A stretch of 64,000 bases of DNA, taken from the NCBI RefSeq assembly GCF_947623445.1, contig NC_135245.1:18359501-18423500 (forward strand). Direction: 5' to 3'. The stretch is from Clavelina lepadiformis. Lineage: Eukaryota; Chordata; Ascidiacea; Aplousobranchia; Clavelinidae. The notes beneath the pieces are model-generated. The model was not told where the DNA came from, ran no database searches, and saw only the letters and a list, made by a program, of their open reading frames with translations. Shown in pieces: positions 1-64,000 of the stretch. Position 1 is the first letter of the stretch, and every line of letters begins with the position of its first letter. The position numbers and the translations under genes were made by a program.

Positions 1-2315
1 TTTCTACAACCTTTGCAAAGTCTTACAATACGCTTTTTGCAAAATTAGAAAATCTAGAGGGGATTATTGTATGCGAAGCATGCGTTAAAAATTTAGTTTC
101 AAAACCTAAATTTAAAAGGAGTTTGTATGCCGGTAATTCCTGTCAAAACATCAAAACTATCAAAACACTATTACACAAATTTATCATGATCATGATCATC
201 ATCTATTAAAAGCATGCAACAGCGTCACAGCTCACTTTTTGTCCTTGTCAACCACATATGATATAGTGTCAAAAATCACTGCTAGCTCACCCGTAGTTAT
301 ATTGATAAATAATTAATCTTACAACTATTAGGCTTGAACAAAGTCTAACAGGAAAGAAATAGTAGCCCAGATTTTGAGTTTTACAAGCGAAGCTGGGATA
401 ACGATCTTCCAGGACATACATATATATGACATACTTTTTGTTAAATTGCGTTATTGACTGTATTATTAAGTACTTTGCCAATAATGTGCAATCGTGCATC
501 CATGGTTAAATGAGCTAACAGCTACATTCTTTAAGAATAAAAATACACTTACAAGCAAATAGACACTACAGGCATATGTTAGGCCAGGGCTTTTCAAACT
601 TTTTTGTTTTTCGAACTCATTTTAGAAAGAAATTTCTATGCCACCACTTGATGGGTAGTCTACATGTTAATGATATTAAAACAATAAACATTCTTACACA
701 AATCTCAAGTAATATTTTTGTTTATAGCGATATCATACACACACGGGCGCCGAACTTGGGCGGACAGGGCGGATTTTTCCGCCCTGGATTTTTCTAACAA
801 ATAATAGCGATTTTACGTTCAAAAAGTTATGCAGTCAAATCCGGTTAATTGCATTTTGGATAATCGCATAAAGAGCACAAGTCCCAAACCATAGTCTATC
901 ATTTGTAAAGATAATAATTCGGTTTATCGCATAACAGTTTATTGCATAATCCGCTTAATTGAATAAAACTGAAGGTGATTTATTCGATTATTCAAAAGTT
1001 TTTAAAAGATAAAATTAAAAACAACGCGCACTGGGAGCGCACACGCAATGCGTAAGCTTTGTGACTTGTAGTGCGCTTTGTTACGAAACAATCAAACCAA
1101 CAATGCTAAATTTAAGCATTAACACGTGGCTGTCAATACGCAGACATTAACATTCGCACTGTTTTAGTTTGATTTAAGCGTTGCGTTAAGATGATGCCGT
1201 AATATGAGAAGAAGAATTACAAAACAAATAAGTTAAAAAAGACGACAACAATAAAGAAAGCTCTGCTGACGCAATCGCTGTGACAACACCAAAAAATAAA
1301 GAACTTCTACATGTACTTCATACAATTCGCCAATGACTACAGTTTGAAGGGGCAGACATGGCCACATTTGTTCATTTAAAAACACAAATGCAAGAAAGCA
1401 TGTTTTCATCTTTTGCGTGCTTGAATGAATGGATGATGGCAATACACAATAAACGTTAGTGTTTTGCGTGTTGACGTCTTTACACGTGACCGACTTCGCC
1501 CGTCAAGTAAGAAAGTAAGTGGAATTTTCACTTTTGCATAAACGCATAATTCGTTTAATCGCATAAAAAGGCTTGGCAAATTGACTACGCAATTACAGTA
1601 ACCGAATTCCACTGTATATGCTTTTGTTGGAAGTGTTTTCCCATCTCTGGTGTTACGTCTGTACAGACAAACATAATGACCAAAAATAACGTTGGGACGA
1701 CGCATGCGAAGAGTTTAAAGAGAATAGTGAGTGCAAAACTAGAAGTGGGTGCGGAAAATCACAGACGAGATACTTTACTGCAGGGTTGAAAATTTAAACG
1801 TTCTTAATTATGTGTCAAATAGAAGTATTTCAGTAATCGTTGCTGCTAATTTTGTTAGATCTGTTTCGTTTTTTTGATGCGAATAAAATAAAAACGAACA
1901 ACAAATAAATAATAGATAATGATTGAATAATGCGTATAACAACTAAAAGTAGGACGTATGGTAGAACAAAGAACATGCTCCCAGCGGTCCGTAGATGTTT
2001 GGGGAATTCCCAAACATCTGAACCCATTAACTTTTCCGCCCTACATTTTGTAAACTTCGGCGCCTATGCATACACATGCACACAATCCATGAAAATAACT
2101 TTACAGTAACAAAAGAACCGCATAATGAAACAGTAAAGCGAAAAAGAATTAACAAAAAACTATTCAATTTAAGTATAAAAGGTGAATCAGTTTTACAAGA
2201 ATAAAATTACATTTTTGCAACCTGCGGCCCCTAGTTTGAGAAGTCGTGTTATGCAACGAACAAGAGGTGAAATCACTGCATATTTTCATGTCTTTTTAAA
2301 TTCTGAAACTGGTAC
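1..2315. other. AT-rich non-coding stretch left of the Tudor exons
   Basis: I see no convincing exon here. The stretch should include later introns or exons of the minus-strand Tudor gene, but no motif let me place one. Much of it is taken up by the probable old hAT-type element described separately (586-2244), which itself seems to contain nested sequences with inverted ends. Confidence 0.4.
586..2244. mobile_element. Probable old hAT-type DNA transposon remnant with nested insertion
   Basis: The left end reads CAGGGCTTTTCAAACT. The right end, read inward, gives CGACTTCTCAAACTAGG, the style of hAT termini. The flanks are TGTTAGGC and TGTTATGC, an 8-bp target duplication with one mismatch. 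Inside, GGCGCCGAA near 748 and its inverse near 2060 suggest a second, nested element. No transposase motif was recognised. The ends are degenerate, so this call is tentative. Confidence 0.4.
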
Positions 2316-3233
2316 CTGAAAATTGCCATAATCAACAAAACAGACCGACCACTTCCCACTTGCAAGTTGACTTTCCACACGAGCACGATACCACTGACCA
2401 TCATCAGAAAATCGACACGTGCAGAACTTTCCTGCATGAACAATTTAGCAAAAATTTGCAATTCAATCTCTGCTTAATTTCTGAATGTTCGAAGTAAAGT
2501 ACAGAGACACTTCACGATTAAACAGTACTATAATATACCGATGTATACTGTATATGTTTATAGTAACTTGTTAACTTGAAGATGAAAGAAACCTATTAAA
2601 CTACTTTGTGTGATCTGAAGTCAGTATATAATAGAATACTGCAGTGTACAGGAATTATGCTGGGACATTTTATTTCTTTGAAATAAGCAAGGGTACATTT
2701 CATTAAGCTTCCAAAGCATGAATGCAATAGGTTATGTATAATATGCACTTAAATAGCCAAATGGATTTGTTCGTTGTGACAATTAACTATGTGGAAAGCA
2801 AAAGTATTATGTTGACTATCACTAACCTGGTTCAGTTGATTCCAGTGGTTGCAAACTGGGACAAATGGTTTGCAATTTAACTGACAACACATCGAGGTCA
2901 TTGCGCTTACTTTCATCTGCTTGTACCCAGACTACAAGCTGTCCTTCTGTAACCAAATTTAAATTCGTAACAAAACAGTGACCATTTACTAAAAACCTGA
3001 GCAATTTTCTTTGTTTTGACGAGAAGATTGTTGGAATTTGTTTTGTTGCAATACTTCATTGAATGATGTTTGTTATCCTGTTATTTCGTTTTTTTTTTGT
3101 AAAAATATTAAATGACTTAAAGCTAACAATACCGGGAACATTAGTATAAACAGAACTTACCTGAGCTAAAATTGACATCAGTCAGAAAGACAGCATAACT
3201 TTCACCTTCTTTCAAATTAAAACCATCAGCCAT
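2316..3233 (-). CDS. Tudor-domain-containing protein, N-terminal three exons (partial)
   Basis: Three minus-strand exons splice in frame: 3233-3161, 2988-2827 and 2431-2316, with GT donors and AG acceptors (351 nt, 117 residues). The chosen start reads MADGFNLKEGESY, with an in-frame stop nine bases upstream. Exon 2 resembles the SN-like N-terminal half of an extended Tudor domain (LVVWVQADESK followed by a helix-rich stretch). Exon 3 is a classic Tudor core: CRFSDDGQWYRARV and later VCFVDYGNFQ, with the aromatic-cage and DYGN signatures. Extended Tudor domains bind symmetrically dimethylated arginine, typically on Piwi-type proteins in germ granules. That role is inferred from the family. 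Later exons should lie left of 2316; I could not place them with confidence. The exon 2 acceptor (TTTTTAG) has a weak polypyrimidine tract but is the only choice that keeps frame. Which Tudor family member this is remains unknown. Confidence 0.75.
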
Positions 3234-6200
3234 ATCTACTTAGCATTTGCAAAACACATTTGATAACAATTCCACTGCTACAGAGTGCATAGTGTGTTTA
3301 CTGTAATTCTTTGTATAAAATAATCTACATACAGTACATTTGGGAATATCATTTCTCGTGATTTGTGAAATGAAATTATTTTTAAGTCTGTTTCAAGTGA
3401 TATTTTGGACAATTGCCTCACATGCATCAATGGTACGTGCAGTATACTTCACTAGTATAGTTCGGCAATATAATGTAGGCCATGAGTTGCCGAGATATTT
3501 CTAATTTGATAGAATGGTGGTTCTCACACTTTTTTCTGAGCGCCACATTTGGAAAAAAATTGCTGAAATTGCGACGCACCAGTGATAAAAAACTAGTAAA
3601 GACACATATTGACAGAGTTGTATGTATTGATACCACAATAAAAAGACACATATATATACCAATTTAATATGATGTGTGGGCATGCTTACTTTTACAAAGT
3701 TCATTGAAATTAGTGAAAATTTGTAAAACTGTAACTTGTGTTTCTCTTTCCACGTTTGTTCGTGTTCGATGTTTGGTTGCAATTGCTACCTTAGCGGAAA
3801 ATCTTGCCTTGCACAAATAATAAGACGTAGCGAAAGTTGTAGCCAATGTAGTGCTTTTTTCACCAAAGCTAGATATTCATCATTTGATGCAATCCAAAAA
3901 TCTTTCACATTTACGAAATTAAATTTCTTTTTCCTCAACAATTCTGTTCACAACTTGGTAAGACATTAATAAAGCTTTAGATGTGAGTTGCGTGAAGTGG
4001 CACATACACAAATTTCTTACCCACCAAGGCCACCATACCAAAAATTGTCTGCAGAAAATTATAATTCTTTATGGTGTGCTGCAAACAATTGTATGTAATA
4101 TAAACTGTAATTACACCAAATGTTCTTGAGATGCAGTTTCAAAATTTTCTGCAAGTTGGTGTGCAATAATTGCTATAAATTGCAAGTGGCTTTGCAAGTT
4201 AGAGTGTGTCAAAGATTGCAAGTGTCAAGTTATACTAGAGCCAGACTGAACAGTTATCCAGGAAAATAAACCGATAATCTTCTGGTGGTCTTTGGTTGTA
4301 CATAATCAAATGTGCAACCTCTACTACAAAGATTAAATGATAGAAATCCGGCACAGAAAGTTGGCTTTTGCATCAAGTTCCTGGTGCAGAATCGCCGTTT
4401 GGCTCTGTATTCTATGTTATAAGTATTACATTGGCGTGGCGCAAATTTTGGCATTACAACTTTTGTCATATTTATCCGGCACAGAGAAATCAAACTTTCC
4501 AGTAGGGGTTTCAACCTACATTTTCTATAGGCAAGGGATGCATATGTTCCAAAATGTATGTGCAAGTATCGATAGACCAAAGTGGAAAGATGGTCATTCA
4601 TTTTATTTTCGTCTTCTATGTGGTGAACGAAAAATTGTGCTGACGCAGGTGGTCGCAAACATATAGCAGTAATGACAATAATTTCCACAAATTAGATGAG
4701 CAAATGTGACAAGGCCTCGAGGGCAAAAACATGCATTACGGACTAATATGAGAATGTAAAAAAGTTATTAGCGACAGCACAGCCACCAAATCCAAATTAC
4801 AAAAAACATAACTCAAACACATTAATATAAAACAAAATTTATAAGCTGATAGTATGGCAGGCTTTTTAAATCGAACTTGTGCACATGTGCAAAGACATAG
4901 TTTAGCTTGACAACATGCACTAAAGGGTCATTTTTTTTTAAATTGTTCCTCAATATTTGAGGATCCAATTATTGGCTAAATTGGTTGTTGTTCAATAGCT
5001 CATAAACCAGTGTGTTGTGACTGCCAGGCTGCATTCCATATGAGTCACGCCAAACTAGGTCTCGCAGCATAAAATCAGTTTGACCTTGGTATGGTACGAA
5101 GCAAATACCCATTTTGGTTGTTTGTGGAAGTGCTTGTGCTGCAGTTTCAACTAGGCCTATGGCGGCAACGCAGTTTTTTGCAAATATGGTTGCAAACACA
5201 TTAATCTAAGCAGCTGCACACTGCAATTTTTATCAACGTGACCGGACCATGCAGTCGCGCATAACGGTTGAAAGCAGTTTCATTGAAATTTAGCAGGTAA
5301 GGTGTTCATCAACACAGACAAAATTAAATGTGCAAATATGACAAATTGGTATACTTCCTTAAACACAAAATGCCTCAAACATATGTGCAAGAAACAACTA
5401 GCCTATCTTACTAATTAAGTATTCTACCAGAAAATTTGTATGAAGCAAAAATCCAGCGTCGTTGGCTTAGGCTTAAATTATGCGAGATGGAGTGCACTAA
5501 AGTTTCAATTGTTTGTTTATTTTTATAAATTGGCATTTAAACAATCAGCTCTTTCTTGTTTACTTAGCGTGAAATTAAAAAAGTTTGGGGTGCACTATGA
5601 TGGATCACCAGCATTCTGGTGCCACACTTTCCATTATATTGCAGAAATGCACTTTCATTCTGTCACAATTTGTGGAGCAGAAGTCAAGGCTATGAAGTAT
5701 CCAAATCACTTTGTTTTTTTGCATTTTTGAACTAGACTAAATCTTCGGGAATTTGACAAGCCTTTCAAGCTACGAGAAAAACATTTTGGAGATATGGGTT
5801 AGCACGGCAATTGAAATAATCTATTTACACGAATCTACTTACAAAGTAACTATTTTACCGTATATGTAAGTCACGCAGCCTATTGTTAGAGATAGGCCGT
5901 AAGGTTTGGAGAATGGGTATGTAAAAAGTTAATTTTAGCTATTTAAGGTTTTATTGGAGTTAGATTTAGATTAGAAGGTTAATTTAGGTTGCTATGGTAT
6001 AACATTTAAGTTAGGTTTACAAGAAACTGTGAAAAATAGCTTTGAACGCACTATTTTTCCCAGTGAAATAGTGGCAGCCATCTATTTCATGGCCATGGAC
6101 GTACACATTTATACATAGTACTGTAAAAGTCCGTCGCGAGACTTCATTAATTACAGACATCAGAGAAAAAGCCACAATGACAGAAACCACGCGCGAAAGG

Positions 6201-6474
6201 GAGAGGTCAAAGTGGTGCTTGACCTTTATAACCATAAGGAAATGATACCATAGAAAACCTATAATAAAACTCTGATAAAAAGACTTTTTATGGTTATAGC
6301 CTATAATATAGGCCCTATATGAAAGGTGCTATTAAAAAAAAGTACAAGTGTCAAGTAAATAAATACCAAACAATATTGTAAACTTTTTTGCACTGCTAAA
6401 AAATTATTCAATATTTGCTAATTTTTTGGTTTTCTGTCTGTTCAAAAGTAAACTGTGGCTCGGTGATGAAGGAT
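3234..6474. other. AT-rich intergenic stretch, no gene recognised
   Basis: No open frame here has a recognisable motif or splice pattern, including a 144-codon minus frame near 4254-4688. A stretch starting near 3510 (GGTGGTTCTCACACTTTTTT) looks like a hAT-type left end, but I found no matching right end. Confidence 0.5.
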
Positions 6475-6791
6475 TGTGATGATATTATAAAATACAGATC
6501 ATATACGGTATCAGTGTCAAGTTAGACAACTTCGTTGTCATCTTCACAAGACAATAAACCGTTAAGGGGAACAATTAAGTCTGAGAGTGAGAAAATCAGA
6601 CAACGACCTTATGAGACTCATATATCATCATCAGCAATAAACATTTCAACAAGCAAACATTGTAGTGAAGTGGGTCAACCTGTCAAGTTCACGTCCCATA
6701 CACCACCCTTTTCATTACAAGTGTGGTGCCCCGAGTGAGGATCGAGAGAATTCTATACCGTATACGATCTGTATATTATAATATCATCACA
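6475..6791. mobile_element. MITE with 37-bp terminal inverted repeats and GGAT target duplication
   Basis: The ends at 6475-6511 and 6755-6791 are inverted copies matching at 35 of 37 positions, beginning TGTGATGATATTATAA. GGAT lies directly outside both ends (6471-6474 and 6792-6795). The element is 317 bp and non-coding. The superfamily is not assigned; a 4-bp duplication with long inverted ends does not point clearly to one. Confidence 0.8.
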
Positions 6792-7378
6792 GGATTATTA
6801 GTTGGGCACTGATTGGTTTGTCACCTCTAATCACATCACAATGTATTGTTTCCTAGATAATCGTTCATTAGCGCAGCTTGAGTCTCCTTCCGAACAGTCT
6901 CACTTTTACCAGTTAGTTTAATCCTTATTTTGTTTACATGCTGAATTCTGGAACAAAAGAACAGGACCAGCAGCAAATGTAGCCTACGAGGTATATATTA
7001 CCAAAACACATACAATCGCCACCAACGTTAACATTAATAAGTTAATAATCACCATCAACGCTTCAATCGTAAATTTTTTGTTCACTCATAAATTGTCATA
7101 GCTTAAAACGTTATAGCCAATATTTCTACTACGAGTACATAGAGTTATTCCAGTGGTAATTTATTCGTTCGAACTGATAGGCACTGTTTCTTTCTCTCAT
7201 AAAAGTGACGTTGGACTTAGACAAAAGATTTTATTATTCAAAGCGCTTATCCTGTTCTGTAAGTTTATCTTAACGCAATGTCTTCTCTTTACCTCAGATG
7301 ATGCAACACTTTAATGATTTTATGAGCTTGCTTCGGACATTTACGTAACGGGTTTTATGACTTTTGAAGAAGCGTTAG
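6792..7378. other. AT-rich intergenic stretch, nothing recognised
   Basis: I see no coding, RNA or repeat structure between the two MITEs. Confidence 0.5.
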
Positions 7379-7614
7379 CGGAAGATTTCCCAACCGGGGC
7401 CCTATAGCCTCCTGGGGGGCCACGAGCAGATGCCTCCCTAGTGAGTTACAGTGTGATAGTAGGGGAAGACGAGGCAAAGCGGGACACGGGTTTCTCACAT
7501 TTTTGTGTTTGCTGTGAAAAATTAAGGCTACTGCACACGCAGTAGTGAAGTAAGAGTGTTTTGCAATCAACAATTTTATTGATGAGCAGGTGGCCACGAA
7601 AGGTTGAGAACCAC
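7379..7614. mobile_element. Degenerate hAT-type MITE
   Basis: The left end reads CGGAAGATTTCCCAACC. The right end read inward gives GTGGTTCTCAACC followed by TTTCGTGGCC, a familiar hAT-terminus style. The flanks are AGCGTTAG (7371-7378) and TGCGTTAG (7615-7622), an 8-bp duplication with one mismatch. The 236-bp body is relatively GC-rich and has no coding signal. Confidence 0.5.
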
Positions 7615-8546
7615 TGCGTTAGAGAAACAAACCAAGAAAAATAAGATGCATCTGCTTAACCAAGATTAAACAGTGAAAGTGTCACAAAAACACCTTTTAA
7701 GTCAATGAAGCGTTCAGTGCGTCAAAGTTACAAGTAAATACCCTATTTTCACGATGTCAGTAAACTTCAACCAAAACTGTGTAAGATTATCAACAACTAG
7801 TTTCAGTTGCAGAAAAAGTGCAAGGTGTAGCCTACAAGTAGTAGACTACTTATGACATTGATAGCTCTGCTCATCACGTATTACCTGAAGTGGAAATAAC
7901 GCACTTGCTTGTTATTTACCAAGTACTGTAGTATACTTGTAACATCGCCAATTTTCTGCAGCGTTCTAAATTTTGTTTCAGGAAACGGTGCACTACAATT
8001 ATTCGTCCCGACATCACCTGCGACTATTACAAAACCTACCTTGACCTGTTATAACTAAGCAGTTTGTCTGACGACGTAAATTAGAAGCTTATTTTATAGA
8101 TAGTTACTGCACTAAAATTATGTGGCAATGTACACTACTGAAAAGGCTGTATAGTAGAGAAGAAAACGGCCGAATTAAGCTGGGTAGTGCTCAGCTGGGA
8201 TTTCAATTAGCTCAGACGATGCATTTGGTTTAAGTTAGCAAGGGAATCACTAATATAGGGAAAATTTGTTCTCAGAAATTCGCTTGAAATGGGTAATTGT
8301 TTTAGAAATTGTGACAGCCAATAGTTTATGAATAGCAATATAACGAAACAGTGAAAACGGTGTCTTTAAAGTACATTTCGCATGTACAAAAATTCTCAGT
8401 GCAAGGTCATAAATACCACTGAATAGGCAAAATTTCAAACGAGTGTGTTTGCGAAAACAAAATGCAAAAAATTGAAACAAAGCCATCGAAACCGCGAGAA
8501 ATCAAAACTTTGAAACACAACAACTAACAATAGAGTGATCACAACA
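7615..8546. other. Region downstream of FANCL, no gene recognised
   Basis: This stretch lies beyond the FANCL stop codon and probably holds its 3' untranslated region. No clear second gene, RNA or repeat was seen. Confidence 0.5.
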
Positions 8547-11500
8547 TCAAGTTGGGAGAACGTTAAGCTTAATAGGGCTTGTACAATAGGGGCATTCCCC
8601 AAACATGACGTTAAAGCTTTGCTTGGCTCCTGGCACACTTTTTATCCATTCCATCAAACACTCATGATGGTATCCTTGTCCACATCGCTGATCAGCACAT
8701 ATCTGAAACGTAAATTGTTTTTGTAAAAGTCACAGAAAATGTTTGTGAAGAATAGCTCCTTTTATATGGCACTGTAATGGCATAATCTGGTATTGAAACA
8801 ATTTTTATTAAATTTTACTGATGAACGATAACAAAATATATGAACGTTAGTTCAGTTAATATAATAGAGGAAGCATCTGTACTTAAATATTCATACTTTA
8901 GCAAAGTTTAACTTCGACCGCCTCCAAATCAATCGCGAATATGTTTTAAAAACAAAGTGAAGCATTTTTAAACTAACTTCGGCAAGTACAAGAGAAATAA
9001 TCCCAACCTGATCGGGAATATTGGTGCCGAGACGATACGAGTAACAGATCCCACATTGAAGAGAGAGGTCATGCGGATGGCTGGAATCTTTGACGGGAAA
9101 TTCAATTTGCAAAATGCTGCTTAAATTCTGTTCCAAAATAGACATAGATTTAATAAAACGAAAACTAATCACATTATCTTGGATTAATCAGTTGCCTTTG
9201 AAGTTACCACATTTACTTAAATAGAAGGCAATGGTTTAAATTTTACAAAACCATTTGAATCAAGGGCGCTTTTTAATCAAGTAAATATGATATGAATGTA
9301 AGTCACTAAAGACTAAATCATAAACATTAAATATGGACAAAACTGCAGACTTGATCCAAGGCTTGATTAGAGTATAAACTTGATATTTGTTAGTGCAGTA
9401 CAGTTAAAGTTTGCATTTTAAGTAAATTACATAGGCTATATGTTACGGAAGCAATGCTGTTAGAGCTAATTAACAAAATTAGGGTCTGATGTCCGAAATT
9501 ATTGCATTTTGGCACTCAAACAATAGCATGCACCATTGACTACAAAAGAGTTGCCGATTAACTAATGATACAGATATATATAAACTAAACTTATAATTAG
9601 GGCGATTATTTTTTGACTTGTCAAAAAAAGTCAAAAATTTGTCAAATTTAGAGCATTAGGTCAAAAAAGGTCAAAATTGTTTATAAAGTCAAAATGTTTT
9701 ACCAAGTCAAAATTGTTTACAAACTGCATTTTCGTGGTGTCTTAGAGGTTGCACTGTTGGTGAACTTGTCATTTTACATTGTACACCTTGTAACCTACTT
9801 TATACTGTTGTAAATGGCCCATTGTCTACTTATTGTGAATCAGCTCTTGCTTCTGCTTTGCTTTAGATAGTTCAATAACTTCATGCATCTTTAGTTTAGA
9901 CAAATGTATTGAACAGTTTTTGTTGTGTCTTAGTTGCAGTTTTTTTGGCAGTGATTTGTAATTAGCTCATATCCTTTTTCAGAATAGGCTAGGTCTGTGT
10001 TCACATTTTTGCCTTTATTTACTACAATAAATTTTAACTTTTTGTACAATAATGCGTAATTTAACTACTTGAATTCTTCATATGTCAAAATTTGTCAAAA
10101 AAAAGTTTTTTAATGTCAAAATTTTCAATTTTTAGGTCAAAAAATAATCGCCCTACTTATAATGTTAACTTAATATTGCTATGCTAGTTAACTTAATTAT
10201 GTAAAACTCATAGATAAAAGTCGTTAATTCACAAGAGACCTGATAAACGGAAAGTAATTCATTCCAATCTTCCGATTTATCATGATAACGATCTCGTATT
10301 TCTGAAACAGCCCAATCAGCTCCGAGAAAATGGCAGTCTGGAAGAACTCCGCAGTTCAGTGGATCTATGGTGAGCTGCAGTGAACTGCTACGGCCTAATA
10401 TTTAAAAAAAAAAACACTCAAAATTTGAAAGACTAAAGAGAACTTGTAAAATCAAGTCATACCAAGCGCAATTCGAAATGAAAATGCTGCAAAATTAGGA
10501 TTTTCAGGTTCCAAGATCCAAGTCTTTTGATTCAGTTCATCTACTTCCTCCCAGAACCTTTGATATTGCTGCAAAGCTGTTTTGAATTGGTCATGTAGAA
10601 TGATCAGGTTTGCTCCTTCTGGCCACAGTGGTTGAAATGGAGCAGGAAGAACAGATTTCACAGTGGGGGCCGCCTTGGGATACTCAGGTGTAAGTTCAAT
10701 GTGTAAAATGTGCTCCCTGTCAGCTTCATCGTGAAATTTCACACCAATCTGCTGAAAGTCTTCACTTATGCTAATAATTTTGTCCCATTTGAGATCCTGA
10801 ACACAAAATCATTACAGAATTCAAAAGATCAAAAGATGAAAGTAAATTTTACACAAACGGTTAAGCTGGATTCTGAGGCCTCATTCGCGAATGGCATATG
10901 CCATAGTCTAGCCTTGATTTTATCAAGCCAGCAGGCAGTGTCTGCCAGAACGTGTCTGCTGGCTTAACTCAGGTTGGAAAGTGTGGCACCTGCATGCACA
11001 TGATTGTTTCACATGCACACTGATATTTACATCTTTCAACAAATGATTATTTGCTTAAAACTACTTTCCAGTCGGGTTGGTGAGCAAGAATACCTGCTGA
11101 CCTGCAAATGACGTAACAGGACGTCATAGTAGTCAGGTTGCCAAACTCCATCTTCCTCGTCAACAACACAATTTTCCAAAAGTAATTGCAGTTCTGATAA
11201 AAACTGATTAATAGTCGCACACTTGTGCAAACGCTGGTGGAGAAGGTCAAGATGGTTTCGCAGAAGATGACGTAATCTCCAGTCACAAGATATTCTGTAG
11301 AAAACGCCAAAATTCAGGGACAGACATCTTGACAGGCTAATGTTAGGCTAACCATTTAGGCTGCCTTTATTTTGCTACCAGTACGAGACTTTAATCGTGA
11401 AAACAACTTTTTTTAGTCCAGCTGCTCAGCTCAAATTGAACCTTTTCACTTAACTGGTTACACTACCGTAGGTAGCCTATAACAGAAAGCGCCAAGTTAC

Positions 11501-11647
11501 GATTCTACATTTTATTTGAACACACCTGGCATTTTTGCAACCGTCAGAATTCAAGTGGCTAATCCGAATTCTGTAGGACTCTCCTTTCGCGGAAACAAAA
11601 CCTTCATATTTTGTCTTGCAGCGATCTAGCGGAATGAGATCAACCAT
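8547..11647 (-). CDS. FANCL: FANCL, E3 ubiquitin-protein ligase of the Fanconi anaemia pathway (complete, six exons)
   Basis: FANCL is the RING-type E3 that, with the E2 UBE2T, mono-ubiquitinates FANCD2/FANCI in interstrand-crosslink repair in the nucleus. Exons on the minus strand, in order: 11647-11526, 11294-11102, 10796-10463, 10394-10240, 9127-9008, 8702-8547. All junctions have GT/AG ends and the phases agree. The total is 1080 nt, 359 residues plus stop (human FANCL is 375). The start is the ATG of MVDLIPLDRCKTKYEGF, which aligns with the human N-terminus (LLLPQNRSKTVYEGF). Exons 3-4 encode the central substrate-binding region, with WDK near its start and KTWILEPE and FLGADWAV later. 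The C-terminal RING keeps all eight expected zinc ligands: C293, C296, C310, C315, H320, C323, C345 and C348. W327, the E2-contacting tryptophan, is also kept. Intron 4 contains a hAT-like MITE. The identification rests on remembered human sequence. Only untranslated ends are unresolved. Confidence 0.95.
9598..10155. mobile_element. hAT-type MITE in FANCL intron 4
   Basis: Perfect 20-bp inverted ends (TAGGGCGATTATTTTTTGAC) are flanked by an exact 8-bp duplication, CTTATAAT (9590-9597 and 10156-10163). The 558-bp body is rich in GTCAAAA motifs and carries no transposase. An 8-bp duplication and TAGGG-type termini fit the hAT superfamily. It sits wholly within the intron between FANCL exons 4 and 5. 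Confidence 0.88.
10918..10965. repeat. Small intronic inverted repeat
   Basis: AAGCCAGCAG and its inverse CTGCTGGCTT lie about 20 bases apart inside FANCL intron 2, enough to form a 10-bp hairpin. No function is implied. Confidence 0.5.
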
Positions 11648-12043
11648 AGCATAGCAAATTCATACAAACATAAAGCCAAGCGTCAAAACCACATGACGTT
11701 CGATAACTGCAAACTTTACCAAAATCAATAGTGACTTATGACAATAGTGACAATTATGACTTGACGGAAACCTTCTACATCTTTACAGAAACTGCAATGC
11801 AAACTCAATTTTTCCCTCGATATAAACATCTTATAAAATAGTGAATTGCGTTTAGTTAGGCTTACCATAATTTTGTTGTGATTTGGTTTATTAAACGCTC
11901 TTAAACAGTGTCAAGGTACGCTTAATAAAAGTAATAAAAAAATAATCGTATAAGTTTCTGAAATAGCGTCAGGTACATTCTAAGCAGTGTAGTTCGCAAA
12001 TAAGAAGCGGTAAGTATTCGAAATCAGTAATCACATGTTTTTG
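11648..12043. other. FANCL upstream region
   Basis: AT-rich sequence upstream of the FANCL start codon; it should include the promoter and 5' untranslated region. No distinct element was recognised. Confidence 0.45.
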
Positions 12044-12884
12044 TTAATTTATGGTAGAATTGAGTTCTTTTGGGTTCGGTTCGTAACTATGTTCACATTT
12101 TTCACACTTTTGCGGTTTGTATCTGTTTTTGATGTGTTGTAGCGAGAATCTGGTACAACAACATCGTATATATGCTCCCTCACATTCCTCGCAATAGACC
12201 GGTTCTTCAAAGTCTGGAGTTGTTGATTGTGTATCTTTACTTCTTCGAATTCGAATGTATTTGTTGCATGCGCATCGGACAGATGTCGAACTGCCTATTG
12301 GCAAAGCAGAAAAGTCATATGAAGGGTGATCATGCTTATTTCGTTGTTTTTCTGGATTTTCTTGATTTCCGTTCGAGTCCCCGCTGATGTCCTTTCTCTT
12401 GTTGCCTCTGCTCTCATTCTCCTCCCGTTCCGAGGGTCGTTCGTCCGAGTCGAGCTCCTGATTCTCCTCCAATGGCAGCCCCGTTTTTACTCGGCTCTTC
12501 CTCGCGCCTCTGGCGCTTGTTCCCTTTGCTCCTCGTCGTGGCTCATTTGTTTCTACATGGGCAGAAACCTCTTTGTGATTATCACCGGGGGGGGGGGGAG
12601 GGTGTTGTTCTTTCCACGTCGGATTCTTCATTCTGAGCAGTCGTCATCGGGATATCTCGTTCACATGCACTGTTGTTGTCTACTTGTATTCTCTTCGGGC
12701 ATTCCTTGAATTTATGTCCCTGTTCTGTCCAATAAGAGCATGTTTGGATTTGTCCGTTATAGCTTACCGCACATCGGAGTTTGCCCAGGTATAAGTATGA
12801 CGGGAGTTGGTATCGTTTCATCGTTTTCTTGTTGACTTTATAGATTCGTCTTCCGTTTTTGATTCCATATTCCATATCACCTCC
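12044..12884 (-). pseudogene. Retroelement ORF1/gag-like zinc-knuckle remnant (fossil, family undetermined)
   Basis: The minus strand has two overlapping open frames. One carries a basic, CCHC-knuckle-like segment following LPSYLYLGKLRCAVSYNGQ, a context seen in nucleic-acid-binding ORF1 or gag-like proteins. The other is a highly charged region ending in a cysteine-rich segment (VYCEECEGAYIRCCC). A G/C homopolymer lies where they overlap. The element looks broken, with at least one break, and it ends abruptly at about 12884 against an oppositely oriented LINE fragment. Whether it belongs to a LINE or another retroelement cannot be told from this piece. Confidence 0.4.
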
Positions 12885-13440
12885 AGGAAGTATGCCTATG
12901 CAGACGACCTGGCACTCCTGCATTCTTCCGGAGACTGGCAGACGATGGAGAGGCACCTTAGCCAAGACATGCAAACACTAACAGCATATCTCCAGAAATG
13001 GAAGCTGCAGCTCAGCAAGGCAAAGACAGTGTCGGCGGTCTTCCACCTCAACAACAAAGAAGCACAGCGTGAGATAAACATCACTATTGATGGGGAAACC
13101 CTGCCCTACAGAGCCGAGCCCACATACCTCGGCGTGACATTGGACAGGGCACTCACGTATCGTCGACACTTGGAGTTACTGCGCAATAAACTATCTGCGC
13201 GCGTCGCACTCCTAAGGCGGCTGGCGGGCTCAGGTTGGGGGGCCGGCGCAAAAACCCTCCGCACAGCCACCCTGCCACTTGTCCACTCCACCGCCGAGTA
13301 CTGCGCACCAGTGTGGTGTCGTAGCTCCCATACCCGCCATATCAACACCGCCATCAACGACGCGCTGCGTATTGTGACTGGTTGCCTGTGTCCCACTCCA
13401 ACGGACTACCTACCAATCCTTGCAGGCATCCAACCTGTAC
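12885..13440 (+). mobile_element. LINE reverse-transcriptase fragment (Jockey/CR1-like), 5'- and 3'-truncated
   Basis: An open frame covers the end of a non-LTR reverse transcriptase. It opens just before the catalytic YADD (KYAYADDLALL) and continues through the thumb (YLGVTLDRALTYRRH). It then runs into the conserved C-terminal region (TLPLVHSTAEYCAPVW and a segment ending PILAGI). The palm upstream of YADD is missing, so this is an inactive fragment. It is markedly GC-richer than its surroundings. It ends at three copies of TCTAGTAC (13441-13464), directly followed by the 3' half of a tRNA-Ser unit. Confidence 0.8.
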
Positions 13441-13464
13441 TCTAGTACTCTAGTACTCTAGTAC
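13441..13464. repeat. Three tandem copies of TCTAGTAC
   Basis: Perfect 8-bp direct repeat sitting exactly between the LINE fragment and the truncated tRNA-Ser. It may be a LINE 3' tail or a junction-filling repeat. Confidence 0.8.
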
Positions 13465-13469
13465 GCGAG

Positions 13470-13508
13470 CTGGCCCAGCCCGCGTAGGTTCGAATCCTGC
13501 CGACAAAG
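13470..13508 (+). pseudogene. tRNA-Ser 3' half, left edge of the repeat complex
   Basis: The sequence matches the variable arm, T arm and 3' acceptor strand of the array tRNA, with B-box GGTTCGAATCC. It is followed by the same 3' spacer as a normal unit. The 5' half has been replaced by the LINE fragment and its TCTAGTAC repeats. Confidence 0.8.
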
Positions 13509-13541
13509 CCGATATTACTTTTGCAATTTCATATGGATATT

Positions 13542-13993
13542 GCATATGCATATTCAAATGGATATGAAAGCAGAGGGTGGGTGGGGGAAACTCATAGTTC
13601 AGTGGAAAAATCGGAGAACGTCGATCGACAAGCTGCAGGTTCAAACCAGCGAGCCGCAGAGCGACGAGCCAACAACCGTTTGATGACCATAGACTCACGT
13701 CTAGGCCACCAGCTGGCTAGACTCACGTCTAGGCCACCAGCTGGCTAGACTCACGTCCAGGCTACCAGCTGGCTAGACTCACGTCTAGGCCACCAGCTGG
13801 CTAGACTCACGTCAATCCTGAGTATTTAGGAAGCTGCCGGAAGCTGTAAAAAAAGTTGCAAAAGTTGCAAAAACTTGCCCTACTAATCACCTAATCCTAA
13901 TCCTAATCACTTACCTTATATAATATATATAGATATCTATATATAGATATAGTCATAAGTATAACTAAAATTTATGAATTTCTTCACGTTTAA
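13542..13993 (+). repeat. Outer cap copy (SINE-like head, 28-bp minisatellite, AT-rich stretch)
   Basis: This begins where the last tRNA spacer gives way to GCATATGCATATTC. It contains a tRNA-like segment with an A-box-like TAGTTCAGTGG and a B-box-like GGTTCAAACC. Next come about four copies of a 28-bp repeat (13690-13813), then an AT-rich part. That part holds a 22-bp perfect palindrome centred on GATATC with TATATATA on each side. Copies in the internal caps have only about one 28-bp unit. Confidence 0.75.
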
Positions 13994-14442
13994 GGGGTCA
14001 CTTCCCAATAAAACGACAATTTTGAGCCGGCAACACTGTGATTGTGACCGTGTCGCACTCAATGCGTCATATTAAAAAAAGTAAAAATTTTCCTGTCCAA
14101 TGCGCGTGTGACGTCAATGTGGAGTAGTTCGTCGTTGCTTTGACGACAGCTGGATCCAGGTCTAGGCTAAGTTGTAAATTTTGTGTGGGTTTGAATTTTT
14201 GTTTTTTTGGAGTATTTGTCATAAAATGTTAAGCTAAAAACTTGTTGTAAAGTTTAGGCAATTGTTATAGAAAACTGAGTACATGAATTTTGTCCAAATT
14301 AAGACTGTAGACAGACATAACCTAGGTCTTGTTGCAAGCCAAAATTCAGGGTAGGTTTATGAAGTAGTTTTGCGTTGGTAGCTTCTTGATTTAATGTACT
14401 TTGCATTGAAAAGCCTATCTCTTTGAATTGGGACATGACCCC
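13994..14442. mobile_element. MITE with TTAA on both flanks (reference copy)
   Basis: Inverted ends GGGGTCACTTCCCAAT and, at the other end, GGGGTCATGTCCCAAT are flanked by TTAA at 13990-13993 and 14443-14446. A TTAA duplication suggests a piggyBac-type element; a TA duplication (mariner-type) with one more base in each end is an alternative. At 449 bp and non-coding, it is the only copy in the window with both flanks intact. Confidence 0.7.
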
Positions 14443-14546
14443 TTAAGCAAATAACAGAAGTTTACTTTAGTACTTAAAATTTAGTTGGAACTAGCTTATA
14501 GTTAATACACTACAGAGACGTAGGCGTAGCTAGGTCTCGAAATCAG
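14443..14546 (+). repeat. Link sequence between MITE and 26-bp minisatellite (complete copy)
   Basis: About 100 bp running from TTAAGCAAATAAC to the start of the minisatellite. The same sequence recurs, inverted and then partly direct, at the three minisatellite palindrome centres. It therefore gives the uninterrupted order for those junctions. Confidence 0.8.
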
Positions 14547-15288
14547 CTTGATTTTCATCTAGACTACGCTAGCTTGATTTTCATCTAGACTACGCTAGCT
14601 AGATTTTCATGTAGACTACACTAACTTGATTTTCATCTAGACTACGCTTGCTAGATTTTCATCTAGACTACGCTAGCTTGATTTTCATCTAGACTACGCT
14701 AGCTTGATTTTCATCTAGACTACGCTTGCTAGATTTTCATCTAGACTACACTTGCTTGATTTTCTTCTAGACTACGCTAGCTTGAATTTTCATTTAGACT
14801 ACGCTGGCTTGATTTTCATCTAGACTACCCTAGCTAGATTTTCATCTAGACTACGCTAGCTAAATTTTCATCTAGACTACGCTAGCTAGATTTTCATCTA
14901 GACTACGCTAGCTTGGTTTTCATCTAAACTACGCTAGCTTGGTTTTCATCTAGACTACGCTAGCTTGATTTTCATCTAGGCTACGCTAGCTTGATTTTCA
15001 TCTAGACTACGCTAGCTTGATTTTCATCTAGACTACGCTAGCTAGATTTTCATCTAGACTACGCTAGCTAGATTTTCATCTAGACTACGCTAGCTTGATT
15101 TTCATCTAGACTACGCTAGCTTGATTTTCATCTAGACTACGCTAGCTTGATTTTCATCTAGACGACGCTAGCTTGATTTTCATCTAGACTACGCTAGCTA
15201 GATTTTCATCTAGACTACGCTAGCTTGATTTTCATCTAGACTACGCTAGCTTGATTTTCATCTAGACTACGCTGGCTACATTTTCATC
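14547..15288 (+). repeat. 26-bp minisatellite block A1
   Basis: About 29 tandem copies of a 26-bp unit containing GATTTTCATCTAGACTACGC and then TAGCTT or TAGCTA. The unit includes the short palindromes TCTAGA and GCTAGC. Copies differ at scattered positions, and the same pattern of differences recurs in the other blocks, so the blocks are duplicates of one another. Confidence 0.92.
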
Positions 15289-15289
15289 T

Positions 15290-15362
15290 TGTCAGATTTG
15301 AAAGTCAGGAGAAGATTACGGAAACACCGACATGGTGGAATCTATCTAGTGATTCGAGAAAA
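15290..15362 (+). repeat. 73-bp leader between minisatellite and tRNA array
   Basis: Single-copy per arm, beginning GTCAGATTTGAAAGTCAGG. It recurs at the start of every array arm (near 27380, 40013 and 54580 on plus; 25719, 38352 and 52893 on minus). It could carry regulatory or boundary function, but nothing in the sequence shows this. Confidence 0.7.
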
Positions 15363-17625
15363 GTGCGATTTTATCTATTTCATCTATGCATTAAGCACAG
15401 TTGTCGTGGCCGAGTGGTTAAGGCGACAGACTCGAAATCTGTTGGGCCCTGCCCGCGTAGGTTCGAATCCTGCCGACAACGCCGATATTACTTTTGCAAT
15501 TTCATATGGATATTCGGAAATGTGCGATTTTATCTATTTCATCTATGCATTAAGCACAGTTGTCGTGGCCGAGTGGTTAAGGCGACAGACTCGAAATCTG
15601 TTGGGCCCTGCCCGCGTAGGTTCGAATCCCGCCGACAACGCCGATATTACTTTTGCAATTTCATATGGATATTCGGAAATGTGCGATTTTATCTATTTCA
15701 TCTATGCATTAAGCACAGTTGTCGTGGCCGAGTGGTTATGGCGACAGACTCGAAATCTGTTGGGCCCTGCCCGCGTAGGTTCGAATCCCGCCGACAACGC
15801 CGATATTACTTTTGCAATTTCATATGGATATTCGGAAAAGTGCGATTTTATCTATTTCATCTATGCATTAAGCACAGTTGTCGTGGCCGAGTGGTTAAGG
15901 CGACAGACTCGAAATCAGTTAGGCCATGCCCGCGTAGGTTCGAATCCTTCCGACAACGCCGATATTACTTTTGCAATTTCATATGGATATTCGGAAATGT
16001 GCGATTTTATCTATTTCATCTATACATTAAGCACAGTTGTCGTGGCCGAGTGGTTAAGGCGACAGACTCGAAATCTGTTGGGCCCTGCCCGCGTAGGTTC
16101 GAATCTCGCCGACAACGCCGATATTACTTTTGCAATTTCATATGGATAATCGGAAAATTGCGATTTTATCTATTTCACCTATGCATTAAGCACAGTTGTC
16201 GTGGCGGAGTGGTTAAGGCGACAGACTCGAAATCTGTTGGGCCCTGCCCGCGTAGGTTCGAATCCCGCCGACAACGCCGATATTACTTTTGCAATTTCAT
16301 ATGGATATTCGGAAAAGTGCAATTTTATTTATTTCATCTATGCATTAAGCACAGTTGTCGTGGCCAAGTGGTTAAGGCGACAGACTCGAAATCTGTTGGG
16401 CCTTGCCCGCGTAGGTTCGAATCTCGCCGACAACGCCGATATTACTTTTGCAATTTCTTATGGATAATCGGAAAAGTGCGATTTTATCTATTTCATCTAT
16501 GCATTAAGCACAATTGTCGGGGCGGAGTGGTTAAGGCGACAGACTCGAAATCTGTTGGGCCCTGCCCGCGTAGGTTCGAATCCCGCCGACAACGCCGATA
16601 TTACTTTTGCAATTTCATATGGATATTCGGAAATGTGGCATTTTAACTATTTCATCTATGCATTAAGCACAGTTGTCGTGGCCGAGTGGTTAATGCGATA
16701 CACTCGAAATCTGTTGGGCTCTGCCCGCGTAGGTTCGAATCCCGCCGACAACGCCGATATTACTTTTGCAATTTCATATGGATATTAAGAAATGTACCAT
16801 TTTAACTATTTCATCTATGCATTAGGCATAGTTGTCGTGGCCGAGTGGTTAAGGCGACAGACTCGAAATCTGTTAGGCCCTGCCCGCGTAGGTTCGAATC
16901 CCGCCGACAACGCCGATATTACTTTTGCAATTTCATATGGATAATCGAAAAAGTGCGATTTTATCTCTTTCATCTATGCATTAAGCACAGTTGTCGTGGC
17001 GGAGTGGTTAAGGCGACAGACTCGAAATCAGTTAGGCCATGCCCGCGTAGGTTCGAATCCTTCCGACAACGCCGATATTACTTTTGCAATTTCATATGGA
17101 TATTCGGAAATGTGCGATTTTATCTATTTCATCTATACATTAAGCACAGTTGTCGTGGCCGAGTGGTTAAGGCGACAGACTCGAAATCTGTTGGGCCCTG
17201 CCCGCGTAGGTTCGAATCTCGCCGACAACGCCGATATTACTTTGGCAATTTCATATGGATAATCGGAAAATTGCGATTTTATCTATTTCACCTATGCATT
17301 AAGCACAGTTGTCGTGGCGGAGTGGTTAAGGCGACAGACTCGAAATCTGTTGGGCCCTGCCCGCGTAGGTTCGAATCCCGCCGACAACGCCGATATTACT
17401 TTTGCAATTTCATATGGATATTCGGAAATGTGGCATTTTAACTGTTTCATCTATTCATTAAGCACAGTTGTCGTGGCCGAGTGGTTAAGGCGACAGACTC
17501 GAAATCTGTTGGGCTCTGCCCGAGTAGGTTCGAATCCCGCCGACAACGCCGATATTACTTTTGCAATTTCATATGGATATTCGGAAATGTGCGATTTTAT
17601 CTATTTCATCTATGCATTAAGCACA

Positions 17626-17707
17626 GTTGTCGTGGCCGAGTGGTTAAGGCGACAGACTCAAAATCAGTTAGGCCATGCCCGCGTAGGTTCGAATCCCGCC
17701 GACAACG
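17626..17707 (+). tRNA. tRNA-Ser-like copy with anticodon CAA
   Basis: The anticodon loop reads CTCAAAA instead of CTCGAAA, giving CAA, complementary to the leucine codon UUG, on a serine-type tRNA body. The anticodon stem also has one mismatch (ACAGA/TCAGT). Equivalent copies lie at 30032-30113 and 42983-43064, as expected from duplication. Confidence 0.85.
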
Positions 17708-18579
17708 CCGATATTACTTTTGCAATTTCATATGGATATTCGGAAAAGTGCAATTTTATTTATTTCATCTATGCATTAAGCACAGTTGTCGTGGCCAAGT
17801 GGTTAAGGCGACAGACTCGAAATCTGTTGGGCCTTGCCCGCGTAGGTTCGAATCTCGCCGACAACGCCGATATTACTTTTGCAATTTCATATGGATAATC
17901 GGAAAAGTGCGATTTTATCTATTTCATCTATGCATTAAGCACAGTTGTCGTGGCGGAGTGGTTAAGGCGACAGACTCGAAATCTGTTGGGCCCTGCCCGC
18001 GTAGGTTCGAATCCCGCCGACAACGCCGATATTACTTTTGCAATTTCATATGGATATTCGGAAATGTGGCATTTTAACTATTTCATCTATGCATTAAGCA
18101 CAGTTGTCGTGGCCGAGTGGTTAATGCGATACACTCGAAATCTGTTGGGCTCTGCCCGCGTAGGTTCGAATCCCGCCGACAACGCCGATATTACTTTTGC
18201 AATTTCATATGGATATTAAGAAATGTACCATTTTAACTATTTCATCTATGCATTTGGCATAGTTGTCGTGGACGAGTGGTTAAGGCGACAGACTCGAAAT
18301 CTGTTAGGCCCTGCCCGCGTAGGTTCGAATCCCGCCGACAACGCCGATATTACTTTTGCAATTTCATATGGATATTCGGAAATGTGCGATTTTATCTATT
18401 TCATCTATACATTAAGCACAGTTGTCGTGGCCGAGTGGTTAAGGCGACAGACTCGAAATCTGTTGGGCCCTGCCCGCGTAGGTTCGAATCTTGCCGACAA
18501 CGCCGATATTACTTTTGCAATTTCATATGGATAATCGGAAAAGTGCGATTTTATCTCTTTCATCTTTGCATTAAGCACA

Positions 18580-18661
18580 GTTGTCGTGTCGGAGTGGTTA
18601 AGGCGACAGACTCGAAATCTGTTGGGCCCTGCCCGCGTAGGCTCGAATCCCGCCGACAAGG
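18580..18661 (+). pseudogene. tRNA-Ser copy with altered internal promoter and acceptor
   Basis: This copy has GTGTCGGAG in the A-box region, GGCTCGAATCC in the B-box and CGACAAGG at the 3' end, breaking acceptor pairing. Matching copies occur in B2 and B3. It is probably not expressed or not charged. Confidence 0.6.
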
Positions 18662-19648
18662 CCGATATTACTTTTGCAATTTCATATGGATATTCGGAAA
18701 TGTGGCATTTTAACTATTTCATCTATGCATTAAGCACAGTTGTCGTGGCCGAGTGGTTAAGGCGATAGACTCGAAATCTGTTGGGCTCTGCCCGCGTAGG
18801 TTCGAATCCCGCCGACAACGCCGATATTACTTTTGCAATTTCATATGGATATTCGGAAATGTGGCATTTTAACTATTTCATCTATGCATTAAGCACAGTT
18901 GTCGTGGCCGCGTGGTTAATGCGATACACTCGAAATCTGTTGGGCTCTGCCCGCGTAGGTTCGAATCCCGCCGACAACGCCGATATTACTTTTGCAATTT
19001 CATATGGATATTAAGAAATGTACCATTTTAACTATTTCATCTATGCATTAGGCATAGTTGTCGTGGCCGAGTGGTTAAGGCGACAGACTCGAAATCTGTT
19101 AGGCCCTGCCCGCGTAGGTTCGAATCCCGCCGACAACGCCGATATTACTTTTGCAATTTCATATGGATTTTCGGAAATGTGCGATTTTATCTATTTCATC
19201 TATACATTAAGCACAGTTGTCGTGGCCGAGTGGTTAAGGCGACAGACTCGAAATCTGTTGGGCCCTGCCCGCGTAGGTTCGAATCTTGCCGACAACGCCG
19301 ATATTACTTTTGCAATTTCATATGGATAATCGGAAAAGTGCGATTTTATCTCTTTCATCTATGCATTAAGCACAGTTGTCGTGGCGGAGTGGTTAAGGCG
19401 ACAGACTCGAAATCAGTTGGGCCCTGCCCGCGTAGGTTCGAATCCCGCCGACAACACCGATATTACTTTTGCAATTTCATATGGATATTCGGAAATGTGG
19501 AATTTTAACTATTTCATCTATGCATTAAGCACAGTTGTCGTGGCCGAGTGGTTAAGGCGATAGACTCGAAATCTGTTGGGCTCTGCCCGCGTAGGTTCGA
19601 ATCCCGCCGACAACGCCGATATTACTTTTGCAATTTCATATGGATATT

Positions 19649-20568
19649 GCATATGCATATTCAAATGGATATGAAAGCAAAGGGTGGGTGGGGGGAACTC
19701 ATAGTGCAGTGGAAAAATCGGAGAACGTCGATCGACAAGCTGCAGGTTCAAACCAGCGAGCCGCAGAGCGACGAGCCAACAACCGTTTGATGACCATAGA
19801 CTCACGTCTAGGCCACCAGCTGGCTAGACTCACGTCACGTCAATCCTGTGTATTTAGGAAGCTGCCGGAAGCTGTAAAAAAATTTGCAAAAGTTGCAAAA
19901 ACTTGCCCTACTAATCACCTAATCCTAATCCTAATCACTTACCTTATATAATATATATAGATATCTATATATAGATATAGTCATAAGTATAACTAAAATT
20001 TATGAATTTCTTCACGTTTAAGGGGTCACTTCCCAATAAAACGACAATTTTGTGCCGGCAACACTGTGATTGTGACCGTGTCGCACTCAATGCGTCATAT
20101 TAAAAAAAGTAAAAATTTTCCGGTCCATTGCGCGTGTGACGTCGATGTGGAGTAGTTCGTCGTTGCTTTGACAACAGCTGGATCCAGGTCTAGGCTAAGT
20201 TGTAAATTTTGTGTGGGTTTGAATTTTTGTTTTTTTGGAGTATTTGTCATAAAAGGGTTAAGCTAAAAACTTGTTGTAAAGTTTAGGCAATTGTTATAGA
20301 AAACTGAGTACATGGATTTTGTCCAAATTAAGACTGTAGACAGACATAACCTAGGTCTTGTTGCAAGCCAAAATTCAGGGTAGGTTTATGAAGTAGTTTT
20401 GCGTTGGTAGCTTCTTGATTTAATGTACTTTGCATTGAAAAGCCTATCTCTTTGAATTGGGACATGACCCCTGCAGCTTGTCGATCGACGTTCTCCGATT
20501 TTTCCACTGCACTATGAGTTCCCCCCACCCACCCTTTGCTTTCATATCCATTTGAATATGCATATGCA
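19649..20568. repeat. Convergent cap C1 (palindrome centre)
   Basis: Reading plus, it holds GCATATGCATATTC, the SINE-like head with CTGCAG, one 28-bp unit, an AT palindrome and the MITE. It then jumps at CCCC/TGCAG into the inverted head. The stretch from CTGCAG (near 19742) to the MITE end (20471) is single-copy and forms the loop between two inverted arms. The right TTAA of the MITE is missing here. Confidence 0.85.
20022..20471. mobile_element. TTAA-type MITE, copy in cap C1
   Basis: Nearly identical to the 13994-14442 copy, with TTAA on the left only. The right end passes directly from CCCC into TGCAGCTTGTCG, the inverted cap. Equivalent copies lie at 32428-32877 (cap C2) and 45379-45828 (cap C3). 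Confidence 0.75.
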
Positions 20569-20600
20569 TTATCCATATGAAATTGCAAAAGTAATATCGG

Positions 20601-20682
20601 CGTTGTCGGCGGGATTCGAACCTACGCGGGCAGAGCCCAACAGATTTCAAGTCTATCGCCTTAACCACTCGGCCACGACAAC
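20601..20682 (-). tRNA. tRNA-Ser copy with anticodon UGA
   Basis: The anticodon loop is CTTGAAA (UGA, reading UCA), still a serine codon. The anticodon stem is ATAGA/TCTGT, paired with one G-U. It is the copy next to the cap. Identical copies lie at 33007-33088 and 45958-46039, and a related UGA copy at 61365-61446. Confidence 0.85.
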
Positions 20683-23600
20683 TGTGCTTAATGCATAGAT
20701 GAAATAGTTAAAATTCCACATTTCCGAATATCCATATGAAATTGCAAAAGTAATATCGGCGTTGTCGGCGGGATTCGAACCTACGCGGGCAGGGCCCAAC
20801 AGATTTCGAGTCTGTCGCCTTAACCACTCCGCCACGACAACTGTGCTTAATGCATAGATGAAAGAGATAAAATCGCACTTTTCCGATTATCCATATGAAA
20901 TTGCAAAAGTAATATCGGCGTTGTCGGCAAGATTCGAACCTACGCGGGCAGGGCCTAACAGATTTCGAGTCTGTCGCCTTAACCACTCGGCCACGACAAC
21001 TATGCCTAATGCATAGATGAAATAGTTAAAATGGTACATTTCTTAATATCCATATGAAATTGCAAAAGTAATATCGGCGTTGTCGGCGGGATTCGAACCT
21101 ACGCGGGCAGAGCCCAACAGATTTCGAGTGTATCGCATTAACCACTCGGCCACGACAACTGTGCTTAATGCATAGATGAAATAGTTAAAATGCCACATTT
21201 CCGAATATCCATATGAAATTGCAAAAGTAATATCGGCGTTGTCGGCGGGATTCGAACCTACGCGGGCAGAGCCCAACAGATTTCGAGTCTATCGCCTTAA
21301 CCACTCGGCCACGACAACTGTGCTTAATGCATAGATGAAATAGTTAAAATGCCACATTTCCGAATATCCATATGAAATTGCAAAAGTAATATCGGCCTTG
21401 TCGGCGGGATTCGAACCTACGCGGGCAGGGCCCAACAGATTTCGAGTCTGTCGCCTTAACCACTCCGCCACGACAACTGTGCTTAATGCATAGATGAAAG
21501 AGATAAAATCGCACTTTTCCGATTATCCATATGAAATTGCAAAAGTAATATCGGCGTTGTCGGCAAGATTCGAACCTACGCGGGCAGGGCCCAACAGATT
21601 TCGAGTCTGTCGCCTTAACCACTCGGCCACGACAACTGTGCTTAATGTATAGATGAAATAGATAAAATCGCACATTTCCGAATATCCATATGAAATTGCA
21701 AAAGTAATATCGGCGTTGTCGGCGGGATTCGAACCTACTCGGGCAGAGCCCAACAGATTTCGAGTCTGTCGCCTTAACCACTCGGCCACGACAACTGTGC
21801 TTAATGAATAGATGAAACAGTTAAAATGCCACATTTCCGAATATCCATATGAAATTGCAAAAGTAATATCGGCGTTGTCGGCGGGATTCGAACCTACGCG
21901 GGCAGGGCCCAACAGATTTCGAGTCTGTCGCCTTAACCACTCCGCCACGACAACTGTGCTTAATGCATAGATGAAAGAGATAAAATCGCACTTTTCCGAT
22001 TATCCATATGAAATTGCAAAAGTAATATCGGCGTTGTCGGCAAGATTCGAACCTACGCGGGCAGGGCCCAACAGATTTCGAGTCTGTCGCCTTAACCACT
22101 CGGCCACGACAACTGTGCTTAATGTATAGATGAAATAGATAAAATCGCACATTTCCGAATATCCATATGAAATTGCAAAAGTAATATCGGCGTTGTCGGC
22201 GGGATTCGAACCTACGCGGGCAGGGCCTAACAGATTTCGAGTCTGTCGCCTTAACCACTCGGCCACGACAACTATGCCTAATGCATAGATGAAATAGTTA
22301 AAATGGTACATTTCTTAATATTCATATGAAATTGCAAAAGTAATATCGGCGTTGTCGGCGGGATTCGAACCTACGCGGGCAGAGCCCAACAGATTTCGAG
22401 TGTATCGCATTAACCACTCGGCCACGACAACTGTGCTTAATGCATAGATGAAATAGTTAAATGGTACATTTCTTAATATCCATATGAAATTGCAAAAGTA
22501 ATATCGGCGTTGTCGGCGGGATTCGAACCTACTCGGGCAGAGCCCAACAGATTTCGAGTCTGTCGCCTTAACCACTCGGCCACGACAACTGTGCTTAATG
22601 AATAGATGAAACAGTTAAAATGCCACATTTCCGAATATCCATATGAAATTGCAAAAGTAATATCGGCGTTGTCGGCGGGATTCGAACCTACGCGGGCAGG
22701 GCCCAACAGATTTCGAGTCTGTCGCCTTAACCACTCCGCCACGACAACTGTGCTTAATGCATAGGTGAAATAGATAAAATCGCAATTTTCCGATTATCCA
22801 TATGAAATTGCCAAAGTAATATCGGCGTTGTCGGCGAGATTCGAACCTACGCGGGCAGGGCCCAACAGATTTCGAGTCTGTCGCCATAACCACTCGGCCA
22901 CGACAACTGTGCTTAATGTATAGATGAAATAGATAAAATCGCACATTTCCGAATATCCATATGAAATTGCAAAAGTAATATCGGCGTTGTCGGCGGGATT
23001 CGAACCTACTCGGGCAGAGCCCAACAGATTTCGAGTCTGTCGCCTTAACCACTCGGCCACGACAACTGTGCTTAATGAATAGATGAAACAGTTAAAATGC
23101 CACATTTCCGAATATCCATATGAAATTGCAAAAGTAATATCGGCGTTGTCGGCGGGATTCGAACCTACGCGGGCAGGGCCCAACAGATTTCGAGTCTGTC
23201 GCCTTAACCACTCCGCCACGACAACTGTGCTTAATGCATAGATGAAAGAGATAAAATCGCACTTTTCCGATTATCCATATGAAATTGCAAAAGTAATATC
23301 GGCGTTGTCGGCAAGATTCGAACCTACGCGGGCAGGGCCCAACAGATTTCGAGTCTGTCGCCTTAACCACTCGGCCACGACAACTGTGCTTAATGTATAG
23401 ATGAAATAGATAAAATCGCACATTTCCGAATATCCATATGAAATTGCAAAAGTAATATCGGCGTTGTCGGAAGGATTCGAACCTACGCGGGCAGGGCCTA
23501 ACAGATTTCGAGTCTGTCGCCTTAACCACTCGGCCACGACAACTGTGCTTAATGAATAGATGAAACAGTTAAAATGCCACATTTCCGAATATCCATATGA

Positions 23601-25609
23601 CATTGCAAAAGTAATATCGGCGTTGTCGGCGGGATTCGAACCTACGCGGGCAGGGCCCAACAGATTTCGATTCTGTCGCCTTAACCACTCCGCCACGACA
23701 ACTGTGCTTAATGCATAGGTGAAATAGATAAAATCGCAATTTTCCGATTATCCATATGAAATTGCCAAAGTAATATCGGCGTTGTCGGCGAGATTCGAAC
23801 CTACGCGGGCAGGGCCCAACAGATTTCGAGTCTGTCGCCTTAACCACTCGGCCACGACAACTGTGCTTAATGTATAAATGAAATAGATAAAATCGCACAT
23901 TTCCGAATATCCATATGAAATTGCAAAAGTAATATCGGCGTTGTCGGAAGGATTCGAACCTACGCGGGCATGGCCTAACTGATTTCGAGTCTGTCGCCTT
24001 AACCACTCGGCCACGACAACTGTGCTTAATGCATAGATGAAATAGATAAAATCGCACTTTTCCGAATATCCATATGAAATTGCAAAAGTAATATCGGCGT
24101 TGTCGGCGGGATTCGAACCTACGCGGGCAGGGCCCAACAGATTTCGAGTCTGTCGCCATAACCACTCGGCCACGACAACTGTGCTTAATGCATAGATGAA
24201 ATAGATAAAATCGCACATTTCCGAATATCCATATGAAATTGCAAAAGTAATATCGGCGTTGTCGGCGGGATTCGAACCTACGCGGGCAGGGCCCAACAGA
24301 TTTCGAGTCTGTCGCCTTAACCACTCGGCCACGACAACTGTGCTTAATGCATAGATGAAATAGATAAAATCGCACATTTCCGAATATCCATATGAAATTG
24401 CAAAAGTAATATCAGCGTTGTCGGCGGGATTCGAACCTAAACGGGCAGGGCCCAACAGATTTCGAGTCTGTCGCCTTAACCACTCGGCCACGACAACTGT
24501 GCTTAATGCATAGATGAAATAGTTAAATGGCACATTTCTTAATATCCATATGAAATTGCAAAAGTAATATCGGCGTTGTCGGCGGGATTCGAACCTACTC
24601 GGGCAGAGCCCAACAGATTTCGAGTCTGTCGCCTTAACCACTCGGCCACGACAACTGTGCTTAATGAATAGATGAAATAGTTAAAATGCCACATTTCCGA
24701 ATATCCATATGAAATTGCAAAAGTAATATCGGCGTTGTCGGCGGGATTCGAACCTACGCGGGCAGGGCCCAACAGATTTCGAGTCTGTCGCCTTAACCAC
24801 TCCGCCACGACAACTGTGCTTAATGCATAGGTGAAATAGATAAAATCGCAATTTTCCGATTATCCATATGAAATTGCCAAAGTAATATCGGCGTTGTCGG
24901 CGAGATTCGAACCTACGCGGGCAGGGCCCAACAGATTTCGAGTCTGTCGCCTTAACCACTCGGCCACGACAACTGTGCTTAATGTATAGATGAAATAGAT
25001 AAAATCGCACATTTCCGAATATCCATATGAAATTGCAAAAGTAATATCGGCGTTGTCGGAAGGATTCGAACCTACGCGGGCATGGCCTAACTGATTTCGA
25101 GTCTGTCGCCTTAACCACTCGGCCACGACAACTGTGCTTAATGCATAGATGAAATAGATAAAATCGCACTTTTCCGAATATCCATATGAAATTGCAAAAG
25201 TAATATCGGCGTTGTCGGCGGGATTCGAACCTACGCGGGCAGGGCCCAACAGATTTCGAGTCTGTCGCCATAACCACTCGGCCACGACAACTGTGCTTAA
25301 TGTATAGATGAAATAGATAAAATCGCACATTTCCGAATATCCATATGAAATTGCAAAAGTAATATCGGCGTTGTCGGCGGGATTCGAACCTACGCGGGCA
25401 GGGCCCAACAGATTTCGAGTCTGTCGCCTTAACCACTCGGCCACGACAACTGTGCTTAATGCATAGATGAAATAGATAAAATCGCACATTTCCGAATATC
25501 CATATGAAATTGCAAAAGTAATATCGGCGTTGTCGGCAGGATTCGAACCTACGCGGGCAGGGCCCAACAGATTTCGAGTCTGTCGCCTTAACCACTCGGC
25601 CACGACAAC
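20601..25609 (-). tRNA. tRNA-Ser array D1: 32 tandem copies
   Basis: Minus-strand genes with 5' ends from 25609 down to 20682, period 159 bp, with two units of 158 bp (near 22460 and 24525, one base lost in GTTAAATGG). From the minisatellite side inward, the first five units carry nearly the same sequence of variants as the first five of B1. The arms are therefore inverted copies of an already diverged array. The site where D2 and D3 carry a transposon is intact here near 22791. Confidence 0.93.
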
Positions 25610-25720
25610 TGTGCTTAATGCATAGATGAAATAGATAAAATCGCACTTTTCTCGAATCACTAGATAGATTCCACCATGTCGGTGTTTCCGTAATCTTCTC
25701 CTGACTTTCAAATCTGACAA

Positions 25721-26488
25721 GATGAAAATGTAGCCAGCGTAGTCTAGATGAAAATCAAGCTAGCGTAGTCTAGATGAAAATCAAGCTAGCGTAGTCTAGA
25801 TGAAAATCTAGCTAGCGTAGTCTAGATGAAAATCAAGCTAGCGTCGTCTAGATGAAAATCAAGCTAGCGTAGTCTAGATGAAAATCAAGCTAGCGTAGTC
25901 TAGATGAAAATCAAGCTAGCGTAGTCTAGATGAAAATCTAGCTAGCATAGTCTAGATGAAAATCTAGCTAGCGTAGTCTAGATGAAAATCAAGCTAGCGT
26001 AGTCTAGATGAAAATCAAGCTAGCGTAGCCTAGATGAAAATCAAGCTAGCGTAGTCTAGATGAAAACCAAGCTAGCGTAGTTTAGATGAAAACCAAGCTA
26101 GCGTAGTCTAGATGAAAATCTAACTAGCGTAGTCTAGATGAAAATCTAGCTAGCGTAGTCTAGATGAAAATTTAGCTAGCGTAGTCTAGATGAAAATCTA
26201 GCTATGGTAGTCTAGATGAAAATCAAGCCAGCGTAGTCTAAATGAAAATTCAAGCTAGCGTAGTCTAGAAGAAAATCAAGCAAGTGTAGTCTAGATGAAA
26301 ATCTAGCAAGCGTAGTCTAGATGAAAATCAAGCTAGCGTAGTCTAGATGAAAATCAAGCTAGCGTAGTCTAGATGAAAATCTAGCAAGCGTAGTCTAGAT
26401 GAAAATCAAGTTAGTGTAGTCTACATGAAAATCAAGCTAGCGTAGTCTAGATGAAAATCAAGCTAGCGTAGTTTAGATGAAAATCAAG
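25721..26488 (-). repeat. 26-bp minisatellite block E1 (inverted)
   Basis: Inverted version of block A1 with one extra 26-bp unit (leader-to-link distance 807 bp against 781). Confidence 0.9.
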
Positions 26489-26636
26489 CTGATTTCGAGA
26501 CCTAGCTACGCCTACGTCTCTGTAGTGTATTAACTATAAGCTAGTTCCAACTAAATTTTAAGTACTAAAGTAAACTTCTGTTATTTGCTTAAGCAAGCAC
26601 TACAGAGACGTAGGCGTAGCTAGGTCTCGAAATCAG
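26489..26636. repeat. Divergent palindrome centre E1/A2
   Basis: The inverted link sequence runs to GTTATTTGCTTAAG, then CAAG, then the direct link resumes at CACTACAGAG. TTGCTTAAGCAA at the centre is a 12-bp perfect palindrome. About 60 bp of link is present in the left arm and missing from the right, an asymmetric centre. The same centre occurs at 39122-39269 and 53663-53810. Confidence 0.85.
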
Positions 26637-27378
26637 CTTGATTTTCATCTAGACTACGCTAGCTTGATTTTCATCTAGACTACGCTAGCTAGATTTTCAT
26701 GTAGACTACACTAACTTGATTTTCATCTAGACTACGCTTGCTAGATTTTCATCTAGACTACGCTAGCTTGATTTTCATCTAGACTACGCTAGCTTGATTT
26801 TCATCTAGACTACGCTTGCTAGATTTTCATCTAGACTACACTTGCTTGATTTTCTTCTAGACTACGCTAGCTTGAATTTTCATTTAGACTACGCTGGCTT
26901 GATTTTCATCTAGACTACCCTAGCTAGATTTTCATCTAGACTACGCTAGCTAAATTTTCATCTAGACTACGCTAGCTAGATTTTCATCTAGACTACGCTA
27001 GCTTGGTTTTCATCTAAACTACGCTAGCTTGGTTTTCATCTAGACTACGCTAGCTTGATTTTCATCTAGGCTACGCTAGCTTGATTTTCATCTAGACTAC
27101 GCTAGCTTGATTTTCATCTAGACTACGCTAGCTAGATTTTCATCTAGACTACGCTAGCTAGATTTTCATCTAGACTACGCTAGCTTGATTTTCATCTAGA
27201 CTACGCTAGCTTGATTTTCATCTAGACTACGCTAGCTTGATTTTCATCTAGACGACGCTAGCTTGATTTTCATCTAGACTACGCTAGCTAGATTTTCATC
27301 TAGACTACGCTAGCTTGATTTTCATCTAGACTACGCTAGCTTGATTTTCATCTAGACTACGCTGGCTACATTTTCATC
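26637..27378 (+). repeat. 26-bp minisatellite block A2
   Basis: Same length as A1 (781 bp from link to leader) with the same order of unit variants. Confidence 0.9.
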
Positions 27379-27489
27379 TTGTCAGATTTGAAAGTCAGGA
27401 GAAGATTACGGAAACACCGACATGGTGGAATCTATCTAGTGATTCGAGAAAAGTGCGATTTTATCTATTTCATCTATGCATTAAGCACA

Positions 27490-30400
27490 GTTGTCGTGGC
27501 CGAGTGGTTAAGGCGACAGACTCGAAATCTGTTGGGCCCTGCCCGCGTAGGTTCGAATCCTGCCGACAACGCCGATATTACTTTTGCAATTTCATATGGA
27601 TATTCGGAAATGTGCGATTTTATCTATTTCATCTATGCATTAAGCAAAGTTGTCGTGGCCGAGTGGTTAAGGCGACAGACTCGAAATCTGTTGGGCCCTG
27701 CCCGCGTAGGTTCGAATCCTTCCGACAACGCCGATATTACTTTTGCAATTTCATATGGATATTCGGAAATGTGCGATTTTATCTATTTCATCTATGCATT
27801 AAGCACAGTTGTCGTGGCCGAGTGGTTATGGCGACAGACTCGAAATCTGTTGGGCCCTGCCCGCGTAGGTTCGAATCCCGCCGACAACGCCGATATTACT
27901 TTTGCAATTTCATATGGATATTCGGAAAAGTGCAATTTTATTTATTTCATCTATGCATTAAGCACAGTTGTCGTGGCCAAGTGGTTAAGGCGACAGACTC
28001 GAAATCTGTTGGGCCTTGCCCGCGTAGGTTCGAATCTCGCCGACAACGCCGATATTACTTTTGCAATTTCATATGGATAATCGGAAAAGTGCGATTTTAT
28101 CTATTTCATCTATGCATTAAGCACAATTGTCGGGGCGGAGTGGTTAAGGCGACAGACTCGAAATCTGTTGGGCCCTGCCCGCGTAGGTTCGAATCCCGCC
28201 GACAACGCCGATATTACTTTTGCAATTTCATATGGATATTCGGAAATGTGGCATTTTAACTATTTCATCTATGCATTAAGCACAGTTGTCGTGGCCGAGT
28301 GGTTAATGCGATACACTCGAAATCTGTTGGGCTCTGCCCGCGTAGGTTCGAATCCCGCCGACAACGCCGATATTACTTTTGCAATTTCATATGGATATTA
28401 AGAAATGTACCATTTTAACTATTTCATCTATGCATTAGGCATAGTTGTCGTGGCCGAGTGGTTAAGGCGACAGACTCGAAATCTGTTAGGCCCTGCCCGC
28501 GTAGGTTCGAATCCCGCCGACAACGCCGATATTACTTTTGCAATTTCATATGGATATTCGGAAATGTGCGATTTTATCTATTTCATCTATACATTAAGCA
28601 CAGTTGTCGTGGCCGAGTGGTAAAGGCGACAGACTCGAAATCTGTTGGGCCCTGCCCGCGTAGGTTCGAATCTCGCCGACAACGCCGATATTACTTTGGC
28701 AATTTCATATGGATAATCGGAAAATTGCGATTTTATCTATTTCACCTATGCATTAAGCACAGTTGTCGTGGCGGAGTGGTTAAGGCGACAGACTCGAAAT
28801 CTGTTGGGCCCTGCCCGCGTAGGTTCGAATCCCGCCGACAACGCCGATATTACTTTTGCAATTTCATATGGATATTCGGAAATGTGGCATTTTAACTGTT
28901 TCATCTATTCATTAAGCACAGTTGTCGTGGCCGAGTGGTTAAGGCGACAGACTCGAAATCTGTTGGGCTCTGCCCGAGTAGGTTCGAATCCCGCCGACAA
29001 CGCCGATATTACTTTTGCAATTTCATATGGATATTAAGAAATGTACCATTTAACTATTTCATCTATGCATTAAGCACAGTTGTCGTGGCCGAGTGGTTAT
29101 GGCGACAGACTCGAAATCTGTTGGGCCCTGCCCGTGTAGGTTCGAATCCCGCCGACAACGCCGATATTACTTTTGCAATTTCATATGGATATTCGGAAAT
29201 GTGCGATTTTATCTATTTCATCTATGCATTAAGCACAGTTGTCGTGGCCGAGTGGTTAAGGCGACAGACTCGAAATCTGTTGGGCCCTGCCCGCGTAGGT
29301 TCGAATCTCGCCGACAACGCCGATATTACTTTGGCAATTTCATATGGATAATCGGAAAATTGCGATTTTATCTATTTCACCTATGCATTAAGCACAGTTG
29401 TCGTGGCGGAGTGGTTAAGGCGACAGACTCGAAATCTGTTGGGCCCTGCCCGCGTAGGTTCGAATCCCGCCGACAACGCCGATATTACTTTTGCAATTTC
29501 ATATGGATATTCGGAAATGTGGCATTTTAACTGTTTCATCTATTCATTAAGCACAGTTGTCGTGGCCGAGTGGTTAAGGCGACAGACTCGAAATCTGTTG
29601 GGCTCTGCCCGAGTAGGTTCGAATCCCGCCGACAACGCCGATATTACTTTTGCAATTTCATATGGATATTAAGAAATGTACCATTTAACTATTTCATCTA
29701 TGCATTAAGCACAGTTGTCGTGGCCGAGTGGTTATGGCGACAGACTCGAAATCTGTTGGGCCCTGCCCGTGTAGGTTCGAATCCCGCCGACAACGCCGAT
29801 ATTACTTTTGCAATTTCATATGGATATTCGGAAATGTGCGATTTTATCTATTTCATCTATGCAATAAGCACAATTGTCGTGGCCGAGTGGTTAAGGCGAC
29901 AGACTCGAAATCTGTTGGGCCCTGCCCGCGTAGGTTCGAATCCCGCCGACAAAGCCGATATTACTTTTGCAATTTCATATGGATAATCGGAAAAGTGCGA
30001 TTTTATCTATTTCATCTATGCATTAAGCACAGTTGTCGTGGCCGAGTGGTTAAGGCGACAGACTCAAAATCAGTTAGGCCATGCCCGCGTAGGTTCGAAT
30101 CCCGCCGACAACGCCGATATTACTTTTGCAATTTCATATGGATATTCGGAAAAGTGCAATTTTATTTATTTCATCTATGCATTAAGCACAGTTGTCGTGG
30201 CCAAGTGGTTAAGGCGACAGACTCGAAATCTGTTGGGCCTTGCCCGCGTAGGTTCGAATCTCGCCGACAACGCCGATATTACTTTTGCAATTTCATATGG
30301 ATAATCGGAAAAGTGCGATTTTATCTATTTCATCTATGCATTAAGCACAGTTGTCGTGGCGGAGTGGTTAAGGCGACAGACTCGAAATCTGTTGGGCCCT

Positions 30401-32021
30401 GCCCGCGTAGGTTCGAATCCCGCCGACAACGCCGATATTACTTTTGCAATTTCATATGGATATTCGGAAATGTGGCATTTTAACTATTTCATCTATGCAT
30501 TAAGCACAGTTGTCGTGGCCGAGTGGTTAATGCGATACACTCGAAATCTGTTGGGCTCTGCCTGCGTAGGTTCGAATCCCGCCGACAACGCCGATATTAC
30601 TTTTGCAATTTCATATGGATATTAAGAAATGTACCATTTTAACTATTTCATCTATGCATTAGGCATAGTTGTCGTGGACGAGTGGTTAAGGCGACAGACT
30701 CGAAATCTGTTAGGCCCTGCCCGCGTAGGTTCGAATCCCGCCGACAACGCCGATATTACTTTTGCAATTTCATATGGATATTCGGAAATGTGCGATTTTA
30801 TCTATTTCATCTATACATTAAGCACAGTTGTCGTGGCCGAGTGGTTAAGGCGACAGACTCGAAATCTGTTGGGCCCTGCCCGCGTAGGTTCGAATCTTGC
30901 CGACAACGCCGATATTACTTTTGCAATTTCATATGGATAATCGGAAAAGTGCGATTTTATCTCTTTCATCTTTGCATTAAGCACAGTTGTCGTGTCGGAG
31001 TGGTTAAGGCGACAGACTCGAAATCTGTTGGGCCCTGCCCGCGTAGGCTCGAATCCCGCCGACAAGGCCGATATTACTTTTGCAATTTCATATGGATATT
31101 CGGAAATGTGGCATTTTAACTATTTCATCTATGCATTAAGCACAGTTGTCGTGGCCGAGTGGTTAAGGCGATAGACTCGAAATCTGTTGGGCTCTGCCCG
31201 CGTAGGTTCGAATCCCGCCGACAACGCCGATATTACTTTTGCAATTTCATATGGATATTCGGAAATGTGGCATTTTAACTATTTCATCTATGCATTAAGC
31301 ACAGTTGTCGTGGCCGCGTGGTTAATGCGATACACTCGAAATCTGTTGGGCTCTGCCCGCGTAGGTTCGAATCCCGCCGACAACGCCGATATTACTTTTG
31401 CAATTTCATATGGATATTAAGAAATGTACCATTTTAACTATTTCATCTATGCATTAGGCATAGTTGTCGTGGCCGAGTGGTTAAGGCGACAGACTCGAAA
31501 TCTGTTAGGCCCTGCCCGCGTAGGTTCGAATCCCGCCGACAACGCCGATATTACTTTTGCAATTTCATATGGATTTTCGGAAATGTGCGATTTTATCTAT
31601 TTCATCTATACATTAAGCACAGTTGTCGTGGCCGAGTGGTTAAGGCGACAGACTCGAAATCTGTTGGGCCCTGCCCGCGTAGGTTCGAATCTTGCCGACA
31701 ACGCCGATATTACTTTTGCAATTTCATATGGATAATCGGAAAAGTGCGATTTTATCTCTTTCATCTATGCATTAAGCACAGTTGTCGTGGCGGAGTGGTT
31801 AAGGCGACAGACTCGAAATCAGTTGGGCCCTGCCCGCGTAGGTTCGAATCCCGCCGACAACACCGATATTACTTTTGCAATTTCATATGGATATTCGGAA
31901 ATGTGGAATTTTAACTATTTCATCTATGCATTAAGCACAGTTGTCGTGGCCGAGTGGTTAAGGCGATAGACTCGAAATCTGTTGGGCTCTGCCCGCGTAG
32001 GTTCGAATCCCGCCGACAACG
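27490..32021 (+). tRNA. tRNA-Ser array B2: 29 tandem copies
   Basis: Starts at 27490 and the last gene starts at 31940. The distance is 28 periods of 159 bp minus 2, from two 158-bp units near 29048 and 29690. Unit 2 carries GCAAAGTTGTCG upstream and CCTTCCG in the T arm. Units differ from B1 by block losses and gains, not by scattered indels. A CAA copy is at 30032-30113. Confidence 0.93.
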
Positions 32022-32054
32022 CCGATATTACTTTTGCAATTTCATATGGATATT

Positions 32055-32974
32055 GCATATGCATATTCAAATGGATATGAAAGCAAAGGGTGGGTGGGGG
32101 GAACTCATAGTGCAGTGGAAAAATCGGAGAACGTCGATCGACAAGCTGCAGGTTCAAACCAGCGAGCCGCAGAGCGACGAGCCAACAACCGTTTGATGAC
32201 CATAGACTCACGTCTAGGCCACCAGCTGGCTAGACTCACGTCACGTCAATCCTGTGTATTTAGGAAGCTGCCGGAAGCTGTAAAAAAATTTGCAAAAGTT
32301 GCAAAAACTTGCCCTACTAATCACCTAATCCTAATCCTAATCACTTACCTTATATAATATATATAGATATCTATATATAGATATAGTCATAAGTATAACT
32401 AAAATTTATGAATTTCTTCACGTTTAAGGGGTCACTTCCCAATAAAACGACAATTTTGTGCCGGCAACACTGTGATTGTGACCGTGTCGCACTCAATGCG
32501 TCATATTAAAAAAAGTAAAAATTTTCCTGTCCATTGCGCGTGTGACGTCGATGTGGAGTAGTTCGTCGTTGCTTTGACAACAGCTGGATCCAGGTCTAGG
32601 CTAAGTTGTAAATTTTGTGTGGGTTTGAATTTTTGTTTTTTTGGAGTATTTGTCATAAAAGGGTTAAGCTAAAAACTTGTTGTAAAGTTTAGGCAATTGT
32701 TATAGAAAACTGAGTACATGGATTTTGTCCAAATTAAGACTGTAGACAGACATAACCTAGGTCTTGTTGCAAGCCAAAATTCAGGGTAGGTTTATGAAGT
32801 AGTTTTGCGTTGGTAGCTTCTTGATTTAATGTACTTTGCATTGAAAAGCCTATCTCTTTGAATTGGGACATGACCCCTGCAGCTTGTCGATCGACGTTCT
32901 CCGATTTTTCCACTGCACTATGAGTTCCCCCCACCCACCCTTTGCTTTCATATCCATTTGAATATGCATATGCA
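32055..32974. repeat. Convergent cap C2 (palindrome centre)
   Basis: Same structure as cap C1, including the MITE (32428-32877) lacking its right TTAA and the CCCC/TGCAG junction. Confidence 0.85.
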
Positions 32975-33006
32975 TTATCCATATGAAATTGCAAAAGTAA
33001 TATCGG

Positions 33007-35313
33007 CGTTGTCGGCGGGATTCGAACCTACGCGGGCAGAGCCCAACAGATTTCAAGTCTATCGCCTTAACCACTCGGCCACGACAACTGTGCTTAATGC
33101 ATAGATGAAATAGTTAAAATTCCACATTTCCGAATATCCATATGAAATTGCAAAAGTAATATCGGCGTTGTCGGCGGGATTCGAACCTACGCGGGCAGGG
33201 CCCAACAGATTTCGAGTCTGTCGCCTTAACCACTCCGCCACGACAACTGTGCTTAATGCATAGATGAAAGAGATAAAATCGCACTTTTCCGATTATCCAT
33301 ATGAAATTGCAAAAGTAATATCGGCGTTGTCGGCAAGATTCGAACCTACGCGGGCAGGGCCCAACAGATTTCGAGTCTGTCGCCTTAACCACTCGGCCAC
33401 GACAACTGTGCTTAATGTATAGATGAAATAGATAAAATCGCACATTTCCGAAAATCCATATGAAATTGCAAAAGTAATATCGGCGTTGTCGGCGGGATTC
33501 GAACCTACGCGGGCAGGGCCTAACAGATTTCGAGTCTGTCGCCTTAACCACTCGGCCACGACAACTATGCCTAATGCATAGATGAAATAGTTAAAATGGT
33601 ACATTTCTTAATATCCATATGAAATTGCAAAAGTAATATCGGCGTTGTCGGCGGGATTCGAACCTACGCGGGCAGAGCCCAACAGATTTCGAGTGTATCG
33701 CATTAACCACTCGGCCACGACAACTGTGCTTAATGCATAGATGAAATAGTTAAAATGCCACATTTCCGAATATCCATATGAAATTGCAAAAGTAATATCG
33801 GCGTTGTCGGCGGGATTCGAACCTACGCGGGCAGAGCCCAACAGATTTCGAGTCTATCGCCTTAACCACTCGGCCACGACAACTGTGCTTAATGCATAGA
33901 TGAAATAGTTAAAATGCCACATTTCCGAATATCCATATGAAATTGCAAAAGTGATATCGGCCTTGTCGGCGGGATTCGAACCTACGCGGGCAGGGCCCAA
34001 CAGATTTCGAGTCTGTCGCCTTAACCACTCCGCCACGACAACTGTGCTTAATGCATAGATGAAAGAGATAAAATCGCACTTTTCCGATTATCCATATGAA
34101 ATTGCAAAAGTAATATCGGCGTTGTCGGCAAGATTCGAACCTACGCGGGCAGGGCCCAACAGATTTCGAGTCTGTCGCCTTAACCACTCGGCCACGACAA
34201 CTGTGCTTAATGTATAGATGAAATAGATAAAATCGCACATTTCCGAATATCCATATGAAATTGCAAAAGTAATATCGGCGTTGTCGGCGGGATTCGAACC
34301 TACTCGGGCAGAGCCCAACAGATTTCGAGTCTGTCGCCTTAACCACTCGGCCACGACAACTGTGCTTAATGAATAGATGAAACAGTTAAAATGCCACATT
34401 TCCGAATATCCATATGAAATTGCAAAAGTAATATCGGCGTTGTCGGCGGGATTCGAACCTACGCGGGCAGGGCCCAACAGATTTCGAGTCTGTCGCCTTA
34501 ACCACTCCGCCACGACAACTGTGCTTAATGCATAGATGAAAGAGATAAAATCGCACTTTTCCGATTATCCATATGAAATTGCAAAAGTAATATCGGCGTT
34601 GTCGGCAAGATTCGAACCTACGCGGGCAGGGCCCAACAGATTTCGAGTCTGTCGCCTTAACCACTCGGCCACGACAACTGTGCTTAATGTATAGATGAAA
34701 TAGATAAAATCGCACATTTCCGAATATCCATATGAAATTGCAAAAGTAATATCGGCGTTGTCGGCGGGATTCGAACCTACGCGGGCAGGGCCTAACAGAT
34801 TTCGAGTCTGTCGCCTTAACCACTCGGCCACGACAACTATGCCTAATGCATAGATGAAATAGTTAAAATGGTACATTTCTTAATATTCATATGAAATTGC
34901 AAAAGTAATATCGGCGTTGTCGGCGGGATTCGAACCTACGCGGGCAGAGCCCAACAGATTTCGAGTGTATCGCATTAACCACTCGGCCACGACAACTGTG
35001 CTTAATGCATAGATGAAATAGTTAAATGGTACATTTCTTAATATCCATATGAAATTGCAAAAGTAATATCGGCGTTGTCGGCGGGATTCGAACCTACTCG
35101 GGCAGAGCCCAACAGATTTCGAGTCTGTCGCCTTAACCACTCGGCCACGACAACTGTGCTTAATGAATAGATGAAACAGTTAAAATGCCACATTTCCGAA
35201 TATCCATATGAAATTGCAAAAGTAATATCGGCGTTGTCGGCGGGATTCGAACCTACGCGGGCAGGGCCCAACAGATTTCGAGTCTGTCGCCTTAACCACT
35301 CCGCCACGACAAC
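33007..35313 (-). tRNA. tRNA-Ser array D2, part before the transposon: 15 copies
   Basis: 5' ends run from 35313 down to 33088, with one 158-bp unit. The array is interrupted in a unit spacer by the CACTG-type transposon and resumes at 37048 exactly in phase once the element and its TTA duplication are removed. Confidence 0.93.
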
Positions 35314-35361
35314 TGTGCTTAATGCATAGGTGAAATAGATAAAATCGCAATTTTCCGATTA

Positions 35362-37015
35362 CACTGGACAACAATTTACAACTTATTTTTTATTCCTCGC
35401 TCATTTCAAGTTTACCTAGACTAATTTTGCAATGCTGAATCCAAATCTGGTCTTAGATTTTTTCTAACACGTCACGTTTTTGAGATATGATATATGCTCA
35501 CGACAACCCATAACTGTGATTTTGGCTAATTTTGGCTGAGCGGAACAAAACATTACATGTAATCAACCCAGTAGTTTCTATTGAAAATAACAGCATTATC
35601 ATACTGCACAATTTAACACAACCCAGGATAATTAAATCAGACAAAAATAACATTATATTCCCTCAAAAGTGCTTTATACACTTGCTCTTTCGAGTATGTT
35701 CAGTGTCAGTTTCACGCTGAAGAAACCAGCAGTAGTCCCCCATCATGTTTGGGTTAAATCGACCTCTATACCGCGATTCCATCACAGAGATGTCTTGGTG
35801 AAATCTTTCCCCATGCTCGTCGCTCACATCACCCAGGTTTGGCGGGAAAAATTCCAAGTGTGAATGAAGAAAATGCAGTTTAACCGACATTCTGCAGCCC
35901 ATTTCGCGGTATGATTCCAGCAAATTGTCCACTAGTTCCGAGTAATTTTCTGCCCTGTACTTCCCAAGAAAATTTTGTACAATCTGTACAAATGCATTCC
36001 AGGCTTTTAATTCAATTGAATTAAGCTTGAATGGAAATACTGGGTCACGGATCAAATCACGTATTTGGGGGCCAACAAATATTCCAGCTCTCAGTTTAGC
36101 ATCACTTAGTATTGCACCAAATTTTTCTTTTATATGCAGGAATCCATCTCCATTGAAATCCATTGCCTTCACAAATTGTTTGATCAGGCCCAGTTTAATG
36201 TGAAGTGGTGGCAAGTACACTTTGCTCGGATCAATTAGGGGTTGGCACTTAACATTATATCTTCCAACAATGTAGTCCGTTCTCATTGGCCATTCAGTTG
36301 TGTCATAGTGGTTTGCATCGTCTCGACTGTCCCACAAACAGAGAAAGCACATATGCTTGGTGTAACCCAACTGCAATCCGAGCAAAAGTGACACAACTTT
36401 AAGGTCTCCACATATGTTCCAGTTATAAGCCCGGTAGTTAATGACCCGTAGGATGGTTTCCATAGACTCGTACGTCTCCTTCAAATCGACAGCATGAGCA
36501 ATAGGGACAGAAGGCTTTTCATTCCCATTGTGCAGTAGGACAGCTTTCAAACTAGCTTTGCTAGAATCAATGAACAGTCTCCACTCAGTGCTAATGTGTT
36601 GGTGGCCAAGCTCATACATGAGTGAATCAACATCAGTGCAAAAACACACAGAGTCTTCGATTTTACCCCCCCCCCCCCCCCCTCTATAGTCATGGCCAAG
36701 AACATTCAAGAATGCATTAATTGTGAAAAGATAGAACATTGCATTTACAAAATAATGTCAATATTAATCTTACATAACATGCATTGTGACATAATATGAC
36801 CAACAATTCGCTGGGAAAGAAAATTGCACAATACCTTGTACTGTAGAACCTCATAATATAGTGCCAATCAATGCAAAATCCGAATTTCGTGAATTTTCAT
36901 ATCTTGAAAACCTGACGTGATAGACCAATTCTGATTTCAGATTTGGAATCAGCGTCCCAAAGTTAGTCTAGGCAGTTTATTTTTATTTGAGGAATAATTT
37001 TGCTGTTGTCCAGTG
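35362..37015 (-). mobile_element. DNA transposon with CACTG ends and TTA target duplication (copy 1)
   Basis: A 12-bp inverted end, CACTGGACAACA, bounds 1654 bp. TTA lies on both sides (35359-35361 and 37016-37018). Removing the element and one TTA restores the spacer CCGATTATCC seen in other units. CACT(A/G) ends with 3-bp duplications fit the EnSpm/CACTA group. This assignment is tentative because the encoded protein is unlike plant CACTA transposases. Confidence 0.88.
35663..36665 (-). CDS. Transposase-like protein, N-terminally incomplete (copy 1)
   Basis: The frame encodes a protein family I recall as widespread and multicopy in arthropod and cnidarian genomes. Landmarks: WRLFIDSSK; NICGDLKVVSLLLG; CFLCLWDSRDDANHY; LPPLHIKLGLIKQFVKAM; SHLEFFPPNLGDVSDEHGER, continuing FHQDI; and DYCWFLQRE near the end. 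The spaced acidic residues in FIDSS, CGDLK and DEHGER could be an RNase H-like catalytic triad, and CFLC may bind metal; this is inference. The conserved part starts just after a run of 17 C. Sequence upstream of that run differs in frame from the second copy and is not reliable. The family's usual N-terminus is missing, so the element probably relies on a full-length relative or is dead. Confidence 0.7.
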
Positions 37016-37047
37016 TTATCCATATGAAATTGCCAAAGTAATATCGG

Positions 37048-38242
37048 CGTTGTCGGCGAGATTCGAACCTACGCGGGCAGGGCCCAACAGATTTCGAGTC
37101 TGTCGCCATAACCACTCGGCCACGACAACTGTGCTTAATGTATAGATGAAATAGATAAAATCGCACATTTCCGAATATCCATATGAAATTGCAAAAGTAA
37201 TATCGGCGTTGTCGGCGGGATTCGAACCTACTCGGGCAGGGCCCAACAGATTTCGAGTCTGTCGCCTTAACCACTCGGCCACGACAACTGTGCTTAATGA
37301 ATAGATGAAACAGTTAAAATGCCACATTTCCGAATATCCATATGAAATTGCAAAAGTAATATCGGCGTTGTCGGCGGGATTCGAACCTACGCGGGCAGGG
37401 CCCAACAGATTTCGAGTCTGTCGCCTTAACCACTCCGCCACGACAACTGTGCTTAATGCATAGATGAAAGAGATAAAATCGCACTTTTCCGATTATCCAT
37501 ATGAAATTGCCAAAGTAATATCGGCGTTGTCGGCGAGATTCGAACCTACGCGGGCAGGGCCCAACAGATTTCGAGTCTGTCGCCTTAACCACTCGGCCAC
37601 GACAACTGTGCTTAATGTATAGATGAAATAGATAAAATCGCACATTTCCGAATATCCATATGAAATTGCAAAAGTAATATCGGCGTTGTCGGAAGGATTC
37701 GAACCTACGCGGGCATGGCCTAACTGATTTCGAGTCTGTCGCCTTAACCACTCGGCCACGACAACTGTGCTTAATGCATAGATGAAATAGATAAAATCGC
37801 ACTTTTCCGAATATCCATATGAAATTGCAAAAGTAATATCGGCGTTGTCGGCGGGATTCGAACCTACGCGGGCAGGGCCCAACAGATTTCGAGTCTGTCG
37901 CCATAACCACTCGGCCACGACAACTGTGCTTAATGTATAGATGAAATAGATAAAATCGCACATTTCCGAATATCCATATGAAATTGCAAAAGTAATATCG
38001 GCGTTGTCGGCGGGATTCGAACCTACGCGGGCAGGGCCCAACAGATTTCGAGTCTGTCGCCTTAACCACTCGGCCACGACAACTGTGCTTAATGCATAGA
38101 TGAAATAGATAAAATCGCACATTTCCGAATATCCATATGAAATTGCAAAAGTAATATCGGCGTTGTCGGCAGGATTCGAACCTACGCGGGCAGGGCCCAA
38201 CAGATTTCGAGTCTGTCGCCTTAACCACTCGGCCACGACAAC
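37048..38242 (-). tRNA. tRNA-Ser array D2, part after the transposon: 8 copies
   Basis: 5' ends at 37129+159k for k=0 to 7. The outermost copy (5' end 38242) has the fully paired T stem CCTGC, like the first copy of every other arm. Confidence 0.93.
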
Positions 38243-38353
38243 TGTGCTTAATGCATAGATGAAATAGATAAAATCGCACTTTTCTCGAATCACTAGATAG
38301 ATTCCACCATGTCGGTGTTTCCGTAATCTTCTCCTGACTTTCAAATCTGACAA

Positions 38354-39121
38354 GATGAAAATGTAGCCAGCGTAGTCTAGATGAAAATCAAGCTAGCGTA
38401 GTCTAGATGAAAATCAAGCTAGCGTAGTCTAGATGAAAATCTAGCTAGCGTAGTCTAGATGAAAATCAAGCTAGCGTCGTCTAGATGAAAATCAAGCTAG
38501 CGTAGTCTAGATGAAAATCAAGCTAGCGTAGTCTAGATGAAAATCAAGCTAGCGTAGTCTAGATGAAAATCTAGCTAGCATAGTCTAGATGAAAATCTAG
38601 CTAGCGTAGTCTAGATGAAAATCAAGCTAGCGTAGTCTAGATGAAAATCAAGCTAGCGTAGCCTAGATGAAAATCAAGCTAGCGTAGTCTAGATGAAAAC
38701 CAAGCTAGCGTAGTTTAGATGAAAACCAAGCTAGCGTAGTCTAGATGAAAATCTAACTAGCGTAGTCTAGATGAAAATCTAGCTAGCGTAGTCTAGATGA
38801 AAATTTAGCTAGCGTAGTCTAGATGAAAATCTAGCTATGGTAGTCTAGATGAAAATCAAGCCAGCGTAGTCTAAATGAAAATTCAAGCTAGCGTAGTCTA
38901 GAAGAAAATCAAGCAAGTGTAGTCTAGATGAAAATCTAGCAAGCGTAGTCTAGATGAAAATCAAGCTAGCGTAGTCTAGATGAAAATCAAGCTAGCGTAG
39001 TCTAGATGAAAATCTAGCAAGCGTAGTCTAGATGAAAATCAAGTTAGTGTAGTCTACATGAAAATCAAGCTAGCGTAGTCTAGATGAAAATCAAGCTAGC
39101 GTAGTTTAGATGAAAATCAAG
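38354..39121 (-). repeat. 26-bp minisatellite block E2 (inverted)
   Basis: Same as E1 in length and unit order. Confidence 0.9.
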
Positions 39122-39269
39122 CTGATTTCGAGACCTAGCTACGCCTACGTCTCTGTAGTGTATTAACTATAAGCTAGTTCCAACTAAATTTTAAGTACTA
39201 AAGTAAACTTCTGTTATTTGCTTAAGCAAGCACTACAGAGACGTAGGCGTAGCTAGGTCTCGAAATCAG
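39122..39269. repeat. Divergent palindrome centre E2/A3
   Basis: Identical in structure to the 26.56-kb centre, with TTGCTTAAGCAA and the same asymmetric loss of link. Confidence 0.85.
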
Positions 39270-40011
39270 CTTGATTTTCATCTAGACTACGCTAGCTTGA
39301 TTTTCATCTAGACTACGCTAGCTAGATTTTCATGTAGACTACACTAACTTGATTTTCATCTAGACTACGCTTGCTAGATTTTCATCTAGACTACGCTAGC
39401 TTGATTTTCATCTAGACTACGCTAGCTTGATTTTCATCTAGACTACGCTTGCTAGATTTTCATCTAGACTACACTTGCTTGATTTTCTTCTAGACTACGC
39501 TAGCTTGAATTTTCATTTAGACTACGCTGGCTTGATTTTCATCTAGACTACCCTAGCTAGATTTTCATCTAGACTACGCTAGCTAAATTTTCATCTAGAC
39601 TACGCTAGCTAGATTTTCATCTAGACTACGCTAGCTTGGTTTTCATCTAAACTACGCTAGCTTGGTTTTCATCTAGACTACGCTAGCTTGATTTTCATCT
39701 AGGCTACGCTAGCTTGATTTTCATCTAGACTACGCTAGCTTGATTTTCATCTAGACTACGCTAGCTAGATTTTCATCTAGACTACGCTAGCTAGATTTTC
39801 ATCTAGACTACGCTAGCTTGATTTTCATCTAGACTACGCTAGCTTGATTTTCATCTAGACTACGCTAGCTTGATTTTCATCTAGACGACGCTAGCTTGAT
39901 TTTCATCTAGACTACGCTAGCTAGATTTTCATCTAGACTACGCTAGCTTGATTTTCATCTAGACTACGCTAGCTTGATTTTCATCTAGACTACGCTGGCT
40001 ACATTTTCATC
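39270..40011 (+). repeat. 26-bp minisatellite block A3
   Basis: Same length and unit order as A1 and A2. Confidence 0.9.
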
Positions 40012-40122
40012 TTGTCAGATTTGAAAGTCAGGAGAAGATTACGGAAACACCGACATGGTGGAATCTATCTAGTGATTCGAGAAAAGTGCGATTTTATCTA
40101 TTTCATCTATGCATTAAGCACA

Positions 40123-43100
40123 GTTGTCGTGGCCGAGTGGTTAAGGCGACAGACTCGAAATCTGTTGGGCCCTGCCCGCGTAGGTTCGAATCCTGCCGAC
40201 AACGCCGATATTACTTTTGCAATTTCATATGGATATTCGGAAATGTGCGATTTTATCTATTTCATCTATGCATTAAGCAAAGTTGTCGTGGCCGAGTGGT
40301 TAAGGCGACAGACTCGAAATCTGTTGGGCCCTGCCCGCGTAGGTTCGAATCCTTCCGACAACGCCGATATTACTTTTGCAATTTCATATGGATATTCGGA
40401 AATGTGCGATTTTATCTATTTCATCTATGCATTAAGCACAGTTGTCGTGGCCGAGTGGTTATGGCGACAGACTCGAAATCTGTTGGGCCCTGCCCGCGTA
40501 GGTTCGAATCCCGCCGACAACGCCGATATTACTTTTGCAATTTCATATGGATATTCGGAAAAGTGCAATTTTATTTATTTCATCTATGCATTAAGCACAG
40601 TTGTCGTGGCCAAGTGGTTAAGGCGACAGACTCGAAATCTGTTGGGCCTTGCCCGCGTAGGTTCGAATCTCGCCGACAACGCCGATATTACTTTTGCAAT
40701 TTCATATGGATAATCGGAAAAGTGCGATTTTATCTATTTCATCTATGCATTAAGCACAATTGTCGGGGCGGAGTGGTTAAGGCGACAGACTCGAAATCTG
40801 TTGGGCCCTGCCCGCGTAGGTTCGAATCCCGCCGACAACGCCGATATTACTTTTGCAATTTCATATGGATATTCGGAAATGTGGCATTTTAACTATTTCA
40901 TCTATGCATTAAGCACAGTTGTCGTGGCCGAGTGGTTAATGCGATACACTCGAAATCTGTTGGGCTCTGCCCGCGTAGGTTCGAATCCCGCCGACAACGC
41001 CGATATTACTTTTGCAATTTCATATGGATATTAAGAAATGTACCATTTTAACTATTTCATCTATGCATTAGGCATAGTTGTCGTGGCCGAGTGGTTAAGG
41101 CGACAGACTCGAAATCTGTTAGGCCCTGCCCGCGTAGGTTCGAATCCCGCCGACAACGCCGATATTACTTTTGCAATTTCATATGGATATTCGGAAATGT
41201 GCGATTTTATCTATTTCATCTATACATTAAGCACAGTTGTCGTGGCCGAGTGGTAAAGGCGACAGACTCGAAATCTGTTGGGCCCTGCCCGCGTAGGTTC
41301 GAATCTTGCCGACAACGCCGATATTACTTTTGCAATTTCATATGGATAATCGAAAAAGTGCGATTTTATCTCTTTCATCTATGCATTAAGCACAGTTGTC
41401 GTGGCGGAGTGGTTAAGGCGACAGACTCGAAATCAGTTAGGCCATGCCCGCGTAGGTTCGAATCCTTCCGACAACGCCGATATTACTTTTGCAATTTCAT
41501 ATGGATATTCGGAAATGTGCGATTTTATCTATTTCATCTATACATTAAGCACAGTTGTCGTGGCCGAGTGGTTAAGGCGACAGACTCGAAATCTGTTGGG
41601 CCCTGCCCGCGTAGGTTCGAATCTCGCCGACAACGCCGATATTACTTTGGCAATTTCATATGGATAATCGGAAAATTGCGATTTTATCTATTTCACCTAT
41701 GCATTAAGCACAGTTGTCGTGGCGGAGTGGTTAAGGCGACAGACTCGAAATCTGTTGGGCCCTGCCCGCGTAGGTTCGAATCCCGCCGACAACGCCGATA
41801 TTACTTTTGCAATTTCATATGGATATTCGGAAATGTGGCATTTTAACTGTTTCATCTATTCATTAAGCACAGTTGTCGTGGCCGAGTGGTTAAGGCGACA
41901 GACTCGAAATCTGTTGGGCTCTGCCCGAGTAGGTTCGAATCCCGCCGACAACGCCGATATTACTTTTGCAATTTCATATGGATATTAAGAAATGTACCAT
42001 TTAACTATTTCATCTATGCATTAAGCACAGTTGTCGTGGCCGAGTGGTTATGGCGACAGACTCGAAATCTGTTGGGCCCTGCCCGTGTAGGTTCGAATCC
42101 CGCCGACAACGCCGATATTACTTTTGCAATTTCATATGGATATTCGGAAATGTGCGATTTTATCTATTTCATCTATGCATTAAGCACAGTTGTCGTGGCC
42201 GAGTGGTTAAGGCGACAGACTCGAAATCTGTTGGGCCCTGCCCGCGTAGGTTCGAATCTCGCCGACAACGCCGATATTACTTTGGCAATTTCATATGGAT
42301 AATCGGAAAATTGCGATTTTATCTATTTCACCTATGCATTAAGCACAGTTGTCGTGGCGGAGTGGTTAAGGCGACAGACTCGAAATCTGTTGGGCCCTGC
42401 CCGCGTAGGTTCGAATCCCGCCGACAACGCCGATATTACTTTTGCAATTTCATATGGATATTCGGAAATGTGGCATTTTAACTGTTTCATCTATTCATTA
42501 AGCACAGTTGTCGTGGCCGAGTGGTTAAGGCGACAGACTCGAAATCTGTTGGGCTCTGCCCGAGTAGGTTCGAATCCCGCCGACAACGCCGATATTACTT
42601 TTGCAATTTCATATGGATATTAAGAAATGTACCATTTAACTATTTCATCTATGCATTAAGCACAGTTGTCGTGGCCGAGTGGTTATGGCGACAGACTCGA
42701 AATCTGTTGGGCCCTGCCCGTGTAGGTTCGAATCCCGCCGACAACGCCGATATTACTTTTGCAATTTCATATGGATATTCGGAAATGTGCGATTTTATCT
42801 ATTTCATCTATGCAATAAGCACAATTGTCGTGGCCGAGTGGTTAAGGCGACAGACTCGAAATCTGTTGGGCCCTGCCCGCGTAGGTTCGAATCCCGCCGA
42901 CAAAGCCGATATTACTTTTGCAATTTCATATGGATAATCGGAAAAGTGCGATTTTATCTATTTCATCTATGCATTAAGCACAGTTGTCGTGGCCGAGTGG
43001 TTAAGGCGACAGACTCAAAATCAGTTAGGCCATGCCCGCGTAGGTTCGAATCCCGCCGACAACGCCGATATTACTTTTGCAATTTCATATGGATATTCGG

Positions 43101-44972
43101 AAAAGTGCAATTTTATTTATTTCATCTATGCATTAAGCACAGTTGTCGTGGCCAAGTGGTTAAGGCGACAGACTCGAAATCTGTTGGGCCTTGCCCGCGT
43201 AGGTTCGAATCTCGCCGACAACGCCGATATTACTTTTGCAATTTCATATGGATAATCGGAAAAGTGCGATTTTATCTATTTCATCTATGCATTAAGCACA
43301 GTTGTCGTGGCGGAGTGGTTAAGGCGACAGACTCGAAATCTGTTGGGCCCTGCCCGCGTAGGTTCGAATCCCGCCGACAACGCCGATATTACTTTTGCAA
43401 TTTCATATGGATATTCGGAAATGTGGCATTTTAACTATTTCATCTATGCATTAAGCACAGTTGTCGTGGCCGAGTGGTTAATGCGATACACTCGAAATCT
43501 GTTGGGCTCTGCCCGCGTAGGTTCGAATCCCGCCGACAACGCCGATATTACTTTTGCAATTTCATATGGATATTAAGAAATGTACCATTTTAACTATTTC
43601 ATCTATGCATTAGGCATAGTTGTCGTGGACGAGTGGTTAAGGCGACAGACTCGAAATCTGTTAGGCCCTGCCCGCGTAGGTTCGAATCCCGCCGACAACG
43701 CCGATATTACTTTTGCAATTTCATATGGATATTCGGAAATGTGCGATTTTATCTATTTCATCTATACATTAAGCACAGTTGTCGTGGCCGAGTGGTTAAG
43801 GCGACAGACTCGAAATCTGTTGGGCCCTGCCCGCGTAGGTTCGAATCTTGCCGACAACGCCGATATTACTTTTGCAATTTCATATGGATAATCGGAAAAG
43901 TGCGATTTTATCTCTTTCATCTTTGCATTAAGCACAGTTGTCGTGTCGGAGTGGTTAAGGCGACAGACTCGAAATCTGTTGGGCCCTGCCCGCGTAGGCT
44001 CGAATCCCGCCGACAAGGCCGATATTACTTTTGCAATTTCATATGGATATTCGGAAATGTGGCATTTTAACTATTTCATCTATGCATTAAGCACAGTTGT
44101 CGTGGCCGAGTGGTTAAGGCGATAGACTCGAAATCTGTTGGGCTCTGCCCGCGTAGGTTCGAATCCCGCCGACAACGCCGATATTACTTTTGCAATTTCA
44201 TATGGATATTCGGAAATGTGGCATTTTAACTATTTCATCTATGCATTAAGCACAGTTGTCGTGGCCGCGTGGTTAATGCGATACACTCGAAATCTGTTGG
44301 GCTCTGCCCGCGTAGGTTCGAATCCCGCCGACAACGCCGATATTACTTTTGCAATTTCATATGGATATTAAGAAATGTACCATTTTAACTATTTCATCTA
44401 TGCATTAGGCATAGTTGTCGTGGCCGAGTGGTTAAGGCGACAGACTCGAAATCTGTTAGGCCCTGCCCGCGTAGGTTCGAATCCCGCCGACAACGCCGAT
44501 ATTACTTTTGCAATTTCATATGGATTTTCGGAAATGTGCGATTTTATCTATTTCATCTATACATTAAGCACAGTTGTCGTGGCCGAGTGGTTAAGGCGAC
44601 AGACTCGAAATCTGTTGGGCCCTGCCCGCGTAGGTTCGAATCTTGCCGACAACGCCGATATTACTTTTGCAATTTCATATGGATAATCGGAAAAGTGCGA
44701 TTTTATCTCTTTCATCTATGCATTAAGCACAGTTGTCGTGGCGGAGTGGTTAAGGCGACAGACTCGAAATCAGTTGGGCCCTGCCCGCGTAGGTTCGAAT
44801 CCCGCCGACAACACCGATATTACTTTTGCAATTTCATATGGATATTCGGAAATGTGGAATTTTAACTATTTCATCTATGCATTAAGCACAGTTGTCGTGG
44901 CCGAGTGGTTAAGGCGATAGACTCGAAATCTGTTGGGCTCTGCCCGCGTAGGTTCGAATCCCGCCGACAACG
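40123..44972 (+). tRNA. tRNA-Ser array B3: 31 tandem copies
   Basis: First gene at 40123, last at 44891; 30 periods minus 2 bp. The beginning matches B2 at offset 12633 and the remainder matches at offset 12951, a net gain of two units (318 bp) between about 41.25 and 41.7 kb. A CAA copy is at 42983-43064. Confidence 0.93.
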
Positions 44973-45005
44973 CCGATATTACTTTTGCAATTTCATATGG
45001 ATATT

Positions 45006-45925
45006 GCATATGCATATTCAAATGGATATGAAAGCAAAGGGTGGGTGGGGGGAACTCATAGTGCAGTGGAAAAATCGGAGAACGTCGATCGACAAGCTGC
45101 AGGTTCAAACCAGCGAGCCGCAGAGCGACGAGCCAACAACCGTTTGATGACCATAGACTCACGTCTAGGCCACCAGCTGGCTAGACTCACGTCACGTCAA
45201 TCCTGTGTATTTAGGAAGCTGCCGGAAGCTGTAAAAAAATTTGCAAAAGTTGCAAAAACTTGCCCTACTAATCACCTAATCCTAATCCTAATCACTTACC
45301 TTATATAATATATATAGATATCTATATATAGATATAGTCATAAGTATAACTAAAATTTATGAATTTCTTCACGTTTAAGGGGTCACTTCCCAATAAAACG
45401 ACAATTTTGTGCCGGCAACACTGTGATTGTGACCGTGTCGCACTCAATGCGTCATATTAAAAAAAGTAAAAATTTTCCTGTCCATTGCGCGTGTGACGTC
45501 GATGTGGAGTAGTTCGTCGTTGCTTTGACAACAGCTGGATCCAGGTCTAGGCTAAGTTGTAAATTTTGTGTGGGTTTGAATTTTTGTTTTTTTGGAGTAT
45601 TTGTCATAAAAGGGTTAAGCTAAAAACTTGTTGTAAAGTTTAGGCAATTGTTATAGAAAACTGAGTACATGGATTTTGTCCAAATTAAGACTGTAGACAG
45701 ACATAACCTAGGTCTTGTTGCAAGCCAAAATTCAGGGTAGGTTTATGAAGTAGTTTTGCGTTGGTAGCTTCTTGATTTAATGTACTTTGCATTGAAAAGC
45801 CTATCTCTTTGAATTGGGACATGACCCCTGCAGCTTGTCGATCGACGTTCTCCGATTTTTCCACTGCACTATGAGTTCCCCCCACCCACCCTTTGCTTTC
45901 ATATCCATTTGAATATGCATATGCA
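45006..45925. repeat. Convergent cap C3 (palindrome centre)
   Basis: Same as cap C2 at offset 12951, with MITE 45379-45828 and the CCCC/TGCAG junction. Confidence 0.85.
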
Positions 45926-45957
45926 TTATCCATATGAAATTGCAAAAGTAATATCGG

Positions 45958-48264
45958 CGTTGTCGGCGGGATTCGAACCTACGCGGGCAGAGCCCAACAG
46001 ATTTCAAGTCTATCGCCTTAACCACTCGGCCACGACAACTGTGCTTAATGCATAGATGAAATAGTTAAAATTCCACATTTCCGAATATCCATATGAAATT
46101 GCAAAAGTAATATCGGCGTTGTCGGCGGGATTCGAACCTACGCGGGCAGGGCCCAACAGATTTCGAGTCTGTCGCCTTAACCACTCCGCCACGACAACTG
46201 TGCTTAATGCATAGATGAAAGAGATAAAATCGCACTTTTCCGATTATCCATATGAAATTGCAAAAGTAATATCGGCGTTGTCGGCAAGATTCGAACCTAC
46301 GCGGGCAGGGCCCAACAGATTTCGAGTCTGTCGCCTTAACCACTCGGCCACGACAACTGTGCTTAATGTATAGATGAAATAGATAAAATCGCACATTTCC
46401 GAAAATCCATATGAAATTGCAAAAGTAATATCGGCGTTGTCGGCGGGATTCGAACCTACGCGGGCAGGGCCTAACAGATTTCGAGTCTGTCGCCTTAACC
46501 ACTCGGCCACGACAACTATGCCTAATGCATAGATGAAATAGTTAAAATGGTACATTTCTTAATATCCATATGAAATTGCAAAAGTAATATCGGCGTTGTC
46601 GGCGGGATTCGAACCTACGCGGGCAGAGCCCAACAGATTTCGAGTGTATCGCATTAACCACTCGGCCACGACAACTGTGCTTAATGCATAGATGAAATAG
46701 TTAAAATGCCACATTTCCGAATATCCATATGAAATTGCAAAAGTAATATCGGCGTTGTCGGCGGGATTCGAACCTACGCGGGCAGAGCCCAACAGATTTC
46801 GAGTCTATCGCCTTAACCACTCGGCCACGACAACTGTGCTTAATGCATAGATGAAATAGTTAAAATGCCACATTTCCGAATATCCATATGAAATTGCAAA
46901 AGTAATATCGGCCTTGTCGGCGGGATTCGAACCTACGCGGGCAGGGCCCAACAGATTTCGAGTCTGTCGCCTTAACCACTCCGCCACGACAACTGTGCTT
47001 AATGCATAGATGAAAGAGATAAAATCGCACTTTTCCGATTATCCATATGAAATTGCAAAAGTAATATCGGCGTTGTCGGCAAGATTCGAACCTACGCGGG
47101 CAGGGCCCAACAGATTTCGAGTCTGTCGCCTTAACCACTCGGCCACGACAACTGTGCTTAATGTATAGATGAAATAGATAAAATCGCACATTTCCGAATA
47201 TCCATATGAAATTGCAAAAGTAATATCGGCGTTGTCGGCGGGATTCGAACCTACTCGGGCAGAGCCCAACAGATTTCGAGTCTGTCGCCTTAACCACTCG
47301 GCCACGACAACTGTGCTTAATGAATAGATGAAACAGTTAAAATGCCACATTTCCGAATATCCATATGAAATTGCAAAAGTAATATCGGCGTTGTCGGCGG
47401 GATTCGAACCTACGCGGGCAGGGCCCAACAGATTTCGAGTCTGTCGCCTTAACCACTCCGCCACGACAACTGTGCTTAATGCATAGATGAAAGAGATAAA
47501 ATCGCACTTTTCCGATTATCCATATGAAATTGCAAAAGTAATATCGGCGTTGTCGGCAAGATTCGAACCTACGCGGGCAGGGCCCAACAGATTTCGAGTC
47601 TGTCGCCTTAACCACTCGGCCACGACAACTGTGCTTAATGTATAGATGAAATAGATAAAATCGCACATTTCCGAATATCCATATGAAATTGCAAAAGTAA
47701 TATCGGCGTTGTCGGCGGGATTCGAACCTACGCGGGCAGGGCCTAACAGATTTCGAGTCTGTCGCCTTAACCACTCGGCCACGACAACTATGCCTAATGC
47801 ATAGATGAAATAGTTAAAATGGTACATTTCTTAATATTCATATGAAATTGCAAAAGTAATATCGGCGTTGTCGGCGGGATTCGAACCTACGCGGGCAGAG
47901 CCCAACAGATTTCGAGTGTATCGCATTAACCACTCGGCCACGACAACTGTGCTTAATGCATAGATGAAATAGTTAAATGGTACATTTCTTAATATCCATA
48001 TGAAATTGCAAAAGTAATATCGGCGTTGTCGGCGGGATTCGAACCTACTCGGGCAGAGCCCAACAGATTTCGAGTCTGTCGCCTTAACCACTCGGCCACG
48101 ACAACTGTGCTTAATGAATAGATGAAACAGTTAAAATGCCACATTTCCGAATATCCATATGAAATTGCAAAAGTAATATCGGCGTTGTCGGCGGGATTCG
48201 AACCTACGCGGGCAGGGCCCAACAGATTTCGAGTCTGTCGCCTTAACCACTCCGCCACGACAAC
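45958..48264 (-). tRNA. tRNA-Ser array D3, part before the transposon: 15 copies
   Basis: Matches D2 at a constant offset of 12951, including the single 158-bp unit. Confidence 0.93.
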
Positions 48265-48312
48265 TGTGCTTAATGCATAGGTGAAATAGATAAAATCGCA
48301 ATTTTCCGATTA

Positions 48313-49967
48313 CACTGGACAACAATTTACAACTTATTTTTTATTCCTCGCTCATTTCAAGTTTACCTAGACTAATTTTGCAATGCTGAATCCAAATCTG
48401 GTCTTAGATTTTTTCTAACACGTCACGTTTTTGAGATATGATATATGCTCACGACAACCCATAACTGTGATTTTGGCTAATTTTGGCTGAGCGGAACAAA
48501 ACATTACATGTAATCAACCCAGTAGTTTCTATTGAAAATAACAGCATTATCATACTGCACAATTTAACACAACCCAGGATAATTAAATCAGACAAAAATA
48601 ACATTATATTCCCTCAAAAGTGCTTTATACACTTGCTCTTTCGAGTATGTTCAGTGTCAGTTTCACGCTGAAGAAACCAGCAGTAGTCCCCCATCATGTT
48701 TGGGTTAAATCGACCTCTATACCGCGATTCCATCACAGAGATGTCTTGGTGAAATCTTTCCCCATGCTCGTCGCTCACATCACCCAGGTTTGGCGGGAAA
48801 AATTCCAAGTGTGAATGAAGAAAATGCAGTTTAACCGACATTCTGCAGCCCATTTCGCGGTATGATTCCAGCAAATTGTCCACTAGTTCCGAGTAATTTT
48901 CTGCCCTGTACTTCCCAAGAAAATTTTGTACAATCTGTACAAATGCATTCCAGGCTTTTAATTCAATTGAATTAAGCTTGAATGGAAATACTGGGTCACG
49001 GATCAAATCACGTATTTGGGGGCCAACAAATATTCCAGCTCTCAGTTTAGCATCACTTAGTATTGCACCAAATTTTTCTTTTATATGCAGGAATCCATCT
49101 CCATTGAAATCCATTGCCTTCACAAATTGTTTGATCAGGCCCAGTTTAATGTGAAGTGGTGGCAAGTACACTTTGCTCGGATCAATTAGGGGTTGGCACT
49201 TAACATTATATCTTCCAACAATGTAGTCCGTTCTCATTGGCCATTCAGTTGTGTCATAGTGGTTTGCATCGTCTCGACTGTCCCACAAACAGAGAAAGCA
49301 CATATGCTTGGTGTAACCCAACTGCAATCCGAGCAAAAGTGACACAACTTTAAGGTCTCCACATATGTTCCAGTTATAAGCCCGGTAGTTAATGACCCGT
49401 AGGATGGTTTCCATAGACTCGTACGTCTCCTTCAAATCGACAGCATGAGCAATAGGGACAGAAGGCTTTTCATTCCCATTGTGCAGTAGGACAGCTTTCA
49501 AACTAGCTTTGCTAGAATCAATGAACAGTCTCCACTCAGTGCTAATGTGTTGGTGGCCAAGCTCATACATGAGTGAATCAACATCAGTGCAAAAACACAC
49601 AGAGTCTTCGATTTTACCCCCCCCCCCCCCCCCCTCTATAGTCATGGCCAAGAACATTCAAGAATGCATTAATTGTGAAAAGATAGAACATTGCATTTAC
49701 AAAATAATGTCAATATTAATCTTACATAACATGCATTGTGACATAATATGACCAACAATTCGCTGGGAAAGAAAATTGCACAATACCTTGTACTGTAGAA
49801 CCTCATAATATAGTGCCAATCAATGCAAAATCCGAATTTCGTGAATTTTCATATCTTGAAAACCTGACGTGATAGACCAATTCTGATTTCAGATTTGGAA
49901 TCAGCGTCCCAAAGTTAGTCTAGGCAGTTTATTTTTATTTGAGGAATAATTTTGCTGTTGTCCAGTG
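48313..49967 (-). mobile_element. DNA transposon with CACTG ends (copy 2, duplicated with its site)
   Basis: Same insertion point, TTA duplication and ends as 35362-37015. The only difference I noticed is 18 instead of 17 C in the homopolymer. It therefore came with the segmental duplication, not from a second insertion. Confidence 0.88.
48614..49616 (-). CDS. Transposase-like protein, N-terminally incomplete (copy 2)
   Basis: Same protein as at 35663-36665, starting after the C run at KIEDSVCFCTDVDS. The residues before the homopolymer differ from copy 1 because of the one-base length change there. This supports treating that upstream part as non-coding. Confidence 0.7.
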
Positions 49968-49999
49968 TTATCCATATGAAATTGCCAAAGTAATATCGG

Positions 50000-52783
50000 C
50001 GTTGTCGGCGAGATTCGAACCTACGCGGGCAGGGCCCAACAGATTTCGAGTCTGTCGCCATAACCACTCGGCCACGACAACTGTGCTTAATGTATAGATG
50101 AAATAGATAAAATCGCACATTTCCGAATATCCATATGAAATTGCAAAAGTAATATCGGCGTTGTCGGCGGGATTCGAACCTACTCGGGCAGGGCCCAACA
50201 GATTTCGAGTCTGTCGCCTTAACCACTCGGCCACGACAACTGTGCTTAATGAATAGATGAAACAGTTAAAATGCCACATTTCCGAATATCCATATGAAAT
50301 TGCAAAAGTAATATCGGCGTTGTCGGCGGGATTCGAACCTACGCGGGCAGGGCCCAACAGATTTCGAGTCTGTCGCCTTAACCACTCCGCCACGACAACT
50401 GTGCTTAATGCATAGATGAAAGAGATAAAATCGCACTTTTCCGATTATCCATATGAAATTGCAAAAGTAATATCGGCGTTGTCGGCAAGATTCGAACCTA
50501 CGCGGGCAGGGCCCAACAGATTTCGAGTCTGTCGCCTTAACCACTCGGCCACGACAACTGTGCTTAATGTATAGATGAAATAGATAAAATCGCACATTTC
50601 CGAATATCCATATGAAATTGCAAAAGTAATATCGGCGTTGTCGGAAGGATTCGAACCTACGCGGGCAGGGCCTAACAGATTTCGAGTCTGTCGCCTTAAC
50701 CACTCGGCCACGACAACTGTGCTTAATGAATAGATGAAACAGTTAAAATGCCACATTTCCGAATATCCATATGACATTGCAAAAGTAATATCGGCGTTGT
50801 CGGCGGGATTCGAACCTACGCGGGCAGGGCCCAACAGATTTCGAGTCTGTCGCCTTAACCACTCCGCCACGACAACTGTGCTTAATGCATAGGTGAAATA
50901 GATAAAATCGCAATTTTCCGATTATCCATATGAAATTGCCAAAGTAATATCGGCGTTGTCGGCGAGATTCGAACCTACGCGGGCAGGGCCCAACAGATTT
51001 CGAGTCTGTCGCCTTAACCACTCGGCCACGACAACTGTGCTTAATGTATAAATGAAATAGATAAAATCGCACATTTCCGAATATCCATATGAAATTGCAA
51101 AAGTAATATCGGCGTTGTCGGAAGGATTCGAACCTACGCGGGCATGGCCTAACTGATTTCGAGTCTGTCGCCTTAACCACTCGGCCACGACAACTGTGCT
51201 TAATGCATAGATGAAATAGATAAAATCGCACTTTTCCGAATATCCATATGAAATTGCAAAAGTAATATCGGCGTTGTCGGCGGGATTCGAACCTACGCGG
51301 GCAGGGCCCAACAGATTTCGAGTCTGTCGCCATAACCACTCGGCCACGACAACTGTGCTTAATGCATAGATGAAATAGATAAAATCGCACATTTCCGAAT
51401 ATCCATATGAAATTGCAAAAGTAATATCGGCGTTGTCGGCGGGATTCGAACCTACGCGGGCAGGGCCCAACAGATTTCGAGTCTGTCGCCTTAACCACTC
51501 GGCCACGACAACTGTGCTTAATGCATAGATGAAATAGATAAAATCGCACATTTCCGAATATCCATATGAAATTGCAAAAGTAATATCAGCGTTGTCGGCG
51601 GGATTCGAACCTAAACGGGCAGGGCCCAACAGATTTCGAGTCTGTCGCCTTAACCACTCGGCCACGACAACTGTGCTTAATGCATAGATGAAATAGTTAA
51701 ATGGCACATTTCTTAATATCCATATGAAATTGCAAAAGTAATATCGGCGTTGTCGGCGGGATTCGAACCTACTCGGGCAGAGCCCAACAGATTTCGAGTC
51801 TGTCGCCTTAACCACTCGGCCACGACAACTGTGCTTAATGAATAGATGAAATAGTTAAAATGCCACATTTCCGAATATCCATATGAAATTGCAAAAGTAA
51901 TATCGGCGTTGTCGGCGGGATTCGAACCTACGCGGGCAGGGCCCAACAGATTTCGAGTCTGTCGCCTTAACCACTCCGCCACGACAACTGTGCTTAATGC
52001 ATAGGTGAAATAGATAAAATCGCAATTTTCCGATTATCCATATGAAATTGCCAAAGTAATATCGGCGTTGTCGGCGAGATTCGAACCTACGCGGGCAGGG
52101 CCCAACAGATTTCGAGTCTGTCGCCTTAACCACTCGGCCACGACAACTGTGCTTAATGTATAGATGAAATAGATAAAATCGCACATTTCCGAATATCCAT
52201 ATGAAATTGCAAAAGTAATATCGGCGTTGTCGGAAGGATTCGAACCTACGCGGGCATGGCCTAACTGATTTCGAGTCTGTCGCCTTAACCACTCGGCCAC
52301 GACAACTGTGCTTAATGCATAGATGAAATAGATAAAATCGCACTTTTCCGAATATCCATATGAAATTGCAAAAGTAATATCGGCGTTGTCGGCGGGATTC
52401 GAACCTACGCGGGCAGGGCCCAACAGATTTCGAGTCTGTCGCCATAACCACTCGGCCACGACAACTGTGCTTAATGTATAGATGAAATAGATAAAATCGC
52501 ACATTTCCGAATATCCATATGAAATTGCAAAAGTAATATCGGCGTTGTCGGCGGGATTCGAACCTACGCGGGCAGGGCCCAACAGATTTCGAGTCTGTCG
52601 CCTTAACCACTCGGCCACGACAACTGTGCTTAATGCATAGATGAAATAGATAAAATCGCACATTTCCGAATATCCATATGAAATTGCAAAAGTAATATCG
52701 GCGTTGTCGGCAGGATTCGAACCTACGCGGGCAGGGCCCAACAGATTTCGAGTCTGTCGCCTTAACCACTCGGCCACGACAAC
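50000..52783 (-). tRNA. tRNA-Ser array D3, part after the transposon: 18 copies
   Basis: 5' ends from 52783 down to 50081; 17 periods minus 1 bp. It has ten more copies than the matching part of D2. Its outer part matches D1 (for example the unit with ACGGGCAGGG in place of GCGGGCAGGG at 24430 and 51610). D3 thus looks like a mosaic of D1-like and D2-like arms. Confidence 0.93.
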
Positions 52784-52894
52784 TGTGCTTAATGCATAGA
52801 TGAAATAGATAAAATCGCACTTTTCTCGAATCACTAGATAGATTCCACCATGTCGGTGTTTCCGTAATCTTCTCCTGACTTTCAAATCTGACAA

Positions 52895-53662
52895 GATGAA
52901 AATGTAGCCAGCGTAGTCTAGATGAAAATCAAGCTAGCGTAGTCTAGATGAAAATCAAGCTAGCGTAGTCTAGATGAAAATCTAGCTAGCGTAGTCTAGA
53001 TGAAAATCAAGCTAGCGTCGTCTAGATGAAAATCAAGCTAGCGTAGTCTAGATGAAAATCAAGCTAGCGTAGTCTAGATGAAAATCAAGCTAGCGTAGTC
53101 TAGATGAAAATCTAGCTAGCATAGTCTAGATGAAAATCTAGCTAGCGTAGTCTAGATGAAAATCAAGCTAGCGTAGTCTAGATGAAAATCAAGCTAGCGT
53201 AGCCTAGATGAAAATCAAGCTAGCGTAGTCTAGATGAAAACCAAGCTAGCGTAGTTTAGATGAAAACCAAGCTAGCGTAGTCTAGATGAAAATCTAACTA
53301 GCGTAGTCTAGATGAAAATCTAGCTAGCGTAGTCTAGATGAAAATTTAGCTAGCGTAGTCTAGATGAAAATCTAGCTATGGTAGTCTAGATGAAAATCAA
53401 GCCAGCGTAGTCTAAATGAAAATTCAAGCTAGCGTAGTCTAGAAGAAAATCAAGCAAGTGTAGTCTAGATGAAAATCTAGCAAGCGTAGTCTAGATGAAA
53501 ATCAAGCTAGCGTAGTCTAGATGAAAATCAAGCTAGCGTAGTCTAGATGAAAATCTAGCAAGCGTAGTCTAGATGAAAATCAAGTTAGTGTAGTCTACAT
53601 GAAAATCAAGCTAGCGTAGTCTAGATGAAAATCAAGCTAGCGTAGTTTAGATGAAAATCAAG
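52895..53662 (-). repeat. 26-bp minisatellite block E3 (inverted)
   Basis: Same as E1 and E2 in length and unit order. Confidence 0.9.
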
Positions 53663-53810
53663 CTGATTTCGAGACCTAGCTACGCCTACGTCTCTGTAGT
53701 GTATTAACTATAAGCTAGTTCCAACTAAATTTTAAGTACTAAAGTAAACTTCTGTTATTTGCTTAAGCAAGCACTACAGAGACGTAGGCGTAGCTAGGTC
53801 TCGAAATCAG
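53663..53810. repeat. Divergent palindrome centre E3/A4
   Basis: Third copy of the same asymmetric centre with TTGCTTAAGCAA. Confidence 0.85.
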
Positions 53811-54578
53811 CTTGATTTTCATCTAGACTACGCTAGCTTGATTTTCATCTAGACTACGCTAGCTAGATTTTCATGTAGACTACACTAACTTGATTTTCAT
53901 CTAGACTACGCTTGCTAGATTTTCATCTAGACTACGCTAGCTTGATTTTCATCTAGACTACGCTAGCTTGATTTTCATCTAGACTACGCTTGCTAGATTT
54001 TCATCTAGACTACACTTGCTTGATTTTCTTCTAGACTACGCTAGCTTGAATTTTCATTTAGACTACGCTGGCTTGATTTTCATCTAGACTACCCTAGCTA
54101 GATTTTCATCTAGACTACGCTAGCTAAATTTTCATCTAGACTACGCTAGCTAGATTTTCATCTAGACTACGCTAGCTAGATTTTCATCTAGACTACGCTA
54201 GCTTGGTTTTCATCTAAACTACGCTAGCTTGGTTTTCATCTAGACTACGCTAGCTTGATTTTCATCTAGGCTACGCTAGCTTGATTTTCATCTAGACTAC
54301 GCTAGCTTGATTTTCATCTAGACTACGCTAGCTAGATTTTCATCTAGACTACGCTAGCTAGATTTTCATCTAGACTACGCTAGCTTGATTTTCATCTAGA
54401 CTACGCTAGCTTGATTTTCATCTAGACTACGCTAGCTTGATTTTCATCTAGACGACGCTAGCTTGATTTTCATCTAGACTACGCTAGCTAGATTTTCATC
54501 TAGACTACGCTAGCTTGATTTTCATCTAGACTACGCTAGCTTGATTTTCATCTAGACTACGCTGGCTACATTTTCATC
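53811..54578 (+). repeat. 26-bp minisatellite block A4
   Basis: One 26-bp unit longer than A1-A3 (807 bp from link to leader); the extra unit is a repeated GCTAGCTAGA type near 54150. Confidence 0.9.
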
Positions 54579-55325
54579 TTGTCAGATTTGAAAGTCAGGA
54601 GAAGATTACGGAAACACCGACATGGTGGAATCTATCTAGTGATTCGAGAAAAGTGCGATTTTATCTATTTCATCTATGCATTAAGCACAGTTGTCGTGGC
54701 CGAGTGGTTAAGGCGACAGACTCGAAATCTGTTGGGCCCTGCCCGCGTAGGTTCGAATCCTGCCGACAACGCCGATATTACTTTTGCAATTTCATATGGA
54801 TATTCGGAAATGTGCGATTTTATCTATTTCATCTATGCATTAAGCAAAGTTGTCGTGGCCGAGTGGTTAAGGCGACAGACTCGAAATCTGTTGGGCCCTG
54901 CCCGCGTAGGTTCGAATCCTTCCGACAACGCCGATATTACTTTTGCAATTTCATATGGATATTCGGAAATGTGCGATTTTATCTATTTCATCTATGCATT
55001 AAGCACAGTTGTCGTGGCCGAGTGGTTATGGCGACAGACTCGAAATCTGTTGGGCCCTGCCCGCGTAGGTTCGAATCCCGCCGACAACGCCGATATTACT
55101 TTTGCAATTTCATATGGATATTCGGAAATGTGCGATTTTATCTATTTCATCTATGCATTAAGCACAGTTGTCGTGGCCGAGTGGTTAAGGCGACAGACTC
55201 GAAATCTGTTGGGCCCTGCCCGCGTAGGTTCGAATCCCGCCGACAACGCCGATATTACTTTTGCAATTTCATATGGATATTCGGAAATGTGCGATTTTAT
55301 CTATTTCATCTATGCATTAAGCACA

Positions 55326-55407
55326 GTTGTCGTGGCCGAGTGGTTATGGCGACAGACTAGAAATCTGTTGGGCCCTGCCCGCGTAGGTTCGAATCCTGCC
55401 GACAACG
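55326..55407 (+). tRNA. tRNA-Ser copy with anticodon AGA
   Basis: The loop is CTAGAAA, giving AGA (normally modified to IGA, reading UCU/UCC/UCA), the common serine isoacceptor. This copy also has the fully paired T stem CCTGC. It is the only AGA copy seen. Confidence 0.85.
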
Positions 55408-58400
55408 CCGATATTACTTTTGCAATTTCATATGGATATTCGGAAATGTGCGATTTTATCTATTTCATCTATGCATTAAGCACAGTTGTCGTGGCCGAGT
55501 GGTTAAGGCGACAGACTCGAAATCTGTTGGGCCCTGCCCGCGTAGGTTCGAATCCCGCCGACAACGCCGATATTACTTTTGCAATTTCATATGGATATTC
55601 GGAAATGTGCGATTTTATCTATTTCATCTATGCATTAAGCACAGTTGTCGTGGCCGAGTGGTTATGGCGACAGACTCGAAATCTGTTGGGCCCTGCCCGC
55701 GTAGGTTCGAATCCCGCCGACAACGCCGATATTACTTTTGCAATTTCATATGGATATTCGGAAAAGTGCGATTTTATCTATTTCATCTATGCATTAAGCA
55801 CAGTTGTCGTGGCCGAGTGGTTAAGGCGACAGACTCGAAATCAGTTAGGCCATGCCCGCGTAGGTTCGAATCCTTCCGACAACGCCGATATTACTTTTGC
55901 AATTTCATATGGATATTCGGAAATGTGCGATTTTATCTGTTTCATCTATACATTAAGCACAGTTGTCGTGGCCGAGTGGTTAAGGCGACAGACTCGAAAT
56001 CTGTTGGGCCCTGCCCGCGTAGGTTCGAATCTCGCCGACAACGCCGATATTACTTTGGCAATTTCATATGGATAATCGGAAAATTGCGATTTTATCTATT
56101 TCACCTATGCATTAAGCACAGTTGTCGTGGCGGAGTGGTTAAGGCGACAGACTCGAAATCTGTTGGGCCCTGCCCGCGTAGGTTCGAATCCCGCCGACAA
56201 CGCCGATATTACTTTTGCAATTTCATATGGATATTCGGAAATGTGGCATTTCAACTATTTCATCTATTCATTAAGCACAGTTGTCGTGGCCGAGTGGTTA
56301 AGGCGACAGACTCGAAATCTGTTGGGCTCTGCCCGAGTAGGTTCGAATCCCGCCGACAACGCCGATATTACTTTTGCAATTTCATATGGATATTAAGAAA
56401 TGAGCCATTTAACTATTTCATCTATGCATTAAGCACAGTTGTCGTGGCCGAGTGGTTAAGGCGACAGACTCGAAATCTGTTGGGCCCTGCCCGTTTAGGT
56501 TCGAATCCCGCCGACAACGCTGATATTACTTTTGCAATTTCATATGGATATTCGGAAATGTGCGATTTTATCTATTTCATCTATGCATTAAGCACAGTTG
56601 TCGTGGCCGAGTGGTTAAGGCGACAGACTCGAAATCTGTTGGGCCCTGCCCGCGTAGGTTCGAATCCCGCCGACAACGCCGATATTACTTTTGCAATTTC
56701 ATATGGATATTCGGAAATGTGCGATTTTATCTATTTCATCTATGCATTAAGCACAGTTGTCGTGGCCGAGTGGTTATGGCGACAGACTCGAAATCTGTTG
56801 GGCCCTGCCCGCGTAGGTTCGAATCCCGCCGACAACGCCGATATTACTTTTGCAATTTCATATGGATATTCGGAAAAGTGCGATTTTATCTATTTCATCT
56901 ATGCATTAAGCACAGTTGTCGTGGCCGAGTGGTTAAGGCGACAGACTCGAAATCAGTTAGGCCATGCCCGCGTAGGTTCGAATCCTTCCGACAACGCCGA
57001 TATTACTTTTGCAATTTCATATGGATATTCGGAAATGTGCGATTTTATCTATTTCATCTATACATTAAGCACAGTTGTCGTGGCCGAGTGGTTAAGGCGA
57101 CAGACTCGAAATCTGTTGGGCCCTGCCCGCGTAGGTTCGAGTCTCGCCGACAACGCCGATATTACTTTGGCAATTTCATATGGATAATCGGAAAATTGCG
57201 ATTTTATCTATTTCACCTATGCATTAAGCACAGTTGTCGTGGCGGAGTGGTTAAGGCGACAGACTCGAAATCTGTTGGGCCCTGCCCGCGTAGGTTCGAA
57301 TCCCGCCGACAACGCCGATATTACTTTTGCAATTTCATATGGATATTCGGAAATGTGGCATTTTAACTGTTTCATCTATTCATTAAGCACAGTTGTCGTG
57401 GCCGAGTGGTTAAGGCGACAGACTCGAAATCTGTTGGGCTCTGCCCGAGTAGGTTCGAATCCCGCCGACAACGCCGATATTACTTTTGCAATTTCATATG
57501 GATATTAAGAAATGTACCATTTAACTATTTCATCTATGCATTAAGCACAGTTGTCGTGGCCGAGTGGTTAAGGCGACAGACTCGAAATCTGTTGGGCCCT
57601 GCCCGCGTAGGTTCGAATCCCGCCGACAACGCCGATATTACTTTTGCAATTTCATATGGATATTCGGAAATGTGGCATTTTAACTATTTCATCTATGCAT
57701 TAAGCACAGTTGTCGTGGCCGAGTGGTTAATGCGATACACTCGAAATCTGTTGGGCTCTGCCCGCGTAGGTTCGAATCCCGCCGACAACGCCGATATTAC
57801 TTTTGCAATTTCATATGGATATTAAGAAATGTACCATTTTAACTATTTCATCTATGCATTAGGCATAGTTGTCGTGGCCGAGTGGTTAAGGCGACAGACT
57901 CGAAATCTGTTAGGCCCTGCCCGCGTAGGTTCGAATCCCGCCGACAACGCCGATATTACTTTTGCAATTTCATATGGATATTCGGAAATGTGCGATTTTA
58001 TCTATTTCATCTATACATTAAGCACAGTTGTCGTGGCCGAGTGGTTAAGGCGACAGACTCGAAATCTGTTGGGCCCTGCCCGCGTAGGTTCGAATCTTGC
58101 CGACAACGCCGATATTACTTTTGCAATTTCATATGGATAATCGGAAAAGTGCGATTTTATCTCTTTCATCTATGCATTAAGCACAGTTGTCGTGGCGGAG
58201 TGGTTATGGCGACAGACTCGAAATCAGTTAGGCCATGCCCGCGTAGGTTCGAATCCTTCCGACAACGCCGATATTACTTTTGCATATTCATATGGATATT
58301 CGGAAAGGTGCGATTTTATCTATTTCATCTATACATTATGCACAGTTGTCGTGGCCGAGTGGTTAACGCGACAGACTCGAAATCTGTTGGGCCCTGCCCG

Positions 58401-61364
58401 CGTAGGTTCGAATCTCGCCGACAACGCCGATATTACTTTGGCAATTTCATATGGATAATCGGAAAATTGCGATTTTATCTATTTCACCTATGCATTAAGC
58501 ACAGTTGTCGTGGCGGAGTGGTTAAGGCGACAGACTCGAAATCTGTTGGGCCCTGCCCGCGTAGGTTCGAATCCCGCCGACAACGCCGATATTACTTTTG
58601 CAATTTCATATGGATATTCGGAAATGTGGCATTTTAACTGTTTCATCTATTCATTAAGCACAGTTGTCGTGGCCGAGTGGTTAAGGCGACAGACTCGAAA
58701 TCTGTTGGGCTCTGCCCGAGTAGGTTCGAATCCCGCCGACAACGCCGATATTACTTTTGCAATTTCATATGGATATTCGGAAAAGTGCGATTTTATCTCT
58801 TTCATCTATGCATTATGCACAGTTGTCGTGGCCGAGTGGTTAACGCGACAGACTCGAAATCTGTTGGGCCCTGCCCGCGTAGGTTCGAATCTCGCCGACA
58901 ACGCCGATATTACTTTGGCAATTTCATATGGATAATCGGAAAATTGCGATTTTATCTATTTCACCTATGCATTAAGCACAGTTGTCGTGGCGGAGTGGTT
59001 AAGGCGACAGACTCGAAATCTGTTGGGCCCTGCCCGCGTAGGTTCGAATCCCGCCGACAACGCCGATATTACTTTTGCAATTTCATATGGATATTCGGAA
59101 ATGTGGCATTTTAACTGTTTCATCTATTCATTAAGCACAGTTGTCGTGGCCGAGTGGTTAAGGCGACAGACTCGAAATCTGTTGGGCTCTGCCCGAGTAG
59201 GTTCGAATCCCGCCGACAACGCCGATATTACTTTTGCAATTTCATATGGAAATTCGGAAATGTGCGATTTTATCTATTTCATCTATGCAATAAGCACAGT
59301 TGTCGTGGCCGAGTGGTTAAGGCGACAGACTCGAAATCTGTTGGGCCCTGCCCGCGTAGGTTCGAATCCCGCCGACAAAGCCGATATTACTTTTGCAATT
59401 TCTTATGGATAATCGGAAAAGTGCGATTTTATCTATTTCACCTATGCATTAAGCACAGTTGTCGTGGCGGAGTGGTTAAGGCGACAGACTCGAAATCTGT
59501 TGGGCCCTGCCCGCGTAGGTTCGAATCCCGCCGACAACGCCGATATTACTTTTGCAATTTCATATGGATATTAAGAAATGTACCATTTAACTATTTCATC
59601 TATGCATTAAGCACAGTTGTCGTGGCCGAGTGGTTATGGCGACAGACTCGAAATCTGTTGGGCCCTGCCCGTGTAGGTTCGAATCCCGCCGACAACGCCG
59701 ATATTACTTTTGCAATTTCATATGGAAATTCGGAAATGTGCGATTTTATCTATTTCATCTATGCAATAAGCACAGTTGTCGTGGCCGAGTGGTTAAGGCG
59801 ACAGACTCGAAATCTGTTGGGCCCTGCCCGCGTAGGTTCGAATCCCGCCGACAAAGCCGATATTACTTTTGCAATTTCTTATGGATAATCGGAAAAGTGC
59901 GATTTTATCTATTTCATCTATGCATTAAGCACAGTTGTCGTGGCCGAGTGGTTAAGGAGACAGACTCGAAATCAGTTAGGCCATGCCCGCGTAGGTTCGA
60001 ATCCCGCCGACAACACCGATATTACTTTTGCAATTTCATATGGATATTCGGAAAAGTGCAATTTTATTTATTTCATCTATGCATTAAGCACAGTTGTCGT
60101 GGCCAAGTGGTTAAGGCGACAGACTCGAAATCTGTTGGGCCTTGCCCGCGTAGGTTCGAATCTCGCCGACAACGCCGATATTACTTTTGCAATTTCATAT
60201 GGATAATCGGAAAAGTGCGATTTTATCTATTTCATCTATGCATTAAGCACAGTTGTCGTGGCGGAGTGGTTAAGGCGACAGACTCGAAATCTGTTGGGCC
60301 CTGCCCGCGTAGGTTCGAATCCCGCCGACAACGCCGATATTACTTTTGCAATTTCATATGGATATTCGGAAATGTGGCATTTTAACTATTTCATCTATGC
60401 ATTAAGCACAGTTGTCGTGGCCGAGTGGTTAATGCGATACACTCGAAATCTGTTGGGCTCTGCCCGCGTAGGTTCGAATCCCGCCGACAACGCCGATATT
60501 ACTTTTGCAATTTCATATGGATATTCGGAAATGTACCATTTTAACTATTTCATCTATGCATTAAGCATAGTTGTCGTGGACGAGTGGTTAAGGCGACAGA
60601 CTCGAAATCTGTTAGGCCCTGCCCGCGTAGGTTCGAATCCCGCCGACAACGCCGATATTACTTTTGCAATTTCATATGGATATTCGGAAATGTGCGATTT
60701 TATCTATTTCATCTATACATTAAGCACAGTTGTCGTGGCCGAGTGGTTAAGGCGACAGACTCGAAATCTGTTGGGCCCTGCCCGCGTAGGTTCGAATCTT
60801 GCCGACAACGCCGATATTACTTTTGCAATTTCATATGGATAATCGGAAAAGTGCGATTTTATCTCTTTCATCTATGCATTAAGCACAGTTGTCGTGGCGG
60901 AGTGGTTAAGGCGACAGACTCGAAATCTGTTGGGCCCTGCCCGCGTAGGTTCGAATCCCGCCGACAACGCCGATATTACTTTTGCAATTTCATATGGATA
61001 TTCGGAAATGTGGCATTTTAACTATTTCATCTATGCATTAAGCACAGTTGTCGTGGCGGAGTGGTTAAGGCGATAGACTCGAAATCTGTTGGGCTCTGCC
61101 CGCGTAGGTTCGAATCCCGCCGACAACGCCGATATTACTTTTGCAATTTCATATGGATATTCGGAAATGTGGCATTTTAACTATTTCATCTATGCATTAA
61201 GCACAGTTGTCGTGGCCGAGTGGTTAAGGCGATACACTCGAAATCTGTTGGGCTCTGCCCGCGTAGGTTCGAATCCCGCCGACAACGCCGATATTACTTT
61301 TGCAATTTCATATGGATATTAAGAAATGTACCATTTTAACTATTTCATCTATGCCTTAAGCACA

Positions 61365-61446
61365 GTTGTCGTGGCCGAGTGGTTAAGGCGACAGACTTGA
61401 AATCAGTTAGGCCATGCCCGCGTAGGTTCGAATCCCGCCGACAACG
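61365..61446 (+). tRNA. tRNA-Ser copy with anticodon UGA, right edge of array
   Basis: The loop is CTTGAAA (UGA), and the anticodon stem ACAGA/TCAGT has one mismatch. It is the last copy before the terminal cap. Confidence 0.8.
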
Positions 61447-61479
61447 CCGATATTACTTTTGCAATTTCATATGGATATT

Positions 61480-61760
61480 GCATATGCATATTCAAATGGA
61501 TATGAAAGTTGAGGGTGGGAGGGGGGAACTCATAGTGCAGTGGAAAAATCGGAGAACGTCGATCGACAAGCTGCAGGTTCAAACCAGCGAGCCGCAGAGC
61601 GACGAGCCAACAACCGTTTGTCGACCATAGACTCACGTCTAGGCCACCAGCTGTCTAGGCCACCAGCTGGCTAGACACACGTCTAGGCCACCAGCTGGCT
61701 AGACCCACGTCTAGGCCACCAGCTGGCTAGACCCACGTCTAGGCCACCAGCTGGCTAGAC
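61480..61760 (+). repeat. Terminal cap C4 (SINE-like head plus 28-bp minisatellite)
   Basis: Contains the head with GGTTCAAACC and several 28-bp units (CACGTCTAGGCCACCAGCTG). It stops before the AT-rich part and MITE that follow in other caps. This marks the right edge of the complex. Confidence 0.8.
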
Positions 61761-61780
61761 TCTGACAAGGATACTGACAA

Positions 61781-61891
61781 GGATACTGGGACGTAAACAT
61801 GCTTGCAGATTACTGTTGGTGCTTAAAAAGAGATCTTCCCAATTCCACACATAGAAGAAAATCTTTGAAGCCACACTTTTTGTCAGCATAA
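61781..61891 (+). pseudogene. C-terminal remnant of the same transposase family
   Basis: The frame reads NMLADYCWCLKRD and ends with a stop after PHFLSA. It aligns with NMMGDYCWFLQRE near the C-terminus of the transposase at 35663-36665, but clearly diverged, so it comes from another member. It starts just after GACAAGGATACT is repeated twice, at the right edge of the tRNA complex. Only about 36 codons remain. Confidence 0.75.
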
Positions 61892-62454
61892 ATCATTGTT
61901 ATTGTATTTATCGTCGGAATATCATCAATTCATCATGTGCCGCACAACGCTTTCTGTGTTAAGCTATTTTGAACACTTCGTTTTCATTTCACACATTGAT
62001 GTTGGCAAGTATTTCGCATTTAAAACACATTTGTGATGTTAAGTGTTTACGTGTCTATAGTGTAACATATCAACTTCTACTGTTAGTTGAGCGCCGTTGA
62101 ACAAAATTATGTGTTAGGAAGCTTTGTTGGTTAGTTGTAAGTGCCTTTATTTCAACTGTGTCATTTTATTTTTGTAGTATTTAAAATGGCTGTCATTGTA
62201 AAAACCTTGCATTCAAATAAAAATACCATCTTGCGAAAACTGACAACATGCATGACCAATTAAGCTACCACAGAAATTAGTTTCTTTGTGCACAATAATG
62301 ACCAAAGCTAGCATAATTAAATATGTGATAAAAAAAAAACTTGACCTGATTGAAAAAAACTGATTGCATTTTTGAGTTCAGCGCAAAAAATTGATTCAGA
62401 AACAGTTAAAACATCTTTGACCTTTGCGAAATAATTTTCAAACGCAGCACAGTG
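61892..62454. other. AT-rich stretch right of the complex
   Basis: No gene recognised. The first part may be the 3' end of the element that left the transposase remnant. Confidence 0.4.
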
Positions 62455-62596
62455 TTATATATGTAATAAACCCACTCTTGAGATTGCGACATTAAAAATT
62501 TACATCGATTCATGCTGTTGATCATCTGCAACTTTTAGCTGAATTGATAAGCATTGATTTGAAAGGCCGACATCGGACATTGTGTTCGACTCTAGC
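62455..62596 (+). repeat. 142-bp direct repeat, copy 1
   Basis: Runs from TATATGTAATAAACCC to GTTCGACTCTAGC. It matches 62894-63035 at the great majority of positions. Together the pair flanks two tRNA-like genes. Confidence 0.85.
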
Positions 62597-62639
62597 AACA
62601 GAACAGCTTTGCATCACTTAATCCAATAAAAGCAAAATC

Positions 62640-62718
62640 TGTTGTGACCTGGATTCGAACCAGGGTTGCCACGGCCACAACGTGGAGTACTAACCACTAT
62701 AGACTATACGATCACAGC
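62640..62718 (-). tRNA. tRNA-His (GTG) with D-loop insertion, probably a pseudogene
   Basis: Anticodon stem CCACG/CGTGG encloses TTGTGGC (anticodon GTG). The T arm CCTGG/CCAGG with TTCGAAT is intact. The D region repeats TATAG (GTATAGTCTATAGTGG), about 7 nt longer than a normal tRNA-His. The acceptor stem has one mismatch (GCTGTGA/TCACAAC). It may not be functional. Confidence 0.8.
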
Positions 62719-62726
62719 TGTATAAG

Positions 62727-62798
62727 TAGCAGAGGATGGTTTCAATCCATCGACCTGTGTGTTATGGGCCCAGCACGCTTCCGCTGCGCCACTCTGCT
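62727..62798 (-). tRNA. Initiator tRNA-Met (CAT)-like, probably degenerate
   Basis: 72 nt, starting AGCAGAGTGGCGCAGCGG with the T-arm GATCGAAA-like region (GATTGAAACC) and 3' end CCTCTGCTA, all as in eukaryotic initiator tRNA. Anticodon CAT sits in loop CCCATAA. The 3' anticodon strand is CACAC in place of CCCAG, giving two mismatches with CTGGG and breaking the G-C pairs typical of initiators. Confidence 0.82.
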
Positions 62799-62893
62799 GA
62801 ATGAGTGAATATTAGCGTTCTAGTTTATATCAATTTTAGCCTATTTCAAAATTTACCAACTAAGCAACCCAGTTAAAATGATTAAGTTATCAA

Positions 62894-63035
62894 TTATATA
62901 TGTAATAAACCCACTATTGAGATTGCGACAATAAAAATTTGCATCGATTCATGCTGTTGATCATCTGTAACTTTTAGCTGAATTGATAAGCATTGATTTG
63001 AAAGGCCGATATCGGACATGGTGTTCGACTCTAGC
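62894..63035 (+). repeat. 142-bp direct repeat, copy 2
   Basis: See copy 1 at 62455-62596. It differs by scattered substitutions, so the duplication is not recent. Confidence 0.85.
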
Positions 63036-64000
63036 TAGGCTTACCATAATTTTGTGGCTTCAAAACGGGACGCTTTCAAAGAACCTAAACCCCTTAGCTG
63101 TGATTTTTTAACTTGAAATTTTTCGGAATTATTACGTAGGCCTACATTTAAAACCACCCTAGCTGTCTTCATTGACCATATTGCCATCGAAAGTTCAAGT
63201 GTTAGTTCTCTAAATATCGGTTTCAATTCGAAAAATAGGAAGGAATTGACGTTAACGATACAAAGATGTCTGCCTATATTTCACCGGAAAATTACCGTAC
63301 CAATTATCCGCTAACAATGACGTCACAATAACATTTTTATCGAATACAATGAAATAAATAACAAACAAGATCTCGAATTCTTCTTCAAGAAGTACCGATA
63401 CGCTACACAGCAAAAACAATAAGAAGAACATGCTAATGTTCGTGCATGGCTTCTATGCGGTATGCCTATGCTGGCTGACTGAATGCCAAACCGGGACGTT
63501 TGGCCGACCGATCGGGACGCCGGGACAAGACGTTAAAAAGGGGGACTGTCCCGGCTAAAACGGGACGTATGGTAAATCTACGTTTAGTCAATTCTTTGGT
63601 ATGGACACCGAAGAACGCCGAATGTTTTCTTGTTATCAAGTTTTTGAACGCTGAGTTATATAGATCCTATTTAACATGTCGTTAAAGCTGGATATGCAGT
63701 TCTGATAAGTTATTTTTTTCACAAAAACTTATGTGTAGCATTGGGTATTTGATTATATTATTTTATTCCTTGTAACTCAACCTCGGCAATTCAATCTCGT
63801 TCACAGGTGAAACGTTGACAATAATTATTTCCGTAGGATAAATCAACGCAATAAGTTGAGGTAGCTATAAACATTGTTGAAAAATTTTCACCTCTTGTCA
63901 TAAGTATTGTGTTAGGCATATTTGAAAGTAATGTTTTTCGAGTTGTTTCTGCCCTTGGCACAAGAGAACGACAGGGAGCTGACCGCCATACCTGGTGTAC
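63036..64000. other. AT-rich right end, no gene recognised
   Basis: The only structure seen is a cluster of CGGGAC motifs at 63490-63567. It includes a 9-bp inverted repeat, GCCGGGACA/TGTCCCGGC (63519-63527 and 63547-63555), possibly a transposon terminus. The 20-mer starting TAGGCTTACCATAATTTT near 63037 also occurs near 11858. Confidence 0.4.

Follow-up and report, generated by a model that had tools for sequence, protein, structure and literature searches.

In Entamoeba, tRNA genes are arranged in tandem units and separated by short tandem repeats. Homogenization by concerted evolution has been proposed for these arrays, which in E. histolytica contain nearly all tRNA genes (PMC2652664). 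Arabidopsis has a large tandem Ser-Tyr-Tyr cluster beside dispersed normal genes; some of its copies are defective, and tRNA-like RNAs come from 13 of the 54 clustered Tyr copies (PMC12308677). Zebrafish carry thousands of predicted tRNA genes on chromosome 4, which is heterochromatic and, in its large clusters, almost completely methylated at CpG sites (PMC11574265).

The locus analyzed here lies on chromosome 6 of the ascidian Clavelina lepadiformis, in a stretch of 64,000 nucleotides (the window). Didemnum, one of the tunicates in which tDNA clustering has been surveyed, belongs to Aplousobranchia. In that survey, clustered tDNAs make up about 90% in Ciona savignyi and about 40% in C. intestinalis and Botryllus, almost 99% of those in Didemnum are unclustered, and the tRNA section describes no composite tRNA-Ser satellite (PMC5006418). 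Likewise, in a literature search limited to open-licence full texts, no title or abstract opening among the matches listed described an ascidian composite tRNA-Ser satellite.

As in Entamoeba, the Clavelina arrays are built from a tandem unit containing a tRNA gene and short repeats (PMC2652664). Unlike in Entamoeba, the stems decay, the unit forms part of a larger palindromic repeat, and fully paired genes for three anticodons stand outside these arrays. The combination of a serine-containing tandem cluster, partly defective, with dispersed normal genes is shared with Arabidopsis, whose cluster, however, has fewer copies, apparently occupies one locus and has demonstrated expression in root tips (PMC12308677). 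The likeness to zebrafish chromosome 4, one of description rather than of sequence comparison, is in the massed predicted tRNA genes (PMC11574265), whereas the Clavelina family is spread over several chromosomes and made of tRNA-Ser bodies. Elsewhere, tRNA bodies have been reported to change their anticodon by a single base (PMC3923123), but such changes in Clavelina occur inside tandem arrays and many of the products have broken stems. We read the locus as a tRNA-gene-derived composite satellite of mostly decayed copies, in which the Pol III boxes are largely kept and which is not the main tRNA supply, and give this reading a probability of about two in three.

Organization of the locus

By BLAST with the 82-nt consensus as query, the window contained 218 full-length tRNA-Ser copies, 130 on the + and 88 on the - strand, plus one 35-nt fragment, while ARAGORN called 215 tRNAs. 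The spacing between copies was 159 bp in most cases. The first-pass annotation had given the same total and array sizes of 27, 32, 29, 23, 31, 33 and 43, which were reproduced exactly, and the alternating strands of the seven arrays agree with the mirror-image arms that it described. It had missed that the fourth and sixth arrays (15 + 8 and 15 + 18 copies) are each split by one transposon-like insertion of ~1.65 kb. The features of the window are as follows.

13472..13506, + strand: 3' piece of a truncated tRNA-Ser unit at the left edge (35-nt match, 94%)
13570..13689, + strand: cap module with A-box- and B-box-like motifs, GGTTCAAACC (motifs and tRNA likeness read by eye)
13690..13813, + strand: 28-bp minisatellite (c28), 4.4 copies
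13821..14445, + strand: spacer module
about 13994-14442: TTAA-flanked segment inside the spacer, with 7-bp inverted ends (by eye)
14446..14545, + strand: "pre" module, 100 bp
14545..15289, + strand: 26-bp minisatellite (m26), about 29 copies
15290..15352, + strand: leader, 63 bp, 48 nt upstream of the first tRNA
15352..19648, + strand: tRNA-Ser array 1, 27 units of 159 bp
19677..20570, no strand: inversion junction of cap, c28, spacer and inverted cap, copy 1 (from junction comparison)
20570..25657, - strand: tRNA-Ser array 2, 32 units
25657..27442, no strand: second kind of junction, head-to-head, leader-m26-pre / partial pre-m26-leader, copy 1
27442..32054, + strand: tRNA-Ser array 3, 29 units
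32054..32976, no strand: cap-spacer-cap inversion junction, copy 2
32976..38290, - strand: tRNA-Ser array 4, 15 + 8 units with an insertion between
35362..37015, - strand: insertion in array 4, with ends CACTGGACAACA/TGTTGTCCAGTG (by eye), TTA duplications and a 358-aa ORF
38290..40075, no strand: leader-m26-pre-m26-leader junction, copy 2 (identical to copy 1 over 1785 bp)
40075..45005, + strand: tRNA-Ser array 5, 31 units
45005..45927, no strand: cap-spacer-cap inversion junction, copy 3
45927..52831, - strand: tRNA-Ser array 6, 15 + 18 units with an insertion between
about 48313-49967: second copy of the ~1.65-kb insertion of array 4, in array 6
52831..54642, no strand: leader-m26-pre-m26-leader junction, copy 3, longer by 26 bp
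54642..61479, + strand: tRNA-Ser array 7, 43 units
61511..61760, + strand: cap and 28-bp minisatellite at the right edge

The insertion at 35362..37015 is foreign to the tRNA-Ser array. Judged by junction identity, roughly three and a half copies of a palindromic unit of ~12-15 kb follow one another head to tail; the three cap-spacer-cap junctions differ from one another at 0-1 positions in 922 bp. Together with the identity of the first two leader-m26-pre-m26-leader junctions and a 10.85-kb match at 99.06%, this points to recent copying. Homogenized tandem repeats, higher-order units and a copy number that varies between places are all present, as in satellite DNA.

The count of 218 is taken from the PacBio HiFi assembly (117x, fragments of 12-20 kb; PMC10884593). 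An array of 48 kb is longer than these fragments and its junctions are nearly identical, as might be expected had the assembler inflated the copy number or the inverted arms. Such an artefact is nevertheless barely credible, given that the 10.85-kb segments of the window, 99.06% identical, differ at 97 sites, that the arrays differ among themselves in unit order and number, that the consensus quality of the assembly is 67.4, and that members of the family at other places are arranged differently.

State of the tRNA-Ser copies

The anticodon was CGA in 210 of the 218 window copies, TGA in four, CAA in three and AGA in one. A long variable arm and G73 are the serine identity features of tRNA. 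The copies have an 82-nt class II body, with the discriminator G in 214/218, which bears out their description as class II tRNA-Ser with mostly the CGA anticodon. The internal A and B boxes and the T-run 10 nt downstream noted earlier hold for most copies: the A-box pattern was found in 94%, the B-box core GGTTCGAATC in 214/218, and the full 11-nt B box GGTTCGAATCC in 170/218, while 92% had TTTT no more than 29 nt downstream.

All 23 stem pairs (acceptor, D, anticodon, variable and T), as looked for in a functional gene, were standard in only 27 of the 218 copies, although 108 would still fold if the A60.C72 mismatch of the T stem were tolerated. The remaining 191 have at least one broken pair, which the first-pass annotation had missed; the bodies are those of tRNA-Ser, as it stated, but its term "tRNA genes" is therefore too strong for most copies. 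With pair states treated as independent, 16 of the 20 changed states were broken and none was compensated on both sides; the broken share expected without selection is 0.62-0.83 for kappa 6 to 1. The tRNA/flank divergence ratio was 0.70 within the window and 0.21-0.25 in comparison with the arrays of chromosome C1. Counting the other way, tRNA divergence in the window still lay under that of the flanks (0.044 against 0.062), and the 29-bp downstream flank was the part that varied least. Gapped copies (one at C2 2.05 Mb and two at C2 23.28 Mb) and alignments shorter than 70 nt, including eight first copies at C2 2.05 Mb with an unalignable 5' part, are left out of the stem-pair and divergence sets and of the stricter first-unit set below, and the divergence figures also required complete flanks. 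From the stem pairs and the divergence ratios, selection in the window looks relaxed, with most copies out of selection on the tRNA fold.

With regard to position, the leader-proximal first unit was intact in all seven arms of the window. This could hint at selection, but the seven arms were copied from one another recently, and the hint fails outside the window, where only 6/50 first units were fully paired (4/38 under the stricter filter).

Serine tRNA genes outside the arrays

Genes with no broken pair were found outside the arrays for Ser-CGA (C7:478415, L028), Ser-TGA (C3, L025) and Ser-AGA (C1:7752307, L029, with unrelated flanks); fully paired tRNA-Ser occurs both outside and inside the arrays. 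For Ser-AGA, whose pattern matched 201 places, the array context was judged among the 100 matches listed. The array consensus was identical to the Ser-AGA gene at 78/82 bases and to the Ser-CGA gene at 62/82.

An unlikely alternative is a working supply array, whose copies would be transcribed and yield tRNA-Ser(CGA), perhaps in a single tissue or confined to oocytes or embryos, as is possible for clustered tRNA genes of other organisms. It is favored by the persistence of the boxes, terminator and discriminator, and by the score of the seven leader-proximal copies (62.9 bits), near the 64.3-67.5 of the genes outside. Furthermore, most Arabidopsis tissues do not express the Ser/Tyr cluster, yet it is active in root-cap cells (PMC12308677). 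On the other hand, most stems are broken, in a proportion as expected without selection, and zebrafish chromosome 4, with 60% of the predicted tRNA genes, is described as almost entirely heterochromatic (PMC11574265). Because fully paired genes for three anticodons, Ser-CGA among them, stand outside, tRNA supply, one of the roles first suggested, is unlikely to be the reason for the existence of the array.

A genome-wide family

The tRNA-Ser pattern matched 1,377 places in the genome, against 17 for a Gly-GCC control. These matches are not due to chance, since the pattern read backwards gave 0 matches genome-wide, as compared with 359 and 1,377 in the forward searches. The leader occurred at 135 places, on chromosomes C1, C2, C3, C5, C6, C7 and C8 among the 100 matches listed, and at least five chromosomes carried the spacer. 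This rules out a single-locus curiosity, and the idea of one unusual locus did not survive. Many copies share the same composite order, namely spacer, 26-bp minisatellite, leader, n tRNAs, tRNA-like cap and 28-bp minisatellite, which was consistent at the composite places examined, with the exception of losses or rearrangements at some; m26 was directly upstream in 63 of 64 leaders.

The members vary greatly in size between places. tRNA genes serve as barriers in several organisms, and the Pol III boxes that persist in most window copies would suit a chromatin boundary or TFIIIC-bound insulator retained for its position. With very unequal members at many places and no sign of a conserved position, this role is very remote.

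The identical module order on several chromosomes would also be expected of a mobile element. This could be SINE-like, or a non-autonomous DNA or rolling-circle transposon carrying tandem repeats inside it, and would have built the tandem arrays after moving from one chromosome to another. The A- and B-box-like motifs of the cap and one place that has just one tRNA cassette (L037) point the same way. We regard a mobile element as highly unlikely, however, as the few edges inspected by eye showed no recognizable termini in common, no target duplication and no transposase gene, and the cap and c28 were absent from three of the four small places, so the composite unit is not constant. The cap itself was rejected as a recognizable tRNA: in the one copy scanned, Rfam gave no tRNA hit even at a permissive cutoff (E up to 5). 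Spread mediated by a LINE, via the reverse-transcriptase fragment beside the left edge, was rejected because the fragment did not recur across L001-L033, where it was found only at the window's own place (L004) and as a 63-bp piece in L016. The right-flank repeat is common to L017, where its relation to the array differs.

The smaller copies are often ordered Ser-TGA, (CGA)n, AGA. Outside the window, in a listing of 50 cassettes that omits the duplicate loci L001-L004, TGA was first in 34 and AGA last in 29; TGA-first cassettes were present at 11 of 16 places and absent from five. The small places read TGA-AGA, TGA-TGA or AGA. Since many smaller copies hold TGA, CGA and AGA in set order, the window array is not purely UCG by origin, contrary to the single-isoacceptor system first proposed, and the family most likely started as a UCN-serine tRNA cluster. 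Rarer anticodons (CTA, GGA and CAA) also occur on the tRNA-Ser body alongside these three.

Proposed origin

As suggested by the smaller copies, the ancestral state would have been a cluster of Ser-TGA, Ser-CGA and Ser-AGA behind the 26-bp minisatellite and the 63-bp leader. This cluster would then have been joined to the tRNA-like cap, the 28-bp minisatellite and the spacer, and the resulting ~2-kb module amplified in tandem, to be present at many places. In the window, the CGA unit would have expanded until each arm had 23-43 copies, inverted duplications would have made the mirror-image arms, and unequal exchange is the probable mechanism for the head-to-tail palindromic units. Most window copies would have been freed from selection on the fold while their internal Pol III boxes mostly persisted.

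If most copies have escaped selection on the fold with their boxes largely present, the window array is probably dispensable for translation, and Pol III may produce tRNA-like transcripts from it, only for these to be silenced or degraded. Transcription would diverge and converge along the arms as read from unit orientation only. A selfish satellite was rightly among the possibilities raised at first. It is quite unlikely that the minisatellite-leader-tRNA cassette is a self-propagating, Pol III-transcribed tDNA unit, with m26 and the leader as an upstream control or recombination element and the three UCN-serine isoacceptors, in fixed order, expanded one at a time. If it were, the expanded arms would alter the pool of serine tRNA or tRNA fragments in the germ line or embryo.

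With the composite satellite as the preferred reading, one genome holds a natural series, from single intact tRNA-Ser genes through cassettes of 2-4 genes and mixed tandem arrays to a palindromic satellite of 218 copies. This series makes testable both the route from tRNA genes to satellite DNA and the activity of Pol III promoters in arrays after decay of the tRNA fold. In the genome of Clavelina lepadiformis, tRNA gene counts may poorly reflect tRNA supply.

Copy number and surroundings of the array

The window corresponds to bases 18359501–18423500 of contig C6, taken as chromosome 6, in a genome of 209 Mb. A BLAST search with the 82-nt consensus detected 218 full-length tRNA-Ser copies, spaced mostly by 159 bp and grouped as 27, 32, 29, 15+8, 31, 15+18, and 43; the plus strand carries 130 of them and the minus strand 88. 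The array counts, strands, and coordinates of the first-pass annotation, which proposed about 218 tRNA-Ser genes in seven arrays, proved correct. ARAGORN counted 215 tRNAs and Rfam 216 matches, one of them known, among the matches listed, to lie beyond the arrays (62727–62798); no Rfam tRNA match was present in positions 1–15399. The anticodon was CGA in 210 copies, TGA in four, CAA in three, and AGA in one. Because the 48-kb array exceeds the read length behind the kaClaLepa1.1 assembly (PacBio HiFi, 12–20-kb fragments, 117x; PMC10884593), the copy number is that inferred by the assembly.

Features of the window other than the tRNA-Ser copies
10452–10742, minus strand: fragment of a FANCL homologue, with Pfam matches FANCL_d2 and FANCL_d3
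12807–13445: reverse-transcriptase fragment (Pfam RVT_1, E 3.3e-05, under its cut-off)
35362–37015 and ~48313–49967: transposon-like insertion, ends CACTG.../...CAGTG, with TTA duplications (first-copy ends placed by eye)
~62640–62716: His-like tRNA sequence with an insert, adjoining the weak tRNA match (by eye)
62727–62798, minus strand: weak tRNA match (Rfam 39.7 bits), initiator Met-like by eye

The FANCL piece was the sole host gene recognised among the five window ORFs scanned, and the His-like sequence gave no Rfam report at gathering level. The reverse-transcriptase fragment ends at an 8-bp repeat, GTACTCTA, immediately beside the array. The same repeat occurs in 140 copies, CTAGAGTA, at L033:1037–2156 (C1:26.05 Mb), with tRNA-Ser units on one side and a piece of spacer on the other.

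A modular family across the genome

A pattern search with 34 bases of the tRNA, allowing up to 3 mismatches, found 1,377 genome places, and its backwards control none. The CGA pattern had 359 exact places and the AGA pattern 201. Control patterns in the same type of search gave 17 places for Gly-GCC, 218 for Lys-TTT, and 240 for Leu-AAG/TAG, with the majority of the Lys and Leu places, among the matches listed, within a separate tandem array on C9. The pattern for the 63-bp leader was found at 135 places, the 100 listed being on C1, C2, C3, C5, C6, C7, and C8, while spacer matches of 96–100% identity were on C2, C3, C6, C7, and C8 (40 of 633 first-look candidates scored).

At composite places the modules follow the order spacer, 100-bp module, 26-bp minisatellite, leader, n tRNAs, tRNA-like cap, 28-bp minisatellite, and spacer. 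The exceptions among the extracted loci were L010, with leaders lacking tRNAs; L015 and L016, in which the tRNA run abuts the 28-bp repeat, the cap missing between them; L022, with a rearranged order; L023, with the cap, 28-bp repeat, and 100-bp module present without a leader; and L021, L032, and L033, also without a leader. The tandem modules vary independently, from 1 to 43 tRNAs, from ~2 to 30 units of the 26-bp repeat, and up to ~150 units of the 28-bp repeat; the last figure is from L020:1–4204 (C7:17.38 Mb), where this cap minisatellite has grown in a ~30-bp form. A tandem run at 1.65 Mb of C8 has a module period of 2,158 bp with four tRNAs per module, and direct tandems resembling it are also present on C7 and C2. 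The window stands out among the loci seen by the great length of its tRNA runs and the regularity of its inverted arms. Insertions starting with CAGGG(G/A)TGTC were observed within the 28-bp repeat at L013:7045–7540 and L022:3910–4200, and resemble hAT-type miniature elements.

Cassette order and a proposed origin

In a survey of 64 leaders in the extracted loci (duplicates L001–L004 left out), the 26-bp minisatellite was directly upstream in 63, and a tRNA lay within 200 nt in 57, at exactly 48 nt in 47 of them. In the 50 cassettes (a leader plus its tRNAs) counted manually outside the window, some cut by locus ends and the tandem copies non-independent, the first tRNA was TGA in 34 and the last AGA in 29, with CGA between where present. 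Cassettes starting with TGA occurred at 11 of 16 places. Among the small places, those without a cap carried TGA-AGA (C1, C6), TGA-TGA (C3), or AGA (C5), and one on C8 with a cap carried TGA-CGA-CGA-CGA.

Serine tRNA genes also exist outside the arrays. Of four genome places matching a vertebrate-like Ser pattern, three are Ser-TGA genes on C3, a pair of them separated by 1.5 kb, and the fourth is the Ser-CGA gene at C7:478415, with a single tRNA in every 3-kb locus. Rfam scores were 64.5 bits for one C3 gene (L025), whose tRNA sequence is the same at the remaining two C3 loci (L025 being the one scored), and 67.5 bits for the Ser-CGA gene (L028). A Ser-AGA gene at C1:7752307 (L029), with flanks unrelated to the array, scored 64.3 bits. 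As no stem pair is broken in L025, L028, or L029, each of the anticodons TGA, CGA, and AGA is represented outside the arrays by one or more fully paired genes.

The simplest reading of these sequences is that the ancestor may have been a UCN-serine cluster, TGA then AGA, within which the CGA member would have arisen by a one-base anticodon change and then multiplied. This is supported by the array consensus being nearer to the Ser-AGA gene of L029 (78/82 identical bases) than to the Ser-CGA gene of L028 (62/82).

Two side observations concern the tRNA bodies. At L008–L010 (C2:2.05 Mb), the 5' part of eight TGA copies in first position cannot be aligned to the tRNA consensus, and the change is identical in all eight, propagated along the tandem array. 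L018 and L023 contain tRNA-Ser bodies whose CTA anticodon, were these functional, would decode the stop codon UAG; it is probably the product of chance mutation in decaying copies.

Probable building of the window

Across 922 bp, the three copies of the cap-spacer-cap junction show 0–1 differences. Of the minisatellite junction, two copies have 0 differences in 1785 bp, and a third is longer by 26 bp. A 10.85-kb stretch, insertion included, is repeated in the window at 99.06%. The 218 units comprise 64 distinct sequences, whose order is common to the plus arms, and another order to the minus arms, with blocks gained or lost. The insertion is common to arrays 4 and 6 and missing from array 2. 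Based on junction identity, unit orders, and the lack of the insertion in array 2, an inverted pair of tRNA-Ser arms probably formed first and was then copied head to tail. For the later steps, we infer that the insertion would have entered one minus arm and that the unit bearing it would have been copied again, with unequal exchange altering the unit numbers. The insertion contains ORFs of 358 and 347 aa, the former without a Pfam match, and it resembles the CACTA superfamily.

Constraint on the tRNA fold

Relative to the L029 Ser-AGA gene, the window copies showed 20 distinct changed pair states, 16 of them broken and none compensated on both sides; the broken fraction expected without selection is 62–83%, depending on transition bias. 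All 23 stem pairs are kept in 27 of the 218 copies, the commonest fault being an A.C mismatch in the T-stem (174/218). Elsewhere, fully paired copies were 20 of 40 at C7 19.0 Mb and 1 of 29 at C3 22.4 Mb. The tRNA/flank divergence ratio was 0.21–0.25 when the window was compared with three C1 places, 0.74–0.93 when compared with its four closest relatives, and 0.70 among window units, which argues for an earlier constraint on the tRNA part that is much reduced in the window. As judged by sequence motifs, Pol III boxes and terminators are retained in most window copies. The first, leader-proximal copy is intact in 7/7 window arms versus 6/50 cassettes outside, and because the arms are recent copies of each other, the seven represent one event. 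Of the parts of the unit, the 29-bp downstream flank had the lowest variability in the window (pi 0.009), below the tRNA itself (0.044) and the upstream part (0.099).

Comparison with other tRNA arrays

Two further arrays were observed in this genome. One, at C9:4.94–5.17 Mb (L031), is a large tandem repeat of a ~1,180-bp unit that contains genes for Leu-TAG, Leu-AAG, and Lys-TTT tRNAs; the highest Rfam score seen, 75.9 bits, is reached by many of its copies, and the array is possibly a real supply array. The other, at C2:3.87–3.91 Mb (L024), is an alternating-strand array of Lys-TTT tRNA genes, a further inverted tRNA arrangement.

Published accounts describe tandem tRNA arrays in Entamoeba (PMC2652664) and Arabidopsis (PMC12308677), large tRNA clusters in zebrafish (PMC11574265), strong tDNA clustering in Ciona savignyi (PMC5006418), and wide variation in tDNA numbers among eukaryotes (PMC2888827). 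No description of the nested tRNA-Ser composite was found in the literature searched (titles and abstract starts, and open-licence full texts). Unlike the known tandem arrays, the window array is a nested composite carrying two minisatellites, is built on an isoacceptor cassette with a single member expanded, and has a palindromic higher-order unit. We regard it as a new variation on the tandem tRNA array, one that has largely become satellite DNA.
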